Below are positions 1 to 44,356 of a DNA stretch of 44,356 bases, piece by piece. The stretch lies in contig CACEGG010000010.1 in the NCBI GenBank assembly GCA_902559035.1, positions 1 through 44,356 on the forward strand. Direction: 5' to 3'. This stretch comes from an uncultured Bacteroidota bacterium. Lineage in GTDB: Bacteria; Bacteroidota; Bacteroidia; Flavobacteriales; Flavobacteriaceae. A program made the position numbers and the translations under genes. The notes beneath the pieces were generated by a model that was not told where the DNA came from, did not search any database, and saw nothing but the letters and a program-made list of their open reading frames with translations. How positions within the stretch are numbered: the first letter of the stretch is position 1; the number at the start of each line of letters is the position of its first letter.

Positions 1-581
1 GGTCTCCTGAGGGAGTTATTAATGAATATATTAATGACGCGCAAGTTATTCAAAATGGAGTAAAAAAAATGGTTCCCTCACTAGATGGATTTGAATATAT
101 AAACATTGAAGGACAAGAATTTGAGGCTTTTGCAACATCTGGTGGTTTAGGAACAATGTGTGATACATATGAGGGGAAAGTTGATACTCTAAATTATAAA
201 ACCATAAGGTATCCTGGTCACGGAAAACTAATGAGATTTTTAATGTATGAACTAATATTAAAAAATGATAAAAGTCAGCTAGAAAAAATACTTAGTAATG
301 CAAAGCCACCTGTAAAAGAAGATGTAGTATACGTATACGCAGTAGTTGAAGGATGGAAAAAAGAAAAAATTTCTAGAAGTGAATATTTTAAAGCTTTTTA
401 TCCAATTAATATTATGGGGCAAACCTGGAGATCAATTTCGTGGACTACAGCTGCATCTTTAGTTTCAGTTATTGAAATGATAAACGAAGGTTTATTAAAA
501 AAAGAAGGTTTTATAAAACAAGAGGAAATTCCATTTGATAAATTTTTAAAAACAGATTCAGGAAAATTATTTTTAGATTAA
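1..581 (+). CDS. Saccharopine dehydrogenase, C-terminal part (cut by window edge)
   Basis: The reading frame is open from base 3, so the first ATG at 69 is internal and the gene begins outside the window. About 192 residues are visible. The stretch TSGGLGTMCDTY, followed by NYKTIRYPGHGKLMRFL, is characteristic of the C-terminal domain of saccharopine dehydrogenase / lysine-2-oxoglutarate reductase (Lys9-like family). The C-terminal part also has the WTTAASL segment of that family. The enzyme interconverts saccharopine with glutamate and 2-aminoadipate semialdehyde. Only 9 bases separate it from an HglS-type gene, which supports a catabolic role in L-lysine breakdown rather than lysine synthesis. 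Family assignment is confident; direction of the reaction is inferred from the neighbour. Confidence 0.88.
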   Translation, partial: SPEGVINEYINDAQVIQNGVKKMVPSLDGFEYINIEGQEFEAFATSGGLGTMCDTYEGKVDTLNYKTIRYPGHGKLMRFLMYELILKNDKSQLEKILSNAKPPVKEDVVYVYAVVEGWKKEKISRSEYFKAFYPINIMGQTWRSISWTTAASLVSVIEMINEGLLKKEGFIKQEEIPFDKFLKTDSGKLFLD

Positions 582-590
582 CTTTAAATT

Positions 591-1487
591 ATGAAGTTTC
601 AAAATAAAAAAACTATCAATATTGTTCTAGAAGCCCTTTTCTCAACTTATTGTGAAAGAGTTCCCGATGTCAAGAAAATTACCAATGCAATGGTATTGAA
701 AAACATTGTTTCTAATCAATCTGAAATCATTAATGATCATATAGCATTTAGAACTATGGGGGTTGAAAATTTAGGTATTAAATCCTTTGAAAAAATTTTC
801 CTTCATCATGGTTATAAAAAAAAAGATTATTATTTTTTTAAAGGAAAGAAATTAAATGCTTTCTGGTATTCACACCCAGGAAAAAACATGCCAAGAATTT
901 TTATTAGTGAATTAATAGTTGATGACCTTTCAAAAAATTCTCAAAAAATTATAAGAAGTTACACGGATCAAGTAAAAAAAGATCCTGTTGATCAAATAAA
1001 CTTAGATAATGCTAGGGAAATAATAAATTTTTTAAGTAATCCACTATGGAGTCTTCCTACATTAAATGACTACAATGAACTTTTGAAAGAAACTGAATAT
1101 GGATCGTGGGTTATATACAATAGATATTACTTAAATCATTATACAATAAGTGTTCATGAACTGAATGAAAATTATAATACCCTAGAAAAGTTCAATAACT
1201 TTTTATTAAGTATTGGTATTAAATTGAATGACTCTGGTGGAATTATTAAAAAAAGTAAAGATGGTCTTCTTTTACAAAGTAGTTCAGTAGCTAACAAAAT
1301 ATCCGCAGATTTTGAAGAAGGTAAGTCATTAATTTCTGGAAGCTACGTAGAATTTGCTGAAAGAAAGATTCTATCGCAATTTAAAAACTTAAAGAAGATA
1401 AAATCTATACACAGAAGGGATGGATTTGAAACATCAAATGCTGATAAAATATTTGAAAGCACCTATCAAAAACAGGTAAATAAGTAG
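591..1487 (+). CDS. DUF1338 / HglS-type 2-oxoadipate dioxygenase/decarboxylase
   Basis: A 298-residue DUF1338 protein. Characterised members (HglS/YdcJ) are Fe(II)-dependent enzymes that convert 2-oxoadipate to 2-hydroxyglutarate with O2, releasing CO2. The expected sites are visible: H50 and R54 in NDHIAFRTMG, H183 in LNHYTISVH, and E254 in YVEFAER, fitting a His/His/Glu metal site with an arginine for the substrate carboxylate. It is shorter than YdcJ (about 450 residues), like the compact bacterial and plant members. It follows the saccharopine dehydrogenase by 9 bases, so the pair probably takes lysine through 2-aminoadipate and 2-oxoadipate. Its stop directly abuts the stop of the convergent acyl-CoA dehydrogenase gene; no terminator hairpin is visible there. 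Confidence 0.82.
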   Translation: MKFQNKKTINIVLEALFSTYCERVPDVKKITNAMVLKNIVSNQSEIINDHIAFRTMGVENLGIKSFEKIFLHHGYKKKDYYFFKGKKLNAFWYSHPGKNMPRIFISELIVDDLSKNSQKIIRSYTDQVKKDPVDQINLDNAREIINFLSNPLWSLPTLNDYNELLKETEYGSWVIYNRYYLNHYTISVHELNENYNTLEKFNNFLLSIGIKLNDSGGIIKKSKDGLLLQSSSVANKISADFEEGKSLISGSYVEFAERKILSQFKNLKKIKSIHRRDGFETSNADKIFESTYQKQVNK

Positions 1488-2612
1488 TTAATAACTATTA
1501 AATTTTGCTACTCTATCTAAGTGATAATTTGAATCACCAAAAATTCTTTGTGATACTCTAACTCTTTTTAGAAAAAAACCAATATCAGCATCATCAGTAA
1601 CACCTATTCCTCCGTGCATTTGCACAGCTTCATTTGTAACTAATTTTGATGTTAAGCCCAACTTAGATTTGGCTAAACTAGCAAGTTCAGGTAAATTTTC
1701 ATCTCCGGAATCAATCGCTTGTAAAGCTTTTAAAACAATTGATTTACACAACTCAATTTCCCCAAACATTATTGCCGATCTGTGTTGTAATGCTTGAAAA
1801 GATCCAATTTTTACTCCAAATTGTTCTCTTTCCTTCAAATATTGTATTGTCATATCAAAAGCTTGTTGAATATTACCCAACATTTCTGCAGCTAATCCAA
1901 CGCAAGCAATATCTAAAGCCTTCTTTAATATTTTTTTACCATCATTTTCAGTTGATAAAAAATTATCTTTTGAAAACTCGACATTATTAAATGAAATATC
2001 AGAATAAATTTTAGAGTCCATATGAACTTTATTATTGAAAGTGATGCCTTTTGATTTAGAATCTATTATTACAAGCTCTAAACTTCCATTAGACTCAGAA
2101 TTGGCTGAAACAATTAAGTAATCGGAAATTGTACCATCAATTACAAATCTCTTTTTTCCATTTAAAATAAACTTTTCATTGTTGTTTGAAATAATTGACA
2201 AATCAATGTTTGGGTTATGATGAGAACTTTCTTCGTGAGCTAATGTGCAAAGCTTCTTTCCACTCATTATTTCATCAAAAAGTTTACTTTTCAAAACTTC
2301 ATTTTTTGATAAACCAACTATAGTTGTAGAAACTAAAACAGTTGAAATCATTGGGGAAACAGTAAGTTTTTTTCCCATTTCTTCAATTACTTGACCAAGT
2401 CCAACATAACCAAAATTCAGACCATTATACTCTTCTGGTACTGTTAATGCTGTCCATCCCATTTCAACCATTTCTTTCCACAAATCAGGATCAAATTGAT
2501 TATAATTATCATCTCTTAATTCTCTCATTAAGGATATTGGAGATTTTAAATCCAATAATTCTTTTGCTGAGGATTTGAGCATATTTTGCTCTTCGTTTAT
2601 TACTAATGACAT
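1488..2612 (-). CDS. Acyl-CoA dehydrogenase, subunit without the usual catalytic Glu
   Basis: A 374-residue acyl-CoA dehydrogenase-fold protein. It has the EEYNGLNFGYVGLGQVIEEMG segment in the N-terminal helical domain, REQFGVKIGSFQALQHR in the C-terminal helical domain and MHGGIGVTDD near the end. The last part reads RIFGDSNYHLDRVA; the YEGT-type motif that carries the catalytic glutamate in many family members is absent. It is the last gene of a seven-gene minus-strand run, 5 bases after another acyl-CoA dehydrogenase that has the glutamate. Such adjacent unlike pairs are known as alpha2beta2 FAD enzymes in steroid side-chain and other bulky acyl-CoA oxidation (FadE28/FadE29 type). That these two form one enzyme is inferred. 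Confidence 0.85.
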   Translation of the reverse strand: MSLVINEEQNMLKSSAKELLDLKSPISLMRELRDDNYNQFDPDLWKEMVEMGWTALTVPEEYNGLNFGYVGLGQVIEEMGKKLTVSPMISTVLVSTTIVGLSKNEVLKSKLFDEIMSGKKLCTLAHEESSHHNPNIDLSIISNNNEKFILNGKKRFVIDGTISDYLIVSANSESNGSLELVIIDSKSKGITFNNKVHMDSKIYSDISFNNVEFSKDNFLSTENDGKKILKKALDIACVGLAAEMLGNIQQAFDMTIQYLKEREQFGVKIGSFQALQHRSAIMFGEIELCKSIVLKALQAIDSGDENLPELASLAKSKLGLTSKLVTNEAVQMHGGIGVTDDADIGFFLKRVRVSQRIFGDSNYHLDRVAKFNSY

Positions 2613-2617
2613 AAATT

Positions 2618-3811
2618 TTATTTTGATGGAAGTCCAAGAACTCTTTTTGCTATTATATTTAATTGAACTTCATGTGTTCCTCCTTCAATAGAATGACCTT
2701 TGGAACGACAGAAATATCTAGCCTCTCTTCCGTTATTTGATTCTTCACTAGTCCATTCAGTTGAATCAAATCCATTAACCTCTAATCTTAATTCCTCTTT
2801 TTGCATAGCTAGTTCAGTTCCATAGTATTTAAAAAATGATGATACTGCACCAGAATTATTTCCTGCCTTATGTTCATCTAAAGCTCTTTGAATAGTTAAC
2901 TCAAAAATCTTCTCATTCATTTCAAGATTAGCAATTTTTGATCGAATAGAAGGATTTGATAATAAACCGTCTGTAATTCCAATTGATTTAATTGCTACTT
3001 CACCTAATGTCTTTTTCTTTTCTGTTTCTCCAATTCCTCCAATCATTTGTCTCTCATGAGTCAATAAATATTTAGCTATGGTCCAACCATCATTTAAGGT
3101 ACCTACCAAATTCTTTTTTGGAACTTTAACTGAATCAAAAAATGTTTCTGTAAAAGGAGATTTACCACTAATTAATTTTATAGGTCTTGTTGAAACCCCT
3201 TCAGATTTCATATCTATAAGTAAAAAACTTATTCCAGTATGTTTCGATTCAGAACTAGTTCTAACTAGGCAAAATATAAAATCCCCTTTGTCTCCATAAG
3301 AAGTCCAGACTTTAGATCCTGTTACTAAAAAGTGATCCCCTTTATCCTCTGCTTTAGTCTGAAGGTTAGCCAAATCACTACCAGCGTTTGGCTCACTATA
3401 ACCTTGAACCCATCTAATTTCTCCTCTGCATATTTGATTTAAATAATATATTTTTTGTTCCTCATTTGCGAACTTTAAAAGCGCAGGGCCAAGCATTGAA
3501 ATACCAAAATTAATATGGGGTTTTCTACATCCCAACCTTGACATCTCTTGATTCAAAATATTATTTTGAACTGAGCTAAGTCCACCGCCACCATATCTAG
3601 TTTCCCAGTATGGAACAATCCATTTTTTTTCAAGCATTCTTTCAAACCAAACTTTTTGATCTTCAGTTGTAAATTTTCCATTTCTTCCTCCCCAATATAA
3701 TTGCTTTGCGTCAGTTACTGGCCCTCTCATAGACATCGGACAATTTTTCTCCAACCATTTTCTAGTTTCTAATCTAAAATTGGTTAAATCAACTTTAACT
3801 TGTGTTTCCAT
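2618..3811 (-). CDS. Acyl-CoA dehydrogenase, partner subunit with catalytic Glu
   Basis: A 397-residue acyl-CoA dehydrogenase. The middle beta-domain holds QGYSEPNAGSDLANL and VTGSKVWTSYGDKGDF, which bind FAD and substrate. The C-terminus has EGGTHEVQLNIIAKRVLGLP, where E376 sits at the place of the YEGT catalytic glutamate. The segment THERQMIGG and the overall order resemble the large FadE subunits of actinobacterial and sphingomonad clusters that act on bulky or branched acyl-CoAs. It lies 6 bases after the crotonase gene and 5 bases before the second dehydrogenase, so co-translation and a mixed complex are likely. The exact acyl substrate cannot be read from the sequence. Confidence 0.87.
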   Translation of the reverse strand: METQVKVDLTNFRLETRKWLEKNCPMSMRGPVTDAKQLYWGGRNGKFTTEDQKVWFERMLEKKWIVPYWETRYGGGGLSSVQNNILNQEMSRLGCRKPHINFGISMLGPALLKFANEEQKIYYLNQICRGEIRWVQGYSEPNAGSDLANLQTKAEDKGDHFLVTGSKVWTSYGDKGDFIFCLVRTSSESKHTGISFLLIDMKSEGVSTRPIKLISGKSPFTETFFDSVKVPKKNLVGTLNDGWTIAKYLLTHERQMIGGIGETEKKKTLGEVAIKSIGITDGLLSNPSIRSKIANLEMNEKIFELTIQRALDEHKAGNNSGAVSSFFKYYGTELAMQKEELRLEVNGFDSTEWTSEESNNGREARYFCRSKGHSIEGGTHEVQLNIIAKRVLGLPSK

Positions 3812-3817
3812 ATTTTA

Positions 3818-4600
3818 TTATTTTCCTTTAAAATTAGCTTTCCTTTTTTCCAAAAAAGCAGAGACTCCTTCTTTTAAATCTTCACTGTGAAATGCTGCTA
3901 CCTGTTCTTTTGCCTCATATTCAATAGTGTCCAATAAATCATTATTCAAAGAAAAAATCATGTCTTGCTTAGTTATACCTATTCCAATTGTTGGTTTCTT
4001 TGATAAATCTATGGCCCAATTTTTAGCTACACTTAAAATTTCATCTGATTCAACAAGTTTATTGGTCAAACCTAGTTTAAAACACTCCTCACCCATAACT
4101 CTTTTACCTCCAGTTGCAATCTCTAAAGCTTTACTGTAACCTACTTGTCTTGAAAGTAACCAACTTGCACCTCCATCAGGTCCCAAACCAATATTAATAA
4201 AAGCATACAATAATGCACTTTCTTTACTCATTACTCTAAAATCACATGCTAACGCAAAAGCTGCACCAACGCCAGCAGCAGTACCGTTGATTGCGCCTAT
4301 AATTGGTTTTCTTAGTTTTAAAAAATTATTTAAAATCGGTTTATAATTATCTATTATGTAATCTCTTGAATCTTCAGCAGATAAAGTTCCCATCGTTGTT
4401 AAATCTGCTCCAGCACAAAATCCTTTTCCATTTCCAGTTAAAACTACCGCTCTAATGTTATCATCATTTTTAATAACAGAAAATACATAGTTTATCCCTT
4501 CTATTAAATCATGGTTTACTGCATTATATCTTTCTGGCCTATTGAAGGTTATAATTGCAGTACATTCAACAATTTCTAGTATAACAGCTTTATTTTCCAT
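3818..4600 (-). CDS. Enoyl-CoA hydratase/isomerase, PaaG-like crotonase
   Basis: A 260-residue crotonase-superfamily protein, normal length. Residues 18-30 give FNRPERYNAVN, the oxyanion-hole loop is FCAGADL (61-67), and KPIIGAINGTAAGVGAAFALACD (98-120) is the second conserved block. The segment IGLGPDGG has Asp142 as in PaaG-type isomerases and lacks the Glu of classical hydratases in the first catalytic position, while E160 matches the second one. It could therefore move or epimerise a double bond or hydrate an enoyl-CoA. It sits between MaoC (8 bases) and the dehydrogenase pair (6 bases) in one operon. Confidence 0.85.
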   Translation of the reverse strand: MENKAVILEIVECTAIITFNRPERYNAVNHDLIEGINYVFSVIKNDDNIRAVVLTGNGKGFCAGADLTTMGTLSAEDSRDYIIDNYKPILNNFLKLRKPIIGAINGTAAGVGAAFALACDFRVMSKESALLYAFINIGLGPDGGASWLLSRQVGYSKALEIATGGKRVMGEECFKLGLTNKLVESDEILSVAKNWAIDLSKKPTIGIGITKQDMIFSLNNDLLDTIEYEAKEQVAAFHSEDLKEGVSAFLEKRKANFKGK

Positions 4601-4608
4601 AATAATGT

Positions 4609-5085
4609 CTATTCGTAAGCTATTGCTAATGTCTCAGCAACACAAACAGGTTTCTCTTGCCCTTTTAATTCAACAGTAATTCCAAGTTTATATTTTGCGC
4701 TACGATCTTTTTTCTCACACTCAATTAAAGATACTCTTCCCCTTACAAAACCTCCAGAAGGAGTAGCACTTGTAAACCTAACTCTATCAACACCATAATT
4801 TACACCCATCTTAACACTTTCTATAGTTAAAGTATCATAAGAAAACCGGGACGCTAATGATAAAATCATAAAACCATGGGCTATTGTAGTTTTATATGGT
4901 GAATACTTTTCAGATTTTTCTTTATCGATGTGTATCCACTGCTCATCTTCAGTAATTTTTGCAAAAACATTGATATTTTCTTGTGTTATCTCAATCCATT
5001 TAGAAATTCCTAGTTCTTTACCTACTAATTGATTTAATTCATTTATGTTTTTAACTTTTGTACTATATGCTTTGTTATTGTCCAT
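4609..5085 (-). CDS. MaoC-family hot-dog enoyl-CoA hydratase
   Basis: A 158-residue single hot-dog protein of the MaoC / (R)-specific hydratase family. The catalytic pair D47 and H52 is visible in ITEDEQWIHID, followed by TTIAHGFMILSL, the helix and glycine loop that binds the CoA thioester. The C-terminal strand region contains VNYGVDRVRFTSATPSGG, typical of NodN-like members. It adds water to a trans-2-enoyl-CoA. With an (S)-type crotonase in the same operon, this gives a second hydratase of opposite stereochemistry, which fits chain shortening of branched or substituted acyl groups. Gap to the SDR gene is 17 bases. Confidence 0.85.
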   Translation of the reverse strand: MDNNKAYSTKVKNINELNQLVGKELGISKWIEITQENINVFAKITEDEQWIHIDKEKSEKYSPYKTTIAHGFMILSLASRFSYDTLTIESVKMGVNYGVDRVRFTSATPSGGFVRGRVSLIECEKKDRSAKYKLGITVELKGQEKPVCVAETLAIAYE

Positions 5086-5102
5086 AATTATTTTTTAAAA
5101 AT

Positions 5103-5843
5103 TTACATTGGCATTGCACCACCATTCGCGTGAAGAGTTATTCCACTGACAAATCCAGATTCTTTTGAAGCCAAAAATAAATAAGCATTACCCATATCTT
5201 CGGCTGTTCCTATTCTGCCGACAGGAATCATTTTTATTCCTGCATTTATTACTTCCTCTGGCATACTATCTGTCATTGCAGATTGTATAAAACCAGGAGC
5301 GACAGCGTTTGCAGTGATTCCAAACCTTCCAACTTCTTTACATAAAGCTCTTGTAAATCCAGAAATTCCAGCTTTAGTAGCACAATAATTTGTCTGACCA
5401 AAAGCACCTGCAGTTCCGTTAATTGATGATGCTGAAACTATTCTTCCATATCCATTTTCTTTCATGTGTGGAATAACAGATCGTGTAACAACATAAAGAG
5501 ATTTTAAATTAACATTAATAACTGAATCCCATTCCTCCTCCGACATCTTTAAGAAAGATCTATCCCTTATAATTCCTGCATTATTAATTAAAATCTCGAT
5601 TTTACCATGCTGTTTAATAATCTCTTCAATAGCAGAATCCACAGAACTTTGATCTGTTACATCTACTTTTTGAAAGAATATATTTCCACCATTTTGAGTA
5701 ATTTCATTAACTGTTTCAGTTCCATCCAAAACATCCCATAATGCAACAGTAGCCCCTTCTCTGCAAAAAACTTCACAAATTCCCTTACCAATTCCACGAG
5801 CTCCACCTGTAACGATAGCAACTTGACCTTCTAATCTTTTCAT
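5103..5843 (-). CDS. Short-chain dehydrogenase, FabG-like 3-hydroxyacyl-CoA dehydrogenase
   Basis: A 246-residue classical SDR. TGGARGIGKGICE (12-24) is the dinucleotide-binding loop, NNAG lies at 87-90, and the catalytic residues are S140, Y153 and K157 in NYCATKAG. The C-terminus KESGFVSGITLHANGGAMPM is FabG-like. Placed between a thiolase and a MaoC hydratase, it most likely oxidises a 3-hydroxyacyl-CoA to the 3-ketoacyl-CoA that the thiolase then cleaves; a role in fatty acid synthesis is less likely here. Cofactor choice is uncertain: the residue after the second strand is an aspartate (LWD), which favours NAD. Confidence 0.87.
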   Translation of the reverse strand: MKRLEGQVAIVTGGARGIGKGICEVFCREGATVALWDVLDGTETVNEITQNGGNIFFQKVDVTDQSSVDSAIEEIIKQHGKIEILINNAGIIRDRSFLKMSEEEWDSVINVNLKSLYVVTRSVIPHMKENGYGRIVSASSINGTAGAFGQTNYCATKAGISGFTRALCKEVGRFGITANAVAPGFIQSAMTDSMPEEVINAGIKMIPVGRIGTAEDMGNAYLFLASKESGFVSGITLHANGGAMPM

Positions 5844-5889
5844 ATTATTGTTATTATTATATTAAGTTAATCTTTATTATTAATTCGAT

Positions 5890-7071
5890 TTAAATTACTT
5901 CAAATAGACCCGCAGCTCCCATACCACCACCAACACACATTGTTGAAACCACATATTTTACTCCCCTTCTTTTTCCTTCGATAAGCGCATGACCTACCAT
6001 TCTTGATCCACTCATTCCATAGGGATGTCCTATTGAAATAGAACCTCCATTAACATTTAAAATTTCATTTGGAATTCCAAGCACATCTCTACAATAAATT
6101 ACCTGAACAGCAAATGCTTCGTTAAGTTCCCAAAGTCCAATATCACTCATTTTAAGACCATTTTGTTTTAATAATTTAGGAACCGCATAAATTGGTCCAA
6201 TACCCATTTCATCTGGTTCACATCCAGCTACTGCAATTCCTCTATAAATTCCAAGCGGAGTCACGTTATGCTTAGCTGCAACACTTGATTCCATCAAAAC
6301 ACATGCAGAAGATCCATCAGATAATTGACTAGCATTTCCGGCAGTAATTGATCCTCCTTCAACAACTGGCTTTAAAGAACTTAGTCCTTCAATAGTTGTT
6401 GTTGGTCTATTGCACTCGTCTTTAGATGAAGTTTTTTCAACAAATGAAATTTCTTTGGTTTCTTTATCCATAACACCCATGGTTGTAGTAACAGACATAA
6501 TTTCATCATCAAATTTTCCTTCTTCTTGTCCTTTTGCAGTTCTTAATTGACTTTGAAGAGAATATTCGTCTTGAGATTCTCTTGAAATATTGTATCTATT
6601 GGCCACAACCTCTGCAGTTTTAAGCATTGGCATGTATATGTGTTTGTGTTGTGCTATTAATTTTTTATCAACCCATCTATCCAAATTCATTTTTTCAGTT
6701 TGTACTAGACTTATAGAATCTAATCCACCTCCAACAACAACATCCATTCCATCAGAGATAATTTGTTTTGCAGCAGTGGCAATAGCCATCATTCCAGATG
6801 AACATTGTCTATCTAGTGTCATCCCACTAACAGTTACAGGAAGACCAGCAGCTAATGCGGCATTTCTAGCAACGTTACAATGTTGTGTTCCTTGTTGTAA
6901 AGCTGCACCCATAATCACATCATCGACCTTATTTGGATCAACACCAGATCTCTTTACTGCTTCCTCAATTGCCCAACCTGCCATTGTTGGAGCAGTAGTA
7001 TTATTAAATGTTCCTCTGTATGATTTTGTCAAAGGAGTTCTTGCAGTAGAAACGATTATTGCATCTCTCAT
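5890..7071 (-). CDS. Acetyl-CoA acyltransferase (3-ketoacyl-CoA thiolase)
   Basis: A 393-residue thiolase of normal length. The nucleophile is C90 in LDRQCSSGM, the His motif is [14 protein letters not shown] with H349, and the second Cys is C379 in [10 protein letters not shown]. Residues [20 protein letters not shown] at the start match the FadA/AtoB fold. It cleaves 3-ketoacyl-CoA with CoA to acetyl-CoA (or propionyl-CoA) and a shortened acyl-CoA. The 46-base gap to the downstream SDR is the widest in this operon, and the upstream reductase gene ends only 2 bases before its start. Substrate length is not predictable. Confidence 0.92.
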
Positions 7072-7073
7072 AA

Positions 7074-8069
7074 TTATATTTTTAAAATTAATTTACCTTT
7101 TTTTTCTCCATTAAATAATTTTTTAAAAACCTCATAAAAATTTTCAATTCCATCATAAATGTCTTCTTTTGACTTTAAAGTGCCATCCAAAATCCATTGA
7201 GTCATTTCTTTGGTAGCAATTGGATAATTTTCAGCATAATCAAAAACAACCATTCCTTTCATGGTAGCCCTGTTTACAAGTAATGACAAATAGTTATTTG
7301 GACCTTTAGCTGACATTTCATTGTATTGTGAAATAGCTCCGCAAACTACAATTCTAGCTCCCATTCTTAGAAAGACAAGAGCAGCATCTAAAATCTCACC
7401 CCCAACATTATCAAAATAAACATCAATTCCATCAGGACATTCTCTTTTAATACCTCTTTTAATACTTTCATTTTTATAGTCAACACACCCATCAAAACCA
7501 AGTTCATTAATGACATAATCACATTTTTCCTTACCACCAGCAATACCAACAACCTTACATCCTTTGATTTTTGCAATTTGACCTACTATACTTCCAACTG
7601 CTCCTGCAGCAGCTGATACTAATACGATGTCACCTTCTTTTATTTTGCCAACCTCGAGAATACCAAAATAGGCAGTCATCCCCGGCATTCCTAAAGTTCC
7701 AATAAAAGTCGGGAGAGGAATTTCAGAACTAGGTACCTTAAAATACCCCTTTCCATTGGTAATTGAATATTCTTGAACTCCACCCCACCCAGAAAGAATA
7801 TCTCCCTTAGTAAAATTTGGATTTTTTGACTCAATTACTTCTCCAATTGTTCCAGCTCTCATAACTTCACCTATTTGTACTGGAGGAATATAAGATCTAG
7901 TTTCATTCAACCATCCTCTCATTGCTGGGTCAAGAGATAGATATAAATTTTTCAAAAGAACTTCACCATCATTAATTTCTCTGACATTTTCAACTTCATT
8001 ATACCATGTATCAGCAGAGGGAAAACCAGATGGACGTGATGATAATTTAACAACTTTATTTTTTAACAT
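7074..8069 (-). CDS. NADP-dependent double-bond reductase (MDR, PTGR/CurA-like)
   Basis: A 331-residue medium-chain dehydrogenase/reductase without the zinc ligands of alcohol dehydrogenases. [10 protein letters not shown] (45-54) is the hallmark of the leukotriene B4 12-hydroxydehydrogenase / prostaglandin reductase / CurA group, and [10 protein letters not shown] (154-163) binds NADP. Members reduce the C=C bond of alpha,beta-unsaturated ketones and aldehydes. It is the first gene of the seven-gene minus-strand operon, with a good palindromic operator 44 bases upstream (8113-8130). This suggests the substrate, or an intermediate, carries an enone. Confidence 0.88.
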
Positions 8070-8112
8070 AATATTGTGTATTGATTTAATTACAAAATAT
8101 AATAATAGTTTA

Positions 8113-8130
8113 TTAGTATTTTTATACTAA
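8113..8130. promoter_or_regulatory. Palindromic operator TTAGTATTTTTATACTAA
   Basis: An 18-bp inverted repeat, with half-sites TTAGTAT and ATACTAA. It is the exact reverse complement of the site at 31682-31699 in front of the TetR gene. It lies in the 104-base gap between a crotonase gene and the minus-strand reductase gene, 44 bases ahead of that start, so it probably controls the seven-gene operon from 8069 to 1488. Confidence 0.75.
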
Positions 8131-8142
8131 AATATAAAAAAA

Positions 8143-8160
8143 TACTATGCTTGCATAGTA
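8143..8160. repeat. Perfect inverted repeat TACTATGC-TT-GCATAGTA
   Basis: Two 8-bp arms separated by two bases, 12 bases from the operator at 8113-8130. There is no T-run typical of a strong terminator, although weak transcription termination of the minus-strand gene ending at 8174 is possible. The outer part TACTAT/ATAGTA recurs at 22580-22595. It may be a second protein-binding site or a variant operator. Function unknown. Confidence 0.5.
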
Positions 8161-8173
8161 AAAATAATATTAA

Positions 8174-8986
8174 TTATTTCCAGTTTGGATTTCTTTTTTC
8201 TTTGAAAGCAGCAACACCTTCCCTAGCATCATCGGAACTTAAGACTAGTTCTAACATTTGTGAAAGAAATTTATGATTTGATTCACTTGAGTTAACCTTA
8301 TCAAAAGCTTCTAAACCATATTGAATTGCTTTTGGGGAATTACTTGTTACTTCATCAAGCCATTTAGAAATAACTGAGTCTATATTGTCTGTAGATGCAA
8401 TCTCCGAAATCAATCCCCAGGATTGAGCAGTTTTAACATCCAAGTTATAGCCCCTAATACACCAGTCAATTACATTTCTAATAGACATAATTTTTGATAA
8501 GGATTCCATTACTTGCATTGGGAATATTCCTCTTTTTACTTCAGGAAGACCTAATTTAAGTCCATCAATGGAAACAACATAATTACAACCAGCTATTAAT
8601 AAAAAACCGCCAGCATAAACATCACCTTCAAGTTGACATATCTTTGGTTTGTATAGTTTATTGAATATCTCTGCAATTAAAATTTTTGAGTTTGGTAACG
8701 GGACTGTTGAATTATTATTTTCTAAATCACCTGAAATTGCTTTTAAATCTAATCCAGAACAAAAAACATCTCCATTGGCTTTTAGTAATAATGCTCTAAT
8801 TTCATTATTAAAAGAAGCATACTGAAAAGCAAATGCTAATTCGTTAATCATTTGAGGATGCAAGGCGTTTTTCTTATTAGAACGATTTAAAATTATTGTA
8901 ACAATATGATCTTTTTCATACCATTCTATGAAATCAAATTTGAATAATTTTATATTTTTTATGTCTCTTTCTTTAAAATAACTCAT
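8174..8986 (-). CDS. Enoyl-CoA hydratase/isomerase family protein (crotonase)
   Basis: A 270-residue crotonase. The ATG at 8986 was chosen because the longer frame starts with TTG at 9013 and would overlap the upstream gene by 20 bases; the ATG leaves a 7-base gap. Conserved blocks are NRSNKKNALHPQM, the oxyanion loop FCSGLDL, and QLEGDVYAGGFLL. LGLPEVKRGIFP supplies a Glu (E149) at the first catalytic position; the second is not obvious. It follows a carboxyltransferase gene. In leucine (liu) and acyclic terpene (atu) clusters a crotonase beside the carboxylase hydrates the methylglutaconyl-type product, so a similar role is plausible here, but the sequence alone does not prove it. Confidence 0.83.
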   Translation of the reverse strand: MSYFKERDIKNIKLFKFDFIEWYEKDHIVTIILNRSNKKNALHPQMINELAFAFQYASFNNEIRALLLKANGDVFCSGLDLKAISGDLENNNSTVPLPNSKILIAEIFNKLYKPKICQLEGDVYAGGFLLIAGCNYVVSIDGLKLGLPEVKRGIFPMQVMESLSKIMSIRNVIDWCIRGYNLDVKTAQSWGLISEIASTDNIDSVISKWLDEVTSNSPKAIQYGLEAFDKVNSSESNHKFLSQMLELVLSSDDAREGVAAFKEKRNPNWK

Positions 8987-8993
8987 AACAAAA

Positions 8994-10592
8994 TTACATT
9001 CTAAAAATTCCAAAAGAATCTGTTCCTTTAATATCAGAACTGTAAACTGCCGCTAACGCTAAGGATAAGTATTTTCTTGTTTCTGTTGGATCAATTACTC
9101 CATCATCCCATACCTCTGATGTAGTATGCCAAACGCTAGCTCTTTTATCAGCATCCTCAGCTAATACTTTTTTTTCTTTATTTAATTTATTTTCATCAAT
9201 TACTTTATTTGAAGATAAAGCAGCATTTCTTTTTATTATTTCCATAACTCCTGAAAGCTGATCTGCTCCCATAACACCAGATTTTACATTTGGATAAGAA
9301 AACAAAAACCTAGGTTCAAATGATCTGCCACACATTGCATAATTACCTGCACCATAAGAATTACCAACTTGCAAACTAATATGGGGAACTGTGCTTCCTG
9401 AAACTGCATGAATTAACTGAGCTCCTGCATTAATCATCCCACCTTGCTCATATCTTTTTCCAACCATAAATCCGGTTGTATTATGAATAAATAATAATGG
9501 AGTATTCGATTTATTTGCTAACTGAATAAAGTGAGTAGCTTTTCTAGCTGACTCAATAAAAATAACACCATTATTAGCAATAATACCAACTGGATATCCA
9601 TTAACTTTAGTCCAACAACAGAACATTGTTCTACCATAATTTTCTTTAAACTCAACAAATTCTGAATTATCGACAAACCTTTTTACTAAATCTTTAATAT
9701 CAAAAGGTTTTTTAAGATTTGATGGCACAATGCCTAAAATTTCTTTTGAATCAAATTTGGGAGCGGATGCACCCTTTTCAAAATTATTTTCTGTAGGATG
9801 TTTTATTTTTTTAATTAAGTTTTTAGCGATTGCTAAAGCCTCTTTCTCATCCTTTGCTAAAAAATCTGAGACACCAGATATACTACTATGCATTTGGGCT
9901 CCACCTAACTCTTCATCCGTAGAATCTTCATTAGTTGCCATTTTAACAAGTGGAGGACCAGCTAAAAATACCTTTGCAGCATTTTTTTGAAATATTGAAT
10001 AATCTGACATGCCCGGCACATAAGCTCCACCAGCTGTAGCACTTCCAAAAACTATGGAAATTGTTGGGATTCCCTCTTTGGATCTTCTTGACATTTCCAT
10101 AAAAAATTTACCATAATTATTGAAAACTCTGTCTTGATCAGGTAAGTTTGCTCCACCACTTTCAACTAAATTGATAGTTAATAATTTATTTTCCTTTGCG
10201 ATTTGGGATAGTCTTAAATTTTTTAAACTTGTAGCGTAATCAACAGCACCTGCTTTTCTTGTAGCTACATTTGCATTAATTAAACAAAGAATATTTGAAA
10301 CATAACCCAATACGACAACTGTTGTTCCTCCAGCACCAAAACCATTTTCATGTTTTAAACCAGCTAGTGGCATTAACTCTATATATGGTTTTTTCTTATC
10401 AAGTAGCAAATCAATTTTTTCCCTTGCAAGTAATTTTTTTCTAGCTCTTGTTCTTTTTATTTGCGCTGCATTCCCCTCTTGCTTTGATAACTTATAATAT
10501 GAATTAAGCTCCTTTAATAATTTTTTCATTGAAATTTCGTTTTCAATAAAACCAGAACTCAATACATCAACAGTTGGCTTTCTAACTTTCAT
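8994..10592 (-). CDS. Acyl-CoA carboxylase carboxyltransferase (beta) subunit, MccB/AtuC-like
   Basis: A 532-residue carboxyltransferase, the usual length for methylcrotonyl- or geranyl-CoA carboxylase beta subunits. Recognisable parts are KIDLLLD in the N-terminal domain, VESGGANLPDQ, FGSATAGGAYVPGMSDY (acyl-CoA site), GGAQMHSSISGVSDF, HNTTGFMVGKRYEQGG (biotin site) and GNSYGAGNYAMCGR. It moves CO2 from carboxybiotin to an enoyl-CoA or acyl-CoA. No biotin carboxylase/biotin-carrier alpha subunit is in the window, so the partner must be elsewhere, perhaps shared. Beta-methyl-branched chains need such a step. A degenerate operator lies 73 bases upstream of its start. Confidence 0.9.
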   Translation of the reverse strand: MKVRKPTVDVLSSGFIENEISMKKLLKELNSYYKLSKQEGNAAQIKRTRARKKLLAREKIDLLLDKKKPYIELMPLAGLKHENGFGAGGTTVVVLGYVSNILCLINANVATRKAGAVDYATSLKNLRLSQIAKENKLLTINLVESGGANLPDQDRVFNNYGKFFMEMSRRSKEGIPTISIVFGSATAGGAYVPGMSDYSIFQKNAAKVFLAGPPLVKMATNEDSTDEELGGAQMHSSISGVSDFLAKDEKEALAIAKNLIKKIKHPTENNFEKGASAPKFDSKEILGIVPSNLKKPFDIKDLVKRFVDNSEFVEFKENYGRTMFCCWTKVNGYPVGIIANNGVIFIESARKATHFIQLANKSNTPLLFIHNTTGFMVGKRYEQGGMINAGAQLIHAVSGSTVPHISLQVGNSYGAGNYAMCGRSFEPRFLFSYPNVKSGVMGADQLSGVMEIIKRNAALSSNKVIDENKLNKEKKVLAEDADKRASVWHTTSEVWDDGVIDPTETRKYLSLALAAVYSSDIKGTDSFGIFRM

Positions 10593-10664
10593 TTAACAAT
10601 CTTTTTATTTAGATGAATATATAAAGTTGATCAAATGTAAAATTAATGAAAAATATATTGCCCA

Positions 10665-10682
10665 TTAGTTTATGAATACCAA
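10665..10682. promoter_or_regulatory. Degenerate copy of the TTAGTAT-N4-ATACTAA operator
   Basis: TTAGTTTATGAATACCAA matches the perfect palindrome at 25381-25398 at 14 of 18 positions. It lies inside the 155-base divergent region between the carboxyltransferase (minus) and the GPH transporter (plus), where a shared control site would be expected. Weaker than the other copies. Confidence 0.4.
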
Positions 10683-10747
10683 AACAAATTTTAGCGATCT
10701 GAAAAAAATTATCATATAGTTATTTCTTAAGCATATATTTACAATAC

Positions 10748-12148
10748 ATGAGGGTAGATTCTAAAACAAAATTTTTTTATGGAATGGGCTTTATTTCTGT
10801 TGGAATTAAAGATATTTTGTATGCTGTTTTTGTTTTTTTTTACTTTAGTCAAATTCTTGGACTGGATCAAATCTACACTGGAACCGCTACTCTAATCGCT
10901 CTTTTATTTGATGCTGTTTCTGATCCAATAATTGGAACAATTTCAGATAATTACAAGTCAAAAAAATATGGCAGAAGACATCCATTTATGGCAATGTCAG
11001 CTATTCCTCTTGGAATTTCAACTTATCTTCTTTTTAAACCTTTTAATGACTTAAGTCAATTTGAATTATTTCTCTGGATGACTTTTTTTTCAATTTTAAT
11101 TAGATTTTTTTTATCACTTTTTTTGGTTCCTGGCATGTCACTAGGTGCTGAACTTAGTTCAGACTATGATGAAAGAACGGTTATAACAAGTTACAGAATA
11201 ATGTTTGCAACTTTAATTTCTCCATTTGTGTCATTTTTTGGACTAGTTTATTTTTTTGTTCCTGAAGATGGAATGTCGACAGGGTTATTAAACATTGATG
11301 CTTATCCAAAATTTGCAATGTTTTGTGCATTAATTATGATATCAACCATTTTACTAAGTGTTTATGGAACAAAACATACTATTCCTAAGCTTCCAAAAAT
11401 TCATAAAAAAGAATCCTTAAAATCCTTGTTAAAAAATATATCTACAGCTTATAGGATGAAATCTTTTAACTCTTTAGTTCTATTTACAATGATGATCTAC
11501 GTTGCATTAGGGATTGGAAATTCTTTAATAACTTATTTTCTTTCTTTCTTTTTTGAGCTCAATCAAACTGAAGTGGCAATAATCATTTTCTCCGGTGCAA
11601 TCGGAGGTGTTATTTCTTTATTTGCCGCACCTAAAATTGGAGAAAAATTTGATAAAAAAACTGGAGTAATAATAAGTACATTTCTTTTTGGCTTATTTAT
11701 GGCTAGCCCTTTTAATCTCAGAATATTTGGATTGTTTCCTGAGAATGGAGATCCATTACTTTTAGGAACATACTTGTTTTTTACTACAATAGCTTATACT
11801 TTTTTATGGACTTCAATGAGTTTAGTAAATTCAATGATGGCTGATGTGGTTGACGAATATGAATCGATAACTAATCAAAGACATGAAGGCTTGTTTTTTT
11901 CAACTATGTCATTTGCTTATAAATTGACAGTTGGCTTAGGTTATTTCTTTGCGGGTATCCTATTAAAATTAATTTCATTTCCTACTCAGACTGAAATTCA
12001 AAATATTCCAACAGAAATTATATCAAAACTTGGATTAATTGGAGGGCCACTTTTAATGATAATTTATTTTTTTTCCATTCTTTTTATTTTAAAATATCCT
12101 ATAGATAAACAGAAATACTTAGAAATAAGAAAAAAGCTAAAAGGATAA
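10748..12148 (+). CDS. GPH/MelB-type sodium-sugar symporter-family transporter (MFS)
   Basis: A 466-residue inner-membrane protein with about 12 hydrophobic segments. The signature DAVSDPIIGTISDNYKSKKYGRRHPFM (roughly 53-80) is the conserved aspartate/loop motif of the glycoside-pentoside-hexuronide:cation symporter family, repeated in weaker form around MADVVDEYE in the second half. Family members carry sugars, but animal MFSD2A of the same family carries lysophospholipids, so the cargo should not be taken as a sugar. The nearest genes are an acyl-CoA synthetase and a TonB receptor, and no glycosidase is present. I infer import of the island's substrate or a breakdown product across the inner membrane. 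Confidence 0.85.
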   Translation: MRVDSKTKFFYGMGFISVGIKDILYAVFVFFYFSQILGLDQIYTGTATLIALLFDAVSDPIIGTISDNYKSKKYGRRHPFMAMSAIPLGISTYLLFKPFNDLSQFELFLWMTFFSILIRFFLSLFLVPGMSLGAELSSDYDERTVITSYRIMFATLISPFVSFFGLVYFFVPEDGMSTGLLNIDAYPKFAMFCALIMISTILLSVYGTKHTIPKLPKIHKKESLKSLLKNISTAYRMKSFNSLVLFTMMIYVALGIGNSLITYFLSFFFELNQTEVAIIIFSGAIGGVISLFAAPKIGEKFDKKTGVIISTFLFGLFMASPFNLRIFGLFPENGDPLLLGTYLFFTTIAYTFLWTSMSLVNSMMADVVDEYESITNQRHEGLFFSTMSFAYKLTVGLGYFFAGILLKLISFPTQTEIQNIPTEIISKLGLIGGPLLMIIYFFSILFILKYPIDKQKYLEIRKKLKG

Positions 12149-12254
12149 ATCATTTTTATTTTAATTAATTTGAAAATATTGGACATTTAATTATGAATGT
12201 GTTTTAAAAAAAAACCTTATTTTCAATAAATCAATACAACAAAACAAAAATAAT

Positions 12255-13919
12255 ATGAACAACGAATTATTTGATTTTCCTTTTTATAGATGGGAGAAAG
12301 AATTATCTGATAAGCCATTTTTAAAGCAACCATTTGGTAATCTTTGGGAAACTTACACATGGAATGAGGTAGGATTAATGGCCAGAAAACTTTCCAATGG
12401 TTTAAAAAGCCTCGGTCTTGAAAAAAATAGCCATATTGGTCTAGTTTCAAAAAACTGTAGAGAATGGATCATAGCTGATCTTGCAATATCCATGGCCGGA
12501 TATATTTCAGTACCATTTTTTCCAACCCTTAACTCTAAAGAAATTAACAATCTACTAACATTTGGTGATGTTAAAGCGCTTTTTGTTGGTAAGCTTGAAA
12601 ATTGGGAGGAAATGAAAAAAGGCGTTGATTTAGAAATGCCAATAATTGCATTTCCTAATTATAAGAATCATTCAAAAGTTGAAGTCGGTCATCAATGGCA
12701 TGATTTTATCAATAAATTTGATGCTCAAACAGAAGATTTTAGACCAAACCTCAAAGATATATGGACTGTAATTTTTACTTCTGGAACAACTGGAGACCCA
12801 AAGGGAGTGGTTTTAACTTACGAAACACTTTTTAATACAAAAAGAATTACTGAAGACGGAAACCCACTAAAAGTAGATTTAGGTGGTAATAATAGATTTA
12901 TATCTTACATGCCATTGAATCATATTTTTGAAAGAGTTGTGATTGAACATGTAGCTTTTAGATATGGTGGAACAATTTCATTTGTGGAATCTTTAGAAAC
13001 CTTTGCTCAAAATCTTAATGATACTCAACCAACTGCTTTTCAGGGAGTACCCAGAATATACGCAAAATTCCAAGAAAAAATATTGATGACAATTCCTCAA
13101 GCTAAACTTGATAAATTTTTAAAAATCCCTATTCTTTCTTGGTTAATTAAAAGAAAATTAAAAGGAGCACTTGGAATGTCTAAAGCAAAGGCGTTAGTTA
13201 CAGGAGCAGCTGCAATGCCTCTTGAACTTTTAGATTGGTACAAAAGTTTAGACATATATATAACAAATGGCTACGGAATGACAGAAAATTGTGCGACTTG
13301 TACTAATTTAAACCCTTATCAACCGTTAGGTAGAGGATCTGTTGGAAGACCCACACCTGGTGTAGATTTAAAAATAAGCGATGAGGGAGAAATACTTATG
13401 AAAGGACCATTCATTTTAAGTTGTTATTACAAAAATGAGGAGGTAACGAATGAAACTCTAAGAGACGGATGGTTACATACTGGAGATAAAGGACACATAG
13501 ACGATGATGGGTTCCTATATATTACAGGAAGAATTAAAGACATGTTTAAAACATCTAAAGGAAAGTACATTGAACCAGGTGTATTAGAAGCCTATTTTGG
13601 TGATGTAAACGAATTTACTCAGTTATGTGTTGTTGGTTTGGGATGTGATCAGCCTCTTCTTCTGGCAGTTCCATCTGAAAGTGCAATAAAAAATAAAGAA
13701 ATTACTAATTCTAAAATATCTGAAATTTTAAATAAAGTCAATAGTAATTTAGACAACTATAAAAAAATGTCAAAAGTTGTTTTTGTAAAAGAAGACTGGC
13801 TTCCAGAAAACGGTATGACAACACCAACTTTAAAAATTAAAAGATCAAAAATTGATGAAAAATTTTCTAACCAATATAACAATTGGTTAAAAAGTAGTGA
13901 AGATGTTATCTGGGAATAG
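12255..13919 (+). CDS. Long-chain acyl-CoA synthetase (AMP-forming)
   Basis: A 554-residue adenylate-forming enzyme of the ANL superfamily. The P-loop is TSGTTGDPKG (175-184), the A5 motif is GYGMTENCAT, the A7 motif is LHTGDKGHIDDDGFLYITGR, and KDMFKTSKGKYI follows; the C-terminal lysine region is TPTLKIKRSKI. The layout is that of bacterial long-chain fatty acid ligases of the FAA/FadD15 type. It makes acyl-CoA from a free carboxylic acid with ATP and CoA. It is followed by an alpha/beta hydrolase after 5 bases, suggesting that the hydrolase releases an acid which this enzyme activates. Confidence 0.9.
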   Translation: MNNELFDFPFYRWEKELSDKPFLKQPFGNLWETYTWNEVGLMARKLSNGLKSLGLEKNSHIGLVSKNCREWIIADLAISMAGYISVPFFPTLNSKEINNLLTFGDVKALFVGKLENWEEMKKGVDLEMPIIAFPNYKNHSKVEVGHQWHDFINKFDAQTEDFRPNLKDIWTVIFTSGTTGDPKGVVLTYETLFNTKRITEDGNPLKVDLGGNNRFISYMPLNHIFERVVIEHVAFRYGGTISFVESLETFAQNLNDTQPTAFQGVPRIYAKFQEKILMTIPQAKLDKFLKIPILSWLIKRKLKGALGMSKAKALVTGAAAMPLELLDWYKSLDIYITNGYGMTENCATCTNLNPYQPLGRGSVGRPTPGVDLKISDEGEILMKGPFILSCYYKNEEVTNETLRDGWLHTGDKGHIDDDGFLYITGRIKDMFKTSKGKYIEPGVLEAYFGDVNEFTQLCVVGLGCDQPLLLAVPSESAIKNKEITNSKISEILNKVNSNLDNYKKMSKVVFVKEDWLPENGMTTPTLKIKRSKIDEKFSNQYNNWLKSSEDVIWE

Positions 13920-13924
13920 GACAA

Positions 13925-14947
13925 ATGATAATTTTAATATTAATTATTTCCAGTTTCATACTAGGTTTCTACATTAATGGTTTAATAAAAGATGGATTAA
14001 ATGATTCATACATTGATAAATTAATTTCTATTACCAAGTCAAAAAAAATTCCAGTTTTTATTTCTGGTCAAACTGGTTATGCCAAAAATATTGACGTAAA
14101 AATATTTTATGAAGATCTAAATTTTTCAGAAAATCCAAAAGGAACTATTTTACTAATTAATGGAGCAGCTGAAACGATGATTCAATGGCCAGAACAAATG
14201 ATTAGAACTTTACTAAAAAATGATTTCAGGATAATTAGATATGACAACAGAGGCTTGGGTCAATCAGATTGGATTAAAAAATGGTCTAAAAGAAATGACT
14301 ATAACCTTGAAGAAATGGCAAGAGATGCACTAGCCGTTACAAATCATTTAATGATTGAAAAGTTTCATGTTATAGGCTACTCAACTGGGGGAATGATCGG
14401 GCAAATATTAGCTATAAATCATCCTGAAAAGATAAAAACTCTTACAAATCTAATGTCTAGTGGATATTTATTTGATCCTGAAGCTGAAAAACCTGATTCA
14501 AAAAAAATAACAATGTTAAGAAAATTAATTTTTTCTTACAGGAATAAAGAAAGAGATATCGATAAAGTTTTGAAATTTCATTTCAAACTTGATCATTTGT
14601 GGATTGGAAGAGACAACTATGTTCATCAACACGAAAAACAAATTCAAAAAACACTTTATGAAATCAAATTTAGAAATGGTTTTAATAAGAAGGTTTTTGA
14701 TCAACATAGAAGAGCTATTAAAAATTCAGGTTCAAGATATAGAAAACTGAAAACAATCAAAGTTCCTACTCTGTTAATTCATGGATCTGATGATCCTTTA
14801 GTTAAGGTCAGTCATTCTGAAAAACTAGCTTCTCTAATACATGGTTCAAGGTTAGTTATCATTAGGGGAATGGGGCACGATTTCAATAAAAATTTTAAAA
14901 ATCGAATAAATAGTATTATTTTGCCACATATATTACAGTATTCGTAA
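13925..14947 (+). CDS. Alpha/beta hydrolase with N-terminal membrane anchor
   Basis: A 340-residue protein. Residues 1-20 are strongly hydrophobic and probably form a membrane anchor. The hydrolase fold starts near residue 70 with TILLINGAAETMIQW (oxyanion region), then YDNRGLGQSD, the nucleophile elbow GYSTGG with S153, an acid at D289 or D290 in HGSDDP, and H318 in GMGHDF, giving a full triad. Esterase, lactonase and similar activities share this layout. It overlaps functionally with the acyl-CoA synthetase 5 bases upstream and precedes the TonB receptor. It could open a lactone or ester, such as the product of the Baeyer-Villiger enzyme at 17843. Substrate not known. Confidence 0.85.
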   Translation: MIILILIISSFILGFYINGLIKDGLNDSYIDKLISITKSKKIPVFISGQTGYAKNIDVKIFYEDLNFSENPKGTILLINGAAETMIQWPEQMIRTLLKNDFRIIRYDNRGLGQSDWIKKWSKRNDYNLEEMARDALAVTNHLMIEKFHVIGYSTGGMIGQILAINHPEKIKTLTNLMSSGYLFDPEAEKPDSKKITMLRKLIFSYRNKERDIDKVLKFHFKLDHLWIGRDNYVHQHEKQIQKTLYEIKFRNGFNKKVFDQHRRAIKNSGSRYRKLKTIKVPTLLIHGSDDPLVKVSHSEKLASLIHGSRLVIIRGMGHDFNKNFKNRINSIILPHILQYS

Positions 14948-15012
14948 TATTAACAACAGATATTAATTAAATTAATAACAACCAAACTAAATCAAATTAA
15001 AACAAAACAATT

Positions 15013-17739
15013 ATGAAATTTAAATTTTATTTATCTAGTTTAGTTTTTTTACTAGCCTCTTTTATGATGGTTAATGCACAAACTAAAACTGTAAAAGGAA
15101 AAATTACTGACGGTGTTGATGCTCTTTATGGTGTAAATGTAGTCCTTCAAGGCACTACAACCGGTGTCATTAGTGATGACGATGGTAATTTTGCCATATC
15201 TTCTGACCAGGATTTTCCTTGGACTTTAGAAATTAGCTCTTTAGGTTTTGAAGGACAAACAATCCAAGTTAGTTCTGAAAACCAAGTTATTTCATTGTCT
15301 TTATCTACAGGTGAAGCTCTTGACGAAGTTATTATTTCTGGTTCTAGAAAAGCTGAAAAAGCTATCAATGCTGCCTCTGCTATTCAGATCATAGGAGCCA
15401 AAGAAATTGAAAACAAATCTGCATTTAATTCAATTGTTCTTTTGGATGACATGGTTGGAGTTCAAATCGACAAACATGGTGCTAATAGAACAACTGTTGC
15501 ACTTAGAGACAATGTTGATTTATTTACTACTTCCACTCTTGTTATGTTAGACTATAGAGCTTTAAACGTTACTGGAATTAATTTCTTTGATGCTGATGTA
15601 AGTAACTTAAGTAACATTGACTTGGAAAGAGTCGAGGTTGTAATGGGACCTGCATCTGCCTTATATGGACCAGGTGTTGGTGCTGGTGTGGTACATTATT
15701 TAAGTAAAGATCCTTTTAAACATCCAGGAACAACTATTAACCTACAAACTGGTGGTTTTAAAAAAGGAGGAAGTTTTGACATGAATATGTATAAAATGGA
15801 TTTCAGACATGCAGTTAGTAATGATGAAAATACTTTTGGATATAAATTCAACTTAAAATACGGTGAAAATGAAGATTTTGATTTTGCAGAATCTACTATT
15901 TCTCAATTTGCAAGTGAAATAAAAGATGCAGCCACTGGTAGAGTTGTTAGAAATATTGATGGTAAATTACAAGAAAGAAACTCTCAAAGAGGTGCTGACG
16001 CAAGTTTATATTATAGACCATCTAATAATTTCTCACTCACAACTGTTGCAGGAATAAATGAAGTTGCATCAAATATTTTAATTAATTCAACTGGTGAAAC
16101 TAGAGCTCAACAAAGAACTGCATTTATACAAACTAGAGTTCAATCGGGAAATTTATTTGTTCAGTACAATTATTCTGATACGTCAAATCCAAGCGATGAT
16201 AAATATCGTGGATTTAACTACAGAACTGGTGTTACTGCTGGTGTTGAAAGTAAACAATCTCAATTACAGATTCAATATGAGTTAGCTTTTGATCAAATCA
16301 ACACTAACATGTCTATTGGAGTTGAAAATAAAAGCGCGAAGTTTAATACCGATACTGGAACTTTCGGAAGATACGAAGACGATGATGACTTTAATATCTA
16401 TGGAGCATATTTTTCTACAAAAACTAAACTTTCTGATAAGTTCAACTTACAATTAGCCGGTAGATACGACAAGTATCCACAAGTTGGTGAATCTTCTTTT
16501 GCTCCTAGAGCTGCTCTTGTATACACACCAAGTAACAGACATAAAATGAGACTAACATTCAACAAAGCTTTTATAGCACCAACTGCTTTAAACTTTTATG
16601 TTGATTTAGCCGTTCAAAAAATCCCTGGAGGCTATGGAAATGTATGGATCTACGGAAATAAAATAGGTCAAACCTTTACAAATCCAACAACTTCATTCTT
16701 AGTACCAGGAATTCCATCGAATCCTGGAATTGGAATGAATATATCAACAGCTTATGCAGTAGCAACAGCAACTGTTGCTCCTCTTTTAGCTGGAACACCT
16801 TTACAGGCTTTTATTCCATTTATAACATCTCAAAATACACTTGCAGGTATCGCTGGACTTGGGGCATTCTCTCAGGGTGCTATGTTTGACTTGAGTGGTA
16901 ATCCTTTTGGTCCTCTTGAAGATGGAGATACTGCAAAACTTGGTAAAGAGACACATTATGAATTTGGATACAAAGGAATGCTTTCAGATAAAACAACATT
17001 TAGTTTTAATGTTTATAATTCAATTAAAGAAAACTTTGTGGCTATCGAACAATTAAGTCCGATGGTAGCGCTTCCAAATTTAGGAGTTGATTTAGGTAAC
17101 GCTGTAAATACATATTTTACTTCTGCGTTTACCCCTGTTTACGGTCCAGTTTACGGTCCTTATTATGCTACACTTCTTTCTAACTCATACGCTGCAGTTG
17201 GTAATGGTTTAGCAGCAATGGGTCCAGTTGGAACTGTGGAGACTGACCAAGCTCCTGACAATGGAGAACCTAACGTAATGCTTGGATATAAAAACTACGG
17301 AAAAGTTAACTACTGGGGATTTGAAGGTGGTTTAAAATGGAGAGCAACAGATAACTTAACATTATATGGTAATTATTCAACTGTAAGTCAAACAGTTTTT
17401 GAAAAAGACGATTTAGGGTCTGAAACTGAAACTGGATCTTACCACTTAAACCATTCTAAACACAGAGTTAAGGCAGGATTTGCATTTGATAATGGTAGAA
17501 AATGGAATATGGGAGTTGGATACAAATACGATGGTGGTTTCGAAGCGAGCATGGGTAACTTTTACTCAGGAACCGTTGAAAGCAGAAACATTGTTGATGC
17601 TAACCTAGGCTATGATATTAATGCTAAAACTAAACTTAGTATGAATATTGTGAATCTTATGGACGAAGCATATAGTATGCTTCCAAACATGCCTACACTA
17701 GGTAGACAAGTTATGTTCTCTTTAAAACGTGACTTCTAA
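15013..17739 (+). CDS. TonB-dependent outer-membrane receptor
   Basis: A 908-residue receptor. Signal peptide 1-22 ends in VNAQ. Residues about 24-105 form a carboxypeptidase-regulatory-like beta domain (GKITDGVDALYGVNVVLQGT) as in Bacteroidota SusC-like receptors. The plug follows (about 112-240), with NIDLERVEVVMGPASALYG, and then the 22-stranded barrel ending in the aromatic terminus RQVMFSLKRDF. There is no SusD lipoprotein gene next to it, so it is not a standard polysaccharide SusCD pair. In this setting import of a hydrophobic or amphipathic lipid-like substrate is likely but unproven. A strong terminator follows at 17761. Confidence 0.93.
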   Translation: MKFKFYLSSLVFLLASFMMVNAQTKTVKGKITDGVDALYGVNVVLQGTTTGVISDDDGNFAISSDQDFPWTLEISSLGFEGQTIQVSSENQVISLSLSTGEALDEVIISGSRKAEKAINAASAIQIIGAKEIENKSAFNSIVLLDDMVGVQIDKHGANRTTVALRDNVDLFTTSTLVMLDYRALNVTGINFFDADVSNLSNIDLERVEVVMGPASALYGPGVGAGVVHYLSKDPFKHPGTTINLQTGGFKKGGSFDMNMYKMDFRHAVSNDENTFGYKFNLKYGENEDFDFAESTISQFASEIKDAATGRVVRNIDGKLQERNSQRGADASLYYRPSNNFSLTTVAGINEVASNILINSTGETRAQQRTAFIQTRVQSGNLFVQYNYSDTSNPSDDKYRGFNYRTGVTAGVESKQSQLQIQYELAFDQINTNMSIGVENKSAKFNTDTGTFGRYEDDDDFNIYGAYFSTKTKLSDKFNLQLAGRYDKYPQVGESSFAPRAALVYTPSNRHKMRLTFNKAFIAPTALNFYVDLAVQKIPGGYGNVWIYGNKIGQTFTNPTTSFLVPGIPSNPGIGMNISTAYAVATATVAPLLAGTPLQAFIPFITSQNTLAGIAGLGAFSQGAMFDLSGNPFGPLEDGDTAKLGKETHYEFGYKGMLSDKTTFSFNVYNSIKENFVAIEQLSPMVALPNLGVDLGNAVNTYFTSAFTPVYGPVYGPYYATLLSNSYAAVGNGLAAMGPVGTVETDQAPDNGEPNVMLGYKNYGKVNYWGFEGGLKWRATDNLTLYGNYSTVSQTVFEKDDLGSETETGSYHLNHSKHRVKAGFAFDNGRKWNMGVGYKYDGGFEASMGNFYSGTVESRNIVDANLGYDINAKTKLSMNIVNLMDEAYSMLPNMPTLGRQVMFSLKRDF

Positions 17740-17760
17740 ACAAAAAATAAATTTAAAAAA

Positions 17761-17790
17761 AGAGCAATAGAGATATTGCTCTTTTTTTTT
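17761..17790 (+). terminator. Rho-independent terminator after the TonB receptor
   Basis: A 9-bp stem, AGAGCAATA / TATTGCTCT with a GAGA loop, followed by nine T residues and preceded by a run of A. It lies 22 bases after the receptor stop. It separates the receptor unit from the Baeyer-Villiger gene. Confidence 0.9.
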
Positions 17791-17842
17791 ATGAAAAATT
17801 TAAAACATAAATTTAAAAGTGTGTTATAGTTGAATATCTTTT

Positions 17843-19297
17843 ATGAAGAATGAATTAATTGATGTAATAATAATTGGAGCAGGAATATCTGGAATTGGAG
17901 CAGCGTGCCATCTAAGACGAAAATGCCCTAATAAATCATTTTTGATTTTAGAGGGAAGAAACAAAATAGGTGGAACATGGGATTTATTTAAGTATCCAGG
18001 AATCAGATCGGATTCTGACATGTATACGTTTGCCTATAAATTTAGTCCATGGACCCATAAAAACACAATCTCTGATGGAAAAACCATTCTAAAATATCTG
18101 AACGATACTAGCTTAAAATTTAGCTTGGAAAATCACATAAAATACAATCATTGGATTGATGAAATTAATTGGAACTCCTCAAAAAATGAATGGACAGTAT
18201 TAGGATTTGACAAACAAAAAAATAAAAAAATAGAGTATAGTTGTAAATTCTTGATGTCATGCACTGGTTATTATGATTATGACAGCGGATATACTCCAGA
18301 TTTCAAAGGACTAGAAAATTTTCAAGGTCAGTTTATTCATCCACAAAAATGGACTAATGATATTGATTATTTAAATAAGGATGTAATAGTTATTGGCAGT
18401 GGTGCTACTGCTATTACACTAATTCCTTCACTATCGGAAAAAGCAAAACACGTCACAATGCTTCAAAGATCTCCAACTTATTTGATGAATCTTCCTAGAA
18501 AAGACAAATTCACAAATTTTCTTTTTCGTTTTACACCTTCAAAATTTGCTCATTTCATCTCCAGATGGAAATATATTATAAGACAAATTTACTTTTATGG
18601 AATTTCAAAAAGAAGACCTAAGGAGGTAAAAAAATTTATTAAAAATGAAATAAAAAATAGTCTATCCAAAGGTTTTGATATAGAAAAACATTTTAATCCA
18701 AAGTATGATCCATGGGATGAAAGAGTTTGTGTGGTAGTTGACAACGACCTGTATGAAGCAATTAATCAAGGTAAATGCACTGTAGTTACAGAAAATATAA
18801 ACTCTTTCAACAAAAACGGTATTCTATTAGAGTCAGGAAAACAATTAAAAGCAGATATAATAATTTCTGCAACAGGTTTGAGGTTAAAATTCATGGGCGG
18901 AATTAAAATAAAAATTGATAATAAAACGATAGACACATCAAAATTAGTAAGTTACAAAGGGATGATGTTGCAAGATATTCCTAATGCAACTATTGTTTTC
19001 GGATATACAAATGCTTCATGGACCTTAAAAATCGATTTAGTATGTGAATATTTTTGTAGAATTTTAAATCATATGGAAAAAAATGAACTAAAATCATTTG
19101 TTCCTAAAATAAATGATGAAAATTTAGAAATAGAGCCCAGCATCGGATTAAAATCTGGATATGTAAAAAGAGCTCAAAAACTTCTACCAAAACAAGGAAA
19201 AAAATATCCATGGAAATTAAATCAAAACTATATTATGGATATGTTTTCGCTAAAATTTAAAAAAATTGAAGATGGATACATATATTTTAAAAATTAA
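17843..19297 (+). CDS. EthA-like FAD/NADPH Baeyer-Villiger monooxygenase
   Basis: A 484-residue flavin monooxygenase. The FAD motif is GAGISG (12-17), GGTWDLFKYPGIRSDSDMYT (43-62) follows, the Baeyer-Villiger fingerprint F-x-G-x3-H-x3-W is at 160-170 (FQGQFIHPQKW), and the NADP motif is GSGATA (185-190). From recall, the order and wording track Mycobacterium EthA closely along the whole length, including HVTMLQRSPTY and GYTNASWTLK. Such enzymes insert an oxygen atom beside a ketone to make an ester or lactone. It stands alone after a terminator, and a predicted operator begins right after its stop. The ketone acted on is unknown. Confidence 0.9.
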   Translation: MKNELIDVIIIGAGISGIGAACHLRRKCPNKSFLILEGRNKIGGTWDLFKYPGIRSDSDMYTFAYKFSPWTHKNTISDGKTILKYLNDTSLKFSLENHIKYNHWIDEINWNSSKNEWTVLGFDKQKNKKIEYSCKFLMSCTGYYDYDSGYTPDFKGLENFQGQFIHPQKWTNDIDYLNKDVIVIGSGATAITLIPSLSEKAKHVTMLQRSPTYLMNLPRKDKFTNFLFRFTPSKFAHFISRWKYIIRQIYFYGISKRRPKEVKKFIKNEIKNSLSKGFDIEKHFNPKYDPWDERVCVVVDNDLYEAINQGKCTVVTENINSFNKNGILLESGKQLKADIIISATGLRLKFMGGIKIKIDNKTIDTSKLVSYKGMMLQDIPNATIVFGYTNASWTLKIDLVCEYFCRILNHMEKNELKSFVPKINDENLEIEPSIGLKSGYVKRAQKLLPKQGKKYPWKLNQNYIMDMFSLKFKKIEDGYIYFKN

Positions 19298-19315
19298 TTA
19301 GGATATTTATACTAA
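19298..19315. promoter_or_regulatory. Operator copy TTAGGATATTTATACTAA
   Basis: The right half TATACTAA matches the strong copies exactly; the left half has one change (G for T). It starts at the base after the monooxygenase stop and ends 11 bases before the ATG of the nitronate monooxygenase-family gene, so it probably controls that gene. Confidence 0.6.
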
Positions 19316-19326
19316 ACATATTTGAA

Positions 19327-20304
19327 ATGAGTAAACCACAATTTATAAATGAATTAAGTATTCCCGCTGTTGCAGCTCCAATGTTTTTGATATCTGGACC
19401 TGAACTTGTAATAGAGTGTTGTAAAAATGGAATTGTTGGAACATTTCCTGCCTTGAATCAAAGAACTTCCGAGGGATTTGAAGAATGGTTAATTCAAATA
19501 AGAACTGAACTTGATGCATTTGAAAAAGAAACAGGAAAAAAAGCTGCTCCGTTCGGAGTTAACTTAATTGTTCATAACACTAATCCAAGAGTCCAAGCTG
19601 ATTTAATGTTGTGTGTAAAACATAAAGTTCCAATAATTATAACTTCACTAGGAGCAGTAAGTCAATTAGTTGATGCTGTACACTCATATGGAGGTCTAGT
19701 TTATCATGATGTAATCAAAAAAAGACACGCTGAGAAAGCAGCTGAAGCTGGAGTTGATGGATTAATCTTAGTTGCTGCAGGAGCTGGAGGACATGGTGGA
19801 ACACTTCATCCCATACCATTCATTGCTGAGGTTAAGAAATTTTTCAAAAAAACAATTTTACTTTCAGGATGCTTATCTAATGGAAGAGATATCGCCTCAG
19901 CAAAACAAATGGGAGCGGACTTGGCTTATATGGGTACTAGATTTATTAATACTAAAGAGAGTAAGGCTGATGATGCTTATAAAGAAATGATTATAAATTC
20001 AACTGCAGGTGATATTGTTTATACAGCGGCTGTTTCAGGCGTCAATGCCAATTTTTTAAGACAAAGTTTAGAATCTATGGGAATCACGGAAGACATGTGG
20101 GGAAATTCTAAAAAAATCAATTTTGGTGATGAGTTAGATGCAGCTAAAGCTGAAGCGAAAGCATGGAAAACTATTTGGTCTGCAGGTCAGGGAGTAACAA
20201 CAATTGATGACGACCCAAGTGTTAAAGAGCTAGTTGATAACTTAAAGAAAGAATTCATTTCATCTATTAAAGAGCAAAAGGATTTATTAGATACTTATAA
20301 CTAA
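19327..20304 (+). CDS. Nitronate monooxygenase-family FMN protein
   Basis: A 325-residue TIM-barrel protein of the 2-nitropropane dioxygenase/nitronate monooxygenase family. AAPMFLISGPELV near the N-terminus and GVNLIVHNTNPR are typical. AGAGGHGG contains the conserved active-site H156, and LLSGCLSNGRDIASAKQMGADLAYMGTRF forms the FMN phosphate site. Many members in lipid-degrading clusters do not use nitronates and are thought to be FMN oxidoreductases of acyl-CoA or enone compounds. It is preceded by an operator copy and ends in a 4-base tail-to-tail overlap with the acetoacetyl-CoA synthetase gene. Confidence 0.85.
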   Translation: MSKPQFINELSIPAVAAPMFLISGPELVIECCKNGIVGTFPALNQRTSEGFEEWLIQIRTELDAFEKETGKKAAPFGVNLIVHNTNPRVQADLMLCVKHKVPIIITSLGAVSQLVDAVHSYGGLVYHDVIKKRHAEKAAEAGVDGLILVAAGAGGHGGTLHPIPFIAEVKKFFKKTILLSGCLSNGRDIASAKQMGADLAYMGTRFINTKESKADDAYKEMIINSTAGDIVYTAAVSGVNANFLRQSLESMGITEDMWGNSKKINFGDELDAAKAEAKAWKTIWSAGQGVTTIDDDPSVKELVDNLKKEFISSIKEQKDLLDTYN

Positions 20305-22157
20305 TTTTTATAAAACTCTACAAACCAATCCAAGGCTGATGGATTTCTTAATGAATCTTTACTAACTACATCTTTTATATTTTCACCTGTTAATATTTTT
20401 TTAATAGGTACTTCGAGTTTTTTTCCACTTATTGTATAAGGAATCTCTGGGATTTTATAAATTACATCAGGAACATGCCTTGGAGAACATTTTTGTCTTA
20501 TTACAGACTTTAGCTTATTAAAATCAATTTCAATAAATGATTTTACAAATAGTATCAAACTGTTTTCTTTTTTATTATCTAAATGTATTATTAAACTATC
20601 CTCAACAAAATCTAAATCTGAAATAGCACTATATATTTCCGAAGTTCCGATTCTGACTCCAAATCTATTTAAAGTTGAATCAGAACGCCCATGAACAATA
20701 ATTCCTCCTTTTTTAGTTTCTGTTACCCAATCACCATGATTCCAAATTTGGTTATATTTTGAAAAATAACTATTGGCATACTTTTTATAACCTTTATCGT
20801 TCCATAAAAATACAGGCATTGAAATAAATGGTTTAGTTAGAACCAATTCACCCATTTCACCTTTTAATTGTTTACCATTATTATCCCAAACTTCAATCGA
20901 AGCACCTAGCATCTTACATTGAATTTCACCAGGAACAACATTCATTTCAGGATTTCCTCCAATAAATGCAGTACAAACGTCTGTTCCACCACTCAAAGAA
21001 ATTATATGAGTATCAGGAAAAAGTTTATTTAAACCAATATTAGTTTCTTTAAAAAGAGGTGAGCCAGTCGAACCTATACTTCTTAAATCAGAAAAATCAA
21101 TGGAATCTATGTCATTAGGAATATTTGTTAAAAGATTTTGAAAAAATACTGCTCCGTGACCGAAATGATTAATTTTTGCTTTTTGTGCAAATCGCCACAA
21201 AACTCCATTATCTGGAAAAATCGGGGATCCATTATATATACATAAAGAAGATCCAAGAAGAAGACTACTAAGGGAATAATTCCACATCATCCATCCTGTT
21301 GTAGAATACCAAAAATAAGAGTCTGATGTAGAAACATTTTGGTGAATTGACAAGGCTTTAAAATGTTCAAGTATCATACCTCCAGTTCTGTGAGTAATTG
21401 CTTTAGGTTTTCCTGTTGTTCCAGATGAAAATAATATCCAAATGGGATGATCAAAATCAACTGATTTGAAATTCAAATCAACTTTTTTTGTTTGATTTGA
21501 AAATTTAGATTTGGTATTTAAATCCAAAATCCCAGAAAGAGAATTAATTGAACTTTTAAGTTTTTTGACTTTTGAATTCAAACTAAAGTTTTTTCCATTA
21601 TAGGTATATTCAGAATGATAAAACAAAAATTTTGGTTGTATTTGATTAAATCTATCAAAAACAGAGTCGTATCCGAAATCAGGTGAGCATGAAGACCAAA
21701 TTGCTCCAATTGAATTAACTGCCAGAAAAGCTGATACAACTTCAGGTGTGTTTGAGCAATAAGCAACTACCCTATCGCCAATTTGAATGTTATTTTTAAT
21801 TAGTATTTTTTGAAACTCTAGAGTTTTTAACTTTAATGAATTCCAAGTTATTTCAAAATAGTCTCCATTTTCATCTTGATACTTTATAGCTGGAGTTTTT
21901 AGATTATCGTTTTTAAAAACATTTCTAGAATAACTAATTTTCGAATCAGTAAACCAGAGAGTTTCAATGAAGTTTTTATCAAATCTATATACGGAGCTTG
22001 GTGGTTTGTCAAATTCTATTTTAAAAAATTCAACAATTGACAACCAAAAATCTTCTATCTCAGTAATGCTCCATTTATGTAATTCATCGTATGAGGAAAA
22101 AATTATTTTATTGTTAGATTTTAAAAATTCTTTATACTTTGATAATATCGTTTTCAA
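20301..22157 (-). CDS. aacS: Acetoacetyl-CoA synthetase
   Basis: A 618-residue adenylate-forming enzyme. IWSSCSPDFGYDSVFDRF (153-170) is a segment typical of acetoacetyl-CoA synthetases; the P-loop is SSGTTGKPKA (244-253), WYSTTGWMMWNY lies in the acyl pocket, and SGGTDVCTAFIGG is the A5 region. It activates acetoacetate with ATP and CoA. The frame begins with TTG at 22157 directly behind an in-frame stop at 22161-22163, and the next Met is far inside, so TTG is the likely start. It follows a small membrane-protein gene by 15 bases. It would recover acetoacetate released by branched-chain or island catabolism. Confidence 0.87.
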   Translation of the reverse strand: MKTILSKYKEFLKSNNKIIFSSYDELHKWSITEIEDFWLSIVEFFKIEFDKPPSSVYRFDKNFIETLWFTDSKISYSRNVFKNDNLKTPAIKYQDENGDYFEITWNSLKLKTLEFQKILIKNNIQIGDRVVAYCSNTPEVVSAFLAVNSIGAIWSSCSPDFGYDSVFDRFNQIQPKFLFYHSEYTYNGKNFSLNSKVKKLKSSINSLSGILDLNTKSKFSNQTKKVDLNFKSVDFDHPIWILFSSGTTGKPKAITHRTGGMILEHFKALSIHQNVSTSDSYFWYSTTGWMMWNYSLSSLLLGSSLCIYNGSPIFPDNGVLWRFAQKAKINHFGHGAVFFQNLLTNIPNDIDSIDFSDLRSIGSTGSPLFKETNIGLNKLFPDTHIISLSGGTDVCTAFIGGNPEMNVVPGEIQCKMLGASIEVWDNNGKQLKGEMGELVLTKPFISMPVFLWNDKGYKKYANSYFSKYNQIWNHGDWVTETKKGGIIVHGRSDSTLNRFGVRIGTSEIYSAISDLDFVEDSLIIHLDNKKENSLILFVKSFIEIDFNKLKSVIRQKCSPRHVPDVIYKIPEIPYTISGKKLEVPIKKILTGENIKDVVSKDSLRNPSALDWFVEFYKN

Positions 22158-22172
22158 AACTTAAAATAGGCA

Positions 22173-22526
22173 CTATTGGTTTAATAAAAAGTAGACAGTA
22201 ATGACACAAAACAAGGCATGAAAAATTGCAATTTTTAAATCTCTGGTCTGTTTTAAAAAAAATGAAATAATGATTGCTAATGAAACTAAAAAATGAAATA
22301 CTGCAAATACAATTAAAAAAGGTTCATGTAAAACTGAATTTTCATAATTTGAAAAAATATATACTGCAAAAATACCAATACTACTGGCTGCAGCTCCATA
22401 CATCCTAGCTGTTGTCAAAAGAGCATTATTTGCTTTTTTATATGCAGCCATTAATCTCGGATTTATCAATAAAACTGATCCAACCAATAGTTCTAACAAG
22501 CCGACAACTAGTATAAATATTTTCAT
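22173..22526 (-). CDS. Small four-helix membrane protein, paralogue of a sulfatase N-terminal domain
   Basis: A 117-residue hydrophobic protein with four predicted helices. I do not recognise a named family. It aligns without gaps over about 77 residues to the N-terminus of the sulfatase at 27882, sharing MYGxAAxSxGxFAxY and LHxPFLxxFxxF. A stand-alone copy and a copy fused to a sulfatase in the same island suggest a membrane module tied to this pathway. It is divergent from the sterol desaturase-family gene, with two overlapping operator-like palindromes in the 69-base gap, and is followed by acetoacetyl-CoA synthetase. Confidence 0.75.
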   Translation of the reverse strand: MKIFILVVGLLELLVGSVLLINPRLMAAYKKANNALLTTARMYGAAASSIGIFAVYIFSNYENSVLHEPFLIVFAVFHFLVSLAIIISFFLKQTRDLKIAIFHALFCVITVYFLLNQ

Positions 22527-22567
22527 AATTATTATTTTTTATACAATATAAGTTAATTAAAATGTAG

Positions 22568-22596
22568 TTAGTATTAATTTACTATTTTTATAGTAA
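22568..22596. promoter_or_regulatory. Two overlapping operator-like palindromes in a divergent promoter region
   Basis: TTAGTATTAATTTACTAT (22568-22585) keeps the left half-site of the strong copies. TTACTATTTTTATAGTAA (22579-22596) is a perfect-armed palindrome differing from the site at 8113 only by a symmetric G/C exchange. The second touches the A of the ATG at 22596, so bound protein would block the start region of the plus-strand operon and could also affect the minus-strand gene starting at 22526. Confidence 0.55.
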
Positions 22597-23477
22597 TGGA
22601 TCAAGAAAGCATAAGTAAGTTAGTTCCTGTTATAGTACTTTTAGTTTTAGGTTCTTTAGAAGCCATAGGAGGACTATATTTTCATGACAAACGTTCAAAA
22701 AATGATATTACTATAGAGCTTGTTTGCTTAACTGTACTTCCAACACTTATTCAACCAGCCATTCTAGCGCTAGTATTATTTTCAATGGATTCTTGGTTTT
22801 TAATTTACGAGGATTATTTTATAAATTCTTATTTCTTATGGCATGTTTTAGCATTCCTAATACTAGACGATCTAACTCAATATCTTTGGCATAGATTTTC
22901 ACATGAAAATCCTTTTATGTGGAAATTACATAGACCTCATCATGTTGTTGAAGAAATGGGAGTTCTTGTAACCTACAGAAATGCATTTATGTATTATGCA
23001 TTTATGCCTGGACTATGGTTTACTGGTATTCTTATATTTCTAGGTATGACTGAAGTTTATTTGTATTACCTGCCAATAAAAATGACTGTCATAATTGCTG
23101 CTCATAGCGAAACTAAATGGGATCAATATCTATACAAATATAAATTTCTACACCCAATTGCATGGGTTATTGAAAGAACTATTTCTACACCAAGTACTCA
23201 CTATGCTCATCATGGCTTGACCTCTGAAGATGGGGTTTCAAATCCAAATGGGAATTATGGAAACCTCCTTTTTTTCTGGGATATATTATTTGGTACTGCA
23301 AAAATTACTAGAAAATATCCAACAAAATTTGGAGCTTGGAATAAAATGAAAGAGCCTTGGTATGTTCAATTAATGTTCCCGATTTTGAAATCTAAAGATT
23401 CTAAAAGTGAACTCAGTTCTATAAAGACAAATATGGACTATGATCCATCAAAAGATTATAAGGATTTTGATAGTTAA
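22596..23477 (+). CDS. Sterol desaturase / fatty acid hydroxylase-superfamily membrane protein
   Basis: A 293-residue di-iron membrane enzyme. Four to five hydrophobic segments surround the histidine clusters HRFSH (99-103), HRPHH (112-116), H170 and HYAHH (202-206), the expected set for the fatty acid hydroxylase superfamily. It uses O2 to hydroxylate or desaturate a lipid, sterol or isoprenoid. It heads a four-gene operon with an SDR and the DUF1214/DUF1254 pair, immediately behind the palindromes at 22568-22596. An oxidation followed by SDR dehydrogenation would yield the ketone needed by a Baeyer-Villiger enzyme; this link is inferred. Confidence 0.88.
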   Translation: MDQESISKLVPVIVLLVLGSLEAIGGLYFHDKRSKNDITIELVCLTVLPTLIQPAILALVLFSMDSWFLIYEDYFINSYFLWHVLAFLILDDLTQYLWHRFSHENPFMWKLHRPHHVVEEMGVLVTYRNAFMYYAFMPGLWFTGILIFLGMTEVYLYYLPIKMTVIIAAHSETKWDQYLYKYKFLHPIAWVIERTISTPSTHYAHHGLTSEDGVSNPNGNYGNLLFFWDILFGTAKITRKYPTKFGAWNKMKEPWYVQLMFPILKSKDSKSELSSIKTNMDYDPSKDYKDFDS

Positions 23478-23483
23478 ACTTTA

Positions 23484-24305
23484 ATGAAAAACTTAAATAA
23501 TAAAGTTGTTGTAATTACTGGCGCGGGTTCAGGAATTGGCAGATCTCTTGCTATTAAAATGCATGAAAGTGGAGCACTACTGGCACTTAACGATTTCAAT
23601 GATAAAACTTTAGAAGAGACAGTAAATATAATTGATAATGTGAATAAAACATATTGTGAAGTTTTTGATGTATCCAAAAAAAAAGACTTTGACCAATTTG
23701 CAAAAAATGTTATCAAACATTTTGGTAAAGTAGACGTTATAATAAATAATGCAGGAATAACAATTGGCAGCTTTTCTGCTATTGAAACAACAATAGAAGA
23801 CTATGAAAAAGTTGTAGGAATTAACATGTGGGGTATGATTTATGGTACACTTGCTTTTTTACCAGAACTTAGAAAACAAAAAGAATCAAGTGTTGTAAAT
23901 ATTTCAAGTGTCTGGGGACTTTTAGGCTCTCCCTATCAATCGGCCTACAGTGTATCTAAATTTGGAATTAGAGGTTTCAGTGAAGCCTTAGCAGCTGAGG
24001 AATTGTGTAATAACTCAGGAGTTGTAGTTACAAGTATTCATCCTGGTGGTGTTAAAACAAATATTGTTAGAAACATTGAGGGTAAAAAATTAAGTGAAGA
24101 GCAACTAAAAAAATTGGATGTTCACTTTCCAACCACGGCAAATCAAACTGCCGATAAAATTATTAATGCTATTAAGAAAAAAAGAACTAAAGTCATTATA
24201 GGTAAAGATGCTAAATTCATGTATCGATTAACTAGATTTTCTCAAAGATTAACTATGAGTTTTATTGTAAATTGGGCTAAAAAAATGATGAAAATTGAAA
24301 AATAA
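23484..24305 (+). CDS. Short-chain dehydrogenase/reductase
   Basis: A 273-residue classical SDR. GAGSGIGRS (13-21) binds the dinucleotide, NNAG is at 88-91, and the catalytic residues are S142, Y155 and K159 in YSVSKFG. SIHPGGVKTNIVRN follows the active site, and the C-terminal extension FMYRLTRFSQRL is common in SDRs found next to lipid-oxidising genes. It starts 6 bases after the hydroxylase-family gene and its end overlaps the DUF1214 gene by 11 bases. Likely role: oxidation of a hydroxyl made by the upstream enzyme, or reduction of the corresponding ketone. Confidence 0.86.
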   Translation: MKNLNNKVVVITGAGSGIGRSLAIKMHESGALLALNDFNDKTLEETVNIIDNVNKTYCEVFDVSKKKDFDQFAKNVIKHFGKVDVIINNAGITIGSFSAIETTIEDYEKVVGINMWGMIYGTLAFLPELRKQKESSVVNISSVWGLLGSPYQSAYSVSKFGIRGFSEALAAEELCNNSGVVVTSIHPGGVKTNIVRNIEGKKLSEEQLKKLDVHFPTTANQTADKIINAIKKKRTKVIIGKDAKFMYRLTRFSQRLTMSFIVNWAKKMMKIEK

Positions 24306-24855
24306 AGTAATAATCCCAATACTAATTCTACTATCAATAATTATTGGTGGCTATACAGCTATTTCAAAGATTAACTCCTCAACACAAAACAATGAATTTT
24401 CTATAAAAAACGGCAACTGGACTGTAAATCCAAACATGGATTTAAAGAATAGTTACCAAAGAGCTTATATTTCAAGAATTGGGGTTTTTGCTTTGGATGA
24501 GAAAGAAGCACTGTATTTCTTATCAAGCAAGGACAATGATGGAGACCCATTAACATCAGATTTTGATTATCAAATTATTGGTACTCCTCCAAAGGGAAGA
24601 TATTGGAGTTATACATTATACGGTGAAGATTATTTTTTAGTAAAAAATGTTGCCAATATTTACACGATAAATAAAGAAAATCTTAATATAGACAAACCAA
24701 TAATAGTATCATCATCTAAAAAAGACATTAATTGGTTACCCTCAGGTACTGAAACGAAGTTTCATATTATTCTAAGGGTTTATAATCCATATGAAAGTGT
24801 TTATAAAAACTTAGAATCATTAGACTTACCAATAATTAAAAAAATAGAAAAATGA
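24295..24855 (+). CDS. Membrane-anchored DUF1214 protein
   Basis: A 186-residue protein with an N-terminal hydrophobic anchor (about 6-21). NGNWTVNPN, YQRAYISRIGVFALDEKEALYF, YWSYTLYGEDYFLV and the C-terminal WLPSG with LRVYNPYESV match the DUF1214 fold. The start is TTG at 24295: an in-frame stop lies at 24289-24291 and no ATG occurs before the conserved region, giving an 11-base overlap with the SDR. In many bacteria DUF1254 and DUF1214 are fused in one longer protein; here they are two genes, 1214 first. Biochemical function unknown to me. Confidence 0.78.
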   Translation: MKNKVIIPILILLSIIIGGYTAISKINSSTQNNEFSIKNGNWTVNPNMDLKNSYQRAYISRIGVFALDEKEALYFLSSKDNDGDPLTSDFDYQIIGTPPKGRYWSYTLYGEDYFLVKNVANIYTINKENLNIDKPIIVSSSKKDINWLPSGTETKFHIILRVYNPYESVYKNLESLDLPIIKKIEK

Positions 24856-25367
24856 AAAAGATATTTTTTTACTTATGGATCTTACTTATAATGAGTGTTT
24901 GTTCTTATAATTTAACTATACATTACATTCCAAATATTGTTTATACTGTATTTCATTATAAAATTGAAAAAAATCAAAATATAAAGGATAATGAAATAAA
25001 ACATTTTGATATTCCAAGTGACCAGTCTAGAAATGTTGTAATGCCCAATCCTGATTTTTTATATTCTACTATTTTTTACGACTTAAGTGAAAAAGATTTG
25101 AATATAAATGCAAATATGCCTGACTCTACGTATTGGTCTGTTTCGTTCTACAAACCAAATACAATAAACTGGTTTGTAAAAAACGATCAAGAATTTGAAA
25201 CTAATAATCTAGATCTTACATTAACTTTTAATGATTCTAAATCACAGGGCGTTATAAAATCGCCTGTGAAGAAAGGATTTATGATCATTAGAATATTAGT
25301 TGAAAAAAAGGATCAAAATTCAATCGATTATTATAAATCTCTTCAAAAAAGCATTACAATAAATTAG
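24852..25367 (+). CDS. Membrane-anchored DUF1254 protein
   Basis: A 171-residue partner of the preceding gene, overlapping it by the 4-base ATGA. Residues 5-20 form an anchor or signal peptide. The core RNVVMPNPDFLYSTIFYDLSE followed by YWSVSFYKPNTINWF is the N-terminal (DUF1254) pattern of larger DUF1254-DUF1214 proteins. The two products probably assemble into one unit on the outer face of the inner membrane. Its role in the island is unknown. The next operator lies 13 bases after its stop. Confidence 0.72.
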   Translation: MKKIFFYLWILLIMSVCSYNLTIHYIPNIVYTVFHYKIEKNQNIKDNEIKHFDIPSDQSRNVVMPNPDFLYSTIFYDLSEKDLNINANMPDSTYWSVSFYKPNTINWFVKNDQEFETNNLDLTLTFNDSKSQGVIKSPVKKGFMIIRILVEKKDQNSIDYYKSLQKSITIN

Positions 25368-25380
25368 TTTTTTTATTAAA

Positions 25381-25398
25381 TTAGTATTTAAATACTAA
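25381..25398. promoter_or_regulatory. Perfect palindromic operator TTAGTATTTAAATACTAA
   Basis: A perfect 18-bp palindrome and the best example of the island's repeated motif. It ends 6 bases before the ATG of the haloalkane dehalogenase-like gene. Bound repressor would cover the translation-start region of the five-gene operon 25405-31012. Confidence 0.75.
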
Positions 25399-25404
25399 TT
25401 ATTC

Positions 25405-26562
25405 ATGAAAAAGTTAAAGCGTAAAATTCAAAAATTGATTGTTAGTCTAATGGGTTCTCCAATTAAAATTGGACCAAATTTTAGGAATAGACAAGTCAAA
25501 ACTATAGATCCGCTTCCAAAGGAAGTTTTCTGGGATACTAGTGTTAAAATTTATAAAACAAAAAGCGGAATTGAATATGTGAAAACACCTGAAGAATATT
25601 TTTTAAATCTTCCAGGTTTTAATTTTAACGAAAATTATTGTGATATAAATGGACTTAAAATGCATTATATTGATGCTGGTCCTAGCGATGGAAAAATTCT
25701 TTTATTACTTCATGGACAACCGGTTTGGTCCTATTTATACCGAACTATGATTCACAAATTAGTTGCAGAAGGATACAGATGTATCGCTCCAGATTTAATA
25801 GGAATGGGAAAATCAGACAAACCAATTTCAATTAAGTACCATATTTACGACACTCATTGTAATAATGTTTTATCATTTATTAAAAAATTAAAACTTAAAA
25901 AAATTACTCTTTTTTGTCAGGATTGGGGAAGTTTAATAGGTCTTCGAATTGCTGGTGAAAATTCAAATCTTTTCTCCGGTATAATTGCTGCTAATGCTGA
26001 ACTTCCAAACTTTACTGAAGAATCAAATCCATTATATATACCAGAGCCGCTAACAATAAATACTAAAATTAAAAGTTTTAAAAAAGCAATGGCATACCAT
26101 ATGTTAAATAATAATGGATTTAATATGGATATCTTTCAAGTGTGGGTTACTTATTGTATTACGACTCCATTTGTTCATGTTAGTGAAATTATGGGACTAA
26201 GTTTATCTAGAAACTTTAAAAAAGATCAAAAAATACTTGATGCCTATGCTGCTCCATTTCCATCATTTATATATATGGCCGGTCCTAGAACCCTTCCTTC
26301 AATGAATGCTGGGATTACTGGTCAAACTTTAAAAGCAATTGATGGATTAAAAAAATTTAAAAAACCTTTCTTATCTTTAATTGGGTTACAAGACAAGCTT
26401 CTAGGAACACCAAGAATTCAGAACAGATTTATTAAAATGGTTCCAGGAGCTAAAGGACAGGATCACGAACAGTTCAAAGAAGCTAACCATTTTATTCAAG
26501 AGGACATTGGAGAAATTATGGCTGATAGAATGCATAAATTTATTGTTAAAAATAAAATATAA
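25405..26562 (+). CDS. Haloalkane dehalogenase-like alpha/beta hydrolase
   Basis: A 385-residue alpha/beta hydrolase with an N-terminal extension of about 80 residues. The oxyanion region HGQPVWSYLYR (103-113), APDLIGMGKSDKP (128-140) and the nucleophile elbow QDWGS (172-176) match haloalkane dehalogenases: the nucleophile is Asp173, followed by Trp174 where a halide-stabilising Trp sits. The base is H362 in EANHFIQED. An Asp nucleophile excludes ordinary serine esterase chemistry; haloalkane dehalogenase or epoxide hydrolase-like action fits. HGQ replaces HGE/HGN of characterised dehalogenases, so halide binding needs testing. First gene of an operon, 7 bases after an operator. Confidence 0.83.
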   Translation: MKKLKRKIQKLIVSLMGSPIKIGPNFRNRQVKTIDPLPKEVFWDTSVKIYKTKSGIEYVKTPEEYFLNLPGFNFNENYCDINGLKMHYIDAGPSDGKILLLLHGQPVWSYLYRTMIHKLVAEGYRCIAPDLIGMGKSDKPISIKYHIYDTHCNNVLSFIKKLKLKKITLFCQDWGSLIGLRIAGENSNLFSGIIAANAELPNFTEESNPLYIPEPLTINTKIKSFKKAMAYHMLNNNGFNMDIFQVWVTYCITTPFVHVSEIMGLSLSRNFKKDQKILDAYAAPFPSFIYMAGPRTLPSMNAGITGQTLKAIDGLKKFKKPFLSLIGLQDKLLGTPRIQNRFIKMVPGAKGQDHEQFKEANHFIQEDIGEIMADRMHKFIVKNKI

Positions 26563-27416
26563 TGAAGAAAAAAATTTTAAAAATTATTGGTTTATTTTCA
26601 ATATTTATTTTGTTGTTTTTTATTTCACTTCCCGCTCTGCTGAATAACGCAGGGCTACATCCAAAATTTGATAGTAAAAAATATAATTTCACAAATAAAA
26701 GAGCAGTAATTATATCAACTAGTCACAGTACTCTAAACAAGCCTGGAGAAAAAACTGGCAAATTAACAGGAGTCTTTGCATCCGAGCTTACTGTCCCTTA
26801 TTATGAATTTACAGATTCTGGATTTGAGGTAGATATTGCAAGTATTAAAGGAGGTGAAATTCCTATTGATCCCGAATCGTTTTTTTATGTTGTAAAAACA
26901 AGCTCAGACGATAGGTATCTTGAGGATCCAATTCTAAAAGAAAAAGTAAAAAATTCTATTAAAATAGATGAACTTGAAATTGATAATTACGATTTAGTAT
27001 TCATTGCAGGTGGTTGGGGTGCTGCGTATGATTTGGGTTATTCGGAAATATTAGGAAAAAAAATAAGTCAAACTTATTATAACCCAAACTCTATAATCGG
27101 TGGAGTCTGTCATGGTGTTCTTGGATTTATAAACGCTAAAGATTCTCTTGGAAATCTAATTATAAAAAACAGAAGAATGACAGGTGTTACTAATAAGCAA
27201 ATTAAAGAACTTGGAATTGATTTCACACCTCAACATCCTGAAGAAGAGTTGATAAAAGCTGGAGCTATTTTCGAAAGTAAAACAGCTATTAGAGATGTAT
27301 TTGCTAATTTAACTATTGTAGACGATGAATCTAAATTTGTAACTGGACAGAATCAAAATGCAGGACATGAAACTCCTCAGAAAATGATGGAGATTTTAAA
27401 AACAAATGACTTTTAA
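26562..27416 (+). CDS. Membrane-anchored DJ-1/PfpI family protein
   Basis: A 284-residue protein with an N-terminal hydrophobic segment (about 7-27) that would place the domain outside the cytoplasm or on the membrane. The DJ-1/PfpI core has ELTVPYYEF (E75), DLVFIAGGWGAAYDLG and the nucleophile elbow GGVCHGVLGF with C183. Members with this Glu-Cys pair include Hsp31-like glyoxalase III enzymes and isonitrile hydratases. The start overlaps the previous stop by 1 base (TAATG), and its end overlaps the next gene by 11. It may handle reactive aldehydes or modified carbonyls; the substrate is unknown. Confidence 0.82.
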   Translation: MKKKILKIIGLFSIFILLFFISLPALLNNAGLHPKFDSKKYNFTNKRAVIISTSHSTLNKPGEKTGKLTGVFASELTVPYYEFTDSGFEVDIASIKGGEIPIDPESFFYVVKTSSDDRYLEDPILKEKVKNSIKIDELEIDNYDLVFIAGGWGAAYDLGYSEILGKKISQTYYNPNSIIGGVCHGVLGFINAKDSLGNLIIKNRRMTGVTNKQIKELGIDFTPQHPEEELIKAGAIFESKTAIRDVFANLTIVDDESKFVTGQNQNAGHETPQKMMEILKTNDF

Positions 27417-27882
27417 TTTTAAAAACATACTACCTAAAAGTGCTGACAATAACTTTAAAGGTCACAAGTTAGTATTGTGGGGTTTTATTATGTTTTTAGG
27501 TCTTATGACTTGGAGGGCAATCATTCATATGTTATTTGAACAGTACGGATATCAAAATATTGCAAGTTTTTTAGAAATTTCAGCAGATCCTGATCCAATG
27601 CCAATAATCTACAGATTTTTTTCTTTATGGGGATTTGCTCAACTAATTTTCTGTCTAGTTTGTTGGGTTATAGTTTTTAAATACAGATCATTAATTCCAT
27701 TAATGTGTTTATTTTGGATATTTGAATGGGGATTCAGAGTTTTTGGCTATCCTTTAATTCGGGAAGAAATTGCTATAGAAGGCATATATACTAGCAGTGT
27801 AACGCCTGGTGTTTCCTATGCTTTTGTTCCAGCATTAATTGCAATTATTTTATTTGGACTTTCTATATTAGACAATAAATAA
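27406..27882 (+). CDS. Integral membrane protein of unknown function
   Basis: A 158-residue protein with about four hydrophobic segments (near 27-45, 75-95, 100-118 and 133-153). I do not recognise a family. Acidic and aromatic loop residues (SADPDPMP, FEWGFRVFGYP) lie between the helices. It overlaps the DJ-1 gene by 11 bases and the sulfatase gene by 1 base, so it is very likely made together with both. It may form a complex with the membrane domain of the sulfatase that follows. Confidence 0.65.
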   Translation: MTFNFKNILPKSADNNFKGHKLVLWGFIMFLGLMTWRAIIHMLFEQYGYQNIASFLEISADPDPMPIIYRFFSLWGFAQLIFCLVCWVIVFKYRSLIPLMCLFWIFEWGFRVFGYPLIREEIAIEGIYTSSVTPGVSYAFVPALIAIILFGLSILDNK

Positions 27883-30203
27883 TGAGAAAATTTTTTCTTT
27901 TAACGGCAATAATAGAAATTCTAGCAGGTCTTGCTTTATTTTTTGCAACAGATAAAATACCCGATTTAATTAATGCTAATCCACTAACCATAGGTTTCGC
28001 TAAAATGTATGGAATAGCTGCATTTTCTCTAGGACTTTTTGCGTTATACTCTTGGAAATTTTTTAATATAAAAAAACTACACATTCCCTTCTTGACTATT
28101 TTTTCAATTTTTAATATTGGAATTGCTTTTGCCGTTATTCAGTCCAACTTAAATTTTGGGTTTGAAAATCCCGCACCGGGGTATTTTCACTTAATCCTAG
28201 GATTAATCGGAATTTATTTTATATTAAAAATAAAGAAATTAAATAATAGCTTTAGCAAGAACTTTTTTTACTTTTTTCTACTTATTATTACAGGCATTTT
28301 AACTTCAAACAATATTCTGTTTGCATTATCCAGAATTTTTAGTGATGAATCAATTTTAAGAATAATAATTTTATTTTTAATTTTTGTTTTTCCGGTACTG
28401 TACTATATAAATACATTTGCTGAAAATAAATTTAATTCAAAACTAAAAAGAATACTATTTATCACTTTGATCGGATCTGTTTTGGCTTGGATTATTCAGC
28501 TAATAGAAATTCATCTATATCATTTTGAAATTAATGTAGTGTCTCCTATTGGTTTATTTGAAGATGAATTCATCAGAACTATCAAATTTATATTTCCTAC
28601 GCTAATAATAGCTGAGATTATTTGGTTGTATTTAAAAAACAGAACCAAAGTTTTTTATAGCGGAATTACTTTAATTATTGCTTATTTATTTATATCATTT
28701 TATAATTCTTTTATTTTTATAGACTCTAAACCAGCTATATACCCCGATACAACATTAAAGAACAATGATGAACTACCCAACGTAATTTTAATAGTGGCAG
28801 ACGACTTAGGTTTCAACGATATATCAGCAAATGGAAATAAATTAATCGAAACTTCAAATATTGACCAAATAGCTAAAAATGGAGTAAATTTTACTAGGGC
28901 TTATGCAACAGCTTCAGTATGTGCGCCCTCAAGAGCTGCATTTTTAACAGGGAACTATCAGCATAGAAATGGCTTTGAGTTTTTACCTGATTTATTTAAT
29001 TATAGTCCAAGAGTTAGAAAAGCAGATTTTAAAAGATTTGGACATCAAAATAATTTTAAACAGTGGTATGAAAAGGATGTTCCTATTAATCAACGTGGAT
29101 TGGATCCTTATGTGAACACAATAGGTGATTATTTAAAGAAAATGGGTTACCAAACATCAGTTATTGGTAAATGGCACATGGGAACACATCCAAAATTCAG
29201 TCCTATAAATTATGGATTTGATTATCATTATGGGATTACTGGCGCAGGATCTCTTTACGCACCTTTAAATCAAGAAAATATTGTTGAATCAAAACAAACT
29301 TGGGATTTTGCAGATTTTATTACTTGGCAAGCAACAAATTATTACACTTCGGAAAATGGAAAAAATTCAACTCCTAAAAATTCAGAATATCTAACTGATG
29401 TTTTTACTAAAAAAGCTGTTAATTACATTAAAGAAAATAAAGACAAACCTTTTTTTCTTCATCTTTCACACATGGCCCCACACGGACCTTTTCAAGCACA
29501 AAAAAAATATTATCAAATGTTCTCTCACATTGAGGATCATAACAAAAGAGTTTATTACGCTATGATTAAAAATTTAGACGATAGTGTAGGAGAAATTAAA
29601 AAAACTCTTGAAAAAGAAGGGATTTTGGATAACACTCTAATTATTTTTATTAGTGATAATGGTGGAGCTACTTACACTAGAGCTACTAATAACTCACCAT
29701 ATTTTGGTGGAAAAATGTCAAATTTTGAAGGAGGAACTGTTGTGCCAATGATGATGCAATGGAACAAAAAAATAAAGCCTCAAACAAATTATACTCAAAT
29801 GGTTAGTTTGCTGGATATTGTTCCAACAATTTTAGATGCAGTAAAATCACCCTCTCTTAGCAATAAATATGATGGTGTATCATTAATTCCATATTTAGAT
29901 TCTAATAATAAACCTCACAAAGAATTATTTTGGAAAACAGGGTATGTAAAGTCAATTGTTTCTGAAAACTTTAAATTACACATTAATGAAAAAGAAAATT
30001 TCAAATTTTTAATAAATTTAGAAGATGATCTATCTGAAAAAAATAATTTAATATCAAAATATCCAGAAAAAGCAGAAGAACTAACTTTAAAATGGAATAA
30101 TTGGAATAAAAATTTACAAGATCCTAAATGGGATTCTAACGCAGATGTATCTATTCCGGTTGATAATTCTGTGAATTCTAAAAGATATTTTTTCCCTTGG
30201 TAA
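27882..30203 (+). CDS. Sulfatase fused to a polytopic membrane domain
   Basis: A 773-residue protein. Residues 1-120 form a four-helix module that matches the separate 117-residue protein at 22173; residues 125-280 add roughly four more helices; residues 299-773 are a type I sulfatase. The metal aspartates D307/D308 are in VADDLGFND, the formylglycine site is C347 in VCAPSR, followed by AAFLTG, and GKWHMG and ISDNGGATYTRA are further conserved blocks. The Cys needs conversion to formylglycine by an enzyme not present here. Most flavobacterial sulfatases are exported soluble proteins or lipoproteins, so this multi-helix fusion is unusual and suggests a membrane-embedded amphipathic sulfate ester as substrate. 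Confidence 0.88.
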   Translation: MRKFFLLTAIIEILAGLALFFATDKIPDLINANPLTIGFAKMYGIAAFSLGLFALYSWKFFNIKKLHIPFLTIFSIFNIGIAFAVIQSNLNFGFENPAPGYFHLILGLIGIYFILKIKKLNNSFSKNFFYFFLLIITGILTSNNILFALSRIFSDESILRIIILFLIFVFPVLYYINTFAENKFNSKLKRILFITLIGSVLAWIIQLIEIHLYHFEINVVSPIGLFEDEFIRTIKFIFPTLIIAEIIWLYLKNRTKVFYSGITLIIAYLFISFYNSFIFIDSKPAIYPDTTLKNNDELPNVILIVADDLGFNDISANGNKLIETSNIDQIAKNGVNFTRAYATASVCAPSRAAFLTGNYQHRNGFEFLPDLFNYSPRVRKADFKRFGHQNNFKQWYEKDVPINQRGLDPYVNTIGDYLKKMGYQTSVIGKWHMGTHPKFSPINYGFDYHYGITGAGSLYAPLNQENIVESKQTWDFADFITWQATNYYTSENGKNSTPKNSEYLTDVFTKKAVNYIKENKDKPFFLHLSHMAPHGPFQAQKKYYQMFSHIEDHNKRVYYAMIKNLDDSVGEIKKTLEKEGILDNTLIIFISDNGGATYTRATNNSPYFGGKMSNFEGGTVVPMMMQWNKKIKPQTNYTQMVSLLDIVPTILDAVKSPSLSNKYDGVSLIPYLDSNNKPHKELFWKTGYVKSIVSENFKLHINEKENFKFLINLEDDLSEKNNLISKYPEKAEELTLKWNNWNKNLQDPKWDSNADVSIPVDNSVNSKRYFFPW

Positions 30204-30208
30204 AAATT

Positions 30209-31012
30209 ATGGAAAATGATAATTTAATAATAGAATCAGTATCAAACGGACCATTATTTGGACAAACTTTTAATGTTGAAATGTTAAATAGTTTATCCTT
30301 AATAAAAATAAAATTTCTTTTGTCAAGAATTCCATTAATTCCATATTCTTTAAAGAAACAACTATTTTCTCTTTCTAAAAAGGAGGTAAATAGTAACGGA
30401 TTAATTTTACATGGAGGAGGTCCAATTTACAGTAATGGAACAATTTCGGATAATGAATGCTGTAATCCCTTAGAATTAGATCCTAAAGATCCAAATTTTA
30501 TAGAAAAAACTTCTGGAGGTTTAAAGTTAATAAACGATAATCCCCTAGTTCAAACTGCAAAATATCCTAAAAAGGTGATTGGAAATTTTACAGCAATGAA
30601 TAGATTTTTTACTGACATTTCAAGTGAATTTATAGCCAGTTCAATCAATAGAAAATTAATCCCAACAAACTCAAAAGATCAAGTAATTCAAGCCTATATT
30701 AAAAGTGCCAAAGAATGTGAAAAATTAACAGATAAAATTATACTTGAGCAAACTGCAACCTTTTCTTTTAGATCAAAAAACTGTGGAGATGTAAACGAAC
30801 CTGCAAAGGATACAATAACAGGAATGATGTTATTTGTTTGGGGTGTTAAGGGACAAGTATTTAATGGAACAGTAATTGGAGGAACTGGAAAATTTAGCGA
30901 AATAAGTGGAGAATTCACAAGAGAAAGATTATTAGCACCCAATTTTTCAGGGGCTGAAACTTTTAGAATTACATTTCCAACAAAATTAAAACCTGATTAT
31001 TATCCTAATTAA
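30209..31012 (+). CDS. Unrecognised protein with a C-terminal glycine-rich beta pattern
   Basis: A 267-residue protein. The ATG at 30209 was preferred over the TTG at 30197, leaving 5 bases after the sulfatase stop. There is no signal peptide. The C-terminal third has alternating strands ending in VFNGTVIGGTGKFSEISGEFT, loosely like the eight-stranded barrels of dirigent or allene oxide cyclase proteins; this resemblance is weak and only suggestive. The N-terminal part includes LILHGGGPIYSNGTISD. Last gene of the operon that starts at 25405; its end overlaps the convergent TetR gene by 4 bases. A binding or isomerase-like role for the substrate is possible but not shown. Confidence 0.6.
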   Translation: MENDNLIIESVSNGPLFGQTFNVEMLNSLSLIKIKFLLSRIPLIPYSLKKQLFSLSKKEVNSNGLILHGGGPIYSNGTISDNECCNPLELDPKDPNFIEKTSGGLKLINDNPLVQTAKYPKKVIGNFTAMNRFFTDISSEFIASSINRKLIPTNSKDQVIQAYIKSAKECEKLTDKIILEQTATFSFRSKNCGDVNEPAKDTITGMMLFVWGVKGQVFNGTVIGGTGKFSEISGEFTRERLLAPNFSGAETFRITFPTKLKPDYYPN

Positions 31013-31656
31013 AGATTTTTAAAATCTTCATCTATTTTTTTAGAAATCTCTTTCTTTTTTTTGTAGTATCTATCTACACCTTTTTTAGTCAAATATGGGT
31101 AGAAATGACCCATTATTTCATCAAATATCTTGCGATATTTGTTTTTAGAATCATCTAAAACCTCCCATGTTGTCAGGGATGAAGAAACGATAGCCCAATT
31201 ATTTTTAGCAAATGTTTTATACTGACCATCAAATGCTTCTTTTTTCATATAACCATTTTTGATACTAATATTAATGTATTCGATTGAAAATTTTTCATTT
31301 AATTTATTTACATCCTTAAAGACAGATTTAGCGTTTGGAACTAAATTTATAATTTCTAAAATATCTCTAAAAAAAAATCTATAGTTAAATAAAAAAACAA
31401 GATTATTTCTTAAAATATTATATAAAGACATTTGTTTTAAGGATTGTCGTTGAGTGGCTTCAATCTCAACTAATTTTCTGATCATATAATAAATTATATA
31501 ATCCATTAAGTCTTTTTTAGTTTTAAAGTGATAAGTTAAGTTTCCTGGACTGATATTATTATGTTCAGCAATATCCTGAAGTCTAACATTAGCTAATCCC
31601 TTTTTATTGAATAATAATATTGATGATTCTACTATTTTAATTCTTGTACTACTCAC
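31009..31656 (-). CDS. TetR-family transcriptional regulator (candidate island repressor)
   Basis: A 215-residue regulator. The N-terminal helix-turn-helix is LQDIAEHNNISPGNLTYHFKTKKDL (about 26-50), the classical TetR pattern. The C-terminal domain, with FLFNYRFFFRDI, resembles the ligand-binding domain common in Bacteroidota TetR proteins. The start is GTG at 31656: an in-frame stop (TAA) lies two codons before it and the next Met is behind the DNA-binding region. The gene is divergent from the nine-gene operon at 31722, and the 18-bp palindrome at 31682-31699 lies 25 bases before its start, which indicates autoregulation. Only regulator in the window. Confidence 0.88.
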   Translation of the reverse strand: MSSTRIKIVESSILLFNKKGLANVRLQDIAEHNNISPGNLTYHFKTKKDLMDYIIYYMIRKLVEIEATQRQSLKQMSLYNILRNNLVFLFNYRFFFRDILEIINLVPNAKSVFKDVNKLNEKFSIEYINISIKNGYMKKEAFDGQYKTFAKNNWAIVSSSLTTWEVLDDSKNKYRKIFDEIMGHFYPYLTKKGVDRYYKKKKEISKKIDEDFKNL

Positions 31657-31681
31657 TATTTAAATTTATAATCTTGTGTAA

Positions 31682-31699
31682 TTAGTATAAAAATACTAA
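31682..31699. promoter_or_regulatory. TetR operator TTAGTATAAAAATACTAA in divergent promoter
   Basis: An 18-bp inverted repeat centred in the 65-base gap between the TetR gene (minus, start 31656) and the operon starting at 31722. It is the exact reverse complement of the site at 8113-8130. TetR proteins commonly bind such sites beside their own gene, so this copy ties the motif to the regulator. Confidence 0.8.
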
Positions 31700-31721
31700 A
31701 TTTATAAGGAATAGATAATTC

Positions 31722-32561
31722 ATGAATTTGATAAATATTTTTCCTGATCCTTCAAAACTAATTGACATCGAAAATACGAATAAAATTGTATTATTTATTT
31801 TTTTAAAAATTACAGACAATTCAATAAAAGAAAATATCAAAAATGATTTTTTAAAGGAAAATATAAATATCCTACATTGGTTTGATTGTCAATACACAAA
31901 TATTGGAAAAGAAGATTTTTGGTCTGATGCATTAATCATTGAATTTAAAAACAAAAATAACTTACAAGAAATTTATAAAAGTGACATAGGTAGAGTTCAT
32001 CTAGAAGCAATTCAAGTTTTTAATCTTGCTCCAAAAAATCCTCCAAGATTATTGATAAATTTTTTAAAATTATTTAGACCTATTGGATATTTTTTAGAAT
32101 TAATTAATAATTCAAGAAAAGAGTTGCAAAATTTAGAAAATAGAAACTCAAATTTACTTCCAACAAAAAAACAAGCTGAACGTATTTTAAAAGAGAAATC
32201 TAATAAAAAAGCTTTTATGATTAATCTTTTGCAATCAAGAAAAACAGCCAAATATAAAGATCGTTCTATTTCAATTTCTGGAAGAGAAGCTTACTATGAA
32301 AAATATGGTAAAACTGCAACGAAATGTGTGTTATTACTTGGAGGAGATGTAACTTATTCTGGAAGAGTTCTTGGTGACACATTAATTGAATATAATGTAC
32401 CTTTAGATACCACGGGTAACTGGGAAGCTATTGGAATTATTGAATATCCAAAAGCTGTTAAAATGTTAGATCTTGAAAAAATGCCTGGCTATTCGAAAGC
32501 TTTATTACACAGAGAGGCAGGACTTGAAAAAACTTATAATTTATATGCAACTAAAAACTAA
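31722..32561 (+). CDS. DUF1330-like protein, probably two ferredoxin-like domains
   Basis: A 279-residue cytosolic protein. The C-terminal half (about 165-279) reads FMINLLQSRKTAKY, YEKYGKTA, VTYSGRV, WEAIGIIEYPKAVKMLDLEKMPGY and HREAGLEKTYNLYA, matching DUF1330-type dimeric alpha-beta barrel domains. The N-terminal half, with IVLFIFLKITD, WSDALIIEFKNKNNLQEIYKSD and HLEAIQVFNL, looks like a diverged second copy. Family function is unknown; related small barrels include EthD-like proteins found beside monooxygenases. It is the first gene of the nine-gene operon, directly behind the TetR operator, and is followed by an acyl-CoA dehydrogenase after 4 bases. Confidence 0.72.
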   Translation: MNLINIFPDPSKLIDIENTNKIVLFIFLKITDNSIKENIKNDFLKENINILHWFDCQYTNIGKEDFWSDALIIEFKNKNNLQEIYKSDIGRVHLEAIQVFNLAPKNPPRLLINFLKLFRPIGYFLELINNSRKELQNLENRNSNLLPTKKQAERILKEKSNKKAFMINLLQSRKTAKYKDRSISISGREAYYEKYGKTATKCVLLLGGDVTYSGRVLGDTLIEYNVPLDTTGNWEAIGIIEYPKAVKMLDLEKMPGYSKALLHREAGLEKTYNLYATKN

Positions 32562-32565
32562 ATAA

Positions 32566-33705
32566 ATGAATTTTGAATTAAATGAAGAACATTTAATGAT
32601 AAGACAAGCGGCAAGAGATTTTGCCCAAAATGAACTTAAAGATGGTGTTATAGATCGTGACTCTAAATGTGAATATCCGAAGATACAAGTCAAAAGAATG
32701 GCTGAACTTGGATTTTTAGGAATGACTGTGTCTTCAAAATATGGAGGAGGTGGAATGGATACTATTTCATATGCTCTTGCAGTTGAAGAGATTTCTAATA
32801 TTGATAATTCCTGTTCTGTAATTTTATCAGCTCACAACTCATTGGCCTGTTGGGGAATTGAAGAGTATGGAACAGAAAAGCAAAAAGAAAAATTTCTTCG
32901 ACCCTTAGCAACAGGAAAGAAAATAGGAGGTTTTTGTCTTTCAGAACCAGAATCTGGATCTGATGCTACTCAACAAAAAACAACAGCAATTGACAAAGGA
33001 GATCATTATGTCTTAAATGGAGTAAAAAATTGGATAACAAATGGATTAAAATCTGATATTTATGTTGTAATTGCTCAAAGTAATTCAGAGCTAGGCCACA
33101 GAGGAATTAATGCTTTTGTAGTAGAAAGTAATACAAAAGGAATATCAACTGGACCTAAAGAAGATAAATTAGGTATAAGATCTTCTGACACATGTTCAGT
33201 TATTTTTCAAGATGTAATTGTTCCAAAAGAAAATAGACTAGGTCCCGAAGGATTTGGTTTTAAATATGCAATGAAAACTCTTGAGGGAGGCAGAATTGGA
33301 ATTGCAGCCCAAGCTTTAGGAATAGCTCAAGGAGCTTATGAGATGGCGCTTGAATATTCCAAACAAAGGAAAACGTTTGGCAAGCCAATTAGTCAGCATC
33401 AAGGTATTGCATTTAAGTTAGCAGATATGGCTACTGATATAGAGGCTGCTAGGTTATTAGTTTATAAAAGTGCTTCCAATAAGGATAGGGGTCTAGAGTA
33501 TGGTTATTTAAGTTCTATGGCAAAGCTATATGCTTCTGAAATGGCAATGAAACATACTGTAGAAGCAGTTCAAATTCATGGAGGAAATGGGTTTGTAAAA
33601 GAATACCACGTGGAAAGACTAATGAGAGATGCGAAAATTACTCAAATTTATGAAGGCACTTCAGAAATTCAAAAAATTATAATCTCAAGAAAATTGTTAA
33701 AATAA
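32566..33705 (+). CDS. Acyl-CoA dehydrogenase (short/medium-chain type)
   Basis: A 379-residue dehydrogenase of standard length. GGFCLSEPESGSDATQQ and LNGVKNWITNG are the FAD/substrate motifs of the middle domain; RKTFGKPISQHQGI, VQIHGGNGFVKEY and IYEGTSEIQ mark the C-terminal domain, with E363 as the catalytic base. It resembles short-chain/butyryl-CoA dehydrogenases, in contrast to the split pair at 1488-3811 and the ACAD11-like protein at 37138. It introduces a trans-2 double bond in an acyl-CoA. The stop overlaps the next start by 1 base. Confidence 0.9.
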   Translation: MNFELNEEHLMIRQAARDFAQNELKDGVIDRDSKCEYPKIQVKRMAELGFLGMTVSSKYGGGGMDTISYALAVEEISNIDNSCSVILSAHNSLACWGIEEYGTEKQKEKFLRPLATGKKIGGFCLSEPESGSDATQQKTTAIDKGDHYVLNGVKNWITNGLKSDIYVVIAQSNSELGHRGINAFVVESNTKGISTGPKEDKLGIRSSDTCSVIFQDVIVPKENRLGPEGFGFKYAMKTLEGGRIGIAAQALGIAQGAYEMALEYSKQRKTFGKPISQHQGIAFKLADMATDIEAARLLVYKSASNKDRGLEYGYLSSMAKLYASEMAMKHTVEAVQIHGGNGFVKEYHVERLMRDAKITQIYEGTSEIQKIIISRKLLK

Positions 33706-34670
33706 TGAAATCAAAAACCAAACAATTTTTAAAAGATACTGGAGCTACAACACCCGTTATATGTGGACCCATGTACCCAGGATCAAATCCAGAACTGATT
33801 GCAGCAGTTTCAGAAGCTGGAGGTTTTGGAGTGGTTCAACCTGTTGCACTAACATCATTATATGGACATGATTTCAGGGAAGGTCTAAAACTAATTAAAA
33901 AACTTACTGATAAACCATTTGGAGTAAATTTTACAATTTTTGGTGGTGCTAATAAAAAATATCACGATCAAATGAAAGAATGGATGGACATATCCATTGA
34001 AGAAGGTATTAAATTTTTTTTAACCTCTTTAGGTAAGCCTCATGAAATTGTAAAAATTGCGAAAAAAAACGGAATAAAAGTTTATCATGACGTACCTAAT
34101 AAAAAAGTTGCTCTTGCCATGATAGACTGTGGAGTTGATGGATTAAACTGTATAAATTGGAGAGCCGGAGGACAGACAGGTATTCAATCGGCAGAAAAAT
34201 TTATTGAAGAATTAAAGGATGTTAAGATCCCACTAATATGTGCTGGTGGAGTTGGAAATAAAGAGGACTATAATAAAGTTTTAGAAATGGGTTATGCAGG
34301 CGTTCAACTTGGAACTAGGTTTTTAGCTTCTAAAGAATGTATTGTAACTGATAGTTATAAGCAAGCTATTGTTGATTCTGAGGAAAAAGATATTGTTTGG
34401 ACTAATAAAGTTGCTGGAAATAATTCATCTGTCATAAAAACAAAAGATATAATGAAAGGGGGTCTAAGAACAGGACCAATTATTAACTTTATGCTCAAAA
34501 GACCTAAGCTTAAAAAATACGCAAGAATGTATTTAATGAGTAAAGGCTTAAGAAATTACAGTAAAACTGCATTTGATGATGATGTTCAATTTTGGCAGGC
34601 TGGAAAAGGAGTTGGAGGAATTAAATCAATTGAAAGTTGTGAAGATATTTTAAATGAATATAAAATTTAA
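33705..34670 (+). CDS. Nitronate monooxygenase-like FMN protein lacking the active-site His
   Basis: A 321-residue TIM-barrel protein of the 2-nitropropane dioxygenase family. CGPMYPGSNPELIAAVSEAGGFGVVQP and PFGVNFTIFG are conserved; ICAGGVGNKEDYNKVLEMGYAGVQLGTRF is the FMN phosphate site. The motif that reads GGHGG in the sister protein at 19327 is RAGGQTG here, so the conserved His is replaced by Gln157. Loss of that base argues against nitronate oxidation. An FMN-dependent enoyl reductase (FabK-like) or another oxidoreductase is more likely. It overlaps the genes on both sides by one base (TAATG), so co-translation with dehydrogenase and sulfatase is expected. Confidence 0.82.
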   Translation: MKSKTKQFLKDTGATTPVICGPMYPGSNPELIAAVSEAGGFGVVQPVALTSLYGHDFREGLKLIKKLTDKPFGVNFTIFGGANKKYHDQMKEWMDISIEEGIKFFLTSLGKPHEIVKIAKKNGIKVYHDVPNKKVALAMIDCGVDGLNCINWRAGGQTGIQSAEKFIEELKDVKIPLICAGGVGNKEDYNKVLEMGYAGVQLGTRFLASKECIVTDSYKQAIVDSEEKDIVWTNKVAGNNSSVIKTKDIMKGGLRTGPIINFMLKRPKLKKYARMYLMSKGLRNYSKTAFDDDVQFWQAGKGVGGIKSIESCEDILNEYKI

Positions 34671-36328
34671 TGAGACAGAATTTTTTTAGATTTCTTATTG
34701 TCTTTATTTTAATTGTTGTTGTAATTGGAATATGGTTTTCTCAAAACTGGTATAAAATGCCAAAATATATTTCCAACTTAAAAAATCCAACTATTGAAAA
34801 CGTGACAATTGAATGGGAATATGGACCTGAAACCAGAACCAACTTTAAGCCAAACATAATCGTTGTTCTTGTCGATGATCTAGGCTTCAACCAGATTAGT
34901 TCTTATGGTGGAGGAATGTCAAATGGAAATTTTAAAACACCCAATATTGATAAATTAGCAAGTGAGGGTGTACTTTGTACTAATGGATATTCCTCTAGTC
35001 CTGTTTGTTCACCATCAAGAGCCTCTCTTTTAACAGGAAGATTTGCAACTAGATTTGGATTTGAGTTTACTCCAACAACTTCATCGATGATGAAAGCTAT
35101 AAGTATTTTTTCAAAGAAAAATGATGTTGCTGATGGTATTTATTACAATAATAGAGAAGATGATATTTTAGAGATCGAGGAAATGGGAATCCCGCAATCT
35201 GAAAAAACTATTGCGGAAATGCTCAAGCCTGAGGGTTATCACAATATTCATATTGGAAAATGGCATCTGGGCCATTCTAAAGACTTCCTACCAAGATTAC
35301 ATGGATTCGATGAAAGTCTCAGAATGGATCAAGGATCTTTGTTTTTACCTGAAGATGATGAAAATGTAATAAATGCTAAATTAGATTTTGATCCTATTGA
35401 TAAAGTTCTTTGGGGAAATCTTCCATACGCTGTTAATTTTAATGAAGGACCCAGAATGAATCCTGATGGGCATTTGACCGATTATTTAACTGATGAAGCA
35501 GTAAAAGTAATAGTAAAGAACAAAAACAGACCTTTTTTCTTGTATTTAGCCTATTGGGCTGTTCATAGTCCACTTCAAGCCAAAAAAGAGGATTATGAAA
35601 AATTATCTTTTATTGAAAATCATGAGGAAAGGGTTTTAGCTTCAATGGTTATGACTGTAGACAGAGGAGTTGGTAAAATTAGAGATATTCTAAAAAAAAA
35701 TAAGATTGACGATAATACCATTATCATTTTTACTAGTGATAACGGCGCTCCAGGTTACATTGGATTACCCGACTTAAACAAACCTTACAGAGGATGGAAA
35801 TTAACTCATTTTGAAGGTGGTGTTCATATTCCATACATAGTTAGTTACCCTAACAAAATTCCTAAAGGAAAAACATATGATGGAAGAGTTTCAAATTTAG
35901 ATATATTCTCAACTGTGGCAAGTGTAGCAGGTGTCGACTTGAACAGAAATGATCTTAGAGAGATAGAGTTTGATGGAGTTAATTTACTTCCTTATTTAAG
36001 TGGAGAAAATGAAGGAGAGCCTGAAAGAATTTTATTTAATAAATCTGGAGATTATTCATTTTTAATAAAAGATGGATGGAAACTACAAGTCGATTTAGTT
36101 CAAAATAAAAAATGGTTATATAATTTAAATCAAGATCCGACAGAAAAAATAAATTTAATTGAATCCGATATTGAAAAACTAAATCAACTTGAATTAATAT
36201 TGAGTAATAAATTATCTGAACAAGTTAAACCAATTTGGCCAAGTTTGCTTGACTGGCCTATTTTTATCGATAAAACTTTGGATGAAAAAGTAAATAAAAC
36301 TGACGAATATATATTTTGGGCTAATTAA
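34670..36328 (+). CDS. Membrane-anchored type I sulfatase
   Basis: A 552-residue sulfatase. Residues 6-23 form one hydrophobic signal-anchor. The metal aspartates D69/D70 are in VLVDDLGFNQ, the formylglycine cysteine is C113 in VCSPSR followed by ASLLTGR, and GKWHLGHSKDF, VHSPLQAKKED and TSDNGAPGYIG follow. It hydrolyses a sulfate ester, and the protein is most likely anchored facing the periplasm. It has a single anchor, unlike the polytopic sulfatase at 27882, and is translationally coupled to FMN-protein and dehydrogenase genes rather than to glycosidases. This argues for a non-carbohydrate sulfate ester, though a sulfated glycolipid cannot be excluded. Confidence 0.9.
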   Translation: MRQNFFRFLIVFILIVVVIGIWFSQNWYKMPKYISNLKNPTIENVTIEWEYGPETRTNFKPNIIVVLVDDLGFNQISSYGGGMSNGNFKTPNIDKLASEGVLCTNGYSSSPVCSPSRASLLTGRFATRFGFEFTPTTSSMMKAISIFSKKNDVADGIYYNNREDDILEIEEMGIPQSEKTIAEMLKPEGYHNIHIGKWHLGHSKDFLPRLHGFDESLRMDQGSLFLPEDDENVINAKLDFDPIDKVLWGNLPYAVNFNEGPRMNPDGHLTDYLTDEAVKVIVKNKNRPFFLYLAYWAVHSPLQAKKEDYEKLSFIENHEERVLASMVMTVDRGVGKIRDILKKNKIDDNTIIIFTSDNGAPGYIGLPDLNKPYRGWKLTHFEGGVHIPYIVSYPNKIPKGKTYDGRVSNLDIFSTVASVAGVDLNRNDLREIEFDGVNLLPYLSGENEGEPERILFNKSGDYSFLIKDGWKLQVDLVQNKKWLYNLNQDPTEKINLIESDIEKLNQLELILSNKLSEQVKPIWPSLLDWPIFIDKTLDEKVNKTDEYIFWAN

Positions 36329-36340
36329 AAAAATAAAAAC

Positions 36341-37126
36341 ATGATTAAAGAAAAATTTGATTTAAATAATAAAGTGGCTGTAATTACAGGTTCTTCAAAA
36401 GGAATTGGTAAGGCAATGGCACAAGGATTAGCAGAATTTGGAGCTACAGTCATAGTCAGCAGTAGAAAACAAGAAGCTGTTGATCAGGTAGCTAAAGAGT
36501 TCGCCGAAATTGGTTTAAAAGCTGATTCTATTGAATGTCATGTTGCTAAACACGATGACAGATTAAAACTTATCGAAAAAGTTATTGAAAAATATGGGTG
36601 TATTGACATTTTAATAAACAATGCTGGTACTAATCCATATTTTGGACCAATTAGTAAAATGCCTGTTGATCTTTATCAAAAAACAATGGATATCAATGTT
36701 AATTCAGCTATAGAACTTAGTAACTTAGTTTATCCATACATGAAAAAACAAGGTGGAGGAAGTATTATACATATTAGTTCTATTGAAGGTCTTCATCCTA
36801 GTGCATTTATGGCCGCTTATAATATTAGCAAGACTGCATTAATTATGGCTGGAAAAAATCAATCAATTGAATGGGGCAGACATAACATTAGAGTAAATTC
36901 AATTTGCCCTGGTTATGTAAAAACTAAATTAAGTGCAGCTCTATTAGAAAATGAGGTGTCAAGAAATAGCTTTTTAAAAAATTGTCCATTAGGAAGAGCT
37001 TCAACACCTGATGAAATGGCAGGATTAGCGGTTTTTCTAGCCTCTGATGCAAGTTCTTACATGACAGGAACATCGATAGTTAATGATGGAGGACTAATGA
37101 ACGCTCCTCAAATATCAATGCAATAA
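36341..37126 (+). CDS. Short-chain dehydrogenase/reductase
   Basis: A 261-residue classical [14 protein letters not shown] (17-27) binds the cofactor, NNAG is at 93-96, and the active site is S146/S147, Y160 and K164 in [15 protein letters not shown] after the second strand, with Arg42, suggests NADP(H) use. The C-terminus [18 protein letters not shown] is standard for the family. It lies 12 bases after the sulfatase and 11 bases before the ACAD11-like gene. It could oxidise the alcohol freed by sulfatase action or act on a hydroxyacyl-CoA. Confidence 0.86.
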
Positions 37127-37137
37127 ATTATAATTCT

Positions 37138-38346
37138 ATGAACTTTGAATACCCACAAAAAACTCAAGATTTAATCAAGAAAGTAAATGATTTTATGGAA
37201 AAACATCTTTTTCCACATGAACAAAAAGTATATGAGTTTAGTAAAACAAATCTTTGGGAAAATTATCCTGAACTGGAAAACTGGAAAAAACTAGCCAAAG
37301 AGGAAGGTTTATGGAATCTATTTCTTCCTTCAAATTATGGTGATTTAAGTCCAGGTTTAACAAATTTAGAATATGCTTCACTTGCAGAAAAAATGGGAAG
37401 TATAGGATGGGCTTCAGAAGTTTTCAATTGTTCAGCTCCAGATACTGGAAATATGGAAACAATTGCTAAGTATGGAACAAAAGATCAAAAAGAAAGATGG
37501 TTAAAGCCACTAATGAATGGAGAAATTAGATCCGCTTTTTTGATGACTGAACCCGCTGTAGCTTCCTCAGATGCAACAAATATTCAAACATCAATTGTAA
37601 AAGATGGGAATGACTATGTTATAAACGGAAGAAAATGGTGGTCCTCAGGTGCTATGAACCCACACTGTAAGATTTATATTTTAATGGGGAAAACTGATTT
37701 CAACGCTCCAAAGCATCAACAACAAAGTATGATTTTGGTACCAGCAAATACCCCTGGAGTTAAGATATTGAGACCTATGGAAGTTTTTGGAAGTGTGGAT
37801 TCCCCTGAAGGTCACGCTGAAATTGAGTTAACTGATGTTAGAGTCCCAATTAGTAATATTTTACTAGGTGAAGGAAGAGGATTTGAAATTGCACAAGGCA
37901 GATTAGGTCCTGGAAGAATTCATCACTGTATGAGACTGATTGGAGCAGCTCAAAGAGCTCTTGATTTGATGTGTAAAAGAGCTAACGAAAGAACTGCATT
38001 TGGAAGGAACTTAATAAAATTTAGTAGTATTAGACAAGATATTGCAAAATCAGAATGTGAAATTCAACAAGCAAGATTATTAACACTTGCAGCCGCAGAT
38101 AAAATCGATAAGTTTGGTGCAAAAGAAGCCAAAAACTTAATTGCTATGATAAAAATTCAAGTCCCACAAATGGCATGTAATGTTATAGACAGAGCAATAC
38201 AAGTTCATGGTGGAATGGGTGTAAGCCAAGACTCTCCTTTAGCAGGTTTTTATGTATATGCAAGATGTATTAGATTAGCAGATGGACCTGATGAGGTTCA
38301 TATGTTTCAATTAGGAAGAAATTTAGCAAAACAACATGAGATATAA
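37138..38346 (+). CDS. ACAD10/11-like acyl-CoA dehydrogenase
   Basis: A 402-residue dehydrogenase. [35 protein letters not shown] and the C-terminal [17 protein letters not shown] are features of the ACAD10/ACAD11 type rather than of short-chain enzymes. In mammals that domain is fused to an APH-type kinase, and the pair removes a 4-hydroxyl group from 4-hydroxyacyl-CoA by phosphorylation and elimination. In Pseudomonas levulinate catabolism LvaA (kinase), LvaC (dehydrogenase-like) and LvaD (SDR) do related chemistry. Here the order is dehydrogenase, SDR, kinase, with overlaps, strongly recalling such a module. The last 11 bases overlap the SDR gene. Confidence 0.88.
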
Positions 38347-39094
38347 AGATAAAATAGTTTTGATTACGGGAAGTGGATCTGGAATTGGAAAAGCTGCAGC
38401 AATTGCCTTTTCTAATGAAGGAGGTACTATTATAGTTTCTGATATAAATGAAAAAAATGGTTTAGAAACAGTGTCAGAAATAAAAAATAGTGGAGGAAAA
38501 GCATCTTTTTTCAAAGCTGACGTATCAAACCATAATATGGTTAAAAAATTAATGGGGTATATTGTTGAAAAACATGGAAGACTGGATGTCGCTATAAATA
38601 ATGCAGGAGTTGGAGGAGATTTTGCCAAGATTACAGATCTTACAATTGAATCATGGGATAAAACAATGTCTGTTAATTCTTCCGGAGTTTTTTATTGTGT
38701 AAAAAATCAAATACCAATAATGCTAAAACAAGGAGGAGGTGTCATACTTAATACTTCCTCAATTGCAGGAATTAGAGGACTTCCAAATGCAACTGCCTAC
38801 TCTGCAAGTAAACATGCCGTGGTTGGTATTACTAAAACTGTTGCTATGGAATACGCAAAACATAATATTAGAGTCAATGCTATATGTCCTGTATTTACAG
38901 TAACTCCTATGTTTGATCCTGATGCAATGGATAAATTAAAAACTGGTATTTCGGAAAAACTAAAAGCAAACATTCCTATGAAACGCTTTGCCGATGTTAT
39001 GGAACAAGTTAATTCAATGTTATGGCTTTGTTCTAATGAAGCTAGTTTTATTACAGGACAAGCCATTTCAGTAGACGGAGGAATTACAGCTTAG
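38336..39094 (+). CDS. Short-chain dehydrogenase/reductase
   Basis: A 252-residue classical [14 protein letters not shown] (12-22) is the cofactor loop, with NNAG at 88-91; the active-site residues are S142, Y155 and K159 in [12 protein letters not shown] after the second strand has an Asp that favours NAD. The [12 protein letters not shown] segment differs from the usual CPG-x2-xTPM at the substrate loop. It sits between the ACAD11-like dehydrogenase and the kinase, in the position LvaD-type genes take in hydroxyacyl-CoA clusters. Likely it works on a 3- or 4-hydroxyacyl-CoA. Confidence 0.86.
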
Positions 39095-39102
39095 TGAATA
39101 AT

Positions 39103-40164
39103 ATGAAACAAAAAGTCAGAAAAGGCGAAGAATTAAATGAAATTAATCTTAAAAGATTTTTAAAAGAAAATGGATTAATTTCAAAAATAAAAAGTGATTT
39201 AGGTGTTTTACAATTTTCTAATGGATTTTCAAATTTAACATATCAACTTAATATTGAGGATAAAGAATACGTCATAAGAAAACCACCAAAAGGTGCTGTT
39301 TATGGTCACGATATGGGTAGAGAGTATAAAGTGCTCAAAGGTTTAAACAATGGCTTTAACAAGGCTCCTATTGTTTATGCCTATGCTGATGATAATAATA
39401 TAATTGGAACTCCATTTTATATAATGGAAAAAGTTAATGGAAGAATAATAACACCTAGAGAATTAAAAGAAAGAACAATTCCCTCAAAAGATTATTCAAC
39501 TATTTCCAAAACATGGCTCAAAACATTTGTTGAATTACACAATTTGGACTATAATAAATTAGGGTTGTCTGATCTTGGAAAACCAGTTGGTTATGTTGAA
39601 AGACAGGTTAGAAATTGGGGAAAACAATATTTAAAAGCTGCTACTGAAGAGATAAAAGAAGCTAAACAAATAATGAATTGGCTAAATGAAAATAAGCCAA
39701 TAAAATATAAGTATAGTTTGATTCACAACGACTATAAATATGATAATGTAGTTTTCAGTTCAAATTCTTGGTCTAAAATAAATTCAATATTGGATTGGGA
39801 AATGTGTACCATAGGAGACCCTTTAATGGATTTAGGAACATCAATTGCTTATTGGGCAGAATCCTCTGACCCTCCCCAGCTGAAATCAACCTTTAATTAT
39901 CCTACTTCAATTAAGGGGAATCCGTCTAGACTTGCAGTTGTAGAGATGTATGAAAAAGAAACTGGAATGCCAGTAAATAATCTTGTGTTTTATTATGTAT
40001 TTGGATTATTTAAAATTGCTGTTATTGTTCAACAAATATTTTATAGATACAATAAAGGATTAACTACTAATGAAAAATTCAAAGACTTAAATAAAATCAC
40101 TAATATACTTTGTAAAACAGGATGGCAATCCATTCAAAAAAATAGAATTGAAAATATTTTTTGA
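39103..40164 (+). CDS. APH-family kinase, ACAD10/11 N-domain / LvaA-like
   Basis: A 353-residue protein kinase-like phosphotransferase. FSNGFSNLTYQL (38-49) forms the nucleotide loop, K60 in VIRKPPKG is the ATP lysine, HNDYKYDN (208-215) is the catalytic loop with D210 and N215, and DWEMCTIGDP (231-240) is the metal motif. GFSNLTY and RKPP are typical of the kinase domain of ACAD10/11 and of stand-alone bacterial partners, not of antibiotic-resistance kinases. It would phosphorylate the hydroxyl of a hydroxyacyl-CoA. ATG 39103 was chosen; a GTG at 39094 would overlap the SDR stop. The 3' end overlaps the phosphatase gene by 1 base. Confidence 0.85.
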   Translation: MKQKVRKGEELNEINLKRFLKENGLISKIKSDLGVLQFSNGFSNLTYQLNIEDKEYVIRKPPKGAVYGHDMGREYKVLKGLNNGFNKAPIVYAYADDNNIIGTPFYIMEKVNGRIITPRELKERTIPSKDYSTISKTWLKTFVELHNLDYNKLGLSDLGKPVGYVERQVRNWGKQYLKAATEEIKEAKQIMNWLNENKPIKYKYSLIHNDYKYDNVVFSSNSWSKINSILDWEMCTIGDPLMDLGTSIAYWAESSDPPQLKSTFNYPTSIKGNPSRLAVVEMYEKETGMPVNNLVFYYVFGLFKIAVIVQQIFYRYNKGLTTNEKFKDLNKITNILCKTGWQSIQKNRIENIF

Positions 40165-40874
40165 TGAGTAAAATTTATTTATTTAGACATGCACAAGCCT
40201 CCATAGGAAAGGCAAATTATGATGTTTTATCAACTAATGGTGAAAAACAAGCAGCTGAACTGGGAAAATATTTGTGCAATAAAAAATTAATTTTTGATAA
40301 AGTTTATGTTGGAAACTTACAAAGACAAAAACATACTCAGGAGATTGTTGCAAAAGAATATATAAGTTCTGGATTAACTATGCCTAAGCCCATTATTTTA
40401 GAAGACCTTAATGAACATCAAGCTACTGAGGCGATGAAAATTGAAATGCCAAAAATGCTTGAAGATGAGTACTTAAAATCTCTAAAAGAAAAACTTATAA
40501 GAAATCCAGAAAATAAACACTCTGTTATGATGTTAGGTTTCAAATATTTTTTTCATAAGTGGGTAAATAACGAAATTATTGTAGAAGGAATTATTCCTTG
40601 GAAAGAATTTAGAAAAAATTCAATAAATGCATTAAATCAAATTAAAAGTGAAATAAAAAAAGGAGAAAAAATTGCTGTATTTTCATCTGGAGGAACAATA
40701 AGTTCAATGATTGGAGAAGTTTTGGGAATAAAAAGGGAAATAGCTATTGCCAATCTTAATTTCTCAGTAAGAAATACCTCTTTTTCTAAACTACTTTATT
40801 CAGATAAGGATACTAATCTTTTAACATTTAATGAATTACCTCACTTAAAAGATGAGATGATAACCTTTGTATAA
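40164..40874 (+). CDS. Histidine phosphatase-family protein, second catalytic His replaced
   Basis: A 236-residue protein of the phosphoglycerate-mutase/histidine phosphatase superfamily. The phospho-accepting motif is FRHAQAS with R8 and H9; E84 in LNEHQA fits the acid. The second conserved His normally found in a HGG motif is Ser175 here, in FSSGGTIS. The start is the ATG at 40164, overlapping the kinase stop by one base (TGATG); a TTG three bases upstream is unlikely. It follows the APH kinase as the last gene of the nine-gene operon and may remove phosphate from a kinase side product, or act only in binding if the His loss is disabling. Confidence 0.82.
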   Translation: MSKIYLFRHAQASIGKANYDVLSTNGEKQAAELGKYLCNKKLIFDKVYVGNLQRQKHTQEIVAKEYISSGLTMPKPIILEDLNEHQATEAMKIEMPKMLEDEYLKSLKEKLIRNPENKHSVMMLGFKYFFHKWVNNEIIVEGIIPWKEFRKNSINALNQIKSEIKKGEKIAVFSSGGTISSMIGEVLGIKREIAIANLNFSVRNTSFSKLLYSDKDTNLLTFNELPHLKDEMITFV

Positions 40875-41002
40875 TTATAATCATGAGAAAAGATTCAAAA
40901 GAATTTTAAAAAAGTAAAGAATTCCTAAAAGATGAGAATAGATCAGTATTAAATAGTTTCTCTAAAAAAAAGAAAGTAACTCAAATTTTATGGATTTGTG
41001 GT

Positions 41003-41030
41003 AAAAAAAAAAGCCTCGATAAATCGAGGC
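41003..41030 (-). terminator. Rho-independent terminator for the minus-strand secreted-protein pair
   Basis: An 8-bp GC-containing stem, GCCTCGAT / ATCGAGGC (41013-41030), with ten A residues on its left on the plus strand, which read as a T-run on the minus strand. It lies 17 bases after the stop of the minus-strand gene ending at 41047. The plus-strand operon ending at 40874 could read into it, but the T-run serves the minus strand. Confidence 0.88.
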
Positions 41031-41046
41031 CTTATAAGATTAAAAA

Positions 41047-41970
41047 TCATTCTAACAAAGATGCATTCCAATACGACCAGGAACTGATTATTTTTCCATC
41101 ATCATCAAAATCAAAAGAATGATGTACTGGCACATCAATTTTTTTACCATCAGATTTTCTAATGAATTTCATCATCCACCAAGACAATACATTTTTACTG
41201 TTTCTATAATCATATTCAATGTAATCTGGATATCCTATTTCATCAATTGCATACAATTTGAAATTTTTCAATAACTCTGCATTTCCTTCAATTGCTTGTT
41301 CTAAAGTCAATGATGTTCCCCAATCCAGATTAATATTTTTAATAATCGCATCTTTATGCCAAAATGAATATGCTCTATCAAAATCATTATTTAAAAATGA
41401 ATACATAAACTTTCTTGCTGTATTGATATTTTTATGACTATTATATACTTTGCCATTTTCTCTATCAGTTTGAGCATTTCTTATCATATCAAAATTTAGT
41501 TTGTTACTATACTCAATAATCCCTGTTATCATTGATGATTCATTATTTAATTGATACAATCTTAGAACTGGATGATCTAATTCTACGCCAGTATTTTTAT
41601 GAACTCCGTAGACATTGACCCAAGATTGTACCCAGTTTCCATCTTTTTTATATTCAATAGCATCAGGATATGCTCCATCAGAACGATCAAAAGAAACATA
41701 ATCAAAATAATTTTTAAACCATCTGATATTATTTAGAATTCTTTGTTTACCTCCCCATCTAGTATCATTTGTATTACCATCATACCAACTGACATCGTCA
41801 TGTAACATAGAAGCTGCTTTTTCAATATCACCATCAGCCATTGCTTTATTGTAAGAATCTATTAGATCAATTGCTGGGTGCTTATCGAATATAATACCAT
41901 TTTTATTTTTTTTCTGAGCACTAACAGAAAAGGTAATAAGTGCTATAATTATAAACGTAATTTTTTTCAT
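41047..41970 (-). CDS. Secreted protein with two SnoaL/NTF2-like domains
   Basis: A 307-residue protein. The signal peptide MKKITFIIIALITFSVSA is followed by two repeats of about 135 residues. Each begins near NG(I/K)-x-(F/Y)-x-(K/S)H and contains a GD(I/F)-(E/D)-(K/R)-A step, a YPD-(A/Y)-IEY strand and a tryptophan strand (WVQSW, LSWWMMKF). The layout resembles SnoaL-like/NTF2 cone folds with a helix-rich start. No catalytic set can be assigned. It is 16 bases after a paralogue and is followed by a strong terminator. The role, perhaps in binding a small hydrophobic compound in the periplasm, is unknown. Confidence 0.75.
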   Translation of the reverse strand: MKKITFIIIALITFSVSAQKKNKNGIIFDKHPAIDLIDSYNKAMADGDIEKAASMLHDDVSWYDGNTNDTRWGGKQRILNNIRWFKNYFDYVSFDRSDGAYPDAIEYKKDGNWVQSWVNVYGVHKNTGVELDHPVLRLYQLNNESSMITGIIEYSNKLNFDMIRNAQTDRENGKVYNSHKNINTARKFMYSFLNNDFDRAYSFWHKDAIIKNINLDWGTSLTLEQAIEGNAELLKNFKLYAIDEIGYPDYIEYDYRNSKNVLSWWMMKFIRKSDGKKIDVPVHHSFDFDDDGKIISSWSYWNASLLE

Positions 41971-41986
41971 AATATTTTATTTAGTT

Positions 41987-42917
41987 TTAGTTAAGTAAAC
42001 TTCCGTTGTAGTAGATAGATCTACTTGTTATTTTTCCATCGTTGTTAAAATCGTCAATAAACATTACTGGAACAACTATTTTTTTTCCATCTGATTTTCT
42101 AGTCATTCTAAAATTCCACCAAGATTGAACAACCTTGCTTTCATTCCAATCGTATTCTAAATAATCAGGATATCCTCTTTCATCAAAACTATCAAAAGTC
42201 CAAGCACTTAAAAATTGTTGATCTCTTGCTTTTATCTCATCAAATGAAAGTGTTTTAGCTTCATTTATATCATCAAAAGTTGCATTTTCTGCGTAAAAAC
42301 TATATGATCTTTCTAAGTCTCCATTAAGAAAAGAATAAACTGCTTTTCTCATGTTATTAATGTTTTCATGATTTATATATATAGTACCATTTTTTCTATC
42401 TTTTCCTGGCCATGCATTATTTCTTCTGTTAAAAGTATTTTGATTGTTATATTCTGAAATGTAAAGAATTTGAGTAGCATCTTTATTTAATAAATACAAT
42501 CTATGAATTGGATCATCAAATTCAACTCCAGTTTGTTTATTAACTGCATATAAATGACCCCATGATTGAACCCAAAGCTGGTCACCTTCCTTGTATTCAA
42601 TAGCGTCAGGATATGTGCCTTCAGATGTAGTTAAACTTAAATAATCATTATTGTTGTACCACCAAGTCATATTTCCAATCATTTGAGATTTTGTAGCACC
42701 TTTAGAATCTTTATTGGTATCATTACCATTTTTAATTCTAAAATCTTCTGATAATAATGAGGCAGCTTTATCAATATCACCACTTGTCCAAGCCTTATTA
42801 AAAGTATTTACTAATTGGATTCCTGGATGATCAACATAGACTGTTCCGTTTTTTTTTCTTTTGAGCACTAACAGAAAATGTAATCAGTGCTATTAACATA
42901 AAAGTAATTTTTTTCAT
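41987..42917 (-). CDS. Paralogous secreted SnoaL/NTF2-like protein with frameshift at the signal peptide
   Basis: The main frame (41987-42868) gives 293 residues starting with GTG and lacking a signal peptide. Directly upstream, from an ATG at 42917, a second frame encodes MKKITFMLIALITFSVSAQ, nearly identical to the signal peptide of the neighbour. The two are out of step by one base within a run of nine T on the plus strand (42849-42857); eight would join them as SAQKKKNGTVYVDHPG, parallel to the paralogue. So this is one gene with a one-base insertion: a sequencing error, a true loss of function, or homopolymer switching. The body carries the same two repeated domains (YPDAIEY and YPDYLEY; WVQSW and VVQSWW). 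Confidence 0.75.
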
Positions 42918-42958
42918 AATATTTTATTTATTTAGTGTACTAATATATAAAATATTTG

Positions 42959-42983
42959 AAAAAAACATTCTTTAAAGAACGTT
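42959..42983 (-). terminator. Rho-independent terminator after the small secreted protein
   Basis: On the minus strand AACGTTCT-TTAA-AGAATGTT forms an 8-bp stem with one G-T pair, followed by a short T-run. It starts 3 bases after the stop of the gene ending at 42986. It separates that gene from the paralogous SnoaL-like pair. Confidence 0.7.
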
Positions 42984-42985
42984 AA

Positions 42986-43630
42986 TTATTTTTTGACAAC
43001 AATGAAGGTAGCTTTAGCTCCTGTCGAGAGATTCCATTGATTAGATGAAATTAAGGAATTAGCATCATCAAATACTCGAAGTTCAGCCGTATTTGGACCT
43101 GAACTACCTTGATTTAAAGCGATAAAATCAATTTTATTAAATCCTGTGGTTAGGGGTAATTTAAATCCTGAAAAACTAGATTCTAAATATAAATTATAGA
43201 TAACAATTGAGTCATTAACAGTTATTCTTACCCTATCTCCATCAATATATTCAAAATCTCTACAAAGAATATTAACATAAGAAGAACCTGTTGATACATC
43301 ACCCAAATATTCTCCTTTATTATAATTGTTTGGCTTTTTCTTTTCTTCTCTATTCAACTTTTTTAAATAAATATCGCCGGGATTTAAAAAAGTCTCTTTT
43401 TTATCTAGCCTTTTTGATGTAGTTTTTGATTCCTCTTTCTTTTTTATAGAGAAATAATTGGGGTTTCTAGGAGTTATATCTAATTTTTTAATTGCTGCTG
43501 ATGTTGGAGGTAATAACTCAATCTTCCTTTTTGAGTTTTCAATTTGAGAATAACTCATGAAGGAAGAAATTAAAAAAAAGTAAACCAGCCTTGACGAAAA
43601 ACTCCAGTAATTATAAAATTTAACTTGCAT
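42986..43630 (-). CDS. Secreted flavobacterial protein of unknown function
   Basis: A 214-residue protein. The ATG at 43630 was chosen over a TTG at 43666 because it places the basic and hydrophobic signal peptide (LVYFFLISSFMSYSQ) at the N-terminus. A lysine-rich, probably disordered stretch follows (about 30-105, KKKEESKTTSKRLDKKE). The C-terminal beta domain (VRITVNDSIVIYNLYLE, GFNKIDFIALNQGSSGPNTAEL, WNLSTGAKATFIVVKK) looks like a small immunoglobulin- or lectin-like sandwich. I do not recognise a named family. It lies 59 bases from the CcsA gene and is followed by a terminator. Confidence 0.72.
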   Translation of the reverse strand: MQVKFYNYWSFSSRLVYFFLISSFMSYSQIENSKRKIELLPPTSAAIKKLDITPRNPNYFSIKKKEESKTTSKRLDKKETFLNPGDIYLKKLNREEKKKPNNYNKGEYLGDVSTGSSYVNILCRDFEYIDGDRVRITVNDSIVIYNLYLESSFSGFKLPLTTGFNKIDFIALNQGSSGPNTAELRVFDDANSLISSNQWNLSTGAKATFIVVKK

Positions 43631-43689
43631 AACAAATAAATGGCAAATATGGTGCCTACAAAACAATTTTTTCTAAAAATAAAGTTAAA

Positions 43690-44356
43690 TTATTTATAAT
43701 ACTTCCTATACTTGAAAAATGAAGCAAAACCCAAAAGAAAAACAAAGATTGCAGAATAATAAACAAAATCCGGGGTAATTACTTTATCTCCACTTGCATA
43801 TGAATGAAGTCCTGACAGATAAAAATTAACTCCAAAATATGTCATCATAATACTTGCAAATGAGACGATAGCCATCAAATTAAAAATCCACATACCTCTT
43901 AATCCAGGGATTAATCGCATGTGTAAAACAAAAGCATAAACCATTATACTAATTAATGCCCAGGTTTCTTTGGGATCCCACCCCCAATATCTTCCCCAAC
44001 TTTCATTTGCCCATTGCCCACCAAGAAAATTTCCAATAGTTAACATTATTAAACCAACAGTTATAGCTAGTTCATTAATTATAGTTAACTCTTTAAGATT
44101 AAGATCTATTTTTTTCTTATTTTTTTCATTTGTGATAAGAATTAAAAATAAAGAAACTATTCCCAAAATCATTGCTAAAGTAAATGGACCATAACTACCA
44201 ACTATAACAGAAACATGAATCATAAGCCAATAACTATCTAAAACTGGTACCAAATTAGCTATCTCTGGATCCATCCAGTTCCAATGAGCTATCATTAGGA
44301 TCATTGAAGCAACAAAAGATGTTGAGGCTAAAGTTAAATCAGATTTTCTACCAAAG
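43690..44356 (-). CDS. ccsA: Cytochrome c biogenesis protein CcsA-type, C-terminal part (cut by window edge)
   Basis: The frame is open to the right edge, 17 codons beyond the ATG at 44304, so the gene continues outside. About 222 residues are visible, with six hydrophobic segments. WGRYWGWDPKETW is the tryptophan-rich haem-handling WWD motif of CcsA/CcmF proteins, flanked by conserved His residues (HVSVIVGSYGPF, VLHMRLIPGLRG). It brings haem across the membrane for attachment to apocytochrome c in system II. In Bacteroidota it is often fused to ResB in a protein of about 1000 residues; whether that holds here cannot be seen. A housekeeping gene that probably marks the edge of the catabolic island. 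Confidence 0.92.
   Translation of the reverse strand, partial: FGRKSDLTLASTSFVASMILMIAHWNWMDPEIANLVPVLDSYWLMIHVSVIVGSYGPFTLAMILGIVSLFLILITNEKNKKKIDLNLKELTIINELAITVGLIMLTIGNFLGGQWANESWGRYWGWDPKETWALISIMVYAFVLHMRLIPGLRGMWIFNLMAIVSFASIMMTYFGVNFYLSGLHSYASGDKVITPDFVYYSAIFVFLLGFASFFKYRKYYK

Follow-up and report, generated by a model that had tools for sequence, protein, structure and literature searches.

A TetR-family regulator and a recurrent palindrome as a candidate regulon of an acyl-CoA/sulfatase island in uncultured Flavobacteriaceae

The window analysed, a contig stretch of 44,356 nucleotides from an uncultured Flavobacteriaceae bacterium, carries an acyl-CoA/sulfatase island in which about 27 of 42 genes would fall under a putative TetR regulon. 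In the features listed below, the gene contents of the multi-gene operons were assigned by Pfam and the operon limits are predicted; operators carry no strand.

1488–8069, minus strand: operon 1 (ADH_N_2 reductase, thiolase, SDR, MaoC dehydratase, enoyl-CoA hydratase, two acyl-CoA dehydrogenases)
8113–8130: predicted operator, perfect, 43 bases from the ATG of the minus-strand operon 8069–1488
19298–19315: predicted operator, one mismatch, ahead of the nitronate-monooxygenase-like gene at 19327
19327–20304, plus strand: single NMO/FabK-like flavoprotein gene (PF03060), behind the 19298 site
20301–22526, minus strand: possible extra unit, divergent from the 22568 site (DUF4345-like gene, acetoacetate-CoA ligase)
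22568–22585: predicted degenerate operator, two mismatches, core TAGTA-N6-TACTA, between the DUF4345-like and fatty-acid-hydroxylase genes
22596–25367, plus strand: operon (fatty-acid hydroxylase, SDR, DUF1214, DUF1254)
25381–25398: predicted operator, perfect, 6 bases from the ATG of the 25405 operon
25405–31012, plus strand: operon (alpha/beta hydrolase, DJ-1/PfpI, unknown, sulfatase, unknown)
31009–31656, minus strand: TetR-family regulator, 215 aa, GTG start (PF00440, PF13972)
31682–31699: predicted operator, perfect, between the divergent TetR gene and the 31722 operon
31722–40874, plus strand: operon (unknown of 279 aa, acyl-CoA dehydrogenase, NMO, sulfatase, SDR, acyl-CoA dehydrogenase, SDR, APH-type kinase, histidine phosphatase)

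The gene order of operon 1 is alike in most of the mapped relatives. In the possible extra unit, the acetoacetate-CoA ligase scores 743.2 bits against PRK03584 (cut-off, 639), and the DUF4345-like gene reaches 20.4 bits, under the cut-off of 26.5. Both island sulfatases have carrageenan S1 sulfatases as their best solved matches, the NMO proteins match FabK and nitronate monooxygenases, and two of the acyl-CoA dehydrogenases match PimC/PimD below the cut-off; none of these sulfatase, NMO, and acyl-CoA dehydrogenase similarities fixes a substrate. With regard to a polysaccharide utilisation locus, the Pfam scan of the 42 window ORFs found no glycoside hydrolase or SusD, and the TonB receptor, at 58.7 bits, falls far short of the SusC cut-off (368.25).

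The protein encoded at 31009–31656 contains an N-terminal TetR_N helix-turn-helix (PF00440, 34.1 bits; cut-off, 24) and a match to PF13972 (40.2 bits; cut-off, 25), and scores below the cut-offs of all 12 NCBIfam families of named TetR equivalogs searched (AcrR, RefZ, MtrR, BetI, PsrA, RutR, and others; best, 39.3 versus 271 bits). Its predicted structure is nearly all-helical, with TetR proteins as the best fold matches; because the mean pLDDT of the model is 60.2 (pTM, 0.56), the fold search was counted as support for family membership only. Orthologs in 11 relatives share 67–98% identity, and the N-terminal, DNA-binding part (about residues 2–64) is nearly invariant, in keeping with a shared operator. 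The earlier note had described it as the only regulator in the window, and the Pfam scan agrees: no second regulator was found among the 42 ORFs, 4 of which matched no family, with 7 overlapping ORFs lying outside the scan.

The full palindrome has the form TTAGTAT-N4-ATACTAA (18 bp), with a core, TAGTA-N6-TACTA, that is common to the relatives. Perfect copies occur only three times in the genome (1,578,379 bases), at 8113, 25381, and 31682, every one inside the window. These three, and the copy at 19298 with one mismatch, had been listed in the earlier note and are confirmed. Allowing up to 3 mismatches, the full 18-mer matches the window 4 times against a shuffle mean of 0.36, and at least 4 were obtained in 0 of 100 shuffles. 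One of these 4, at 21511 (3 mismatches), lies within a gene and was taken as chance. The copies at 31682 and 8113 are indeed reverse complements of each other; with palindromic arms, and only the spacer (AAAA/TTTT) to tell the two apart, this carries little information. Since the matches to the motif at up to 2 mismatches in its own genome (33) are not above those of a reversed control (53), the analysis was restricted to perfect sites and to weaker ones occupying a homologous gap. A further match with one mismatch elsewhere in this genome, C7:27140, is situated within an ORF and was set aside from the regulon.

All of the copies originally listed lie between genes, as had been claimed. That they front operon starts is the more conditional part of the claim, as the 19298 site begins one base past the stop codon of a co-directional upstream gene and the 25381 site occupies a 37-base gap between co-directional genes. 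The 31682 site is separated from the TetR start by 25 bases and from the ATG at 31722 by 22. A –33/–7 reading at 31674/31697 is a match to consensus only. In the six main gaps, the distance from site end to start codon ranges from –5 to 43 bases.

For comparison we used 22 genomes of the genus, 12 with a TetR ortholog (TetR+) and 10 in which none was found. Perfect sites number 38 in 13 of the 22 genomes, the reversed control giving 6, spread over 6 genomes, and 34 of the 38 are located in island gaps; perfect copies are thus not equally common elsewhere. They are present in 12/12 TetR+ genomes and in 1/10 of the others (G001), occupying the same gaps in the relatives, directly ahead of start codons. 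As the genus totals at up to 1 mismatch are 75 for the motif and 78 for the control (67 versus 44 in TetR+ genomes and 8 versus 34 in the others), weight was given only to perfect sites and to position. The letter count drew on 48 sites, that is, every match with up to 1 mismatch, in a gap or not, in the TetR+ stretches and G001, C7:27140 included. In some relatives a site is also found at a DUF4442 gene outside the island, to which the predicted regulon would extend.

The upstream regions give a similar picture. At up to 1 mismatch, a site precedes TetR, o279, and abhyd2 in 34/35 regions of TetR+ genomes (24 of these being both sides of 12 shared gaps), and four further targets, which were picked after sites had been noticed there, have one in 18/41 upstream regions of TetR+ genomes. 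In the genomes without TetR, G001 and G007 set aside, these four targets show 0/18; in G001 they show 1/3 and in G007 0/4. The TetR+ genomes have matches in 0/257 regions upstream of 30 other island genes. It might be argued that AT-rich gaps yield the motif by chance or that it belongs to a promoter element, and the loose matches, in its own genome as across the genus, are indeed uninformative. Against this stand the excess of perfect sites over the control and the way in which their position and presence track the TetR gene, with the 257 other upstream regions empty, so that we regard such an origin as scarcely credible.

The individual sites differ in how well they are kept. The divergent gap at 31682 has a site in 12/12 TetR+ genomes (9 perfect, 3 with one mismatch). 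The 25381 site is perfect in 10/11 TetR+ genomes having the gap, the exception being G020, where the abhyd2 site is absent; it is perfect in G001 and has 2 mismatches in the TetR-less G007. The 8113 site is found with up to 1 mismatch in 9/11 TetR+ genomes having the gap (the ADH site is missing in G008 and G011) and, among nine genomes without a found TetR, only in G001. The 19298 site is kept with up to 2 mismatches in 7/9 TetR+ genomes having the gap (the NMO1 site is missing at 2 mismatches in G011 and G019); where TetR was not found, this gap shows 2 mismatches in G001, 3 in G007, and 4–5 in four others. The o246 site is missing in the window and in G002, G004, G005, and G014, and a 2-mismatch match lies ahead of o246 in the TetR-less G013.

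The remaining copies proposed earlier fared less well. At 22568–22585 the full palindrome is not present (two mismatches), but the core stands in the same gap in 7/10 TetR+ genomes having it, the window included; this core is also kept in the TetR-less G007 and is missing in G001. The overlapping copy at 22579–22596 reaches one base into the start codon; in the 12-genome alignment both exact arms occur in the window alone, and this copy was rejected. The weak copy at 10665–10682 has 2 mismatches in the window and G004 only, 3 in G001, and at least 4 in the other eight TetR+ genomes having the carboxyltransferase start; it was rejected because it is present in too few relatives. The predicted regulon is smaller than listed, as 10665 and 22579 drop out.

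From their joint distribution, palindrome and TetR gene appear to be gained and lost together, although the tree needs only two changes of TetR state, G001 uncounted, so that about two independent changes would lie behind the link. In G007 the contig is unbroken and the stretch from o271 to o279 contains no TetR gene; relative to G008 four of five sites are lost or degraded (o279, abhyd2, o246, and NMO1), while abhyd2 itself, both sulfatases, o271, o279, and the core site at the fatty-acid hydroxylase are retained. G007 is 68% complete, and a TetR gene could lie elsewhere in its genome.

G001 and G007 also bear on the view that a different regulator, with its gene elsewhere, uses the palindrome as its operator and that TetR is a passenger of the module. 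G001, with perfect sites and no TetR ortholog found, would fit that view, as would the tendency of TetR to travel with the sulfatase/hydrolase module; its contig, however, starts inside the sulfatase gene preceding TetR and is thus broken before the TetR position is reached. The decay of sites in G007, which retains much of the module, and the invariable presence of a site in the divergent gap of the TetR gene both speak against a passenger role, and we consider another regulator improbable.

Because the sites lie very close to start codons and could be transcribed, a role as RNA, in a 5' leader hairpin or terminator, was also considered. The 55 gap sites contain 33 changed arm pairs, of which 31 are broken, 2 are G–T, and none is compensated (0/33), on which ground the hairpin was rejected. 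Moreover, the letters are conserved beyond what pairing alone would ask for, and the divergent site would need to serve both strands. An RNA function appears very improbable.

Taken together, the confinement of perfect sites to the window and their presence with the TetR gene in relatives support the regulon reading of the earlier note, as far as sequence comparison can. With a probability that we put at roughly 0.86, the palindrome is the operator of the TetR protein at 31009–31656, through which it would block its own gene and about five catabolic units, some 27 genes. We infer that this protein is most likely an autoregulated local repressor. In the proposed mechanism, a TetR dimer would place each recognition helix on one half-site; with the sites within about 45 bases of start codons, the bound protein would mask the core promoter or the very start of the transcribed region and may thereby block transcription. 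Release would follow when a pathway compound, probably a CoA thioester, binds the C-terminal domain. The median 5' UTR of 24 bp given for Flavobacterium psychrophilum (PMC9723704) is in keeping with sites at such distances.

It is possible in principle that TetR binds the same sites as an activator, or as activator and repressor both, a variant of the best explanation whose odds overlap with it. The sequence is compatible with this, and G007, in which TetR was not found, retains most of the operons. The sites, however, stand at or directly ahead of the start codon. A protein bound there normally blocks polymerase. KstR2, with a similar small regulon, is described as a repressor (PMC3068626). 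Activation is rather unlikely on these grounds.

As to biological role, we tentatively suggest, as a reading less likely than not, that the TetR protein could be the switch of an undescribed pathway in small-genome, uncultured marine Flavobacteriaceae, in which a sulfated lipid-like compound (e.g., a sterol or terpenoid sulfate) would be desulfated and then broken down by way of acyl-CoA steps. The regulator might have been recruited with the sulfatase module onto an older acyl-CoA island, operators arising ahead of resident operons and decaying where the regulator was lost; if true, this would be a natural record of a regulon built and then dismantled. Our literature search found no such regulon for the genus; PMC6794258 names the clade MAG-121220-bin8, and the term "TetR" is absent from its main text. 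For a large catabolic island of probably marine bacteria, whose named records are metagenome assemblies, the locus offers a testable regulator with its candidate operator, and also an example of a genus in which regulator and operators would arise and decay jointly.

As a type of system this is ordinary, small local TetR catabolic regulons being well described. In the account of PMC3068626, KstR2 of actinomycetes is a TetR-type autoregulated repressor of a 15-gene regulon linked to cholesterol catabolism, with one palindrome in three promoter regions and a divergent operon pair sharing a site. The present system resembles it, at the level of sequence, in having a palindrome in the regulator's own gap and ahead of neighbouring operons, conserved with the regulator across species. 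Orthology with KstR2 was rejected in view of the weak sequence match and the different operator: the KstR2 operator, reported there as AnCAAGnnCTTGnT (14 bp), is unlike the present palindrome, and the proteins are distant (phmmer E-value, 2e-5 over residues 3–155, with six other entries scoring better; Foldseek identity, 16%, on a low-confidence model). The present island furthermore adds two sulfatases, and the phylum differs. The nearest solved relatives of the TetR protein are Marinobacter Maqu_3571 (PDB ID: 3nnr; E-value, 4.3e-14) and Shewanella Sama_0099 (PDB ID: 3rh2; 1.2e-10), nearest also by fold, on the same low-confidence model; their entries name both merely as TetR-family regulators. 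A like logic, namely a short divergent gap, a palindrome, and neighbouring genes as targets, is described for the mycobacterial divergent TetR regulators treated in PMC4482099; compared with these, a single predicted operator here recurs about five times within 23 kb and has been followed with its regulator across a genus.

The window is contig C10 of its own genome (1,578,379 bases; completeness, 88.6%), and Pfam scans of its 42 ORFs outlined an acyl-CoA catabolism island containing four acyl-CoA dehydrogenases, two enoyl-CoA hydratases, one thiolase, one MaoC dehydratase, four short-chain dehydrogenases, two NMO-type flavoproteins, two AMP-binding ligases (one an acetoacetate-CoA ligase, scoring above the cut-off), one carboxyltransferase, two sulfatases, one TonB receptor, and one MFS transporter. 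As proposed in the earlier note, the TetR gene (31009–31656, minus strand) is the sole regulator, none other being found among these ORFs. Passages of PMC6794258 place MAG-121220-bin8, the probable clade of this genus, in North Sea blooms, with genomes of <2 Mb; the genus is probably marine.

The perfect operator motif, TTAGTAT-N4-ATACTAA, occurs three times in the own genome, each time inside the window, and its two single-mismatch copies are located at window position 19298 and within an ORF on another contig (C7). With up to two mismatches, 33 forward matches fell below the 53 of the reversed control, so that loose matches alone carry no weight. Among the palindrome copies listed in the earlier note, those at 8113, 19298, 25381, and 31682 were retained, that at 22568 is weaker, with the core (TAGTA-N6-TACTA) only, though likely real, and those at 10665 and 22579 were discarded. 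A further core match at 37851–37866, within the acyl-CoA dehydrogenase gene ACAD4, is probably due to chance. The candidate regulon units, with limits predicted from gene spacing and direction, are:

8069–1488, minus strand: seven genes behind a supported site
19327: one gene behind a supported site
22596–25367: four genes behind the likely site 22568
25405–31012: five genes behind a supported site
31009–31656, minus strand: the TetR gene itself, beside the supported site 31682
31722–40874: nine genes behind the supported site 31682

The regulon predicted under supported and likely sites thereby comprises 27 of the 42 window genes, to which a DUF4345-like gene and the acetoacetate-CoA ligase gene would be added if site 22568 works in both directions. 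A second inverted repeat, TACTATGC-TT-GCATAGTA, lies at 8143–8160 between the ECH2 and ADH_N2 genes; it is kept in most relatives, with or without TetR, is followed by a T run on the minus strand, and looks like the terminator of the upstream operon, although it was not among the hits of the terminator scan.

Across 22 genomes of the genus (completeness, 51–93%), 38 perfect sites were found in 13 genomes, versus six in six genomes for the control. TetR orthologs (67–100% identity) were detected in 12 of the 22, and perfect sites (36 altogether) are present in every one of these, versus one of the other 10: G001, whose contig is broken before the TetR position, has two, and nine have none. By contrast, when one mismatch is allowed, the genus totals are level (forward 75, control 78), being composed of 67 versus 44 in TetR-containing genomes and 8 versus 34 in the others. 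TetR is absent from its expected place on a spanning contig stretch in five of the 10 (G003, G007, G013, G015, and G018), and was not found in the rest, where the island contig stops short of that place (G001, G012, G016, and G017) or the island gene used as query gave no match (G021). A second TetR gene (PF13972; 32–34% identical) adjoins the carboxyltransferase/MFS gap in G009 (L083:5039–5662) and G011 (L086:9121–9729), preceded by a different palindrome recognized by eye, AATACAAAT...ATTTGTATT, and is possibly a second local regulator.

Gaps between island genes account for 34 of the 38 perfect sites. Three of the remaining four share one gap, between a thioredoxin-reductase-like gene (so labeled by eye, from sequence) and a DUF4442 gene, in G002, G005, and G014; the last (G011, C7:359519; L088) precedes a secreted protein of 1416 residues that carries a PA domain together with a Por secretion tail. 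The DUF4442 gene, outside the island (e.g. L071:10012–10476 in G005), has a site with up to two mismatches near its start in six of the 10 TetR-containing genomes carrying it (three perfect, one with one mismatch, and two with two) and in none of six genomes without TetR; it had no match in the own genome at the threshold applied.

Upstream regions (150 bases before and 12 after the start codon; single-letter shuffles) were then counted, the rows being related sequences rather than independent ones. Within one mismatch, sites occur in 34 of 35 regions of TetR, o279, and abhyd2 in TetR-containing genomes, 24 of these regions forming pairs on either side of 12 shared gaps. For four additional targets, picked after sites had been seen there (ADH_N2, o246, NMO1, and FAhydrox), the counts were 18/41 in TetR-containing genomes, 1/3 in G001, 0/4 in G007, and 0/18 in other genomes without TetR, rising at two mismatches to 28/41, 2/3, 1/4, and 1/18, respectively. 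Thirty other island genes in TetR-containing genomes, a set leaving out DUF4345, CarboxTrans, MFS2, DUF1254, and ECH2, which share a gap with or adjoin a listed site, gave 0/257 at one mismatch and 2/257 at two, both TonB.

A tree of six island proteins from 21 genomes (G021 left out; G001 and G010 resting on 20% of columns) requires the TetR state to change three times, or twice with G001 uncounted; TetR presence then marks one well-supported group of 15, within which the pair G007/G016 lacks it. Because the midpoint root serves for drawing only, gain or loss of TetR is only a reading of this tree. In G007, on an unbroken contig (no N), 25 bases without a TetR gene separate the o271 homology from the o279 homology downstream. 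Relative to G008, which belongs to the same three-genome group, four of five sites are eroded in G007 (mismatches from 1 to 5 at o279, 0 to 2 at abhyd2, 0 to 4 at o246, and 2 to 3 at NMO1); the FAhydrox core is retained, and the ADH gap is without a site in both. Outside the group of 15, the island of G003, G013, G015, and G018 is shorter, missing abhyd2, TetR, and the sulfatases (G018 shows no more than a distant 25% match elsewhere), and their target genes lack any site within one mismatch. The regulator therefore probably joined an older island along with the sulfatase module.

Hardly any letter varies in either motif arm, whereas the A/T-rich spacer varies freely (letter count over 48 sites selected within one mismatch, some outside gaps), and the N-terminal part of the TetR orthologs is nearly invariant, the C-terminal part being more variable. 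Among 55 gap sites, 33 arm pairs have changed and none of these is compensated, a pattern that agrees with binding by a protein rather than with RNA pairing. In the six main gaps, the distance from the end of a site to the start codon ranges from −5 to 43 bases; for two TonB sites it is 56 and 104. Operator 31682 is flanked by TTG at 31674, a candidate −33 element, and by a TAnnTTT match at 31697 overlapping its right end. For Flavobacterium psychrophilum, passages of PMC9723704 give a −7 box of TAnnTTTG, a median 5′ UTR of 24 bp, and 5.5% leaderless messages. This operator geometry favors repression by promoter occlusion: TetR would block transcription by covering the promoter, and an inducer would relieve it. 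Repression, the inducer, and its presumed chemistry are drawn by analogy from KstR2 (PMC3068626) and general family knowledge. No account of this regulon turned up in the paper searches made; the predicted TetR regulon is new, but of a kind already known, its predicted working resembling a KstR2-type local regulon, although the TetR itself is not KstR2.
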